DNA of 64,000 nucleotides from Dillenia suffruticosa (Eukaryota > Streptophyta > Magnoliopsida > Dilleniales > Dilleniaceae), in NCBI GenBank assembly GCA_033439265.1, contig JAVTVX010000026.1:8991001-9055000 (forward strand), read 5' to 3'. Position 1 is the stretch's first letter, and each line of letters starts with the position of its first letter. The notes under the pieces are model-generated. The model was not told the origin of the DNA. It was given only the letters and a program-made list of their open reading frames with translations, and did no database searches. The translations under genes and the position numbers were made by a program. Below, one piece after another: positions 1-64,000 of the stretch.

Positions 1-1549
1 GGTGTAAAATATAAAAGTTTTAGATCTATGTCTTATCTTTAATTTAAGATAAAGATCACTTGAATTAGAGTAGTAGGCAGAAAGTTATTGTATTTTTACG
101 GAATTTGCGCAAAAATAGTTTTTAAAGCCGAAACTGAAATTAAAAATGAATTTTATAAAATTATACTCATAAAATCTGAGGGTAGTATAAACTAGAAGAT
201 TTTAGATTGATATCTTGTCTTCGATTAGAGATAAAAATCACTTAAATTGAGGAGTACACAGGGAGATATGGAGTTTCTTCCAAAATTGTGTAGAGTTGAA
301 TTTTGGAAACTTAGATTTGAAATTTTTTTAAGTATAAAATTTGATTTTATTTTAAAAAAAATATATCCATATGCAATTCGTAATCCTATAATATGATATA
401 ATCGAAATAATTGATGAATTATATATTGTTTAAACTAGGCATAGTGTTACGTTTTCGTACAAGGGGTGACTTATTAGAGAAACGGAACAGTTAGGGGGAG
501 TGGCATACCCTTCCCAATTGATGTGAATGGGACGAATTATTTATAATTTTAAATGAAAAATAGTTTGATCATGATTTTTATAAATAAATTTTGAAATGTG
601 ATTTAGAAATATTTTAGTATTTGTGGCTTGTCTTGAAATGATGATTTTGAGAAAACTTACATCATGATATTACGACTTGATAGTGTCATAATTTTCCTTA
701 CGAGTAAAGATTTATGAATGATGGCATATGGTTCATATGTATGATTATGGGATGATGCATAGTGGTTATAGCACACTCCCTACCACGGTATTGAGCGTTT
801 ACTCGATTGGGTGATATGGTGGGGTAACACGAGAGTAGGGGGTTTAAGCCCTCTGACTCTGGTTAATGGATCCAATAGACGAGCACCTGTGAGGACCGTG
901 TCAACACCAAGGGAAGGGGGTTAAAAGAAATATATATATATGTTTCATTTTTATGACATTGTGGCGATCTCTTGGTGGATTTTACCCTAATTAAGACAAA
1001 CTATGGGTAAAATACGATTTATTACTGACTGACACCCCATGATAGATAATTATGATAAGGATGCATATTATTTTGAATTACATGATATGTTGAAAATGAA
1101 TATAAATTTGAAAATGATGATTTGACTGGCCACTCTCATAAATTTATTTATTGTCATTATATAGTTTTTGTACTTCACTCACTGAATATGTGGATTATAC
1201 TTCCCATTCGTATTTAAAAATTTTCAGTTTATTCTACACTTGAATTACTTTGTGATACTGTTCCACAAGTTTTAGTAGAGACGCTGCTGGTAAGTTTTCA
1301 TACCCATCCTTTTTTATGATTGGATGGCATATATAAATTTTATATGTAAATCGGAGGCAAATGTTTTAAAAAATTTTTTGAAATTTTTTTTTTCAAATCT
1401 TCTGCTATATGATTTGATTTAAGATGTCGAGTGGATGTTTGTCAAAATATTATTCTTGCGTCACCTCAGCATGCGAGTAGGGCATAGCTGTGCCTCGAGG
1501 AGTCGTGGTGGTCTGTTCACATGCTCAATCTGCGGGTCGGGACGTGACA
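1..1549 (-). mobile_element. Long LTR of a Ty3/gypsy-like element, cut by the window edge
   Basis: Read on the minus strand, the sequence starts at 1549 with TGTCACGTCCCGACC and runs out of the window at base 1. It is related to the outer LTR at 34330-40718, in opposite orientation. Both share the opening block with CGAGGCAC and CTACTCGCA, a stretch around CATTTGCCTCC, and a block ending in an ACTCAGTGAGTGA-like motif. The TGTCAC(A/G)CCCC start and multi-kilobase length are typical of Tekay/Del-type chromovirus LTRs; this is family knowledge, and no coding region is present to prove it. It appears to have inserted into the copia gag fragment that begins at 1550. Whether it is a solo LTR or part of a longer element cannot be told. 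Treated as a fossil. Confidence 0.7.
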
Positions 1550-2152
1550 TTATGAGAATCTTATCTACCATGTCTTCTTATAGAATTCCTTTTTCAAGCA
1601 ATCTCAATTCATTTGTCATTTTGTTGAATTTTGTCTTCATTTCACTGATAGATTCTTCTTCTTTCATCTTGAATGTTTCGTATTCTTGTTTCAGCAATCT
1701 AATCTTGCTGTTACGAACTTGATTAGTGCCTCCGTATGTGATTTCGAGTCTTCCCTAGATTTCTTTTGTTGTAATGCATGAAAATACTCGATTATATTCG
1801 TTGACGCTCCGGGCAATATGAAAGAGATTCATGACTTTGCAATTTTCTTGATAAGTCTTCTTCTGCTCAATTGTCATATTTTTCAGCTTAGCTGATACAC
1901 ATACACCATCAACCTTTTCGGTTAGAAATTCAACATCTTCTTCAATTATTTTCTAAGTATTTAGATCTTGTGCAAAGATGAAATTGCATATCTTTTGTTT
2001 CCAATAGCTAAAATTGCTGCCGTTGAAAAACGGTGCATGATTTGTTAACTATATTTCAACTGGTACACTATCTTCATTTATGACTATTTGGATCTTTGAT
2101 ATTGAAGTTGTTAGACTTTTTACCGGTATATCTGCTCTGCTATCAATTGTTA
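1550..2152 (-). mobile_element. Ty1/copia gag (UBN2 type) 5' fragment with primer-binding site, fossil
   Basis: The minus strand encodes a recognisable start of a plant copia gag. It has a NGSNFSYWK-type motif near 2020-2000, then KKTYQENCKVMNLF near 1870-1830, GRLEITYGGTNQVR near 1760-1725, and a Lys/Glu-rich helix ending with a KFNKMTNELR-like stretch. This order matches the UBN2/retrotran_gag_2 family. Just upstream, around 2150-2136, the minus strand reads close to the initiator-Met tRNA primer-binding site (TGATAGCAGAGC against TGGTATCAGAGC). The fragment ends where the LTR at 1-1549 begins, so that LTR interrupts it or removed its continuation. It is broken. Treated as a fossil. Confidence 0.72.
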
Positions 2153-3765
2153 TTCAACTAAAAGAGAGTGAATAGATGAATAGATGTTTTTTTTATTAAT
2201 TTTGACTATTCAGGTATTTTAAAAAGAGATGACAATGGTATTTGGTTGTTGAATAGAAAAATAAGAAACACACAAAAATTTTTATAATAGTTTTACCAAA
2301 TCTGGTGTACATCTACTCTCAGACTCCTCCTGAATTTTTCACTATCAATTTACTAATACAAACTTGATTGTGGGCTCAAGTTGGACCTTTACAGTATTTC
2401 TTCTCAAACATTACTTTCCAATGCTACATAGATTGATTCTCTCTCTGAACCCAAAATCCTGACATACTCTCTGATCTTTTGAACTCTTAGTACAAGTGAG
2501 AGGGAATGGTCTAAGATGTCAGGTTTAAATTCTTAAATTAGACAGACTTAACTTTTTTAAGTGGTTACACTCAAGAAGAAAATAAAGTGAAAAAAGAATG
2601 TATGAATTTAAAACAGAGTAGTAAATGCGGTGAGTTTGTAGTCATTCAAATCTTGAATAAAGCATTCAATCTTTCAAATCTTATCTCTCTGGTATTTATT
2701 ATGGTGTTAAAAAGATCCGTTGTGCGATTGTTGAAGTCAAACGTTACTCATAAATATTCTTCAATTAATAGTCGTACTGAAATTTCATTTTCTCACTAAT
2801 GTCACTTTCTTATTAACCAATTGATTGACGATTTTGCTGCATTTAAATGTTAGAGTTTGACAGAAATGGAAATGAACAGATAAATCAAAAAAGAGAGGAC
2901 CATTGTGTTCAAATTAGTTTTGAAATTTTGATTTCTGACAATTTCAAATCGACAACCTTAATTAATACATAGATCTGAATTCAAAAATTTTCTATTATAG
3001 ATTTCCTTGACTAGGTTGACATGGTGAGAACTTGGGTCAACAAGATTAAGTTTTAAATTAAATTGGTGGATACATAAAATTAAATTGGTCGACATATTCT
3101 GGTGTGTCAACACTGTTTAATCAGGCATCGGCATGCCTAATATAGGAACGAATAGGCTTTGTCGACATGTTAGTGATTTTAGGTCAACATGAATCTATTT
3201 TGAAATAAATTGGTGGACTTGATAATTTAAATTGGTCAATGTGTTTGAGGTGTCGACATGATTAAAATGCAGATCGTTGTGTGGTTCCTAAAAAAAAGAT
3301 AAAACAGGTCGATAAGTTGTCAGGTATGTCGACTCTTCTTAATAATTTTTACTTGATACTTGTCGACATGTGTAATAGTGGGTTGACACATCATTGAAAT
3401 TGGTGGCTTGACATATTAAATTTGTCTACCTGAGGTCAATAGGTCGATATGTAGTTCAATTCAGGTCGACATGTAAGGCAGGTCGACAAGATTTCACTTA
3501 GGTTGACAAGATGTGTAAATGTTTAAGTCAGGTCGACATATTTTCAAGATTGTCGACACAATCTTATTTAGACAATATTGATATTTGATACATTCAGGTC
3601 GATAAAGGATCATTAATATGTCGACATGTTCAAGATATTACTAAAATTGATCAACAAGGTTCTCAAAATTGGTGAACCTGGAGGAGCAGATCAACGTGTG
3701 TCAAGAGCAGGTCGACAATGTCTACAAACTTAGAAATTTTCAATTTTACTTTCTGATACACTTCA
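2153..3765 (-). mobile_element. Probable copia LTR upstream of the gag fragment (outer boundary uncertain)
   Basis: An LTR must lie next to the primer-binding site at about 2150-2136, so the sequence from 2153 upwards is its likely position. The outer limit is a guess. Near 3775-3780 the minus strand has a purine run, GGGGGGAAAA, that could be a polypurine tract followed by a TGAAG start, giving an LTR of about 1.6 kb. The stretch 3000-3720 inside it is very rich in the motif GTCGACATG (described separately). No coding capacity seen. Treated as a fossil. Confidence 0.4.
3000..3720. repeat. Degenerate GTCGACATG motif cluster
   Basis: The hexamer GTCGAC occurs about eleven times in roughly 650 bases, together with near variants such as GTTGACATG, GTCAACATG and GTCGATAAG. 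The commonest extended form is GGTCGACATGT, followed by A/T-rich spacers of irregular length. Elsewhere in this AT-rich window the hexamer is rare, so the clustering is not a composition effect. Spacing is not periodic, so it is not a simple tandem array. It probably lies inside the copia LTR. Confidence 0.6.
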
Positions 3766-3784
3766 ATCTATTTTCCCCCCGGTT

Positions 3785-3935
3785 TATTTCTTTTATCATT
3801 ATCAAAATCTTGTATTCTCAACAATAACCCTCATCAAAGTTGTAACCACCTTTACCATGTCCATGTCTACGTCTATGTCCCCATCCACGTTTGCATCCGT
3901 GTCCACATCCATTTCTGTAACCACTACCGCTTCTC
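3785..3935 (-). mobile_element. Gly/His/Arg-rich gag-tail-like fragment, fossil
   Basis: On the minus strand a short frame is built of repeated Gly-His, Gly-Arg and Gly-Lys pairs (for example HRRRHGHGKGGYNF). This recalls the basic glycine-rich linker that precedes the zinc knuckle in copia gag proteins. It lies just before the possible polypurine tract at about 3780, so it may be the end of a neighbouring element's internal region. The similarity is compositional only, and I cannot exclude chance from the underlying simple repeat. Confidence 0.25.
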
Positions 3936-5819
3936 TAATTATGTTCATAGAGATAATTATATACTGTCGCGTTTACTTCAAAGAATGAAGCAAAACCTGT
4001 TAAACAGGTTTCATTATTTTTTTTTATCAAAAGTTCATTATTTTGCTCAATTATAAGAAAGAAAAAAATCAGTTCAAAATATTTATTAAAACCCGTTTTA
4101 ATGGTATTGCCGCTAACGGAGTACATTTGACATATGAAAAGTGAAAAATATTTTCTCTGACATGTCTTTATCAATTTCTCTACGTAATTTTAACTGAGAA
4201 TTGATTTTAAATATAATTGATGACCATATCTTTCTATTAAATTATTGCAAAGAATAAGTGGGTCTTTTACTTTTAGGTATTCAGCTTTCAAACCTTAACG
4301 AAGATGATAACGAAAAATATCATCACTTTGGTCTTTACCTTGATTAGATGCCTTATTCTTTTCTTTGATTATGTCTCTGGAACATTGTCATCAGGATGAA
4401 TTTTAGCATCTATTACCGAAAACAAATAGTTCTTTCTCAAAATGTCAAGAATAACAAATTCAAAATTCACAAGATTTCGATATTATTCAAACTAACAATA
4501 AATTATAATAAAAATATAAATGGGGAGTTGAGACAAATAAATTAAAAACTAGGTATATAAAGTCTCATAACCAAAAGAAAAACATTGTGCTTTAAGATAT
4601 TCAATAAGTATAATGATGTGTAAAGATCAAAGATCATCCATGATAAAATATGCATGCAAATAATAAAAATCACAACAAATATGAGTAAAATTATAAATCA
4701 ATGATAATTATCATATATTATATATTTATAATAACAATGAGAAAAAATTGTAAAATCCAATTATAAGATAAATGTCATACTTTGGATGTAATGGTTTCGA
4801 TTCCATAAATAATGGCACGTTGATAATAAGTTGCGAAATTTAGAAAAAATATTTACTTTTGTCAATTAGATATAATATATTAAAGTTATAAATACTTATT
4901 AAATAAATAATTAATTTTTTGAAATTATATTAAAACATTTGGTATAAAAATTAGAGCATTTTTCATTTTAAAGTAGGGTTTTTAACCCTTAAAGTTTCAA
5001 GAATAATCTGGATACTTGACTTCAAAAAAGCATTGGACAATTTGATCTCAGCCCTTGATTCCAATGACAATCCTTACCCTTCCTTACAAATAGGAGTAAA
5101 TCTTAGCCTTTAATACAGTATTATAACTTGGTTGAATTACCATGGCCTCTTCAATCAAACATTTTTAATTATTTATTGCATCTATAAATTGTAAATTGTC
5201 TCATTAGGTTTGATTGATAACTGATTCTCGTTATAGCAGCAGATCTTAAATATACCTTTTGTCTTCATCACAAATTCTTTGATCGGCTGTGTAACGATTT
5301 AATTCAAGCAATTTGCTATTATGATCTAGTTGGGTATGGCCCCTTATAGTTTTCAAAAATGCTTCCCTTGGTGTTGTTGTTATCTTAACACTGTTCCTGA
5401 GTCACTACTCTTGAGTTCTTTTACTATTTTAGAAGCCACTATTCATTTTTAGATGTAGTGAAGATTATTTACGTTTTAATTTCCGGTGGTTTTTATCACA
5501 TCACACTAAGTTTGAAGGAGATATTAGAGAATATTAAATGTTTTATCCGGCTTCTCAGATCAATATTTTTGATAGCGTGCATATGTCTTAACTAAGATTA
5601 TTCATACTCCGTGTAACATGGCGGAGAGAGGGGTGCAATGGGAGTCGTATTGGGGTTGAAGGATTCCTGAAAAAAAAATAAATGTCCTTCTATATTGTAT
5701 GATTTGACCTTATTAACTATATAGATATAAGTATGAAAAACTCCTTACCACCTAGATTTTGTCGTCCTCCAATTAGCGCAGGGTGATTGGTGGTTGGTGA
5801 GGTGGAGCTGATGTGGCCC
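3936..5819. other. Gene-free AT-rich stretch
   Basis: I find no convincing coding region here. The only longer open frame (3935-4174, minus) has no recognisable motif and an ordinary AT-rich composition. There is no obvious terminal repeat pair. The right border is the GTT target duplication of the CACTA element. Confidence 0.6.
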
Positions 5820-5822
5820 GTT

Positions 5823-5835
5823 CACTACAAAAAAA
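5823..5835 (+). repeat. CACTA-1 left terminal inverted repeat
   Basis: CACTACAAAAAAA, preceded by target duplication GTT at 5820-5822. It pairs exactly with the inverted copy at 20205-20217. Confidence 0.95.
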
Positions 5836-5839
5836 CATT

Positions 5840-6550
5840 AATTTGTGACAAAATTTGCGACAAATTTGCAAGAAAAAATTGTCCCAAAACAAATTTGCAA
5901 CGAATTTTACAACAAATTATTTTTCGTTACTAATAAGCCGTCGCAAAATTTTGGGATGAAAAATTAATTATTCGTCGCAAAATTTCCAACAAATATTTTT
6001 TTTGTCGCAAAATTCGTCGTAAATATGTGACAAATTTTGGAACGAAAATTTTATTTGTCGCAAATTTGTAACAAATAAAATTTCGTCACAAATTTAAAAC
6101 AAATAAAATTTTTGTCGCAAATTTGCAACGGATAACATTTTTGTCGCAAATTTTGCGACGATAAAATATTTGTTGCAAATTTTGCAACGAATAAGTTTTT
6201 CGTCGCAAATTAGCAACGAAAAATAATTCGTCACAAATTTGCCACGAAATATTTTTTGTCGCATATTTGTCACGAATCTAATTTTCGTTGCAAATTTGCG
6301 ACGAATAGTTTTTTTCATTGGAATTTTTGCAACAAAATGCAATTTGTGGCAAATTAGGAATGAAAAAAAATTCGTCGCAGAATTGGTCGCAAATTTGCGA
6401 TGAATGTTTTTTATTGCAAAATTCGTCGCTAATCAAAATTTACAATTCAATTTTAGTAACGAAATTTGCAACGTGCATAGTTTTCAGGGACAAATTTTGC
6501 GACAAATATCTATTCTGCAACAAATATAAATTTTATTGGCATATTTAGAC
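5840..6550. repeat. CACTA-1 left subterminal repeats
   Basis: About 700 bases made of degenerate, alternately oriented copies of a TTTGCGACGAAA / TTCGTCGCAAAT unit roughly 12-20 bases apart. In En/Spm such subterminal repeats are the binding sites of the TnpA protein, which is presumably the role here. The short open frames across this stretch are by-products of the repeat. Confidence 0.85.
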
Positions 6551-6834
6551 CATTTTTCCCTATATAACGTGTATTTATACCTGCTCATCCAACCCCATCA
6601 ACAATTAATCATCCAAATCATTTTTTATATCAAATTTCATCCATCTATACTCTTCAATATAACTAACTATTCAATAAGATCAATAAATTAAAAATTCAAC
6701 AAGAAATCGTAATAGCAATATCAAAGATAAAAGCAACATCAAGTCTAAATGTTAAAATATCAATAACCATACATAATAACAAAAATCAATATAACGAGTA
6801 TCAAAATATAACAGTCAAATAACAGTACACAATT

Positions 6835-8685
6835 TCAAGCACGACCTCCACCATTATCATCATCGAAGAAATCATCACCTTCATCACCATCGCGAGCATT
6901 ATCAGGAGGAGAAATAGAGGGGGGAATCTGACTTAGAGCGGAGGCTAACTGAAGATGCTACATGATTAACATTTGCTGCGTACGAAACTCGTTCATTTCT
7001 TGCGTGTGCTTTGCTTGAAGTTCATTGAATTCCTAATCTCTTTGCGTCAGTAACTCCTTCAAATGGCTCACCTCTTGATTCAATTGATTTATTTCTGTCC
7101 TAACTACTGGTGGGGTGGAAGAAGATGAACCAGCGATTTGTAAGTTCTACTAAAAAAACCTAGCCCAACTACTCTACCCCTTTTTGGTCCACCAGTCACC
7201 TTGAGCCATGTTTTCATATTATCAACAGATGGCTTAGATCCGTCAGCATCATCACTAGCACTCGAACTTCTTCATGATAACTCATCATATTTCTCCTATA
7301 TTGTCATGAGAAAAATTAAAATAAATTTATAATAACAATATAATACAGGCACATATAATCTTGATTAGATATATATATATGAATGAAAATAAAAAAATTT
7401 GTAACATAAATCATGATACTATATAGGATCTAAATTATGAGCATTCATATTAACATTGAATAAGTTGAAATTTATGAAAAAAAAAAGAGAATCTCTATCA
7501 AGTAATTCATTAGAAATCAAAGAATCAAGTCAGCAATAAAAATAAATTTAGGAGAGACTAACCTAATAAATTCATCTTCCTATATTGTTATGATATGTTC
7601 AACATAATATGTTCATATCAACATTGAAAATGTTTATTAAATAATTAGAAGTTTTGAAATTACAAACCTTAATTGCTCTATCACTCTCCCCACTCTAAGT
7701 CTTGTCTTTTTTCTGAAATGTGCGTGTGAAAGTATCTATGAATGAAGGCTCGGTCCCCGTTTCCTTGGCCTAAAAAAAAAACACTATTAGAAATAATGAA
7801 ATAGTTTAAATTAGATTAAAAATTAGTGTTTGTATAAAATTACCAATCTATTTCTATGTTCACCGATATTGATTGAGCCTCTTGCATATGTCGCAAACAA
7901 TTCCCCTGAATTATAAGCTCAGTTTTTTTTATTCTGCTCACTCCTTCGTTTACTCTCCTCCGATTCCCAAAAATTCACAATTATGCCCCAATTTTGCTCG
8001 CTGTTGCAGTTTGGCTTTTTTCTGTCTCTTCGCATGATTTAGAGCGTGTTGGATGTGATCGCCATATTTTTTCTTGAAAATTCTTCTTACTTCCAACTCT
8101 TTAGTCTCGTCCCAAGTGAATAGTCGCTGCAATGGAAAAAAACCAATTGATTATAAAGCTATTAATTTAATTTCATATATAAACTGATTGGGATAACTTA
8201 CCTTGAACTCGCTCCACCATAGCTCTTTTGTTTCTTCCGGAGTGTTTGTGTAAGTCATCGAAGCCCCTCCCCAATGGTTATTCACTATTCTATTAAACTC
8301 ATGAATAATATGTATAGAATTTGTAAATCTATCATAAAGTTTCAAACAAACAATGTTAAAAAAACAAGATAGTTAAAAGAATAATTTGTTTTATAAATAA
8401 AAGAAATAATACATCTGAAATTTTAAAATTTATTACTTTCGAATCTCCGTAAGAGGCTATCAACTCTAGATTATCTTCCGCATCTGCATATGAGTGTTCC
8501 ACCGAAGGGACTGGCAAAGGTACATTACTAGCTATTTGTTGAGAATGCGAAGGGCCTGCAATAGAAGGGAGAGGAGAAGGTACATTACCGACAAGGGAAT
8601 GGGATTGTGAAGGTGCCGAAGTGGACTGCGATGGCGAAGAGCGTGATCTTCTATCAGAATTTCGTTTATGGCCGCCACGTCGAAA
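6835..8685 (-). pseudogene. CACTA-1 TNP1/TnpA-like gene (plant transposase Ptta/En/Spm, Transposase_24), decayed
   Basis: Several minus-strand exons can be followed. A Ser/Pro-rich N-terminal exon (8685 to about 8442) contains RSRSSPSQSTSAPSQS. The core exon (about 8345-8203) ends WWSEFK at a GTAAGT donor. The next exon (from about 8131) resumes RLFTWDETKELEVRRIFKKK. Then come an SGELFATYARGS-like block (about 7915-7860) and a final exon (about 7310-6835). That last exon has SVDNMKTWLKVTGGPKRGRV, a coiled-coil stretch rich in Glu, Gln and Leu, and an acidic end DDFFDDNGGGRA. This order fits the Transposase_24 family, whose En/Spm relative binds the subterminal repeats. There is at least one in-frame stop. 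It follows TNP2 on the same strand and may be joined to it by splicing. Confidence 0.75.
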
Positions 8686-8955
8686 CTGTCAACCATAATA
8701 TATTATTAACAAAATAAAAAAATAAAAATTGCATGTTCATCAGATGCATAATGAAGAACATGAATAAAGTTACCATATTTAATTTGACAAATTAAATGCG
8801 ACGAAACAAGACACCAATATGTCAAGAAATTTTCTCTAATGACGTATAGAAAAAAAAGATAGTACATTAACAAATCAAATATATAAATTTAAGAATGAGA
8901 CAGTAAATAGAGAAATATCCGATTTTTATTATATTAAGAGAACAAAACTTACCTG

Positions 8956-9140
8956 TCATAAAAAATCAAAATCCTCATTGTCATCCTCATCCTCATCCTC
9001 ATCATGTGTCTCAAAATTAGACTCTTCAACATCATTATCATCAACATCCTCATCCTTATCCTCATCATCTGTCTCAAAATTAGATTCTTCATCATTTTCT
9101 TCATGAATTTCACTTGCATCCACATCTATCACTACTCCGC
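8956..9140 (-). repeat. Acidic-tail minisatellite at the end of TNP2
   Basis: Plus-strand runs of ATCCTC/ATCATC encode the Asp/Glu tail of TNP2 on the minus strand. A block coding EESNFET followed by acidic residues is present twice, so the tail grew by internal duplication. Confidence 0.7.
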
Positions 9141-12100
9141 TGGGATCTCGAAACGTTAGAATATTATATTCCTCAGTCTGAAATGTATTGACAACTTCCT
9201 CTTGTTGATATGCTATTTCTTCCCAATGTTCCTTAATTTTTTTTTGTGCTTTCGTTTTATAAACAACCCACCAATCAATTTTGTCACGTTTCAAACTAGA
9301 ATATGAAGCATAAAATACTTGAATCGCTTGTTGTGTCAACATGAATGGTTCATATCTTTTATACAATTTCTTATGATTTATTTCAACCAAATTAAACTGT
9401 GGATGCACTTTCATCCCTTTGACAGGGTCAAATCAGCGACACATAAATAAAACAACTCGTAACTCTAGACTAGGGTACTCTACCTCTACGATTTCATCCA
9501 ACAAACCATAAAAATCAATTTGACCTCCACCATCATTGGATGACTGAACACAAACCCCACTATTCATTGTCTTTTTCCCTATTCCATATTCTTCAGAATG
9601 AAAATTTTACCCGTTTATGAAATATGCTGGCCAAGTTCGTACCATTGATTTTGGAACCTATGACACATGGATTAACAATACTTGCTCAATTTTTGGTTGA
9701 TTATCATGGACCTAAAGTCAAATAAATATGTTATTATGTTTTAAAGTAAATATTTACATAATTTATAGTCTACTTACATATTTTTTGAACCACGGTACAA
9801 ATTCTTTATCGTAGAAACGATCAAACTCATGTGTCGAAAGTTTAGAATATACGTTTTGGAAAATTCTACCATCAAAGAAAATAAATTTTAACATAAACAA
9901 TTTACGACATAAGAAATACATAAAATAGAAAATATAAACTAACTCGAAATATGGTGTCACTTCTGGACAGTTCAGTAAAATATATATGTGGGCTGCCCGC
10001 CATTCTTGACCAGTTAAGTATCTACGCTTACATAGTCTACTTGATCGACCAAGGTAGTTAAAAATTGAGAATAATTTCAAATTGAGATCAATAGGACTCT
10101 CATCATTTCTTCCCGCTCTCCGCCTCTTACACTGAACGTGAGACTCAAAATAATATGATGCAAACGTTGTTACTTCCTCCACAATATATGCATTAACAAT
10201 AGAGGCTTCAACACGTGCCTTATTTTTCACTTTCTTCTTCAAATGATATAGGAATCTAATTGTAATAAAACAAAATGTATTAGAAAATTATATGTAATAA
10301 AATTAGTAATTTTATATGCCTTGATAACAAAGTATAAAAGATGAAAAACTCACCTTTCAAATGGATACAACCATCGAAATTGGACAGGATTTCCAACTTT
10401 TGGCTCATATGGCAAGTGAACCAAAAGATGTTCCATGGAATCAAAAACTGGCGGTGGAAATATCCTTTCTAAATTACACAAAATGATTGGAATCTCACCC
10501 TCTAACATCTCCATGTGTTAATGTCTCAACACTGTCGAGCAAATATCATGAAGGAAAATACTTAACTCCGTAATGGCACCCCAAACAAAATTCGGTAAGA
10601 GTTCCTTAAAAGCAATAGGAATTAGTCTTTCCATAAATATATGACAATCATGACTTTTCAAACCAATTAACTTACATTCCCTCAAATCAATACATCTTCC
10701 AAGATTTGAGACATAACTATCAGGAAACCTCAATAATTTCAACCATTCACAAACAATCCATCTCTGATCCTTATTCAATGTATAAACTGCCTTCAGTTTT
10801 GGTCCCCTATTACTTTCATCGACATCAAGAGTGGGTCGTTTACAAAGGAGTCGCATATCTTTTCTTGCATTCAAGTTGTTTTTCATTTTCCCAGTGATAT
10901 CCATCACTGTATTTATTAGATTATCAAAGACATTCTTCTCGATATGCATTACATCAAGATTATGATGAACCAAATGACTCTTCCAATATGGTAAATCCTA
11001 AAATATACTCCGTTTAGTCCATTTATGCGAATGACCATAGCCATATGTTGTTCCATGTGGCTTTTCAATAACAGATGAAAAGTTAAGAACTCTATGCCAA
11101 ATTTGTTCACCGGTTAATCTCAATGGAGGAGGTGTTCTTTCAATTCTATTTTTAGTAAATTCTTCTTTATTTCTTTAGAATTTATGAGTTAATGGTAAAA
11201 ATTATCTATGACAATCAAAATAACTCACTTTCTTCCCATGTTTCAATCTGAATGACTTTGATCTCTCCAAACATATTGGACATTCTAAAATCCCAGCGGT
11301 ACTGCATCCCGATAACATACCATAAGCTGGAAAGTCATTTATAGTCCAAAGAAGAGCAGCTTTCATTACAAACATCTGATTAATATTAACATCATATGTA
11401 GGAACACCTTCATCACATAGTTGTTTCAACTCTGCAATCAATAGTTACATGTAAACATCTATTAACTTCTTCGGATTTTGCGGAACAGGCACGACCAATG
11501 TTAAAAACATATACGGTGTCTTCATACACATACCAGGTGGAAGATTATACGGAGTTAAAATAACTAGCCAACAAGAATAAGTACTTCCTGATTTGCCAAA
11601 TGGAGTAAATCCATCAGCACAAAGACCTAACCTAATATTTCGAGTCTCTCTCGCAAACTCAGGATATATTCTATCAAAATATTTTCACGCCTCTACATCT
11701 GAAGGATGACACATTAACCCTTCTTCTGTTTCATGATTTCCATGCCAGGTCATGTATTCAGCAGTGGTCTCAGATGCATAAAGCCTTTGCAACCTAGGAG
11801 TTAAAGGTAAATAAAACATTTGTTTGTATGATTTACGCCGCTGATTACGACCCGACCTCTGACTACTCTTGTATCTATATTGATTATAGAATTTACAAAA
11901 ATCTGCATCTTTATCATCTCCCCAATATAGCATACAAGCATCTCTGCAAACATCTATTCTTTCCACCGAAAGACCTAATTCTTTCTCCAGCTTTTTCATA
12001 CTGTAGAAATCATTAGGTATAATGTGATCACGTAACAATACTTCTCTAATAACTTGAACAAAATCATTAAAACAATTCTCAGACACATTATGCTCTGCCT

Positions 12101-12318
12101 TGACATTCAATAGTCTTGCGGTTAGAGATAGCTTAGTGTGCCTGTCACAACCAGCCTACAAAAGTTCATTGTAGCTCTTAACACTTCCTAAAATTGGAGA
12201 GATGATTCATTATTCACATTTTCATCAACACCTGGTACTTCTACCTTCTCCAATAGTGATGCATAACTAGTATACACATGTTCAAATGTTGGAGCAAAGC
12301 TAGAACTTGTAGCGCTTG

Positions 12319-15300
12319 TGTTACCCCCCGATCCTTGATCCAAGGTGTGAGTAGCCGCCACGTTATCCCAGATGCAGACATTAAAATCCCAACCATCAAC
12401 AAACAAACGGACAGAACCTCCCCATAAATCGGAGGTCCATCCTATATCAAAATTCCGTCAATCAATAACATATCAATGTATAAAAGCCAACCTGGCAAAT
12501 CATCAATGCAACCAACCAATCCATATCCTTGTCAACATCCAAAACAACATAAGCCTAATCCAGTCCTATTCATAGACCTCTACTACCATACCCCTATCAA
12601 AAGCATGAATAGTCGCCAGTCACCCCTCCTGTGATTTAAAGTTGGCACCGAGCAAACCTAATAGACAATGCTAAACATGACACGTTTCTCAAAGTGATTG
12701 AACACAATAGTACAATCATACCTCAATGCAATACAATGAAATGAAAGTTACCATAATATGTACAATTCTTTACATACAGTCATCCCTTTTATATACATGT
12801 ACAATGGTATATCTACAATCTCAAATATACAAATATATATATATCATTTCATATCTTTAAACACAATCCTGCGGAAGAATGGTTAACACCATACCCAAGT
12901 CCGATGTCTCCAACAAAATCTCGTGCGCTGCTATGTAGCAACGCGTCCCACTATAGCTATCTCTATGGAACAGAAAGTGAGGGGTGAGTATTATGGGGAA
13001 TACTCAGTGAGTGAGAGGGTATATATAAGTATATTCAATGTGTTGGTAAAAAATGGAGTGTCAAAATAATTCAATAAATCCACAAGTCCGCATAATGTAT
13101 GAAAACAGTGCATAATGAACAATTCATCATAAATCATTCTTTTTCATATATTTCAAATACATATGCATCCATATCAATCGAATTATACAAGTATAGAGTA
13201 TGTCAAAATTAGTTCCTGGCAAAGGTCGACCACAACCAATGGCAGGCACATCGGGGGTTTTTATATGCAAAGTTAGAAAATGTTCTCTACCTCAACGTTG
13301 ACGACGGACCTTATCAGGTGCTAGACCAGGGTATTACCTGGTCCTCCCCCTTTCGGGTTTAACCCAACTAGTACCGTGTCGAGTCCCAATATCATATACG
13401 ACGTTTGGGGATACCTCCTGCAGAAGCGTATCTGGGCACAATGAGTGCCTCTACAAACGTCCTTTGTAGCTACGGCATACCCAACTCATGCGCGTATCTC
13501 ATAGATCATATCATAATGGCATGCATAAAGGCTCTCGGCCGATAACATAATATCATCATTATGTACGTGTCATGCCAACATTTATCAAACCATATCAAAC
13601 ACTTCTCATAATTGATTTCATAAAATCATATGCATATCGATGCAATGGCACATTTTTCATTTCGCAAATCATTTGGATGCATATTTCAGAATAAAATCAT
13701 GTTATGGACACTCCAATGATTCACAAAACATTTCCCAAATCTATTCCAAAAATCATAGCACACGATCATAATTCATGCTTGCATTGAAAAGCGTTTTAAA
13801 ATGTGTTGTTATGCATTGAACACATAATATAATAAATCCCACGCATTGTATGCGGGAGGGTACGCCACTCCCGGCACGAATCTCGAGACACACAAAAAAA
13901 TGCTCCCCTCAATATCACCAACAAAGCTCTATAAACACAATGTAAAATATGTGTCATTTAAGAGATCATATGATGCGTATATAATAATGTAAATGTGATG
14001 CAACCCTAGTTATAGACAAACTTAGGATTTTCAAGTTTTATACTTGTGCCATTTTAGGGAATTGACCATAAGTTCCTCAACCAGGGTTTGAATTGGGAAA
14101 TTTCAATTTCTATGGTTGACTCACATAAAAACTCACACTTTTCATGTTGAACTTATCTCCAAAATCTCGGTAGAAAATTTCTTAAAGTCTACATTTTCAA
14201 ACCAATCGAAATCTCACTCTCCATTTTGTCCTAATTTAGCAAATTTCCCCTATCTCACAATCTATTCATGTAAAGACTCTGATATTTGACTATGTTGTAG
14301 TCAAGACACAAATCTGATATTTGACTCAGATTCCTAGTGCAAATACCTAAAATAGCAACATTTTGCTACATTACATTTTAGAAGTATGTTCTGACTAATT
14401 TTTAGCACAACCATCACAACGTTTAACAAATTACCTGAAATTGTTACAGTACCTAGAAGACACATAACCTTATATTTTTCATGTTTTGGATTTCTTCCAA
14501 TTATGCCTAGAAAGGGTCTGAAATTGACCACCAAAATCTCTGTTCAGTTTTGGCCAAGAAACAGAATCGTTTCTGCACAGTTTTGGGAGATTTTGTATAA
14601 CTCTTGATTCCCTTGGCCGAATTGGCTGTAATTTTCACAGTAGGTGGATACAAGGGAGATCTACAATATTTCATCTTTATGTTTTTGCAAACAAGGGCTA
14701 GAAGGGGGTCGTACAATGCTACTATTTTTAGTGTTGGAAAATGGAGGACCTTCTGACGAGTTTCAGAAGAATGGCTGTAACTTTTAACACAGGGGTTGGA
14801 TTGTGGTGATCCTTACCTCGTTGGAAAGCTAAGACATGGATCTACAATTCTTTCAACTAGCACAATATCTGAATCTATCAGGAAGGAGCTTGAAAACTTA
14901 GGTTAATTTTGCTGCTGAAATCAGGGTAAAATTGCAGGACTGAATAGGGAATTAGTGCAGAATACTTAACTTTGAAAACTCATAATAAATCCAATTCTCT
15001 TCAGATTTCAACAAATCATATCTCATTTTAAACTTATGAAAGTCTAGTTTTATATGCAGAAGACCTTACTTAATTTACATTTTTGTAGAAAAAAAAATTA
15101 TGACAACAAGACTACAGCTAGGTCAGACTCCCCTGTTTGCAGAAATTTAAAATCCCTATGTTAAATCCAATCTTTCATCTTCATTTCAACCATCAAACTC
15201 ACATATACAACTCATACATGAACACATACATGTCCTTCACAATTTAGGCCTCAAATACACATACACACATTCACCTTTGTACCCCAAAATTTTGCACACT

Positions 15301-16986
15301 TTCTTCCTTATTTCAATCAACCAACAATACATATATTCATCACATTTGGTGCTAAACATTCTGCACACATTTTATAACATGAAGGACAACATTCCAGCAT
15401 ACTTACATATTGTTTTTCATCCCAAAATCCCGGCCAACACAAGTCTTAATTTTCTGCACACATGCCTTTGGTTTCCTTACCTTCAAATATGATTATTCAA
15501 GGCTTGAACTAAGTCTTCCAAAACCAGAAAATTTCTGCACTCCCTCTAGGGTTTCAGCCACTTGTTTTTCACCCCTAATCTAAGTTAAAATCAATACATT
15601 AAGTCTTCAGTACATGGTTCTCAAGTTTGAATTAAGTCTAGAATTTTCTTTCTCTCATTTTCCCTAGTTTTTGGTCATACTAAGTTCACTAACCTAACTT
15701 TTTCCTTTTGGCTTCAAATCACGATATGTTATAGCATGGAGTGAGAGGAATTTTCCTTACCTTGAGTGCTCGGTTGAAATCTTGAAGAATCAGAAATTTT
15801 TTTCCCTTCCTTTGAGCTTTTGACCACCTCTAGATCATTAAGGTAGGCTCCTCATTTTCTTCCAATTTTTGGTTATGTTGGTCTAGGGTTCAAGAGAAGA
15901 TGATCCATATAAAAACATTTAAGGGTTATTTGAAGAAATCACTTTCATCCCACCTTTGAAGCTCACGGTTTTTGGGGAGGAAGAAGGGAAGAAGTTTTCT
16001 TTGCCTCCTTGTTGTCTCTCACGTTTTTTGGCAAGAATGAGAAGGGCTAGGGTTTTCTAGATTATTTACTTAACCTCTCACCCAATCTTGGCCATCCATT
16101 TTTCAACAAATGATCTTAACCCTTGGTTTTTACAAATTAACACTTGAATAGTCTCATTTAGCCTCTCTCTCTCCCTCTTTCTCTCCCTTCTCCCGTACTT
16201 AATTAGTGAATGGCTTTCTTATTTTTTTTGTGTGTGGGACCCACCTCAAACTTCATTTATTTGCTTTGTTTCCCAACCAATCATGTATTGCCACTTGTCA
16301 AGACCACACAAAATACAATAAAGTAAATTCACACACTTTAAGAGCATTAATTGCTTGTCCTTTATGTCTATCCACTTATTGACACGCAATTTGAGATCAG
16401 TCAAAATTACTATTCACCTCAAAAATCTAAAATCATACACGGGACCCAGGTTTTCGTGCTGAGTCCAATGCCGTTGGTTTGACTTTAATCTGAGGTCTAT
16501 TGATCACCCAAACGTCCTTCGGAGTGAACGAAATTCTCGATAGGTCAACATTTGACCTCAACCTCGAAATGCGTGAAATCTCACCACAGACTCCGTTTTA
16601 TGCGTAGATTTCAAAAATATAGGTTTTGGGTGGAAGCGAGACCGTTTACTCGGACAAATTTCAATTATGCCAAAAATTAGGGTTTCTCGGGCGAAAATTT
16701 TATAGCACTGAGCATTTTTGCGCTACGGTTTAAATTTCACTTTCGCTCTTGACCTTTCACTTTTAAAGTGAATTTAGCATGTATATATATCTCACAGCAT
16801 CAAATTTATACGTTCAATTTGGCTTAGTAACAAATATTTTCGCTCTCGGTAATTTAACCGTACAATTTTCGAGCGATTTTCAAAACAGAAAAATTTCTTA
16901 GTGAATTTTGGGTCATGAAAACATAGTCAATATCATATACATCAAGGAGAGTACAATATGAAAGATACCAAAGTGTCGGTGTTACA
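12319..16986 (+). mobile_element. 4.67-kb solo LTR inserted in the TNP2 gene
   Basis: It begins TGTTACCCCCCGATCC at 12319 and ends GTGTCGGTGTTACA at 16986, the TG...CA form of an LTR. The flanking five bases are near-identical (GCTTG before, GTTTG after), and TNP2 coding sequence continues on both sides. This fits a single LTR left by recombination between the two LTRs of a full element. Internal blocks (a GCGGAAGA...CATACCCAAG stretch, then GTGAGGGGTGAGTAT, then a CATCGGGGGTTTT-like block) are shared with the inner LTR at 36214-39589, so both belong to one family. The family is Ty3/gypsy, probably Tekay/Del-like by LTR length and ends. No internal protein domains are present. Treated as a fossil. 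Confidence 0.85.
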
Positions 16987-17359
16987 GTTTGGTTTGGGAA
17001 CAAAATTCGGACCCGCTGCATCAATTACCATCCTCTGATATGGATTTAATTGATCGTAATAACTCTGATCCCCACTAACTAAGAATTGTCTGTTTCGTCC
17101 ATACTTCTCATCAGAAATGAACGGTTCACCATGACATGTCCAATTATAGTAATTCGGGGTAAAACCAATTTTACAAAGATATTTCCTAACTTTATCACAC
17201 TGAAAAAATTTACCATTACGACACCTTTTACATGGCCACCTTAGCTTACTCTCATCCATAAAATCAACATAACTACAAGCAAAATCTAAAAATTGTTTCA
17301 ACCCAAAAATAAACTCCTCAGTTAAACCCTGACAATCAGATAAGTTCTTTTTATATATC

Positions 17360-18100
17360 TAACTTCTTTCGTTCTGTATTTTCCCTGTCTCCAAATTTAA
17401 AATTTTTTCAATTTTAATAAAAACTACTAAATCATCAATACTAATATCATCATTAATCCCAACTAAGTTGATATAACAATAAATAATAACGTTAATTGCA
17501 CAAAACTCAAAATCATCAATAATACTAACCTTAATTTCACAAAAATTTAATATAATAATAAATAATATTATAAACTTAATTAATATCAAACAAATTAACT
17601 AAATTATTGCAATAACATTAAATATTATCATATAATCAAATAAAGTATAAAATATTTAACGTTTAACAACATTGATTATTTAACTAATCCATATAAGATT
17701 TACTATAAATTGCTGATTATTGTTAACATAATATTTCACCTAATCAATTATCAACACTTTCAATTCCAATTTTATATAAAAAATTAAATTTAACAAATCC
17801 AGTAACATCATTAAATCAACCACTAAATACAATAAAAATAAACTAATATAGAAATAAAAACAATACAAATATACAAATTAACATAATTGCATTTTCCAAT
17901 CATTACAGCACAAATTAAAACATTTCTCACCACCAAATAATAACTCACTGATGAGCTCAGGTATCAACAGCAGCAATAGCTTCCAATCCAAATATTCAAG
18001 AATCGCAAATCTTGACACATCAAAAACAATTATAAATAACTAATATATTATTAAAACAATATTATAAAAACATTTTTTTATATAACATTTCTCAAAAAAT
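17360..18100. other. AT-rich stretch upstream of TNP2 in CACTA-1
   Basis: Very A/T-rich sequence between the TNP2 start and the GC-rich patch. No coding or repeat structure stands out. By position it should hold the promoter or leader intron of the CACTA transcript, but no specific signal can be named with confidence. Confidence 0.5.
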
Positions 18101-18119
18101 TTTAAAAAAAATATTCATT

Positions 18120-18365
18120 AAAGTAGAATGTTGGATTGGGTCGGGCCGGGCCGTGCAAGGGCCCAGCCCCATGGGCCACGCTGGCAGCGCAAGGGCCTGC
18201 AGCCCCATCGTGAGGCGGGGCTACGCAAGGGTGGTGGCCCCTTACCGTGGCTGGCGGCCCCTTCGCGCGGCTAGGCTGCTTAGGGGCTGCGGCCCCTTGC
18301 CACGATTGGCCCACTAAGGGTAGATCCAGCGGCTTGGCCACCGAATCTACCTACTAGAGCTCAGA
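18120..18365. other. GC-rich island in CACTA-1
   Basis: About 245 bases of high GC in an otherwise AT-rich element, with repeated phrases such as GCGCAAGGGCC, GGGGCTGCGGCCCCTT and GGCGGCC. The minus-strand open frame across it reads as low-complexity Ala/Gly/Pro and is not a credible protein. GC-rich leader sequence next to the subterminal repeats is also known from En/Spm, where it is a methylation target, so a comparable role is possible but not shown. Confidence 0.55.
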
Positions 18366-18402
18366 TCGGGCGGCTGGCCGCCGGATCTACCATCTACGGA
18401 CC

Positions 18403-18423
18403 AGAGAGAGAGAGAGAGAGAGA
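18403..18423. repeat. (AG)n microsatellite
   Basis: About ten AG dinucleotides in a row. Confidence 0.9.
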
Positions 18424-18464
18424 TTACCTAACACTATCGCAGATTCGGCATCCCTTCGGCCATC

Positions 18465-18810
18465 CCCTCGCGGCTATTTGAAAATGAACAAAGTGAGAGA
18501 GAGAGAGAGAGAGAGAGTGTGCGAGTAAGAAGAAAGTGTTGAATATATTGAAATTAGGGACAAAAATTTTTTTGTCCCTAAATTCGTCCGTGATTCATGG
18601 ACTAAATTTTTTTTCATCCCTAATTCAGGGAAAAAAAATTTTTTCTTCCCTCATTCAGGGACGAAATTTTTTTTCGTCCCTTCATAGAACCACCTTCGCG
18701 GCTATTCGAAAATGAATAAAGCGAGAGAGAGAAAGAGAGAGAGAGAGAGTAAGAGTACTAGTGAGAAGGAAGTGTTGAATATATTGAAATTAGGGATAAA
18801 AATTTTTTTG
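18465..18810. repeat. Tandem duplication of about 230 bp with GA microsatellites in CACTA-1
   Basis: A block reading CGCGGCTATTTGAAAATGAA, then a GA run (18495-18517), then GTGTTGAATATATTGAAATT, then GGGACAAAAATTTTTTTGTCCC recurs about 230 bases later, with its second GA run at 18722-18750. The two copies differ at scattered positions. Confidence 0.8.
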
Positions 18811-20204
18811 TCCCTAAATTCGTCCCTGAATCAAGGACGAAAACATAATTCGTACCTAAATCAAGAATTTTTCGTCCCTGAATCAGGGACGAAATTTTTT
18901 TTTGTCCCTTATTCAGGGACGAAAATTTTTTTTGTCACTAAAATCTGCGATAAAAGAATGTTTTTGTCACTAAATTTCCGATCAATATATGTTTTCGTCG
19001 TAATTTGCAACGAATTTAGTAACAAATAAAATTTTCTTTTACAATTTACAACGAATTTAGCAACGACACTTATGATTTCTGACAAATAACTCATTGAATG
19101 CACTAAAATAGAAATTAAATAAACAAACTATTAACAATATTTGCATACTATGATATAATTATAAAAAACATTCATTATATTGATTATTAATTAACAAGTA
19201 TTTCTACTTTAACTCTTAGTTTAGTGAATCGAATACTTAAACAAATGTATAAGATAAAGTTATCAGTGTTGGAAATGGAAAATTAAACAGATAATGAATA
19301 TAAAATGAATGTACCAATAATAATCTTTTGTAACAATTTAAAAGATTTGTAAAGTTATAGAAAATGAATATACCAATTTAAAAGATTGCACTATATTATC
19401 ATTCTTTTGTATAAACAGATAATGAATGAACTATTTTATATAAGGTTTTGTGAACATTTTAAGATTCTATATGCTATCGGTGCATATCACCATTTACAAA
19501 TCATTTTTTAATATTGGAAAATGTTTCTAATACAAGTAATTAAAAAAGTGATCGAAAAATGAATTTTAGCAACGAATTTTGCCACAAATGTTATATTTGT
19601 CGCTAATTTGCAACAAATTTAGCAACAAATAATCAAATTTGTTACGACGAATATAAATATTTGTCACTAAATTTACGACAAATTTAGAAATTTGTCACAA
19701 ATTTAGGGACAAATTTGTTTTCGTTCCAAATTTAGGGACAAAATGAGAAATTCGTCACAAAATTTTGGGACGAATAAGCGAATTCGTTTCACATTTAGGG
19801 ACGAATTTCTATTTCGTCCCAAAAATTTGGGTCGAATTTTTTATTCGTCCCAAATTTAGGGACGAATTGTTAAATTTGTCACAAATTTAGGGACGATTAA
19901 TTTATTCGTTGCAAATTTAGAGACGAATTTTTAATTCTTTGCAAATTTTGGGATGAATTATAAATTCGTTGCAAATTTAGCGAAGACTGTTAAAATTCGT
20001 TGCAAATTAGCAACAAATTTTTTTTGTCATCACAAATTTGCAACAAATTTTGTTTCAAAATTTTTTTGTAAAAAATTAGCAACGAATTTTGTAACAAACA
20101 TTTTTTTATTGCTAAATTTGCGATGATACTATTTTTTGTTGCTAAATTTGTTACAGATTTGCGATGAATATTTGTCGTTGCTAAAATTCATCGCTGAATT
20201 CTTA
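18540..20204. repeat. CACTA-1 right subterminal repeats
   Basis: Two zones of inverted motifs, about 18540-19080 and 19555-20204, are separated by plain AT-rich sequence. In the first, GGGACGAAA and TTTCGTCCC face each other repeatedly, making perfect short hairpins with T-rich centres. In the second, units like TTTAGGGACGAATT and TTTGTCGCTAATTTGC dominate. By En/Spm analogy these would be transposase-binding repeats. Confidence 0.8.
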
Positions 20205-20217
20205 TTTTTTTGTAGTG
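20205..20217 (-). repeat. CACTA-1 right terminal inverted repeat
   Basis: Reads CACTACAAAAAAA on the minus strand and is followed by target duplication GTT at 20218-20220. Confidence 0.95.
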
Positions 20218-20220
20218 GTT

Positions 20221-21180
20221 GTTTTCTTTTGTTTTTTTTTCCTGCTTTTTTTTCCTTTTTGTTTCATTTCATTTCAGAAACATTAATGTATTTTTTTCTT
20301 TCTCTTTCTCTCTTGTCATTCTCTCTTGTCAGAAACATTAATGAACTAGATTTTGTTGTTGATTTCATGGAAGGCATGACTAGAGTGGTTGGGAGGACTT
20401 TTTAGCAATTTGTACTTTTGGGGAAAAAAAAGTATGTGAGGCCATTCTTTTGGTACTCAATGCGATTGGACTTTTGTGGTTTTGAGGAAAAAAAAGTATA
20501 TGAGGTCATTCCTCTATGTTTTTTGTGTCTTTCTTTGTTATGTCTCTATAAAAGCAGGACAGATGCTCTCTTTCTCTGTTTCTCGCTCTCTGAGTGGGGC
20601 GAATGGAGGCGTTCGGTTTTACGTACTGATTATGGAAGTTATTCTTCTCTTCTCTGTTGTAATGGTTTATCTTTGTCTTTCTTTTTAAATGTTTGTGTCT
20701 CTGAGTTGAGTAAGACGTTCAGCTTGGGCCTTTTTCGGCTTCTTTTTTTTTATGTCTGTTGTTTGGTGTTCATGAAGATAGTCGCTGGGGTTTTCTCTTT
20801 CTGTGTTCTGAGTGTGTCGGATATATTTGCCCTCTGTGTTCAAGGTGTTTATTTTCCCTATTTTGGGATGGATTATGGAAATTATTCTTCTCTATTGTGA
20901 TGGTTTGTCTTTGTTTTTCCTTTTAAAGGTTTATCTCTCTGAGTAGGGTGAATGGAGACGTTCAGCTTGGGCCTTTGTTTGGCTTCTTTTTGATATCTAC
21001 TGTTTGGTGTTGATGACGATAGCCGTCAGGGTTTTCTCTTGCTGTGTTTCCGAGTGTGCTGAATATATTTCCCCTCTGTATTCAAGGTTTGTGTTTATTT
21101 TCCCTATTTTGGGATGTTTTATTTATTTTATTGAGCTTTGTTTAACTACTTTTTGTATCTATTGTTTGGTGTTAGGAGCT
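20221..21180. repeat. T-rich stretch with a 240-bp tandem duplication
   Basis: No credible gene; the overlapping plus-strand open frames come from a T-rich, Phe/Ser/Leu-coding composition. Two imperfect copies of a block of about 240 bp are visible. ATTATGGAARTTATTCTTCT occurs at about 20629 and 20873, GACGTTCAGCTTGGGCC at about 20713 and 20951, and TGTTTGGTGTT at about 20759 and 20999. Confidence 0.7.
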
Positions 21181-21368
21181 GCAATGACTCGAACTATGCG
21201 GTGTTTGTAGAACTTCTGAAGCGTAGAATTATGAAAGCAAGGGAATACGTATGGGTCTAATGTTAAATGACCGGAGTGAAGAATTGCCTGTGGATTTGAT
21301 GCAGGACTGCCAAAGCGCAGGGCTGTTTCTGGAGCCCTTGTTTGAATGTTGATGGAGGGCTATCGATG

Positions 21369-21689
21369 GAGAACGATATGGAGCCGGCGGAGTGGAGAGG
21401 TGCAAACATGTTGATTCTATGAGGATTGGTTCTGATAGCTAGTTAACTTGCATTGATTGGGTTTCGATGTTGGTTGATGCATGCGGTGAAGAACAGGAGA
21501 AAAAGACACAACGTTCCGGCAGGTACATGTCTGATTAGCATCTCCCTCAACGATAGCCTTTGAACCAATCCTCGCTCCAGTAAGCAACATCAAAACTCAA
21601 TCAATGTAGGTTAACCAACTATCAGAAGCAATCCTCACAGAATCAACAGGTTGTACCTCTTCACTTCACCGGCTCCATAAGTAGTTCTC
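21369..21689. repeat. Foldback: long inverted repeat with about 107-bp arms
   Basis: The left arm (21369-21475) starts GAGAACGATATGGAGCCGG. The right arm (21582-21689) reads nearly the same on the minus strand, starting GAGAACTACTTATGGAGCCG. Both continue through GTTGATTCT, GAGGATTG, TTCTGATAG and CATTGATTG. About 106 bases separate them. A transcript across it would form a long imperfect hairpin. No TA or other clear duplication is seen outside the arms, so it is not an obvious MITE. Confidence 0.8.
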
Positions 21690-21743
21690 TAGAGCGTTAT
21701 CTTATCGGGAATTTTGCAGTATCACTGCTCTTGTCATTACTGA

Positions 21744-23890
21744 TTGTGTTCCAATTTAAAAGATGTGATTTTGGCGTTGTTAGTGTTCGGGAAATTGTTG
21801 TACTCAAAATTTGTGGTCATAACATTGTCTATTCAGAAGGTTACTAAAAGAAAGCAAGGGATGAAAAAAAAATTATGCTTTGTCGATATTGATTGGTTGA
21901 TTGCTTCCAATACAAATATACTATCTGCCTCGGGTATTTGGCATTCGTCGACGAAGTTATGCAAGTGTCACGTGGTAGAAATGTGAGTTTCTGCTGTGTA
22001 GGAGCACTGTATGGTTGTGCTATGTAGGAGAACTACGTGGTTCTGCTACATAGCAAGACTGTATGGTTTTGCTAGAAAGCAGAATGGGAGGGTTCTGCTA
22101 AGCAGTAGAACTTTCGAAGCAAAACCACGTGGTTCTGCTGGCCACGAGGTTCTACTGCCTAGCAGAACCATATCATTCTGCTACGTAACAAAACTAGATG
22201 GTTTTGCTAGGTACCAGACCCTCTGAAGCAAAACAATGTGGTTTTGGTACGTAGCAGAACTCTGTGGTGAGAATAAAAAATATTTAGTTTTAATGGCGAT
22301 ACAGGAATATTAATGTTGAAAGAATTAGATCTTAATAATCAAGATAAATCATAAAAGAATGAAATTGAAGATGTATAAAAAATGCCAAATTGGTTAAAAA
22401 AAATTTACAACTTTGATATTGCGATCGAATTTGCTACGAGAATATTAATGTTGAAGGAATAAGAAATTTAATAAGCGAGAAAATTCATGGAGGAAGGAAA
22501 TTACGGCTATAAAAAAATGTTTGGAGAGTTATTTAAAAATCCCAAAAAAAAGAAAGAACTTTGATGTTGTATTCGAATTTAAAGAAGAATATTAACATTA
22601 TTAATATTGATTGGTTAATTGCTTCTACTGCAAGTTCGCTATCTTCCTCGACTATTTAGCCTCTGTTGATGAAGGTATGTGAGTACGGCATGGCAGAAGT
22701 GTGAGGTTGTGCTATATAACAAAACCTCATGGTTCTACCACATCGCAGAACTTATTGTTCTGTTAAATTGCAGAATAAAATGGTTCTGCTATGTAGCAAA
22801 GTCTCTGAAGTAAACGGTGTGGTTCTGCTACGTAGGATACTGTTAAAAATGCTGCAGGAATGACAATCTTGTAAAAAGTAGTTATTTAATGAGCAAAAGA
22901 ATTCATGAAGGAGTGAAAGTAAAGATATAAAAAGAATTAGGTACATTTGAAAATTATTTAAAAAGAGCAAAAAACTTACAACTTCCATATTGTGTTCAAA
23001 TTTAAAGAATGTAATTCTAGCATTATTAGTGTTGGGGAAATTGTTTTTCTAAAATTTCGTGGCCAAAACAATAATTTAGAAACTATGGGTTGGATTAAAA
23101 AAATGTTGTCCGTTCGAAAAAATATTAAAAAAAGCAAAAACAAACAACTTACGACGTGGTTCTGCTACCTGGCAGAACCTTGTGGTAGAACTACATTATT
23201 CTGCTGCGCAGCAGAACTACGTGATTCTGCTGCGTAGCAGAACTAGAAGGTTCTGCCAGGTAGCAGACCCTCCGAAGCAAAACAATGTGGTTCTGGTGCA
23301 TAGCAAAACTCTATGGTGGGAGTAAAAAATATATAGTTTTGATGACGTTATAAGAGTATTAATGTTGAACAACGTTATTAATATTTTTGTTTTATTTTTA
23401 TTATTTAAAATTATATAAGAATTAAAATTAACGAATCAGTCTTATAAATCAAAATATAGATATTTTTTCGATAATATCATTTTTTTTCTAATAAATTGAT
23501 TTTTAGTTTTTAATCATTCTAGTTAACATTTTTGCTCATCTTGATTCTTGGTTAGTCAACGAACGTTGCATCTTGATCCAAAAACGAGCCAACTTTCATC
23601 GATAAAGGGCCGGCCTTCACTGACAAGGGCTCCATTGGAAAAAAAAGGGAAAATTTTTTGTCGTAATGAACACATGGTTCTGTACATAACAGAATTATCT
23701 GCTTCTGCTCTACAGAAGGACATGGTTCTGCACATGGCATAACTACATGGTTCTACATACTAGAATTACATAATGTAGGACTACATAATTATGCTATGCA
23801 AGAGAACCTTGTTCTGCGCATAGCAGAACGATGTAGTTCTATCGACGTGGTTCTGCACATATCAGAGCTTCATGGTTATGCATGCCACCT
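21744..23890. repeat. Palindromic array, left block (upstream of Helitron A)
   Basis: Four clusters (about 21980-22265, 22690-22850, 23155-23325, 23665-23885) of a degenerate 26-bp unit, in which CTGCTACGTAGCAG and GCAGAACCACGTGGTTCTGC alternate as two interlocked palindromes. Between clusters are AT-rich spacers that are themselves repeated. A TATTGATTGGTT leader occurs at 21887 and 22605, followed by a TTTAGCCT(C/T)TGT-like block and a GTGAG(G/T)TT run into the palindromes. Another shared spacer reads AATATTAATGTTGAA and CAACTTTGATATTG. Short open frames here are repeat by-products. Confidence 0.85.
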
Positions 23891-25045
23891 TATTATTCAA
23901 ATGTCCAATTTTTTGAAATATTATATATAATTTGTTTTGATATTATTTATATAAAATATGAAATTGTAACATAAAATGCGAAAATATTAAATGATGAATC
24001 AAGACAACATTATGCCAACAAGTGTTTTCCAGTGATTTCTGTATCTTCTCCTGTGAAATACTTCTTTATGCGCACAGAGTGTCATGCCCCTTGTCAAGAG
24101 AGAGAACCATATATTTTATCCGATGAATCAGTTTCTTTGGCAAGATGCATTTTATGCATGGTCATACAGTCTCCAGTGTGGAAAAATACATGGCCAGGTC
24201 AGTATTGATTGCTTTTATGTTTCAAAGACACGTAAATATTTTACTTTCCTGGTAAAACCTGGCAAATTTTCTAAAAATTCAGGTTCTCTCTCATTCTATA
24301 AAAAACTATCACGCTTGAGGTTGATTTTGACGCTGTAAATATTGAAACAATTACTGATCAATCTTCCATGGTTGGTTCTCTAATGGATATAAATATGTCC
24401 ACCACTTATTTTTTTATTTCCTTTGTCAATTTAAGAACTTACCTGCAAATGGCATTGGATTTATATCAAACAACTTGGATTTATAATTTAAAATTAATAT
24501 TTATTTATTTTCAATTTTATAGAAATATTAATATTATGCAGATATTGTTTTATTTTGATTCAGGATGTTTAATGTTAAATAATCATTTAAATATTTAAAT
24601 ATTATGTACCCTAGAAACACAATTTATAAAAATTATAATTTTAGATATCTTTGATGCGATCGTAAAATTTTTTTATCAAATTATTACAAGAATGCCGTCA
24701 TATTACAAAAATACCATTATATTATATTATGATAACTAATAACAATAAAATAAAAGATAAAAAAAGAATTGTTCTACAGCTGCAGAGCAACGAAAAGAAG
24801 AAAGAGATTATATCTTATATCTTATCTTCATCATTGTCATTGTTGTCATCATCATTGCGATGTGCGGAGGCCATGCTTGTACTATATGTTCCGTGTAGCA
24901 TTTGTTTTTTATTTCTTTTCTTTTTTCCTCTTTTCTTCTATCTTTTTATATATTTTTATAAATTTTTATATATTTTTATTATTATTATTATTATATATTT
25001 CATTCCCGACATAGGCATGTGGTGTGTTAATTAAATCCCAAACTA
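23891..25045. other. AT-rich stretch between left array and Helitron A leader
   Basis: Includes a segment (about 23890-24010) that matches 61010-61150 in the same orientation, ending in AAATATTAAATGATGAATC. A short frame at 24084-24338 has no recognisable motif. T-rich low-complexity sequence covers 24890-25000. I find no gene. Confidence 0.55.
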
Positions 25046-25219
25046 TGTTTTTATTATTAGGATACTTGCGGTCCGAAAGCGAATGGTCATTGTGTTGTGC
25101 AGATGGGTTGAGGAGGGTGGTTGGGCAGTATGGTCTCTCATGATGTCAGTCATGATTGCTAGCGTTTCCTCTTGGTCTCGTTTAGCGTCTTGTTCAGTGT
25201 CTTGTTCTTTCACAGGAGT

Positions 25220-25920
25220 AATGTGGATGTTACTGACAATGATATGGTGTCTGTGTTGTAGCCTCTTGTCTTGAACACGAAAGTGTTGCAACCTCTCGTA
25301 TTCTGAACATGCAATGGAGACCATGTATTCGAGACACGGATTCCCTCTTCTCTATTAAATAAATAAAAAATAAATAAATTATGTTCAAGGTGTATGGTGT
25401 CTGTGTTGTTACCTCTTGTCCTGAACATGCATGTGTTGTAACATTTTATCCTGAACACGTAATCCAACGTTGGAGACATGGATCACCGTTCTCTATTAAA
25501 TAAATAATCAGAAAATGAAATAAGCATTTATTTTTATATTTCTTTTTCTGAGAATTTAGTTTTATACGCAAATTGAGGTAATAAGAGTTGTTTGGTTGTT
25601 ATGATTGCGATACATGAAGTACACGCTTTCACTTTCCTGAGAGCTTGATATGGTTAGTATATGTTTATGTAGATCGGATTGTTGTTTTGAGGGTTTGCAG
25701 ACTTCTTCTTCTGTTTTGTCCAGGTTCTCTTTTTTTCTTCTTGCTCATCTCTAGCACAACATTTTTTTATTACGTTTATAATGATTTGGTTAATTAATTT
25801 GCTTTGCCCAATTTTTTCCCCTTTAATCCTTTCTTTTCTTGATCTATTTGTAGTCTTTGTGCTTTTTACTAGCCGTTCTCTTTTCTGTTGTGTGGTTGTG
25901 TCTCTACAATCCAAATTCTT
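25220..25920 (+). other. Helitron A 5' leader block
   Basis: Non-coding, homologous to 43800-44430 of copy B. It contains two imperfect copies of a phrase built around GGTGTCTGTGTTGT, CTTGTCYTGAACA and GAGACATGGAT (about 25240-25340 and 25390-25475), followed by a T/C-rich tract. By analogy it is the 5' untranslated or promoter region before the Rep gene, which is missing here. Confidence 0.55.
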
Positions 25921-26554
25921 GTATGGTTGTATGCTTGGAACTTACAGTAACTAGTCTTCCTGTAACCATCTAACGTTTGCTTTCTGACTATGCTATTATT
26001 ACAGGACTCCAAACAAAATATTTAATAGAATTCTTTATACAGGCATCTCAACTATTGTGCCATTTCGTTATTAAACTTATTCATTTTGAAAAACTCAGTC
26101 GACGTGGTTGTGAAGAAGTCAACATTTTTTAGTAAATAGGCTAAATCAAATTCATTGTTAAACAAAAGAAGATCTCTTTGGAGATGTGCATGCTTACATG
26201 GCATTAGATAGGACCGTTAATGAACGCCATCAAGGAGATTACAAGGATTTTTTAAACAACCAAAATCCAAGAGGTCTATCACTTTATAGATTGTCACTTA
26301 ATAAATAGAATTGTCCTATTATGTTGCTTAGGAATATAAACCCAACAGAGGTTTTGTGTAATGGGACAAGGCTGATATGCAAGCAATTAGGAAAGTATTT
26401 TATTTGTGCAGGGATAGTTTTTGAACACTACATGGGAAAAAAGGTATTGATTCCTTGAATTCCTTTACAGACTTCTAATAATGAAAAAAACGGGATTCCC
26501 TTCATAAGGACACAATTCCCTGTTCGGTTATGCTTTGCTATGACATACAACAAA

Positions 26555-26566
26555 CACTATAAAAAA
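26555..26566 (+). repeat. CACTA-2 left terminal inverted repeat
   Basis: CACTATAAAAAA, preceded by AAA. It matches the right end at 11 of 12 positions. Confidence 0.9.
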
Positions 26567-27604
26567 ACACAGTTTTAGTCACGGATTTTTGCGACGAAAA
26601 AAATTCGTTACTATTTTGCGATGAATTTAGCAACAAAAACTTTTTCGTCACTAATTTACCACAAAATTTGCAACGAAAAAGAAGTCGTGGCTAAATTAGC
26701 AACGGACACATCATTCGTGACTAAATTCGTCGCTAATTAGTGATGAAAAAGTTTTCGTGACTAAATTCATCGCTATTTGGTGACAAAAGTTTTTTCGTTG
26801 CAAATTTCGTCGCTAATTAGCAGCGGATAATATTTTGTGGCTAAATTTTGCCACGAATACAGTTATCCGTAGCTAAATTTAGCGACAAAAAAAATTCGTG
26901 ACAACTTTTGTTGCTAAATTTAGCAACGAAAAATTTCGTGGGAAATTCTATTGCTAATTAGTTACAAAAATTTTTCGTCATTAAATTCACCATTAATTAG
27001 TCACGAAAAAATATTTGTCTCTAAATTTAGCAACGAACTTTAAAAATCGTGGCTAAATTCATCACTAATTAGCCACAAAAAAAAATATTTATAGCTAAAT
27101 TCGTCACTAATTAGCCACAAAAAGTATTCGTGACTAAATTCGTTGCTAAATTATTATCTATATTTCAAAATTTAAGTCTAATTTTGTAACTAAATGTTTT
27201 TTTATACTCTGTTAGAAAATATTTTTAACTGTGTCCCCGTTTTAATCAATTCTGAATAACGAAATTGAATTAAATATATAATAAATATTATAATTTTCAA
27301 CAAACTGAGAATTTATATCAATAAATAATTCAATAAATCTGTAACAGACAATTTTAAATAAGTCGCAGTTGTGGAGTTCACCATTTATGTTTTTCATTTT
27401 CTATATCCGTTCGTTCTCTTATATAATTTAATCGCATTTAAAAATTCAGTTGTTAATCTTCATTTGTCATTGTTATCAACAAGGAAGATAATAGATGATA
27501 TATCCATATTCGACGATCCATCTCATTTGCCAAGTAGATCAAACATTAGTTTTTGGAGAATGGAGATAATGATACGGATGGTTAGGTTAGGCGGCTATCA
27601 ATTT

Positions 27605-29110
27605 TTAAACTATGTTATGGATTCAAAAAAAAATAAAAATGAAAAAGAATAATAAAATAATAAAATAAAGAAAAAAGAAGAAAACAAAATATAAAATACA
27701 AATTTATATATAAAAAAGATTAAATTAGCAACGGATCAAGAAATCCGTCGCGAATTTAGCGACCGATTTCGCGATAAATTTATATCCGTCGCTAATTTAG
27801 CGACAAATTTTCATATCCATCGCTAACTTAGCGACGAATAATGAATTTATTTTTTTATTTTTCTTTTTATTTTATTAATATGTTATATTTAAATTAAAAA
27901 TTAATTTAGCGACGGATTTGTTTTCCGTCACTAAATTTAGCGAAGAAAAGCTCAATCCGTCGCTAAATTTTTTATATATAATTAAATAAAATATAATATT
28001 AATATAATATTTAAATTAAAAAATTAATTTAGCAATGACGAATTTTATCCGTCAGTAATTTAGAAACGGATTTTCAAGTCCGTCGCTGAATCAGCGAGGG
28101 ATTCCAAGTCCGTTGCTGCATCAGCGACGGATTCCAACTCTGTCGTTGAATCACCAAATCTTTTTTAATTAGAATTTTATTTTATTTTATTTTATTAATT
28201 TATATTAACAAATCATATTATTATTTTATAATATTTTAATTTAACATTTTATTTTATTATATTATTTTTCATTTTTTAAAAGAATAATATTATTTAAATC
28301 TTAAAAAAACTGTATATTTTATTTTATTTAAATTATATTATTTAAAACCATATGAACAAATCAATTTATTATGTTATAATAATTTAAAATAGCAATTTAT
28401 TTTATTTTTTTATATTTTATTTTTCTAAGAATAATATTAATATATTTTTTAATTAATTTATTTTTTTATTTTTTTGTTTTATTTAAAATTTTTTATTATT
28501 GTATAGGTACCTTTTATTTTATTTGTATTATTTTATTCAATAATACAAATCAAATTATTATTGTTTTATAATATTTTTTAATTAATATTAATCCGGTGGG
28601 CATGCCTGGGAGCGAGCCTGTGCAGGCGCCCGCTTTTCATTGTTTTAAAGCTAAAAGAATGCTATCGAAGGGATTAGAACTTTGGACCTCAGATTTGAAC
28701 AAAAGACATGTCAACCATTACAGCACTACTAAGCCTTGTGTGATAATATTTTTTTTTTATTTCTTTCCTCCTGCTCATTTTTTTTTATTCTCACTTTTTT
28801 TTTCCTTCCTCTTACTCTCATCTCTATTTTTGGATTTTTTTTTTCCTTTCTATTCTCATTATTGAAATTTATTATATATAATAATTATATTGAAATTTCT
28901 TATATATTCAAACGAATAAAAATATTTTGTAATTAAATATATAGATTTTTTAAATTATTAATATATTATAATTTATTGATAATTATAATTTTATATTATT
29001 AAGATACCGTAATCCATTTTTAAACTATGGATTAAAATAATAAAATAAAAATGAAAAAGAATAATAAAATAATAAAATAAAGGAAAAAAGAAGAAAACAA
29101 AATATAATAT
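27605..29110. repeat. Internal duplication in CACTA-2
   Basis: A low-complexity block starting TTTTTAAACTATG and running through GAAAAAGAATAATAAAATAA and GAAAAAAGAAGAAAACAAAA occurs at about 27605-27695 and again at about 29010-29110, pointing to internal duplication in the element's AT-rich core. Confidence 0.65.
28625..28745 (-). repeat. tRNA-like (SINE-type) relic inside CACTA-2
   Basis: On the minus strand a TAGTAGTGCTGTAATGGTTG segment resembles a pol III A box. About 45 bases on, AGTTCTAATCCC resembles a B box. The spacing and surrounding phrases (GGCTTAGTAG, TTGACATGTCTTTTGTTCAA) look like a decayed tRNA gene or the head of a plant SINE. It is not a working tRNA: I cannot fold a full cloverleaf with a clean anticodon arm. 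No flanking duplication identified. Confidence 0.4.
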
Positions 29111-29304
29111 TAATATATTTTTTAATTAATTTATTATTTTATTTTAAATTAGTATTTTATTACTTTTTAGTTTATTAAAAATTATCATATTTATTATTTT
29201 TAATTAATATTATTTTAGGTTGGTCGTTCAAGTAAAAAAAGTTATTATATTTATTATTTTAAATTGTTATTATATATTATTTTATTATTATTTTATAAAT
29301 CCTC

Positions 29305-29405
29305 TTGCAAGGTAGTACTGGCTCGGGTGGGTGGGGCCCGTCCAGGCACTGGCTTGCAGGCTAGTACTGGCTCGAGTGGGCAGGGGCCCATCCAGGCATG
29401 GCATT
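29305..29405. repeat. Short GC-rich tandem duplication in CACTA-2
   Basis: Two copies of a unit of about 50 bp containing TAGTACTGGCTCG(G/A)GTGGG and CCCRTCCAGGCA. A related phrase occurs at about 28595-28640. Confidence 0.7.
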
Positions 29406-29944
29406 TTGGATTTCAACCAATTTTGAATCAGCGATGGATTCCAAATCCGTCGCTAATTCAGCGATGGATTCAAATCCGTCGCTCATTCAGCGACGGATTT
29501 TTTTATTCGTCGTTAAATTAGGGAAGGATAATTTTTCGTCTTAATTTAGTGACAGAATTTTTTTTTGTTGCTAAATTAGCAACGGATAATTTTTCCGTCG
29601 CTAAATTAGCAATGGATAATTTTTTCGTCGTTAAATTAGTTACGAATAATTTTTGTCACTAATTTAGCGATGGATAATTTTTTGTTCCTAAATTAGCGAC
29701 GGATTTTAGCGATGAAAATTATCTGTCGCTAAATTTATCAACGAATTTTAGATTTCGTCGCTAAATTTTCTGACAAATTTTAGCGACGAAAAATTATTTG
29801 TCGTTAAATTTAGCAATGAATTTCAAATTTTCGTCGCTAAATTTTTGCGACGCATTATTAGTGACGAAAAATTTTTCGTCGCTAATGTTTTTAGTGACGA
29901 ATTTTTTTTAAATTTTCGTCACTAAATTTGTAGCTAAAAGCCTA

Positions 29945-29956
29945 TTTTTTGTAGTG
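29945..29956 (-). repeat. CACTA-2 right terminal inverted repeat
   Basis: Reads CACTACAAAAAA on the minus strand; followed by AAA. Confidence 0.9.
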
Positions 29957-30274
29957 AAATCTCAAGGACAAACATTGAAATACATTGGAATTTATATACG
30001 TGAACCTGTTTTCTGTCATGGCTGACTCTATGTTGCATTGTCTAGAGCTAGATCCACCCATTCAATTAAGGTGTTAATGGTTCCTGCAACATTTGATGAT
30101 GTAAGATTGAACAGTAAAACAAGAAATGTTGTTTTTATTGAAATATTTAGTCTTCCTAAATTGTAGTGTTTTCTTCATCAGGTATATATATTCATGATTT
30201 CCATCTTATTTCACACTTTTTCCAGGATCTTTTATTCTGACTTTTTTTATTGCCATTCCTTTATTTTTTTTAGG

Positions 30275-32872
30275 ATGGAAAATTATTCTCTTATAAAAGA
30301 TATCACTTCTGATACACAAAACTGGACCTGTAAAATCACGGTCCAAGAAAAGCAACATGTTACAACATCAATTAATACCCCAACGAAGAAGCAGAAATAC
30401 ATCTTCACGGATTCAGAAGTATGGATTTTTTTTCTTGGACTCAATTTGAAATCAAAAGCTTATCATATATGTTTCTAACTTTTTATTTTCATAACTATAG
30501 ACCTCCATCGTATTATATTTTTCCAACCGAGAGCTTATTACGTATTTTTACAGCTTTTAATTTTTTCCATGCAACGTTTAGAATATTATTATTATTATAA
30601 CATAATATTTCCTCGAAAAAAATATCAAGATGTATAACCTCATGGTTATCTCTCTTTTTACATAGGGAACTCAAGTAGAAGGGATAATGTTTAACGCAAA
30701 CATCCCTAGAATGTGCCCCATGTTGCAGATCTACAGAACTTATCTGATATCAAATACTGCCGTGAGACCAATTCCTCCAAAGTTTCAGAACACAGACATC
30801 AAGACTCAATGGGTAATATCCACAAGAACACTTGTAGAAGAATTAGAGAACGAAGATGATGCGATAGCTGTAAGGTTTAATTATGCAAAATTTACAGATT
30901 TGGTGTAGTATATGGATCACAAGGACAAATCTGTAGGTATGCTTCCTTTTGGATCGACTTTCGTTTTTCCTATGCATTTTTTTTGCGATTATATATATTT
31001 TGTTTTTTACTTGGATGTTTATTTTTGGATTCTTTTCTGGGGTTATTTTTAATCCAGATATTTTGGGCATTGTCATTTCTGGATTGGAACCAACAAACAT
31101 CGCTAGGCAAGAACAATTCTATCATTCAAAAATTTATGATTGTGAATGAAAAGTAAGTGCCCTTAGGCTTTCCCATCTCTAACAAAATAATAATGCATTC
31201 CTAACTAATACCTCTTTTCGAAAAAACAGTTTTCAGAGCCTTTAGTTATCTCTTTGGGATGACTTCGTCCACAATGAAGGACAATAAATGTTGGCAAACC
31301 TCCGTGCGTATCCTGTTATTGTTGGGAGAAGAATCAAAGTAAATCCTTACAATAGTATTAACAAGAATCCATCATTCCTTTACTTTTTCATTTATTTTTT
31401 TCTATGCGCATGGATTTTATCTATTTGATTTCTTTGTACAAGGTGTCGCACTATCTACTTGGTTTGACTCAGTTATCCTTGTTGATTCGCCAATCCAAGA
31501 AGCATGACAACTGAAGAACTAGTAATTGTAAATATAAAGTATATAATGATTGTGAATTTTTAAAAAACTATTTTGGGTTTTAACATATATAGCTATTATA
31601 TATTATATATTGTTCAATTATTTCTTTCATAGGGCTCTGAGAAACGATAAATTGCTTCAAGATATAATTCACCATAAAAAGTACGATTACTACAATCCTG
31701 ATATCTCTTTCACAGCAACTGGGAAAAATAACTAGGATATGTAATTTTACAGCAGCACAAAAGGTAAGCCATTTGCTCCAAAAAAAAAAAAAGATTTTCA
31801 ATATAATACTTCTTTGTAACCGTCATATTTTACTTACGTCTTATATGAAGCAATTTCAGACAGCATGGGTAAAGGTGCAGCTCTCGTTTGAACATATTTT
31901 TCAAAAATATTGGTACATGGCATGTAGCAATTGTTTCCACTCCACCTCTGCTTCACTTGATGTTGATTTCTTGTACAAATCATGCAAGGAAAGAGGAACT
32001 GCCAAACCAAGGTAACCTTCTATAGGATTTGATCAGATTTGTGTTATGGTTTTTGTTGTCTCGAATTGTTTGTTTGGACTTTTCCAACCATTTTATGATG
32101 ATTCTGCTTCTCTGTCTAATCTTCTTCCTGTATGTTTATACTTTGTTCTTTATAGATGTCGCTTTAATTTTGATTTGCAAGATAACACTGGCAAAATAAC
32201 TGCCTCTGTATTTGGAGAGTTAGTCAAGAAATTACTGAGTTTAACAGCTGTTCAAGCAATGGAACATTTTAACCAGGTTTTATTTATGTAGTTTGCACAT
32301 GATTTGTTTAAAATATTAATGTACTTAAACTATTTCTTCCTCGTCTAAACACAAAATGTATATCATAGGAGTTCCGTTTCCAATTTACTATACTAATTTT
32401 TTTTCCATATTTTTACAAGAACATTGAACTCCCGCTCAATGATGTACACGAAGCCTTGAAAGAAAAAATGTTCGTTGCGCACATAAGACCTATTTGCTCT
32501 GAAACAATGGATGTAAAACAACGGTTCACGGTCATATATTAATGTGATGCTTCTGAATATAACACTGATGGTGCTTTCCTTTCTCAACAATCTACCATTG
32601 GCCCTTCTTCTTCATCTTCAGTTACTTTAAGTGGATGTGAACAAGGTGTGCCCTCTGTATTTTTTGCAGCATAGTGATTCTTCCTTCTTATTTTTACAAT
32701 ATAATAACTTTGCCGTTCTGCTTTGCTCATTTCAGAAATGATGGTTTCTTTATCGAGAGCCAAGGTTTCGCTGCTTCATAAGTTTGATGATGTGGAAGAG
32801 AATACCCTAGAGACTGGGGAACTTCTTGAACCCATACATGTGAATCTTCCTAAGAAAAAAAAACTAAGCTAA
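30275..32872 (+). pseudogene. Helitron A RPA1-like single-stranded DNA-binding protein gene, decayed
   Basis: About ten short exons on the plus strand separated by AT-rich introns with GT/AG borders. They start MENYSLIKDI at 30275 and end LPKKKKLS at 32872. Exon 2 (30666-30943) encodes an OB-fold segment with IYRTYLISNTAVRPIPPKF. Later exons carry ILGIVISGLEPTNI, YDYYNPDISF and the Rep_fac-A C-terminal zinc-ribbon region WYMACSNCFHS followed by CRFNFDLQDNTGKI (31860-32275). This order follows the DNA-binding domains of replication protein A large subunit. Plant Helitrons are known to carry such a gene, thought to coat single-stranded intermediates. It lies about 110 bases after the helicase stop. 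At least two in-frame stops indicate a pseudogene. Confidence 0.82.
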
Positions 32873-33239
32873 ACTACTGTCTTATTTCAAAAAAAAAAAT
32901 GGCATGATAAAATGTTTTTGTTGTTGTGGTGGCTGCAGAACCACCAAACAAACTTTGTTTTGTCTTTTTGTTTTCTCCATGGAAACATGTCGCTCGTCAT
33001 GTACTTATTAAAAGCAATCCTTTTTGACTTTCTCAAGGCTGTGTCCACAAAAGTTTTGCTTATTGGTGAATACTTATACTTGTTGTTTACATAAATATGT
33101 TTTCTCATAATTAATATTGTGACGCCACTGAATTTCATCATCCGTTTCTAAAAATAGGATACTTTTACAAGATAAATAAATAAAAGTTTTTCAACGTCAA
33201 TTAAATCGTAAAAAACTCCACTATTGCGTTGACCAGTTA

Positions 33240-34329
33240 CTACGAAACATAATATTTAGTTTTGATAACACTACAGGAATATTGATGTTAGGAGAATTGG
33301 ATATTTAATAAGCAAGAAAATTCATAAAAGAAAGAAATTAAACATATAAAAAAATATTTGGAAATTTATTAAAAAAACAACAAAAAAAATACAAGTTTGA
33401 TATTGTGTTCGGATTTCAAGAATACGATTTTAACATTATTAATATTGATTGGTTGATTGCTTATGATGCAAATTCACTGTCTTCCTAGATAATTTAGCCT
33501 CTGTCGATGAAGGCATATGACTAGCACGTGGCGGAAGTATGAGGTTCTGCTATATAACAGAACTAATGGTTCTGTCATATCACAGAACTTATCATTCTGC
33601 CACATGGCAGAACAAGACGATTCTGTTACGTAGAAGAACTTCGTGGTCCTGCTTTATAGTAGAAGTAAATCAAAAATATTTAGTGTTAAGAATGTTACAA
33701 GAATAATAATATTGTGAGAATTAGATATTTGAAAATTTTCATGAAAGAATCAAAGTAATGATATAAAAAAATTAAGTAAATCTAGAAAATTATTAAAAAG
33801 GAGGAAAAAACTTACAATTTTAATATTGTATACGACTTTAAAAAATATAGTTTTACCATAATTAGTATTGGGGAAATTGTTGTGATGAAATTTTGTGGCT
33901 AAAAAGAACAAGTTAAAAACTATGGGTTAGATTATAAAGATATTATCAATTTGAAAAATTATGAAAAGACATCGAAGAATTTTTTTTAAAAAAATTAGCA
34001 TTGTGAATATTGATTGGTTGCTTGCTTCTAATACAAGTTTACTATCACCGTTGGGTATTTGACGTTCATCTGCAAATTCGTGCAAGTGCCGCATTGCGCA
34101 AATGTGAGTTTCTGCTATCTAAGAGGACAGCATGGTTATGCTATGTAGGAAAACTGTACGGTTCTACTGGCTAGCAGAACTGTACCATTCTACTGGATAG
34201 CAAAATGAGAGAATTCTGCTATGTAGCAGAACCTTCGAAGCGGAACCACATGGTTCTACTACGTTGTAGAACCGCATGGTTCTACTATTTAGCATAATTA
34301 CGTGGCAGAACTATGAGGTTCTGCGATGT
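33240..34329. repeat. Palindromic array, middle block, first part
   Basis: Clusters at about 33520-33670 and 34105-34329, with the same 26-bp units and spacers as the left block. The TATTGATTGGTTG leader is at 33443 and 34018; spacer AATATTGATGTTAGGAGAATT follows 33275. The second cluster is cut by the outer LTR at 34330 and resumes at 40724. Confidence 0.85.
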
Positions 34330-36213
34330 TGTCACGCCCCGACCCCGTAGGTCGGGCACGCGAACAGACCGCCGTGACTCCTCGAGGCACGGGTATGCCC
34401 TACTCGCACATCGAGGTGACGCAAGACTAATATTATGACCCTACTCGATATCATTAAGTCGATATCATTAAGTCAAAATCATATAGCGGAAGAAAAAAAA
34501 TAGTTTTCAATAAAAATTTTCTTTAAAACATTTGCCTCCAATTTACATATAATATTTATATGCATGGTCCAATCGTAAACAAAAATAGATATGATCACTT
34601 ACCCGATAGCATCTCTCGGTAAAACTCGTGGGATAGTACCTCAATGTATGTCAAATGCAGTTTAAACTGAAAATATTAATATGAGGGGTGAGTATAATCC
34701 ACATACTCAGTGAGTGAGGTGCAATGATTATATAATGACAATAAATGAATTTGTGAGAGTGGCAAGTCAAAACATCATTTTCAAATTTATATTTCACTCA
34801 TTTGCAAATATATCATGTAATTCAAAATAATAAGCATCCTTATCATCAATCATGCATCAATGGGGAGTCAAAAACACATTCTACCCATAGTTTGACCTAA
34901 CTAGGGTAAAATCCACCAAGAGGCCACCAAAATGTCATAAGAATAAAACACATATATTTTCCCCCTTCCCTTAGTGTTGACACGGTCCTCAGGTGGTGCT
35001 CGTCTATTGGATCTGTTGGATAGAGACAGGGGACTCAAACCCCTGCTCCCGTGTTACCCCACCACGTCACCCCGTCGGGTAAACGTTCAATACCATGGTA
35101 GGGAGTGCACTATAACCACTATACACTATCCCATAATCATACACATATGCCACATGTCATCATTCATAAATCCTTACTCGTAAAAACAAGGCACTATCAA
35201 GTAACCATAATATTAGGATACAAATTTTTTTCGAACAATATTTCAAGACATGCCACAAACACTAAAGCATTTCTAAATCACATTTCAAATTTCATTTATA
35301 AAATCATGATCAAAACTATTTCTCATTTAAAGTCAAAAATAGTTCGTCCCACTTATCTCGGCTGGGGAGGGTACGCCACTCCCCCTGACTATCCTCGTTT
35401 CTCGAACAAGTCATCTATCGAATCCTAATCCTAAGTTAAACAATATCATTTATTAATTCAATATTATATAGTTGGATTACAACATGCATATAAAAATGGC
35501 CTCTTTCATAAGGTTAAATTTCAATTTTCATACTTAGAGGAATTTCTATAAACATATAATGCGCAGGTTTAGTAAAATCATGATATCTTCAAAAATCTTA
35601 ATCAGATTCAATTGATTTAAATTTTCTCTTAACACTAAGACATATATCTCCAACGTTTATGTTCATACCATCCTCAAATTTGGAATACACGAATTTATAA
35701 AAAAAATTATCACTTTTCGTGCTAAGTTCCTAAAACCAATTCCGCACAGTTTTGGGAGAAATTCCATATCTCCCAGTATACATCTCCAATTTAAGTGCTT
35801 CTTGTCTCAAATTGAAGGTAAGACGTAGATCTAAAACTTTCTAGTTTTGACCATCCTCGGATTCTAAATGTATAATTTTATAAAATTCGGTTTTCTTCTC
35901 GGTTTCTGTTTTAGAACTACTTCTGCACAGTTTTAGTAATAGTATCATAACTTTCTGTATACAACTCTGATTGAAGTAATCTTTATCTCAAATTAACGAT
36001 ACGTCAGAGACCTAAAACTTTCATGTTTAACATTTCTCCAAATTCGGAACAGAAGATACCTCACAAATTCATAAACGTTACTGGTCGTACACAGGACATG
36101 AAACAGAATTTGTGAAACACGCTAGACTTCCAAAAATCACCAAAAATTGATTTCTTCATGAAATGTCTTACATGATATACCATTTTTAAAACTTAGGAAG
36201 TCTAGTTTATAGA

Positions 36214-39200
36214 TGTCACACCCCAAACTGGGGTCATGATCAGCAGCCCGTTGCCCTGGATGTCGGCTATATTTTTACAAAAAATCATGCAAAACCTCCC
36301 CATATTTCGAAGGTCTCCCAAGTACAATTTGACCTGTATATCAACATTCATCCTGTAAAATAAATAAATGGTCATCCCGACCTCTCCAAAATCAACCAAT
36401 GCCACAGCCAACATCCAGAACAATGCAAGACTATAAAAATTTCTAGCAGACGTAGCCACATACCTCTACTGTCATGCCCAAATAGAGCATGAGCAGCCGC
36501 CACATCGAGCGGACCTAAAATTTTACATAATATACAATAATTTTGCCAAGTGACATTCAAATACGTACAATCGCCTCTATGCAAATAAACTATGAGAGTT
36601 TCACAAATAAATATATATAAATTATATAGTCATCCTAAAAATAAATAATTGAGTACATTTATCAAACTAAAATCTCCAATAATCATAGCGGAAGATATGG
36701 TAACATCCATACCCAAGCCCGGTACTATCAAAATCACATCGCAACACAATAATTCTTCTTCAGTCCAAAACTAATCCTGTGGGGAGAAAGTGAGGGGTGA
36801 GTATCTATGGGAGGATATCCAGCAAGTAAGCGGATTGATATCATATTATCAATATCAAGGGTAAACTTGGAGTGTCCAAGCATGTAATATAATATCGAGT
36901 GTGAAAAAACAACGTGTTGTTTCAGAGTAAAACATATCTCAAGGCACACATCAGAAATAACATATTCATCCATTCATGTATCAAACCACATATGTAGAGC
37001 CGACCGAACAAACAACCCCGGCAATGGTCTACCTCGACCAAGGACGGGCGCATTGGGGGTTTTCACTATGCAAATATCAAATAATGGCTCTCTACCCCAA
37101 TGTTGGCCACAGACTACTCCAACTAGCCTGTAAATAATAATAATAATATATATATATAGTCAGCCGTGTATGGTGTCCTGCCCAGTGCTAGACAGAGGTA
37201 AACTCACATCCTCCCCGATGAGGGTCAACCTGGGACACCCATACACATGACGATCTGGCAGATACCTTCGGCCGAAGCGTATCTGGGCACAAGGGGTGCC
37301 TCTACCAAATGTCCTTCGTAGCTACGGAATGCTATAGGAAGCATATCACCATATCACCAAGTCGGCCGGGCATGTAGCCTCATGCATCACATCATCATGT
37401 CGGCCAGGCATATAGCCCCATGCATCGTAACATAACTTCGGCCGGGCATATAACCCAAATAGTACATGTAAATCCATTGAAAACAACGTACCAATACATG
37501 AAAAGTATTAAAACATGTCAATATGTTAAAAAAAATGGCACAATATCCGTTTATTAAACTCATGGATGCAAATCAATAAAATCAATAGTTGGGACACTCC
37601 AATGGTCACAAAAATATGTCTATCAAAATCCAAAAATTTATTTTTCATACGTATAGAAATCATGTCATTTGAAAATCGGTAAAATATGATTTGTCAATCA
37701 ATAGAAGATGTCAAAGTCCCAGTCACAATTCTAGGGAGGGTGGCCACTCCCTATTTTCAAAACAAATCCAATCTGACTCCTCGAGTCTCCAAAAAGATCA
37801 ACCTAATCAGATTATCATAATTTAACATCAAATTTTTAAGTATTATAGGGTTAATCCATTTTCCCTAAGTTTGTACAAAACTTAACTTTTCAATTTATGA
37901 ATACACTCTAATGTCATCAATTGCATTTCATGTATAAACAATTAACGTACTTTTAAACCAAGTCAAATTCAACTCTAAAACCACTCAAGGTTGGAAATAA
38001 GCCTTAAAATAAATAATTTTCCTATAAGATGGAAAATCTTTGAAAAATCATACACTTTTCGTGGGCTGTTTATAATGAGAAAGGCCGAATCAACCCTTAC
38101 ACTCAAATCCCAATTTCTGACTATTTTTATGCATAGGTCAATTTAAACTCTAAGGGAAACTATTCAGATTAACTTAATTTGATTATATTATCATGAACAG
38201 CCCCATTTCATATAAATTCCTACACTTAACCTAATGAATTACATATAATGTCCGAAAATGCAATCATTGTGAATCTAGTTTACATTCTAGCATATACAAG
38301 ACTTCTTATCCTAAATTTACCCTAAATTTAATAACCAAATCGAATGGGTCCGAAATCCCTCACCTAGGGTTTTTCTCGGAGCGCAGACCTTCGTCCGAAT
38401 GTCTACTAGATCACTTCAAAATCTGAAACACTCCCTATCAAGACAAGATTTATTTTTTAGGTCATAAATACTTAGATTAGAATCAAAACCCTAAATCAGT
38501 TACCTGCGTGGAGGTTCGTGGGCTGTCATGGGCTCACGAGCTGTCGCGGGCTCGTGGGTTCATGGCTCAGCGAGCCAGTGAGCTTCGGCTAGAGGGCTCG
38601 CAGGTCTGCGGGCCAGTGGGCTAGCGAGCCGGCAGGTCTGCGGGCTAATGGGCCTGCGAGCTAGCGGGCCTGCGGCTGATGGGCCTGCGGGCTAGCAGTG
38701 GCTTGCGGGCTGTACGCTAACAGGCTGGTGCGCGCTCACGGCCTGGCTCGTGCTCGCGGCCTAGCTCTCGCTCGTGGACTGAGGTGCGCTCGCTCGTGGA
38801 CTGAGGCGCGCTCGCTCGCAGACTAGGTCCTGCTAGTGGACTGGGTCGTGCTCGTGGACTGAGGGGCGCTGTGTTCGCACGAGGAGGATCGCGCAGGGCC
38901 GTGCTCGTGCTCGTGGAGAGGAGATCACGAGGTGGTAGAAGGCGCTGCAGTCGCACGCTGTGGCAGAAGGCGATGCTCGCGGGAGGAAAGGCACGATCGG
39001 TCGCGGCTCGCTGTGGTGGGATGCAAAGCGGCGGATTTGGGTGAAGCCGAAGAGAGAAAGAACGAAATAGAGAGAGACAGTGAGCGGGGTAAAGAGAGAA
39101 GACAAAGAGGGAGAGGGTAGCGGTGGCACGCGGCGGAGGAAGACGATCGATCACGGCAGAGGAAGATGAACGGCCGTGGAAGAGGAAAAGTCAAGGAAAG

Positions 39201-39589
39201 AGTAAGAGAGAGAGAGAGAGAGAGGGATTAGGGTTTCCAACCCTAATTCCCAATTCATATTTGGGGACGTAGCATTTTGCCTCAAAATGCTGCATCTCCA
39301 TTTTTCATTTTTCATTTTTTAAAATAATTATATATATATTTATGCATATATATTTTCACACTCATATTTCATTAGAAATGCGAATTTCATAAAAATGAGG
39401 TTTACTTCGATTTGCCGATTCGGCAAATTAAAATATACCAAAAATTTAATTTAAATACCCCAAAATCAAAAATCAAATTTAAATAAATAAAATCTCTCTC
39501 TATATAATGAACTGAGGAATATCTCATTTTTATATATATATATTTTGAAAATAGTACTCTTCTACGGATACCGCAGTGTCGGTGTTACA
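36214..39589 (+). mobile_element. Inner solo LTR (3.4 kb), nested in the outer LTR
   Basis: It begins TGTCACACCCCAAACTGGGG at 36214 and ends GTGTCGGTGTTACA at 39589, with a perfect ATAGA target duplication on both sides (36209-36213 and 39590-39594). It is related to the 4.67-kb LTR at 12319-16986, sharing the end sequence and the GCGGAAGA...CATACCCAAG and GTGAGGGGTGAGTAT blocks. It contains a GC-rich zone (38515-39130) of short GCGGGCT/GCGAGCC repeats and a GA microsatellite (39205-39224). No protein-coding domain of a retroelement is present; open frames in the GC-rich zone are low-complexity. Inserted after the outer LTR. Treated as a fossil. Confidence 0.92.
38515..38905. repeat. GC-rich short-repeat zone in the inner LTR
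   Basis: Irregular repeats of GCGGGCTAGCGGGCC-like, CGAGCCAGTGAGC-like and CTCGTGGACTGAGG units in an otherwise AT-rich window. Confidence 0.75.
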
Positions 39590-40723
39590 ATAGAGAAATA
39601 AATATCTTAGATTTTTGAATTCTACAGAATGAGATATTCTAAGAAAGCTATACAAGATTGAATCTAGAAATCAACATTTAGCATGTTAGTATGGATACCA
39701 AAATAACTGCTTATCAAATAATTTAATCTTAGTATAAGTTAGAATATGTTACCTCCTTTGTAAGATCTCTTGCTAACAATATGTATCACCACCCCCTTTG
39801 AATTTTTGAATTTTTATCATCTTAGAAAAAATTAAATCACAATAAACATAAATTCCTATACAATACCTCTATACTTCCAATTGAAATTCAAAAATTCCCA
39901 AAAATGTTCTTACCCCTTTGGCTCCATAGTTGAACTCAAAATGGATATAGAACCCTCACAATTTCGTCCAAGGTGAGTTTGAATGAAGAAAATAGGCCAA
40001 ACTCTTCTTAAACAAGTTCTTTTATAAACCTAGTCAAATATCCTTAATCATTGGATCATTTCATGCATTATCTTGACCTTCCACTTGTCCTAGCACTTAA
40101 CCCATGCAATTGTTGATTCAAGCAACCTCCATGCACTCCACCAAGTGTCTTTGGACGTCCATGTCAAGGGGGAGAAGTGTCACAATCTAAAACAAGCTAT
40201 TCTAGTTGGTTTTTATGCAAAAATTTCTACCCAATAAGCTTTCATGCATAAATTTCTATCCAATGAGTTTTCTTGAATGTGGAAAATCCTATGTGGCCAC
40301 TGACCAACCTTATTTCTCTCTTGACCAATCATTTGGCTCCAATTGTCCATCCATGAGTGGTTTGCAACTTAGTCCCTTAACTTTCCTTAATTACATTTAA
40401 ACCCCTAACTTTTAACAATTGCATTTTTGGTCCCTATGAAATTTTGTTTGAAATTTCTTAAATATGTGAAATTTCATTTAAATATCTTTATTTAAATGTG
40501 TAGGCCTTCTCTTATCTATTTTTGACTTCTTTAGGCCTTGCCGGCACTTTCCGAGAAGTTTTTCGGCTTACCGATAAAATTTTCAATTTTAGCGATTTTG
40601 AGGCGAAATCTCAAAATAAATAATTAGATAATTAAATAGATGTCTCAAAAGAATGCTTATATATTTAGAATCATGAGCAGTAGTACATAATATACAGTTA
40701 CTAAAAGTCGATATTATAGATGT

Positions 40724-41710
40724 AGCAGAACCACGTGGTTCTGCTAAGTTGCAGAACAACGTTGTTCTGCTACGTAGCAGAACGGTAGCAAAACCAGATC
40801 GTTCTGTTACGTAGCAGAACTAGAAAGCTCTCCTAGGTAGCGGACCTTCCAAAGCAAAACAATGTGGTTCTGGTGCATATCAGAACTCTGTGGTAGGAGT
40901 AAAAAAATTTTAGTTTGAATTACGCTACAAGAATATTAATATTGAAACAATTAGATATTTAATAACCAAGAAAATTCAAAAAAGAAAGATATTAAAGATA
41001 TATAAAAAAATGAAAAATTAGTTTAAAAAACTTACAACTTTAATATTGTGATTGAATTTGCTACAAGAATATTAATGTTGAAAGGATAAGATATTTAATA
41101 AAGAAGAAAATTCATAAAAGAAAGAAATTAAAACTATCAAAAATAATATTTGGAAAATTATTAAAAAAAACCGAAAAAATACAACCTTTATATTGTGTTC
41201 GAATTTAAAGAAGGATATAATTTTAACATTATTAATATTGATTGGTTCATTGCTTCTAATGCAGGTTCGCTATCTTGGCCGACTATTTAGCTTTTGTCAA
41301 TGAAGATATGTGATTGCAACAAAGCAGAAAATGTGAGGTTCTGCTATGTAACAGAAGTTCTGCCACATCACAGAACAATATGGTTCTGCTGCATGTCAGA
41401 ACTAGATGGTCCTACTATGAAGGAGAACTTTGTGGTCCTGCTTCGTAGTAGAAGTAATGAGTTGTAAGAATTAGATATTTAATGACCCAAAAAAATCATA
41501 AAAGAATGAGAGTATAGATATAAAAAAATTAAGTGAATTCCAAAAATTATTTCCTACATAGCAGAACCATATTGATCTGCTACGTAGCGGAACTAGATGC
41601 GCAGCAGAACTATATCGATCTATTACGTAGCAAACCTCGATAGTTCTGCTGGGTACCAAATCCCCGAAGCAGAATGATGTGGTTTTGCTGCGTAGCTCTG
41701 TAAAGAAAGA
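40724..41710. repeat. Palindromic array, middle block, second part
   Basis: Clusters at about 40724-40890 (continuing the one cut at 34329), 41330-41455 and 41556-41705. The first includes a clean CCACGTGGTTCTGC and CTGCTACGTAGCAG. Spacers repeat those of the left block (GAATATTAATRTTGAA at about 40930 and 41070; TATTGATTGGTT at 41236). Confidence 0.85.
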
Positions 41711-42834
41711 TTAGAAAACATTTGAAATCAAATAGGAGTATCTTTCCTATTTTAGGATTTTGCTATATTTAATAAAACAGAATATAAAACATTAAGTTAA
41801 TAGAATACCTAGAGGATTTACATCTGAACTGTTTCTCTCTCTTCGAAAGCCCTAACAGAGAACCCTAGACTCAAATTCATCATAGCTTCATGTAGTTCTT
41901 CAAGAATTATGCAGAGAACATCAAAGAATCCATCTTCTTGTCATATTAACATCTCGAATTTGGACTCTTCGAGTTTCCATTCTTAGAGTTTTTCATTTGG
42001 GTTATGATGCACATGCTTTCAACTCAAGATCAAGTTTGGTGTTGTTCATGGTTCTAATTCTGAGTCAAGTCAAAATCAAACTTATTTATTGAATCAAGAA
42101 GCCCATCAAAACTTATAAGAGAATGGATGCTTCAATCTGTTTGAATCCAGACTCCTTACACTGGGTCACAATGGATTCTATCTAAAATTGGTTCTTGTAA
42201 GTTCGCTGACTTTGATTATTTTGACCGAATGGGTTTGGACATACAAACTGTCCTTGAAAGGATTAGAGGTGTCAGATCATGTGACATAAACAGAAACTGC
42301 ATTAGGAAGGTAATTTTTTATTTTTACCAAAACTTCGATGTTGAACAATCTGATGTTTTAAGATCAAGAATATTGGGTATTAGAATTCAGATTACCAAGA
42401 ATGATGTTGTTCAATGTTTAAAACTTAAAGAAACAAAACATAAGTCATTGGAAAACATGAATAAAAAGGATATCTAGCAGGATTATATATTTCAAAGAGG
42501 TGTGTGGAGCTACCATTTGAAGCATTTACAATAGAAATATCTTGTCGACATTTTCCAGAAAAATCACCTAGAAGTTGGTTGGTTACCTATTTTACATAGC
42601 ACGATTATATATCACCAAATAGTACTCAAGGGGTGTTTACCCTTCGATATCTTTGCCGCTGGCTTTGCACCTCTAAACTTAATTATTCTGTATTATAATA
42701 TCATGGTTGACCAGTAGAAAACTCAGTGTAAGTTGAACTCTGCCCTGCTGCTGTCATTTTTTCATTTACATATTTCGTTCTCTTTTGATTGAACTTTTGC
42801 AAACTTATTAAAAAAAACCAAAAAAATTCACAAA
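41711..42834 (+). mobile_element. Insert carrying a putative plant transposon-protein / gag-leader fragment, fossil
   Basis: This stretch interrupts the array spacers. A plus-strand frame at 42229-42477 reads IRKVIFYFYQNFDV followed by RSRILGIRIQI. It resembles the FYxNL...RGxxI block of the putative plant transposon protein domain, often found at the start of gypsy-type gag regions. The upstream part contains AGAACCCTAGACT and looks like a leader. Boundaries are approximate, and the assignment rests on one short motif. Broken; treated as a fossil. Confidence 0.35.
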
Positions 42835-43655
42835 TTTCGTATTGTGTTCATATTAAAAAAATATAATTCTAGCATTATTGATATTGATTGTTTGATTGGT
42901 TCTGATGCAACTTTGCTGTCTCAATCAAGTATTTAGCCTTCGTTAATCAAGCTGTGCAAGTGCCACATGGCAAAAATGTGAGATTTTGCTATGTGACAGA
43001 ACTACGTGATTCTGCTCTATTGTAGAAGCATATCCTTCTACTACATTTTAGAGCTACATGATTCTACTAAGCACAACCTACAAAGCGGACCAATGTCGTT
43101 TTGCTATGTAGCAGAACCTCAGTGGCAGAGCAATGTGGTTCTGTTAGGTAGCAGAACTATGTGGTTCTGCCAAGTGCAGAACTGCCTTGCCAATTTCATA
43201 TTCAGTTTATTGTTTTCTAGATTTTAAAATTTGGATTTAATGTTAAGGTTTTAATTTGAAAATTTATTAAAAGAAAAGGAAAATTAAAGAACTTTAATTT
43301 TGTGTCCACATTAAAATATTACAGTTTTAATTATTATCATGGTGAATTGATTCATTGCTTCTGATGTAGGTTTATTATCTCCCTCAAGTATTTAGCTTTT
43401 GTCAATGAGGACGTGCAAGTGCAGCATAGCAGAACTGTGAAGTTTTACCATGTGACAGAACTACATGGTTCTCCAATGTAGTGGAACTCTATGGTTCTGC
43501 TATGTACCAAAACTATATGTTCTGCTATGTACCAAAGCTATATGTTCTGCTGTGTAGCGACACTATATGTTCTTCTGTATAGCGGAACCTCAGCAGCAAA
43601 ATAGTGTGCTTCTGTTGGGTTGCAGCAATATGTTGTTCTGCTTAGCATAACAGGT
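42835..43655. repeat. Palindromic array, middle block, third part
   Basis: Clusters at about 42955-43195 and 43425-43655, each preceded by the repeated leader (42892 and, weaker, 43344). Here the units are more diverged than at 40724. The block ends just before the Helitron B leader. Confidence 0.8.
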
Positions 43656-43799
43656 GGAAATTATTTTACAGATATTTTTTCGTTAAAATAAAAAAATACA
43701 CATGGAGGCCAAGATCGACAAAACTGTGTGTTCTTCTGTGTTATCGCCCACGCATAGTGCTATGCTGTCTTGTTGTTTCAGAGGATTGATGTAGATATA

Positions 43800-44810
43800 A
43801 TTGACAATTATAGGTGTATAACGCCTATGTTGTAGTGTTTCTTCTTATATTACTTAATAATAAATAAATGAAGAAATAAATCAATCGTGTCAGATATAAA
43901 AATATATGAATGGTGTCTATGTTCTAATGTGTAATTATATACAAGTATGTGTTGTCATTTTTATGCTGAACACACAATCAAGACCATGCATTCCAGACAC
44001 GAATGTCCTTTGCTTGCTAATAACTAATAAAAATAAATAAAAAAATGAATTAAAAATTGCAATCGCCATTATTTTTTTAAAAATATTTTTCTTTTCTCCT
44101 AGAAGTAAACCTTTTTTTTTACGCAACCTGAAGTGATATGAGATTTGTTGAATTCTCATGATGTTGATGTATCCAAAAAAAAAGAACACACTTTCGTCAA
44201 GATTTAGTCTGATTGCTATTTATTTATCTAGATTCAGTTCTTCTTTTTTTATTATTATTAATGTTTCTAAGCTCCTTCTTTCTTCTTCTCTTCTTTTGTT
44301 GGTAGGTGCTTTTTCCTTCCTCCGGACCCTTGGTACCACCTTTGTTTATTTTTCCCTATTTCATTTAAAATATCTACGATGATTTATCTGATAATACTAA
44401 TTAATTTGTTTTCTGTGATTTTTTCTCCTTTGATCTTCTTTTCTTCTCTTTATGTGTTTTGCAGTGTCTGTGCTCTCTCGTTCCTGTTCTATTGTTTTCT
44501 TCTCTACGGTTCAATATCCACGGTCCTGATTCTTGTTGCGTTTGTTTTCGAGATCTAGTAACTTTTCTACTGCACATTTTACGATATGATTACATACTTT
44601 CGAATTTTTGTGCTCAAAATATCAATAGCCATATGCACATCTACAGACATCATATGTTGTCTGATATTTGTCTTTGCCACTTTTCGTTTTTCCTATTTTC
44701 TATTTAACTTCTTTATTTTATTCTTTACGGCTATTGTGACTTTAAGTCTGCATTGTGTTATTTTCCTTTTATATTTTAACACTTTGTGTTTTTCTTAATC
44801 CGATAAAAAC
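43800..44810 (+). other. Helitron B 5' leader
   Basis: Non-coding; 43800-44430 is homologous to 25220-25920 in copy A (GGTGTCTATGTT, GCTGAACACACAAT, CCAGACACGAAT). A T/C-rich tract follows to the Rep start at 44811. Presumably the promoter and untranslated leader of the Rep transcript. Confidence 0.6.
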
Positions 44811-47800
44811 ATGGATAGAATTAATAAAAATGCGGAACGAAGTAAGCGATATGCAGAAATAGCGCGACACAAAAAAGATGAACTTTTGCGTCGTCGTTAA
44901 GAGGCCTATGCTACAAGAAGAAATGCAAATAATGAAACTAATGTCCAGAGAAATACAAACACTTTTGTCAATGTTGAGGATGTAGTTTACACCGTTGATA
45001 GTGCCAACAATGACAACTATGTTAAGCCAGTTAATCATGGCACCTGCATTAATCAAAATGACCGATCATCTTTTGTTCTAGAACCTCACTTGGATCCACC
45101 AGTTTCGTCGTCTTCTTGCACTACGAGTAAGTCTTTGAAATATCTTCAGATTTCTGTTTTCTACCTTGACCTCTTAATCTTAAACCTTTGAAATACTCTC
45201 GGACAAATTTAATTCTTTTGTTCGAACTTACATTTGCTTTTCTTTTTCCTACTTGGTACTTATAGAATTGTGCTTGTACTCATGGAATTGTGCTGGTTCC
45301 TTTTGGAAACAGAAAAGACACATGTTTACAATTCTAACCAATTTCATCCTCCCTGATTTTTTTGGTTTCCTACAAAGTTTTTCATGCCTTCTGATAGTTA
45401 TTGATATCAAACTTATACTATGTCACATTCCTGCTATACAGTTTGAATCCTATATAGACTGCCTCCGTTGCTGTTGTCGCACTCAGTTTTGCTCCTGAAT
45501 TTACTCACTTTTCGATTTAAGCCTAAAACCATCTTTGGATTTAAAACAAATTTTAGCTCGTCTTCTGAGGAAGAGAAACTTCTCTTCATTGGAAAATATT
45601 CCACCGCAAACCTTTATACTTCTTGATGCTCCAAAGTGTGAGTTTTATGTGGTTAAACGATTTCATTTGGAACCCCCTTCATTTTGCTATCGTACAGGAG
45701 AAATATCTATAGTGGCACCAACATTGCCTTATTCTCTTAAGCACCTGCTTATTGGGCGTGATGAGCAATGTGAACACTTTCGTAATAATATCGGCACGTA
45801 TAATAATAATCTGGCCTTTACATCGTATGCGGCAAAATATGATGAGAAGCTTACAAAGAACAAACATGGAGTTTATACTTTCCATGTGCAGGGACAAGTT
45901 TATCATCTCCTTGACAGTTTGGTATCATCAAGTGACAAAGCCTGTGGAATTCAATTCTACTTTTATGATACGGACAAGGTTATCAAGAGGAGAACCAAAA
46001 ACTCTGACAAATTGAGAAAAAACATTTTAGAGTTCCTTCTCAATGTCCTTTCCGATAATCCTTATGCAAGGTTTTTTAGAGACTTGAGGGTTATTCACGA
46101 TCTACACAATTATAAAATTATTTTAAACTGTTATCCAACATTGGATCAATGAGTGTACAATCTTCCCACTGATTCCCAGGTTGCTGCCATTTGGACCGAA
46201 ACAGAAGAACCTCTTAATTTACTCTCTCACATCCAGGTTTATAGTCATTCCAACCCAAGCTATAGAGTCCAACCATATTATGCATGCTATGACCCTTTGC
46301 AGTATCCTCTTTTGTTTCTTAGAGGTAAATCTGGATGGCATCATGGCATTAAGAGGCTATATAAAAAAGGAGGGTATAGAGATCTCCCTGATTGTAACAT
46401 TGATCCTTTCTCAATTGAATGTCCAACGAATTTAATAAACTTGGAAGAAACAGGCAAGTGTTTTAATCTTTGTCTTTCTGTTCCCATACTTCTGGCAAGG
46501 ACATTTTTCCCCTTTTTTTTTTTAGTTGCTCAGGAAAATAAATATGGATAGCATGCTATTTCAGCAAGAGAATACTACTACTACAGACTCCAAATAGGAA
46601 ATAATGACCACTCTACGTTATTACATAATCTTAGACTATTGCAACAGTTTGCGGTGGGTACTTATATTAAAATAGAAACATCCAGACTTGAATTTTACAG
46701 AAAGAAATAAAAAGAAATCATAATAGAGATTCTACAGGGAGTCTTGGACAGTGTATCAGTTGGTCAAACACAAGGTTGCCAGGTTGGTCGCAGGATAATA
46801 TTACCAGCTTCTTTTATTGGTGGGCCACGAGATATGAGATGAAGATATTTAGATGCTATGGCTTGGGTTCAGAAGTATGGAAAACCCGACGTTTTCTTGA
46901 CAATGACATGTAATCCTATGTGGAAGGAAATTCAAGATAATTTGGAATATCAAGAAAAGCCGCAGGATCGGCCAAATCTGTTAGTTCATATTTTTAGAGC
47001 CAAATTTTAGATATTGAAATCTGAACTTCTGAAAAAACAAATATTTGGAGAAGTTGCAGCATGTGTTTCTGTTATTGAGTTTCAAAAGCGTGGATTTCCT
47101 CATGCTCACTTGTTGTTGATATTGAAGCCACAGTTTAGTTTACTTAATCCAATATCATATGATAAAATTGTGTGCGCTGAAATACCTCAGCAAAATGGTT
47201 ACTTGTATTCACTTGTTGTTAAGCACATGATTCATGGTCCTTGTGGTGATATGGATAAGAATTGTCCCTGCATGAAAAATGATATATGCAAGAATCATTA
47301 TCCTAAAAATTTTTCTGATTACACAGTTCATGGAGAAGAAACATATCTGTATTACAGAAGGAGGGATAATGGGAAAATGATTAAAGTGTGGAGTTATGAT
47401 TTAGACAATCGATGAGTCGTGCCTTATAATCCATATCTTCTTGCCTTGCTCAATTGTCACATAAATGTGGAAATATGTTCTACTGTGAAACTTGTAAAGT
47501 ATCTCTACAAATATATTTTTAAAGGCCATGACCTCATAAGTTTTCAAATTGTTAATGAAGAATCTCTTAATGATATTGATGAGATAAAAGAATTTCAGCA
47601 GGCAAGGTGGATTTCTCCTCCTAAGGCTTTATGGTGAATTTATGAATTTCGACTAAATGAAATGACCCTAGCAGTTTATACTCTTCAGGTTCATCTCCCG
47701 GATCACCAACTTGTCTCGTTTGACAATGGGTCTGATTTGACCTATCTACTAAGAAATGTCGACTTCTCCACAACCATGTTGACTGAGTTTTTCAAGATAA

Positions 47801-49932
47801 TAGAGATAATGAAAGAGCACAACTACTGAAATGCCTGTATAAAGAATTCCCTGAACATTTTGTTTGGAATGCTAGAATAAAAGTATGGTCAGAAAGAAAA
47901 CTACAGATGGTCATAGGAAGATTGGTTACTGTAAGTCTGAGGGAAGGTGAACAATATTATCTAAGATTTTTACTCACTCATATTCATGCGCCAACATGTT
48001 TTGATGATCTATTGATTGTCGAAAGAGAAAAAACTCATTCTTATAGAGAGGCAGCACTAAGGCTTGGCCTATTCAGATGTGATTAATATATTGAAGAAAC
48101 TCTTTCTGAGGCTGTCGTCTTTTAGATGCCATCATCTTTTAGGTTACTATTTGCTACTATTTTGTGTTATTGTTCTCCTATAGACCCACCGTCTCTATGG
48201 GAGAAATTTAAGAGTGGTCTTTCTGCTGATTATAACCATGCTGTGAAGGTGGGACAACTTAATTCGTACGAAGTAAATGACAAGGTCCTATTCGACTTAA
48301 ATATACTACTCTATTCAATGGGAAAAGTTTAGCTGATTATCAAATAGAAGGCGATCCTTGTGGGTCTCACTATCAACAGCAGGTGACAAAAGAAGCTAAA
48401 AGTGAGGCAAGCATCCAGATTGATCCAAAAGATTTGTTTCTTCCTTCAAAGCTGAATTCTGATCAAAAGTATGCATTCAATATCATTTTAGATTCTGTTT
48501 TTGGTAACAAAAGTCAATCCTTTTTTATTGATGGCCCTGGTGGAACTGGAAAAACTTTTCTCTATCGGTTACTACTTGCTACCTTGAGATCTAAAGGTTA
48601 TATCGCTATTGTTGTTGCAACATCAGGTGTTACAGCATCTATTCTTCCGGGAGGTCGAACTGTACATTCTAGATTCAAGATACCCTTGGATTTCTCAAAA
48701 GTTAAAACCTGTCAGTTAAGTAAACAGAGTAGCATTGCTAGACTAATTATCGAATCAAAACTAATCTTGTGGGATGAAGCATGATGGCAAAAAGACAATC
48801 CATTGAAGCATTTAATGATTTGCTTAGAGATCTAATGGATTGCGAAACCCCTTTTAGAGGAAAAGTTGTTTTTTGTGGAGATTTTAGGCAAACATTACTA
48901 GTCATAGAACAAGCTTCCAGACAGTTTCTGATTGACTCGAGCCTTTTAAATTGACCTTTATGGAAAGATATGTATAATTAGCATTGAAGCAAAATATGAG
49001 GGTTGTTTCAAATCCACAATTATGTGATTTTTTATTGAGAATTGGTGAAGGAAAAGAACCGGTCGACATAAATAGAGAGGCCGCACTTCCTTCTGATATT
49101 GTAATACCATATACTGATCGAAATGAGTCTATAGACAAGTAATTTGTTGTCATCTATGCTAACGTCCAATAATAGAATATTATATTAATGATGTATTGTA
49201 TTTTTAACCCATCTGCTTTCATTTATGACAGATTGATTCAGTCTGTTTTCCATGACTTAACACTCTATTTGGATGATCCTTATGAGATGATAAATAGATG
49301 CATTCTTGCTCCAAAGAATACTTTAGTTCATGAACTTAATGAACTTATAATTGAAAGATTTCCTGGAGATCTGCACACTTACATAGCATCAGATAGGACT
49401 GTTGATAAACACCATCAATGAGATTATGAAGACTTTTTAAACAGCCAAAATCCAAGAGGTCTCATACCTTATAGATTATCGCTTAAAAAGAACTATCCTA
49501 TTATGCTGCTTAGAAATTTGAATCCAACAGAGGGCCTATGAAATGGAACCAGACTGATATGCAAGGAATTAGGACAGTATTCTATTTGTGCTAAGATTGT
49601 TTGTGGCCAGTACACAGGAAAAACAGTTTTTATCCCTAGAATCCCATTACAATGAAAGAAATAGAATTCCTTTCATAAGGACACAATTCCCTGTTCAGTT
49701 ATTCTTTGCTATGACAATCAACAAATCTCAAGGACAAATATTGAATTACGTCGGAATTTATATATGAGAACCTGTTTTCTCTCATGGCCAACTCTATGTT
49801 GCATTGTCTAGAGTTAGATCAGTTGATGCGATTAAGGTACTAATAGTTCCTGGAACATTTACTGATGTCAAATTCGATGGCAAAACAAGAAATGTTGTGT
49901 TTACTGAAGTGTTTGCTCATGTTAGATTATAG
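44811..49932 (+). pseudogene. Helitron B Rep/helicase (HUH endonuclease plus PIF1-type helicase), decayed
   Basis: The start at 44811 gives a basic N-terminus (MDRINKNAERSKRYAEIARH), then a probable intron from about 45127 to 45530. The Helitron-like N domain follows (45535-46550, 46560-47010), with SVGQTQGCQVGRRIILPASF, PDVFLTMTCNP and QDRPNL. The rolling-circle motif FQKRGFPHAH has its two His at 47101-47109. The Tyr motif KYLYKYIFKGHD lies at about 47500-47535. The helicase has Walker A GPGGTGKT at 48533-48556 and Walker B LILWDEA at about 48764-48784. Its C-terminal part has NRCILAPKN, a SQGQ motif near 49727 and a final NVVFTEVFAHVRL ending at 49932. Rep nicks and joins DNA, and the helicase unwinds it. 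Multiple in-frame stops and frame changes make it non-functional. Confidence 0.92.
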
Positions 49933-50040
49933 ATTTGACCATTCAGGTATATATAAATTTTTTATTTGCTCCTATTTGGTAGTTTTTCCTCAATATTATA
50001 TTCTAACTTTTTTTGTTGTTGTTCCTTCATTTTTTTCAAC

Positions 50041-52680
50041 ATGGATAGTTATTCTCTGATAAAAGAAATCGCTCCTGATACGCAAAACTGAACTTGCAAA
50101 ATAATAGTCCACAAAAAGCAACATATTACAACATCAATCAACACCCTGACGAAGAACCAAAAATACATCTTCGTGGGTTCAGAGGTATGGATCTTTATTT
50201 TAGGGTATTTTTGAAAACAAGAGGTTATCGTATATTTTTCTAACTTATTATTTTCATGAGGATGGATTTTTCTCATATAATCTTTTTGCGACCAAGAGCC
50301 TATTATGTATTTTTACAAGTTATAATTTTTCCCATACAATGTTTATAGTTTTATTATTATAAGACAATATTTACTTGGAAAAAATATCATCATATATTAC
50401 CTCAGATTTTTTTTTTCCTTTTGACATAGAGAACTCAAGTAGAAGGAATAATGTTTAACGCAGACATCTCTACAATGAGCCCATTCTTACAAGTACACAG
50501 AACTTATCTAAAAAAAATGCCACTGTAAGAACAATTCCCACAAAATTTCATAACGAAGCCATAAAAGCTCAACGGCTGATATCCACAAGAACTCTTATGG
50601 ATGAATTAAAAAAGGAGGATGATGTGATACCAGTGAGCTTTGACTATACAAAATTTATAGATTTGGTCCAGTACATCAATCACAAGGACAAATCTCTGGG
50701 TGCGTTTTGTTTTTGAAGAACTTACATTTATCCCTTTCGGTTTTTTTTTCTCCCGTTAAAAAAGTATGTTGTGTTTTCTTTTTTGCTATGAATATTCATT
50801 GTGGATTCTCTTATAAGGTTGTTTTTGATACAGATATTTTGGCCGTTGTCATTTACGCATTGCAAGCAAGAAATGTTACTACACAAGAGAAGAATTCTGT
50901 TGTTCAAAAAATTGTGATTGTCAATGAAAGGTAAAACCCTTAACTCTTGCCATCTCTAACAAAACAATAATGCATTTCTATATAATATCTCCTTTCAATA
51001 GAGCAGTTTTCAGACGCTTAAATTATCTCTATGGGATTATTTCGTTCAAAATCAAGGACAGCAAAAATTAGCAAATATCCGTGCATATCTTGTTGTTGTT
51101 TGTACAAGAGTCAAAATGAATTCTTACAATGGTATCAAGAAGAAAACTGTCCCTCTTCCTCTTTTTTTATTTATTTTTTAATACGGTTTGATCTTATCTA
51201 TATGATTTCTTCATATAAGGTGTCATACTCTCTGCTTGGTTTCATTCAGCTATTCTTGTTGATCCACCAATACAACAAGCACGAAAGGTAAAGAACTGAT
51301 ACTTATAAATATATAATAATAATAAATATATAATGACTGTGAATTTGTTTAAGACTGATCTTACTTTTAACATAATTTACTGTATATATCATTATAGATT
51401 CATCAATTGTTTCTTTTGTAGGGTACTCAGAAATAATAAATTGTTTGAATATATAGTTGCGCATAAAAGATATGATTACTACAATCCTGACATCTCTTTT
51501 AGACCAATTGAGAAAAAAACTAAAATATGTAATCTAATGGCAACACAAAAGGCAAAGTATTTTGTTAGAGAAAAAAAAAAGAAAATTCAAATGTAGATGC
51601 TTATTCCTAATCATTATATTAAACTTGTGTCTTCTATGACCTGATTTCACACAGCATAGCTAAAACTACAGCTCTCCTTTGAACATATATTTCACAAATA
51701 TTGGTACATCGGTTGTAGTAATTGCTTTAGCTTCAGAGCAACTTCCTTTGAAGTAAACCTCCTGTCTAATTCATACAAAGAAAAAGGAACCGGCAAACCA
51801 AGATACATTTCTATGCCGGTTTATTAAAATTGGCTTCCACTTCGTGATGTTCACACTTCGCTGTTGAAGCATTGCAATGATCTTGTGACCATTGTACCTC
51901 TGTTTCTAATCTCCTTCTTATGTATGTATATATTTTCTTCTTCACAGATGTCATTTTAATGTTGATTTGCAAGATGATACCAGCAAACTAACTGCCTCTG
52001 TCTTTGGAGAATTAGTTGAGGAATTACTAACATTCACAGCTGTTGAAGCAATGGAACATTTTGACCAGGTTTTATTTATGTACTTCATAAATCATTTATA
52101 AAAATTAGAACACTAACTATACTTGGATTATTCATTAATCATCCAAACAAAAGATCTATATTGTAGAGGTTTTATTTCCAGTTTACTGAAATAATTTTTT
52201 ATCATGTTTTTTAAATAACATTGAACTCCCCCTTGATGCTGTTGACGAGGACTTAAAACAAAAAATGTTCACAGCACACATCAGACCTATTCGATCCAAA
52301 ACGATGGATGTAAAACAACGATTCACTGTTATATATTATTATTATCCATCTGAATATAACACCAATGATCCGTTCATTTACCAAGAATCTACTATTGGTA
52401 CTTCTTCTTCATCTTCCATTACTTTGGGTGAATACGAACCTAGTGGGACCTCTGTTTTTTCCCAGCTAACCAAATTTTCCTTCTTTCTATAATATGATAA
52501 CTTCATTGTTCTGCTTTTCTTGTTTCAGAAACAACTCTTTCTTCATCCACAGCCAAAACTTAGCCGCTTCGTAAGTTTGATGACATGCAAGAGGATGGCC
52601 TAAAGAGAGGAGAACCTTCCGAACCCACACAACTCAATGTTCCCAGAAAACAAAAACTGAACTCAACTGCTCCTCTTTGA
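50041..52680 (+). pseudogene. Helitron B RPA1-like single-stranded DNA-binding protein gene, decayed
   Basis: The gene starts MDSYSLIKEIAPDTQN at 50041 and ends at the stop in 52678-52680. It has the same exon order as copy A, including TQVEGIMFNADIS (50434 on), ILAVVIYALQARNVTTQE, YDYYNPDISFRPIEK (51470-51510), the zinc-ribbon region WYIGCSNCF (51700-51730), FNVDLQDDTSKLTASVFGEL (51950-52060) and AHIRPIRSKTMDVKQRFTVI (52270-52340). This is the RPA large-subunit family carried by plant Helitrons. It begins 108 bases after the helicase stop, the same arrangement as in copy A. An in-frame stop early in exon 1 and further changes mark it as a pseudogene. Confidence 0.85.
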
Positions 52681-53278
52681 GGGGGCAGGGAGAAGGCGTC
52701 ATAAAGTGCTTTTGTTCGCCTGACGCCTGCAAAATCACAAAACTAACTTATTTATATATTTTTTTTCCTCCATGAAACTATGCCACTCGTTATGTATTCC
52801 ATCAAATCAATCCTTTTTGACTTTTTGCTGAAAACTCTGTCTGCAAAATTATTAAGTGTTATGAGTTACTACAAAACAAAAAAAAGGGAGAAAGGTCACG
52901 AGTTACTACAGAACAAAATATATTGTCCGCTTTACAGCTGCTTGTTGTTCATCCTCATCCTTTCTTCTAGCTACCCTTGATAATTTATTGCAGCCTTTCT
53001 TCTTCAAGCGTGAAAAAAATATATGGCCACTCAAACAACTAAGGGTGTGTTATACTCGTAGTGAAAAAAAATAATGGCTATGCTTTCAAATCCACAAAAT
53101 GCTGATTTACAATCATGCTGCTTTTTCCTGCACTGCAGGAAAGACCAGGTATCTGCTTCTTGTGTGGTACGTTTTATATGATTCTTATAGCTTTTATCAT
53201 GTTATATGAACCAGAAGAAAACATTTGTTGAACCTCTTTATTACCTAAAAAATGCAACTTTTGCCTGTACAATTTCAG

Positions 53279-54321
53279 ATGCTACTAGAACGGCATGGTC
53301 AAAATAGAATTACATTCAGGCATGGAATGTGCGATTGGTCCTTTCCCCTCATAAACAACCTCTATAAAGATGCACCAGCGGAATACCTTGATAGTAATCT
53401 TATTAAAGAACACCACACCTTACTTGTTAGACACGTTGGAAATCTTGTCAGTGATGTCGTTCATTTCTGCGAATTCCAAAAACAAGTTTACCTAAGCTGA
53501 CAACTCCATTACCCAGTATTCTACAACATCACGGTTTGAGATATTTAAAATTTTCCTTTATAAATCATCATACTATATATATATGTAATTATATATATAT
53601 CTCTCCATATTTATAATTTAGTTTAATATTGTTTGCAGGACAAGAAAATAGTTCAATATTGAAAAAAGCCATTTGTACATTAATAAAAGCTGATTGTATT
53701 CAAGATGTTTGCAGTTTTGTGTGGTTTTATCAAGCATTTTCTGTGGCCGTTCCATATAAATTAGTAATGCATATCTCCTTTTTATAATTCAACACCTACC
53801 TTTCTTGATATTGACATTTTCCTTCTTCTCCTGTTAAATGATCAGGAAATACCTCGGTTCATCAACTATTTTGTTAGTGGTGAAAAAACTCCCACCATGA
53901 TTTTGAAGATCGGGTCGCAATCTCTTCAAGTTGGAATCCAAGGAAGACATATTAAGAAGAACTGGAACACTTTTGTTTTGAAACATAATCTCCATCATAA
54001 TGATATCCTTGTTTTCATTCCAGAATCAGAAACAATATTTTGTATTATCGTTTTTGATCCCTACGGAGTAGAGAAAATTTTCCCTTGGTATCATACATAC
54101 TCTGTGTATTCACGGGTTAAGAGAGACACTAAATTTTATATTTCGTACCATTCCTTTATTTTTGTTTTTCACGAGACACCAATATCTATTCCAGTTCCCA
54201 TGCCTTTGCAAAATGCAAAACTATTTTGTTGTTCTCCATACAGAAGATCCGCTCATACTTTTATTAAAAATTATAAACATTACAGATGGATGATTATGCT
54301 TAAAAATATCAAAAATATTTG
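53279..54321 (+). pseudogene. B3 DNA-binding-domain gene remnant (REM-like), downstream of Helitron B
   Basis: The exon 53845-54321 follows a clean AG acceptor and reads EIPRFINYFVSGEKTPTMIL, then KNWNTFVLKHNLHHNDILVF, then an IVFDPYGVEK end. This is the pattern of a plant B3 domain (start IPxxF, a W..FV..H.L..D.LVF helix-strand core, a V/IFDPxG strand). An earlier exon (53279-53500) reads ITFRHGMCDWSFPLIN and NLVSDVVHFCEF, which could be a diverged first B3 domain, but this is less sure. The part between the exons does not stay open. B3 proteins are plant transcription factors. It has no counterpart after copy A. It may be a captured host gene or the neighbour into which the Helitron landed. 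Confidence 0.65.
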
Positions 54322-54729
54322 AAATAAATGATGTATGATAACTTTGTTATGATATTATAATAATGAAACGATTCTAATTTTGTTACAATGAAAAATACCA
54401 CATCATATTTTTTTATGAAACCTAACCCTCTGTTACAACTTAGAAAAAAATGGAAAAATATTATTATACTTTTTTAATGCAAACAGATCCAATGTAAAAT
54501 TTTACAAATCGTTTACATGAAAACAATGCAAAAAAATATATATATATTTAGGATACTTAATATAAAACAAGCAGAGGAAAGCAAAAACGCGTATCATGAA
54601 ACATATTAAAAAAACTGAATAAATTAATTTGCTTTCTCTCACTCTATCTCCCACCATTTATTGTTCGCATTTATTATATCTCATCGATTCCATATTCCTA
54701 GACTTTGGCTAAATAATTATTAAATTATT
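54322..54729. other. AT-rich stretch after the B3 remnant
   Basis: No gene. It contains a segment (54415-54530) duplicated at 55250-55355 (CCTAACCCTC, then TACAACT, then AAATTTTA.AAATCGTTTAC), and a CCCACCATTTATTGTTCGCA phrase (about 54650) that recurs near 59475 and 60275. Confidence 0.6.
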
Positions 54730-55860
54730 TAGTGGTTCTGCACCATAATCTCATTCAGCAAAACGTAGAATCACCTCGTAATTCTATGACCCGCAAAACC
54801 ACGTGGATCTGCCCTCACAACGGCTAAAAAAATTTTAAAAAATCAAATATCTATAGGTATAACATTATACGTTTTTTTTTTTTTACCCTGTAAACCTTAT
54901 ATGTTTCATGTTAAATACAAATATCAAGATTCAATTTAAAAAACATAGATTTATTTTACGAAAACTAACGAAAACAACTTAAATTTAAATCCAAAGGCAT
55001 TTAATTAAACAGTTTACATCTAAATATATTTAAGCATGACATACCTTCTTTTCAATTTTCAAAATGTTATCAAAATATTTTAATAGTTATATTATGTACC
55101 ACTTTGTTGTTTTAGATAATACCTAACAATATCTCCCAACTCTAAAAGAAAATTAAAAAAAATATATCGTATTTCTTTTCCACAAGAAAATCACAACTCT
55201 AATAAATCATATTTCAATTGTTGAATTGTTTAACGAATTATATTTTTTAATAAATCCTAACCCTCCCTTACAACTGTAAAAAGAAAAAATGAAAACAGAA
55301 TGTTATGTTTGCTTTACACAACCAAGTCAAATATAAAATTTTAAAAATCGTTTACTTTTTTTTTTTGTACCTGGACCTTCCTGTATCTGGAGCTTCGCCC
55401 TCTTGTTAGCGTAGGTGAGAAGGGCACTTTCGTCCCTTAACCAGGTCGGAAGTTCAACTCTCACTAGGTATGAAAAAAATAATATTGGGAGACCTTCCCC
55501 TCAAATGAGGCGCGACAGTCAAGTCGATTCCGGTTTAAAAATCGTTTATCTCAAAACAACTCAGGGAAGAAAAAAAATCACGCTTTCAAGATTATTTTAT
55601 ACAGACAAAAACAATATTAAATTTTTTAAATCATTTACATTTATTTTCCATATGAACCCTAAACAAAGCAACCAGTGAAAAAAAAATATACATGTATATC
55701 ACGGCTCGTCAACCAGGGCACATCCTCGGTTCAGTTTACTAGAACAGAGCCACATTGCCATCCTGCTAGACACAGAACCACCATGTGATTCTGCGACCCG
55801 CGGAACCATGATATTGTTCTACTGATTGCAGAATTACGTGGTTCTGAGTGTAGAATGACA
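54730..55860. repeat. Palindromic array, right block, first part
   Basis: Clusters at about 54730-54830 and 55735-55850, here with more diverged units (GTGGTTCTGCACC, GCAAAACCACGTGGATCTGC, GGTTCTGAGTG). They are separated by AT-rich spacer that duplicates the sequence before the first cluster and holds the SINE-like insertion. Confidence 0.7.
55340..55548. mobile_element. SINE-like insertion with 15-bp target duplication
   Basis: A segment of about 179 bp is flanked by perfect copies of TTTAAAAATCGTTTA (55340-55354 and 55534-55548). A homologous stretch at 54490-54530 (TTTTACAAATCGTTTACATG) lacks the segment, so it is an insertion. A run of T at its left end is a poly-A tail on the minus strand. 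On the plus strand, TAGCGTAGGTGAG and AAGTTCAACTCTC match pol III A and B box patterns at about tRNA spacing. The length, tail and duplication fit a plant SINE. The tail and the box orientation disagree, so the family and direction are not settled. Confidence 0.6.
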
Positions 55861-56500
55861 AAAAAATATTATAGAAAAAAAAAAGCTTTCTAGCAATAAC
55901 ATTATTTGACCACTTTTTAGCCTTTGGTACATAGCCTACATTTTCTAACACTTTGATTTAAAAATTCTCTGATTGAATACCATCCAATAAACTACTTAAT
56001 CCATTCTATTAAACATTTAATAGAAGCAGGAATTGGGACACACTAAATTACTTCCCAGACACAAACCTAGAGAACCCTCAGCAAACCAAAATTACAAAAA
56101 CTCAACCATAACAAAGGGAAACCAGGATCACACAAACAAAACAACACCACAAAATAAAATCAAACAAACGTATAACTGACACAGGACTACCTTGCACTAA
56201 CACCAAAAGGATAAATAAATAGGAGATAACAAAAAATGAATAACTCTTTGCTTCTCTCTTCCAATATTCATGTACTTCGGCTATGAACCACAACTAGCCA
56301 CAACCAACTATACAAAAATAAAAGAAAGAAAGAACCAAAAATAGCTTTCTCCTGTTGTTTTCGTATGTTCAGCATACAAAAACATCCAGTTAGCTAATCA
56401 TGCAATTGCTTTATACCACAAAGGAAAAAAAAGCAAAAAAAAAGAAAAAGAGATTCATAAAGGGAAGGGAAAAAAAAAACGGAAAGCTCAAAATTGTTTG
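55861..56500. other. AT-rich stretch before the fossil gene
   Basis: No coding sequence recognised. It lies downstream of the minus-strand gene at 56611-58623, so part of it may be that gene's 3' flank. No terminator or poly-A signal can be singled out. Confidence 0.45.
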
Positions 56501-56610
56501 CTAAAAGTTTACATCCTCGTCAAGAAATATGAAAGAGTTCAAGCCAAATTTATAAACAATCTCAACAGCATTCACGACATTTGTCCAGAAGGGAATCCAA
56601 CAACTTTTTT

Positions 56611-58623
56611 CTACAAGCAAATCAAATCCTCTCGAAGAGAAGCAACTCGAGAGCCCATATCATTGATTTCTTCACTAACAAAACAACCAAAGCCTTCTGG
56701 CTGCAATCCAGATGAATTATCAATAACCTTACCAACCAAAAAGGATTCTTCCAATCCAGGTCTACAAATAAAATCTTGCACCTTTGACTGCTTGTCCACA
56801 AGTTCTCGGTTCTTGCTTTCATATTCTTGCTGGATTTCCAAGAACCTTTTCTCTGAAACTTTCAATGCCTCTACTCTCTCCTCTGCTAATTTTATAGTAG
56901 CCCGCCGCTCCACTTCGGTCTTTCTCAGTATAGCATTCAACTTCTCGCATTCTGATAAGGCTACGTCATTGATTTGATACGATGATTGAAGATCCGCCTT
57001 CATTGTTTCCAACATTCCTTCCTTCTTTTTTATCATTGCGATCAACTCTTCAATCTTTTCAGCATCTACAGCATTCAAGCCAGACTGCTCCTCCAACTTG
57101 CCAGGCATCTCATTTATTATTTTGGTCTTTCACAGTCTTTGAAATCGAACAAATGTGGTAGCCTAATTTTTTTTAAAAAAATAAACACAGATAAAAAAAA
57201 TCTTAATTCACACATACTATATTCTTATATCAAAAATATCATATATTATATTTTAACAAAATGTTAGCATCTTTGAAAAAACTACCTAAAGCAAAAAACT
57301 CATGACAGCATCATCTCCTTCTTCCAAGGATAATTGGTTTAATAGACTTTCCTGATGAGTAAAACTGATTCCATCCGTGAACTTTCTAACCTCTTCCAAA
57401 TCCAAATGGCAGAACTCTGGATGATCACAGCTTGCAACAGCTCCCTTCCCTTTCACATCTCTGGACCCATCAATTGGTGTAACGGTACTACTGGAGCCAC
57501 TTTGAATGATTAACATTTCGGTTGTTAACCGCGCTTCTTTTTCTCCTACCAATACCATGGTCCTTGCATCCAATTCTTTTGCCAGATCTGCGTCGTTCTG
57601 GCCATCATCACCTTCATCACTCACAACAATCAAATCCTTCAGGTTTTCACCAACGATCCCAACAGTAGCGCTCTGTTCCCTTTCTTTCCTCACCTCCTCA
57701 CTCTCATCCCCTTCCTCACTCCCAGATGTCCAAACAAGCTTTCTTTTCTTTCTAAAATAAGTCTCTTGCAATGTATGCTCCTCAGGCCGACATTTTTCCT
57801 CCTCCGGTTTTTTTTGTATTGCATTTCTTATTTCTTTTATGGTCGTGACTCTCTGCATATCATCAACTTCTGCAAATCTTAAAGAGTCTACAACTTCTAT
57901 TCCTTTTTTCTGTACCAAAATTGACCTTTCGATCTGCATATTCTCATTTAACAAAAGACCAGCAAGCATTAACATCTCATCCTGGATGAGTGTGTCCACC
58001 CAAATAGAAGTACCCCTTCCAACATAGTATTTACCAACCGATTTCATAAAATCAGCATGCACGGAAGGAGGAGTCAATGGGTTGGAGGCCGATATGAGAG
58101 GTTCACCATGTACCGGTATAAAGGGTATCAAACTTTCCTTTAGAAACTCCACAAAGAAAAACTTTCTCTTCCACGACCTATCAACTCCCAATAATAGAAC
58201 TTCCAATTAGACTCTTTACACTATTGGACGCAATACCAATCCTCATTGGCATCTCCTATTGCACACTTTCTTAGACAAAAAACAGATAGTAGAATTTCAA
58301 AATCAAATCTCAGCCGACAGAAGCTTACTAAACTGATAACAGCTACTATCAGCCTCCATGCACTAGGGATAAACAAAGTTAGAAACATATTCCAACCTTT
58401 CAGGATAACTGACAAAGGACCTAAATAGGACACCCGTACACCGTATCTTACGTACTCCTTTATACATGGGGACGAATCTCTCCACCACTTGATTCGCTCT
58501 TTCATCCCCTCTAGGTAACCTTAATCGAAAATCACCCCCAAAACCCATTTCTTTCGCTATGATTTCCAATTCTTTGCGCGTCATTATGCTCTTAATATCA
58601 CTGATGCTTCCTACTTTTTCCAT
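56611..58623 (-). pseudogene. Plant gypsy-type transposon-protein (PF04195-like) gene with coiled-coil tail, fossil
   Basis: Three minus-strand blocks lie in order. The first (58623-58221) has RKELEIIAKEMGF, RLPRGDERAN and SAWRLIVAVISLVSF. The second (58206-57286) starts with a SWKRKFFFVEF motif and continues with a Lys/Glu-rich charged region. The third (57108-56611) is rich in heptad-like Glu, Lys and Leu (EKIEELIAMIKKKEGMLETM) and is a likely coiled coil. The NAWR...WKxxFFFV pattern and charged coiled-coil end are those of the plant family called putative gypsy-type transposon, PF04195. The frame is not continuous, so it is broken or contains introns. It sits opposite to Helitron B inside the right array. 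Treated as a fossil. Confidence 0.55.
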
Positions 58624-58639
58624 TCACCCCAGCAATTAA

Positions 58640-59245
58640 CCTGTACTATCCCTGAAACTAAACCTAAACCTTTTTACTTTCCTATAAAATTTCTAATAGC
58701 AAAACAAACCACATGATCAAAAATACCAACACGCATCATGAAAATGCTAATACATTAATTCTATAAAAAACAACTCAAATGACAGTACTTGCCTCAGACC
58801 CTACTATCTTCCTCCTTAATAAAAAATTTTGACTATATAGCGAAAAAAACCAAACAAAAAAAAAACAAAAAAACAATCAATGAAACTTAATGAACTCAAC
58901 AATGGTCCCCGTTACATACTTTCTACATTTATGTTGTTTTCTTCGAATATACTTTCTAGGAGAAAAAACAATCACTGTATGCAACAAACAAAAAAAGGTA
59001 ACAAAACAGATACCAATACATTAACTCAACAGATTTAGTAAATTCCGGCATCCATTTATCCGTTTTTGCCCTCCCTCATTGTTTTTCCCAAATGTTTAAC
59101 TCTGTAAAGAAGGCAACAAAACAATAACACTCCATGTGCCGCATAAACCCAATCATACTTACTTGGTACTTTTTTTCAGGACCGTTCTCTTAAAAAAATT
59201 GTTTCTCTACACTATACTCTACTCTACACAAACAAGGAGTGAAAC
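58640..59245. other. A-rich stretch without a gene
   Basis: A-rich sequence between the fossil gene and the duplicated block. I see no coding region or clear repeat. Confidence 0.5.
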
Positions 59246-59247
59246 AA

Positions 59248-60387
59248 ACAAACGAAATCAGCAAAACAAGAGATACCCTATGAACCAAAAAACCAATCCA
59301 GCAAATAAAGGAATACGCTCTGAAAGGAATACAATAAAGGAATACCAAAAGGATACTAGCAAAACAAAGCAAGGAAAAAGAAAAGACAACAAGCTGAAGA
59401 AAACAAAAGGGCATATCCCAAAAGATATCAAAAGCTTCAAAAAACTCACTTCCTTTGCGTGACTCTCTTTCTTACCATTTATTGTGAGCATTTGTTATGA
59501 CTGACCTACTCTGTTCTCCTAAGCCCTCATTATTAGATTTACATCCATACCATCCTATCAGCAACACTTCTATCAATTTTTTTAAATTTTTTATTTTAAA
59601 TACAATCTTTAGCTTTTAGATTTTATACCTTCTAAAATTAAGATTATCAAATATTTTCCATGCAAATTATTCATGTTTATATAATTCAAATTTTACACAA
59701 ATATTAATATTATTCGATTATTTTTTCAACTTCATTAAAGATACTTGATATTAAATAATTATTTAAAATTTAAATAATATGTAGCGTGCAAAATATAACA
59801 AAAAAACACTATAATTTCAAAAATACGACAACTCATTCCACAAACATTTGGTACTTCCCTTCAGAAGACCCACTCGTCGTTCTCGCAACTGCTGAACCAC
59901 ACCACGATCCTGCCAACCGCAGAACCACTTGGAGGTTCCACCAACCGCAGAACCACAATAGTTCTACCAATAACAGAGACAATGGTTGTACATACAGCTG
60001 TCCACCTGCCGGTTCTGCAAATCACAGAATCACAACCAACAAGTCAACAAACAAACGACACCAACGAAGCAAGGAATACCCTCTGAACAAACAAACCAAT
60101 CCAGCAAATAAAGATATACGCTGTGAAAGGGATACAATAAAAGAATACCAAAAGGATAGGAATAAAATGAAGCAGAGAAAAAGAAAAAACGACAGGTCAA
60201 GGAAACCAAAAAGGCGTATCCCGGAAGATATCAATAAAATTCAAAAAGCTTATTTCTTTTACGTAACTCTCTTTCCTACCATTTATTGTCTGCATTTATT
60301 ACGAGAAAGCCTATTCCATTGTCCTAAGCCCTCCTTATTAGATTTACAGCCATTCCATCATATCTGTAACACTTCTTTCAATTTCTT
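59248..60387. repeat. Tandem duplication of about 800 bp in the right flank
   Basis: The block 59248-59585 (with ACCAATCCAGCAAATAAAG, ATACCAAAAGGATA, CCATTTATTGTGAGC and CCTAAGCCCTCATTATTAG) is repeated at 60050-60387, offset about 802-805 bases. The palindromic clusters at 59870 and 60650 keep a similar offset. The open frames across both copies (59136-59462 and 59786-60391) are Lys/Asn/Thr-rich and not convincing proteins. Confidence 0.8.
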
Positions 60388-61155
60388 TTAGTTTTAAATT
60401 TTACGTGCCATCTTTAAATTATGGATTTTCTGTGTTTTTTTATTCTAAATTATTAAATATTATAGTTTAAAATTATTAATATTTCTATAATTCAATTTTC
60501 ACAAAAACATTAATATTATCTAATTTTTTTTTCGTTTTTATTGGGATACTTAATGTTAAATAATTATTTAAATATTTAAATAATATGTACGAAAAAAAAT
60601 AACAAATAAAAACTATATTTAAATAATATGTGCTTCCCTCCGCAGCACCGCATAGTGACTCTACCAACAACTGAACCGCTTAGTGATTCTGCAAACCGCA
60701 GAACCACCTGCCCCTTCTACAAACCGCAGAACTACGTGACAGTTTTGTGAACTGCAGGACCATGACAGTTCCACCAATCACAGAAAGAGGATGGTTCTGC
60801 ATACAAAGCACAAAACTGCCAAGATAATTTAATATTCAATTTTATTTTTTAAAATTTTTTAAATTTTAATTTAATATTATAAATATTTTTTAATATTACA
60901 AATAATTATTTTACAAGTACTCAACTATTTGAATATATATAACAATCCACATAGCAAAACAATGTACATACCAGAACCATATGGTTCTGCATACCAGAAC
61001 CAAGATGTTCTCCGTACCACTTTATTATTTGAATATTCAATTTTTTAGAATATTAAAATTTATTTATTTGGATATTTGCTATTTATTTAAACAAAATATC
61101 AAAATTCTAATATAAAATTTGAAAATATTAAATGATGAATCGAAACAACATTATG
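59865..61155. repeat. Palindromic array, right block, second part
   Basis: Clusters at about 59870-60030, 60650-60815 and 60950-61015, built of units such as AACCGCAGAACCAC and GTTCTGCAAATCACAGAA. Unlike the left array, many units have AACCGCAGAAC in place of TACGTAGCAGAAC. The spacer 61010-61150 matches 23880-24010 in the same orientation, linking both flanks of the Helitron pair. Confidence 0.75.
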
Positions 61156-61900
61156 GATATTTTTATTTAAATTGACTATTAAACTTTTTTACCATTGAAA
61201 ATTTATAAGAATTAAAATTAACAAATTAAATATATAATTATAAATATATAACACGCACCACCACACACAATACAAGCCGCATTTTCTCACCCCTCTTTCT
61301 ATATAGAAAAAATGGCCTAAAAAATAAAAAATATATATATACACAAGAACTCAAAACAATTATCTCCATTAAACATAACATTATATATAACATTATACAA
61401 ATATTTTTTTTCTAGATATAATTTTTTTAATATCTAATGTATTTAATTTTAAATAAACATCTACATATTAAATTAAATATTTAAATATATATATTCTTAT
61501 AAAATTTTAAATTGCATATTCATATTTATAAGTTTTGGTATTTGTTTATTATTTGATCTTTTTATATTTTATTTTACAATTAATATTTTGTTTCAAACTC
61601 CAATTTTAAAAGCTTTTAATTAGAGAAAAATTAAAATTACTAGAGTAAAGGTTTTGGATAGACAGTAATTCTTAAAAACATTAAAAATCTAATTTGAATA
61701 CTCCATGGTTAATTCTAGACAATTCCTACATTACTCGAAAAAAAATAAAAAGAGCTTTAACTTATAGATTTAGATTACTTATACATAAATCGATCAGTGC
61801 AAACTCGACAATGCCAACCAAAAGAATATCTAATTTATTGTGTAAATTTTTTTATAACTAAATTATTTTTAGACTTTTTCTATATTTTTTATTGTAGTTT
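61156..61900. other. AT-rich stretch between right clusters
   Basis: Very A/T-rich. It contains TATAAGAATTAAAATTAAC (about 61200), also found near 23415. No gene. Confidence 0.5.
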
Positions 61901-62765
61901 TCTATAGCCAAACCATATCCTTCCACATAGCAAAACCGTGTCATTCTGCTAACCAAACCATATTGTTCGGCATAGCAGAACCATATAGTTCTTCATAACA
62001 GAACCATGTAGTTCTGCTACCAAAACCATTTTACATGTTTTGATTTTCACACAAAAATTAATATTGTCCGGATAATTTTTCCCTTTTGATTTAGAATAGT
62101 TACTGTTGAATGATTATTTAAATATTTAAATACTTCTTAAAGTATACATACAATCAGTAATAAATATAGTTTAATGGATGATTTAGCGTTTAAATATTTT
62201 GTAGTTCTACACTGCACTGCACAACACAAAAAATTAACAAATAATATTTAATTCTGTTTTAACAAATAACTTTTAATATATAACAAACACACCACGCACA
62301 ATACATTTTTAATATAAAAATTTAAATTCAAATGTATTTAAATAAACAACACGGATCAAAATATATTTAAATATAACATACATTTTTTCTTATTCTAATG
62401 CATTTTTTTATTATCATATAATATATTTTATATTAAATGAAAATCTAACTATTTAAATTAATTTTTTTTGTATTTTTCTTCTTATACGATTCTAGATTAC
62501 ATAAAAATGTGTATAACTCTACTTGAATTACATTAAATGTTTAATAATAATTTAGTTTTAGTTTATTATTTAATATTATCATATTCTATTTCAATTTAAT
62601 ATTCTAATCCGATCTCAAATATGTAAATATACATATCCGTATATATACCATGTAGTTCTACCAAAGGCAGGACCACCTTCTGGTTCTCCAAAACACAGAA
62701 CCACCTTATGGGTTTGCAAAACACAGAACTTCATTCTCGTCCTGCACAGCACAGAACTATTTTAT
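61901..62765. repeat. Palindromic array, right block, last part
   Basis: Diverged clusters at about 61905-62035 (CATAGCAGAACCATATAGTT, GTAGTTCTGCTACC) and 62645-62765 (GGTTCTCCAAAACACAGAAC). The AT-rich spacer includes a phrase GATTATTTAAATATTTAAAT (62110) also present near 24580 and 60565. This is the last array seen in the window. Confidence 0.7.
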
Positions 62766-64000
62766 AAAATTAAAACAAAAAAAAGATCAAAAAAATGAAG
62801 AAACTTATTTAATTCTATTTTAAACACTTTTTTTCAATTAACGTATATCTAAAAATTAACGTAATTTTTTTTTGGGTTTCATTTCATTGGTAATAAAAAA
62901 AAAAATTTATACTTCTCCCAAAACTGAAACTAATGAGAAATTTCACGCACAGGGCAACTCCCCTCATTTTACGGCCAAAATCAATACTCTACATGCGCCA
63001 TGCAGGGTATACTCCTCCTAGTTTAAGAAAGTTAGTCAAATTAGTGTCTTCTTTTGACGCCATTGGATATCAAAAGAGTTCAGAGGGATAATGCAGTTTA
63101 AGTTCATAGGTGTTATTTTGGCGCAACAAAATAAAAAATATTATTACTCAAATTATTCAAAAATTTAATTGATAAAATTTTACACGACAGTCTATATCAA
63201 TAAAGAATAAATAATTTCAAATTTGAAATATTTTAATTGGTTAAAATATTGGTCAAATCTAATAAAAAGATTTCATTTGTTACATCAAGCAAATAAATTA
63301 TAAACTAAATCTGAAATGACTGTTTTAAGAATTGATGCATATATTAATATTGACTGTCTTGTAAGTTTTAGTTCAATTCATATATAATTTATTTGATCTA
63401 TATGATATTATTAAAATTTTTCTAAAAATATACTAAAATAATTTTAACCTTTGAATAGTTTGATTTCTCTCTCATTATTCCTACAAAATTGCACGGAAGT
63501 CCAAGTTCAGTCTTAATTTTTTTAGATAAAAAAATATAATCAAATAAAATCGAATTAGGAAAGGAGAATTGAAATGGAGATACTCTACAGGCAGTTCAAG
63601 TCTTAATATTGAAAAAGAAATTAACATTATTATACAAATTGTGAGCATGAGACGAAATCCCTAGATTCTTCAGGATTTCTTCGAAGTCCTCTTCAACTCT
63701 CCTCTTTTTGGCATAAAATTAATTAATTCATTAGTATATTTATTCCAAGTCACTAGAGGTAATTTATTCATCAACGTCTATTTTTTTTAATTAGAAAAAA
63801 TATAAATGAGAGGGTAAAAACTCGCCACATCAAGTGGGAGAAAGTATATTATTTGGACGGGAGGAATCATCAGATGAAATGATGCCATGGAAAATGCCAA
63901 AAAGGGTCGAGAGAGAGAGAGAGAGAGAGAGAGAGATATGGACGGTTAAGTTAATTTAATAGAATAAAATTTTGCATACGCGATGAAGAATTAATTAATA
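62766..64000. other. AT-rich tail of the window, no gene found
   Basis: No coding region, array unit or terminal repeat recognised. It ends with a GA microsatellite. Confidence 0.55.
63909..63938. repeat. (GA)n microsatellite
   Basis: About fifteen GA dinucleotides in a row. Confidence 0.9.

Follow-up and report, generated by a model that had tools for sequence, protein, structure and literature searches.

In CACTA (En/Spm) transposons, short palindromic or inverted motifs form arrays in the subterminal regions, and those of Spm bind TNPA; iterons of rolling-circle replicons are repeated Rep-binding half-sites near the origin. The cis sequences of plant Helitrons are, as far as we are aware, poorly characterized apart from the termini. 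Tandem centromeric plant Helitrons arise via rolling-circle amplification (Xiong, Dooner and Du 2016, cited in PMC12628747 and PMC5876387); in the available excerpts, such tandems combine several 5' ends with just one 3' end (PMC12628747), and their inner copies often lack the 3' end (PMC12628747, PMC7492417). HINE/DINE-1 elements are described in the excerpts of PMC4067079 and PMC7492417 as Helentron-derived animal elements that are non-autonomous and have central tandem repeats, with monomers of about 140-180 bp in oyster and one pair of subterminal inverted repeats.

In the window analysed here, a 64,000-nucleotide stretch of Dillenia suffruticosa DNA (33% G+C, transposon-rich, plant-like), an unusual noncoding block is tied in age to a decayed pair of Helitron copies, A and B. 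We judge it an evenly poised call that both are decayed head-to-tail plant-type Helitrons, each with an upstream noncoding block that was copied along and that consists of putative protein-binding units. CACTA subterminal regions, which stand at the element ends, likewise have short motifs, palindromic or inverted, set in arrays, whereas around the present arrays no TIR with TSD was found, long AT-rich spacers lie between the clusters and the spacers have the same orientation on both sides. As with iterons, half-sites are repeated, their binding here being putative, but the scale is one of kilobases. The locus would share with the tandem centromeric Helitrons, as far as the excerpts describe them, the head-to-tail order, the inner copy lacking its 3' part and the several 5' parts with one 3' part; unlike those, the two copies are about 25% diverged and palindromic higher-order repeats lie upstream of each, such blocks being unmentioned for tandem centromeric Helitrons in the available portions of PMC12628747 and PMC5876387. 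HINE/DINE-1 elements, by the same excerpts, are likewise rolling-circle elements with expandable tandem repeats, but theirs are central, whereas the present repeats precede RepHel and the element is of plant type. The features of the window are:

5823-20217, CACTA-like element 1, with ends CACTACAAAAAAA/TTTTTTTGTAGTG, TSD GTT and a Transpos_assoc domain
21743-23369, plus strand, upstream block of copy A, with some 2.5 higher-order repeats and matrix matches, collinear with the block of B
23676-24755, plus strand, R-type stretch between block and body of A, 23-bp relatives of the unit and AT-rich spacers
25198-33057, plus strand, Helitron copy A, degenerate, aligning with the 5' body of B and with 49355-52853
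26555-29956, plus strand, CACTA-like element 2, nested in copy A, with TSD AAA and its own inverted-repeat arrays (units of about 30-40 bp)
33251-34329, plus strand, upstream block of copy B, part 1, 26-bp units and spacers
34330-40718, plus strand, LTR-retrotransposon-like insertion, starting TGTCACGCC, with 5-bp TSD GATGT, splitting the block of B
40724-43657, plus strand, upstream block of copy B, part 2, with an unassigned ORF (42145-42474) between two clusters
44811-52853, plus strand, Helitron copy B, broken RepHel, supported by Pfam, the A/B alignment and the ATG of the first reading frame
51910-52098, plus strand, RPA-like part of copy B, a weak Pfam match
53249-54319, plus strand, B3-like coding remnant downstream of B (PF02362, E = 0.0064 on 53768-54319, below the cut-off)
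54402-62765, plus strand, R-type blocks on the 3' side of B, larger repeats that contain 23/28-bp relatives of the unit

A sequence-only reading had described clusters of a 26-bp unit around the Helitrons, and the counts bear this out. For the unit, a weight matrix was trained on the window itself and settled on GTTCTGCTACGTAGCAGAACCACGTG; at a threshold of 10 bits it matches the window 91 times, whereas 20 first-order Markov simulations average 1.95 matches. The array zones hold 80 of the 91 matches, with 66 in the 26-bp zones (21.9-23.4, 33.2-34.33 and 40.7-43.7 kb), 7 at 23.6-24.0 kb and 7 at 54.4-62.8 kb; of the 11 outside these zones, 7 fall in a GC-rich stretch at 38.6-39.2 kb. GTTCTGC/GCAGAAC half-sites with at most one mismatch occur 260 times in the window, compared to 101 expected from 10 simulations. 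When at least three sites with steps of at most 60 bp are taken as a cluster, 20 clusters result, all within 21744-62765, so that the earlier figure of about seventeen is fair, because the insertion makes one block count twice. The two interlocked palindromes claimed for the unit were recovered as half-sites alternating in orientation at a 13-bp pitch in the 26-bp zones (27 FR and 26 RF steps of exactly 13), with the CACGTG linker as the most decayed part. Larger spacer repeats were recognized as well: a 137-nt spacer piece, D1, precedes unit clusters at seven places.

The body of copy B matches Helitron_like_N (PF14214; 46843-47412, E = 7e-17 and 1.3e-9) and PIF1 helicase (PF05970; 48281-48951, E = 2.3e-37 and 5.9e-10), both in broken frames; with Rep and a PIF1-type helicase, it would have the make-up of a plant-type Helitron1. 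The RPA C-terminal domain (PF08646) matched weakly and below the curated cut-off in both copies (E = 0.012 in A, 0.045 in B), and a Helentron-type endonuclease domain was absent among the Pfam matches of the stretches searched. Frame 49768-49929 gave no Pfam match, and Rfam at gathering scores gave 0 matches. Copy A is devoid of most of the Rep and helicase stretch. Its positions 25940-26171 are an inverted piece of 47710-47936, which lies between the Rep and helicase domains of B, and 26169-33057, with the CACTA-like insert removed, aligns with B 49355-52853, which by position and motifs we take to be the helicase C-terminal part and the RPA-like part; the insert exactly fills the gap in the A/B alignment. 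The homology ends at about 33057/52853, although a weak 29-base match (33232-33260 with 52898-52926; 79%, E = 0.048) may extend it, and copy A abuts the block of B within 200 bases. The stretch 52820-54420, which includes the B3-like remnant, has no plus-strand match in 20.2-34.3 kb; within the remnant, Pfam gave no B3 match on 53249-53497. As head-to-tail copies of which the inner one lacks the 3' part, A and B would qualify as tandem Helitrons, in line with the earlier claim: the remnants have the same orientation, and arrays are associated with both.

The higher-order repeat of the block of A consists of an AT-rich spacer and clusters of 26-bp palindromic units, with D1 copies at 21871 and 22589; in the blocks upstream of RepHel this repeat measures about 0.5-0.7 kb. 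The block of B is split by the 6.4-kb insertion, which presumably begins like an LTR retrotransposon; no LTR pair was found for 34330-40718, and an inverted relative (77%) lies at 3-1549. GATGT stands on both sides of the insertion (34325-34329 and 40719-40723), and joining the flanks without it gives an in-register unit, GTTCTGCGATGTAGCAGAACCACGTG, of 34.1 bits, compared to 32.5 bits for the best present-day unit. The duplicated GATGT and the restored unit indicate that the zone between A and B was once one block upstream of B. The arrays are thus present between the two Helitrons, as had been stated, but rather than separating them they form a single block of B that was cut by the insertion. 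With the insertion removed, A 21824-22959 aligns with B 33942-41552 in a single alignment (E = 1e-169).

The collinear blocks of A and B differ by a K2P distance of 0.278 over 1093 ungapped columns (176 gap columns; the alignment includes 9 bases of the insertion), with 0.296 in array columns and 0.268 in spacer columns. The body pieces gave 0.291, 0.345 and 0.317. As block and body are alike in divergence and collinear, they appear to have been copied together; transposition is not thereby shown, as the locus could have been duplicated in tandem with the same outcome. Among the D1 copies, those of A and those of B are intermixed by similarity: 21871 is nearest to 33992 (75%) and 22589 to 33427 (83%). 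Together with the block divergence, this places the block at the locus before A and B parted: it predates the A/B split, and each copy has it upstream of its body, with order and orientation alike in the two. The 5' (upstream) body piece is more diverged than the block (0.514), which counts against joint copying of the whole.

The arrays might instead be an independent satellite or minisatellite, with one Helitron insertion followed by tandem duplication of the locus by unequal exchange. Such a history would also give equal divergence of block and body, and collinearity of nearly this kind would follow from simple tandem duplication of a single locus, which counts against our explanation. It would further fit the R-type clusters on both sides of a gene-like stretch (see below) and the fact that no Helitron terminus was found. 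However, 19 of the 20 half-site clusters lie in array zones adjoining the Helitrons and one in the body of copy A (30725-30791, 3 half-sites), with none elsewhere in this one window. The borders of the A and B blocks also differ, the blocks starting at different positions of the repeat (A 21743, B 33251), which argues against a clean duplication; the differing starts weigh against joint copying with the element as well. We therefore hold the satellite account to be possible but doubtful.

To the right of B, the clusters are mostly made of relatives of the unit, so that the earlier statement of clusters on both sides holds for their presence but is to be corrected as to the main unit on this side. 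Relatives of 23 and 28 bp prevail at 54.7-62.7 kb and at 23.68-23.88 kb. In the right-hand zone, half-site pitches are 12, 13, 16 and 10 and whole-unit spacings 23 and 28, which makes it a relative of the 26-bp array and not the same array. Among the larger repeats 3' of B, one pair lies 803 bp apart, and a minus-strand gene-like stretch (56614-58623) interrupts these blocks. The two R-type regions are collinear in 23819-24014 with 60950-61155 and in 24500-24755 with 62030-62283; matches of this kind agree with the earlier claim that both flanks have spacers in common in the same orientation. The R-type stretch upstream of A, lying between block and body, complicates the simple tandem picture, and its position calls for an extra event.

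The arrays had also been proposed to be an expanded Helitron terminus. No convincing hairpin-CTRR end was found at the array borders, which speaks against this proposal. On the plus strand, 3 candidate 3' ends compare to 2.25 expected by chance, and on the minus strand 8 compare to 2.25, with 5 of the 8 inside inverted-repeat arrays. A long-stem plus-strand candidate at 56356-56397 was rejected (stems of at least 9, 1 found, 0.9 expected); it would also leave the later arrays outside the element. A 5'-TC end is not placeable from one locus. That neither a 5'-TC nor a hairpin-CTRR terminus was placed, and that the evidence comes from one locus, count against reading A and B as Helitrons that carried their blocks along.

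Both CACTA-like elements in the window bear inverted-repeat arrays with units of about 30-40 bp near their ends, a familiar form, and the arrays studied here could accordingly be subterminal repeats of a CACTA-like TIR transposon into which the Helitrons inserted. Searches for 12-bp TIRs with TSDs at the array borders gave 1, 2 and 5 pairs; these 8 weak pairs carry 1-2 mismatches and TSDs of never more than 3 bp, and none of them, judged without a shuffle control, was convincing. The only two CACTA-type end pairs with matching TSDs in the window are those of the two CACTA-like elements, the remaining CACTA-end-like sites having been compared by eye only. CACTA-type TIRs with a 3-bp TSD were not found around the arrays, where termini might be too degraded to see, and the spacers of the left and right flanks share one orientation instead of being inverted. 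An origin of the arrays from a TIR transposon is thus quite improbable.

The palindromes may also act as hairpins on single-stranded Helitron intermediates, as terminators, Rep cleavage sites or an RPA platform. Six of seven array pieces fold better as single strands than shuffles do (z -3.3 to -11.4), whereas the seventh folds like its shuffles (z -1.3), as does one spacer piece (z 0.6); palindromes, however, fold whatever their role. Palindrome 1 is better conserved than palindrome 2; over 57 units, its paired columns contain 13 double changes compared to 13.8 expected, and the shuffle test lends no support to selection for a hairpin there. Palindrome 2 shows a slight excess, with 36 compared to 29.8 in the 57 units (reached by 176 of 2000 shuffles) and 16 compared to 10.5 in the 30 units followed by another at +26 (43 of 2000). 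The hairpin role suggested by the sequence-only reading is therefore not supported, and we think it very unlikely; repeated binding half-sites at a 13-bp pitch seem the better guess.

Transversions per site in the 57 units, which were picked by score in a way that flatters conserved columns, amount to 0.068/0.073 for the two arms, 0.091 for linker 1 and 0.246 for linker 2. For 14 units flanked on both sides and picked only by their neighbours, the values are 0.031/0.061, 0.107 and 0.179. In both sets the arms have the lowest and linker 2 the highest values, which counts in favour of our explanation. Unfiltered in-register neighbours gave 0.339/0.268 for the arms and 0.331/0.359 for the linkers, a control that is uninformative because many of its 72 positions fall off cluster ends. 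Between A and B, identity in array columns (76.4%) does not exceed that in spacers (77.6%), a point against our explanation; present-day constraint on the array is thus not evident. Present decay of the array is mostly through transitions (0.171, with transversions at 0.065; 0.113 and 0.111 in spacers). CpG observed/expected is 0.34-0.74 in five array pieces, compared to 0.75 in the whole window. The transition bias and low CpG would fit the decay of cytosines methylated in CG and CAG/CTG contexts.

Under the joint-copying explanation, the noncoding block would be part of the 5' non-coding region of the element, grown by slippage or unequal exchange that affected the unit first and the larger repeat later, and duplicated together with the element. 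The pair may have formed by rolling-circle copying past a missed 3' terminator of the inner copy. More tentatively, the unit might be a protein-binding site with GTTCTGC/GCAGAAC at 13-bp pitch, with a regulator, or else the replication protein of the element itself, as candidate binder, as opposed to a reading as single-strand hairpins. A bolder version, to which we assign little probability, is a plant Helitron family whose cis region resembles iterons, with 7-bp half-sites alternating at 13-bp pitch over kilobases upstream of RepHel; the Rep of the family itself, or else a regulator of the host, would bind them to control copying, and related arrays would lie near the 3' side. If the block travels with the family, it would constitute a defined candidate regulatory or replication region, and also a route by which rolling-circle elements could seed palindromic minisatellites.

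A Helitron with an upstream palindrome block was not described in the literature searched, which was mostly open-access and partly available as excerpts (including PMC5148889, PMC12628747, PMC4067079, PMC6431247, PMC7492417, PMC13286980 and PMC5876387), and the string CTACGTAGCAGAAC was absent from the literature searched. Among viral contigs, the exact degenerate unit had 0 occurrences, and the helicase piece of B gave 20 pattern matches, of which 0 were confirmed. The exact degenerate unit occurred once in prokaryote genomes, as a single site in a bacterial MAG, which is about the number estimated for chance. 'Helitron' and 'iteron' appeared together, in the portions of the literature that were accessible, only for yam geminiviral sequences.

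Within the 3' array zone, the stretch to the right of Helitron copy B that consists mainly of 23- and 28-bp relatives of the 26-bp palindromic unit, the minus strand carries gene-like ORFs with a coiled-coil appearance (56614-58623). A Pfam search of these ORFs returned no family at its cut-off, and they may have been captured. In the same zone, inspection of the sequence by eye revealed a SINE-like insertion at 55360-55540 with an apparent target duplication, TTTAAAAATCGTTTA. Upstream of copy B, a 110-aa ORF (42145-42474) is flanked by two clusters of the palindromic units; this ORF gave no match in a Pfam search.

Directly left of the array, about 250 bp are duplicated in tandem at 81% identity (20628-21122); the stretch at 21369-21689 is a fold-back roughly 320 bp long. 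The start of one LTR-like element occurs twice in the window, at 3-1549 and, in opposite orientation, at 34330-36032, the two being about 77% alike. The CACTA-like element at 5823-20217, which has the target site duplication GTT, bears arrays of an inverted repeat of about 30 bp near both ends. Within this element, at 18354 on the minus strand, CTAG|T comes directly after an 11-bp stem rich in GC, an arrangement that resembles a Helitron 3' end.
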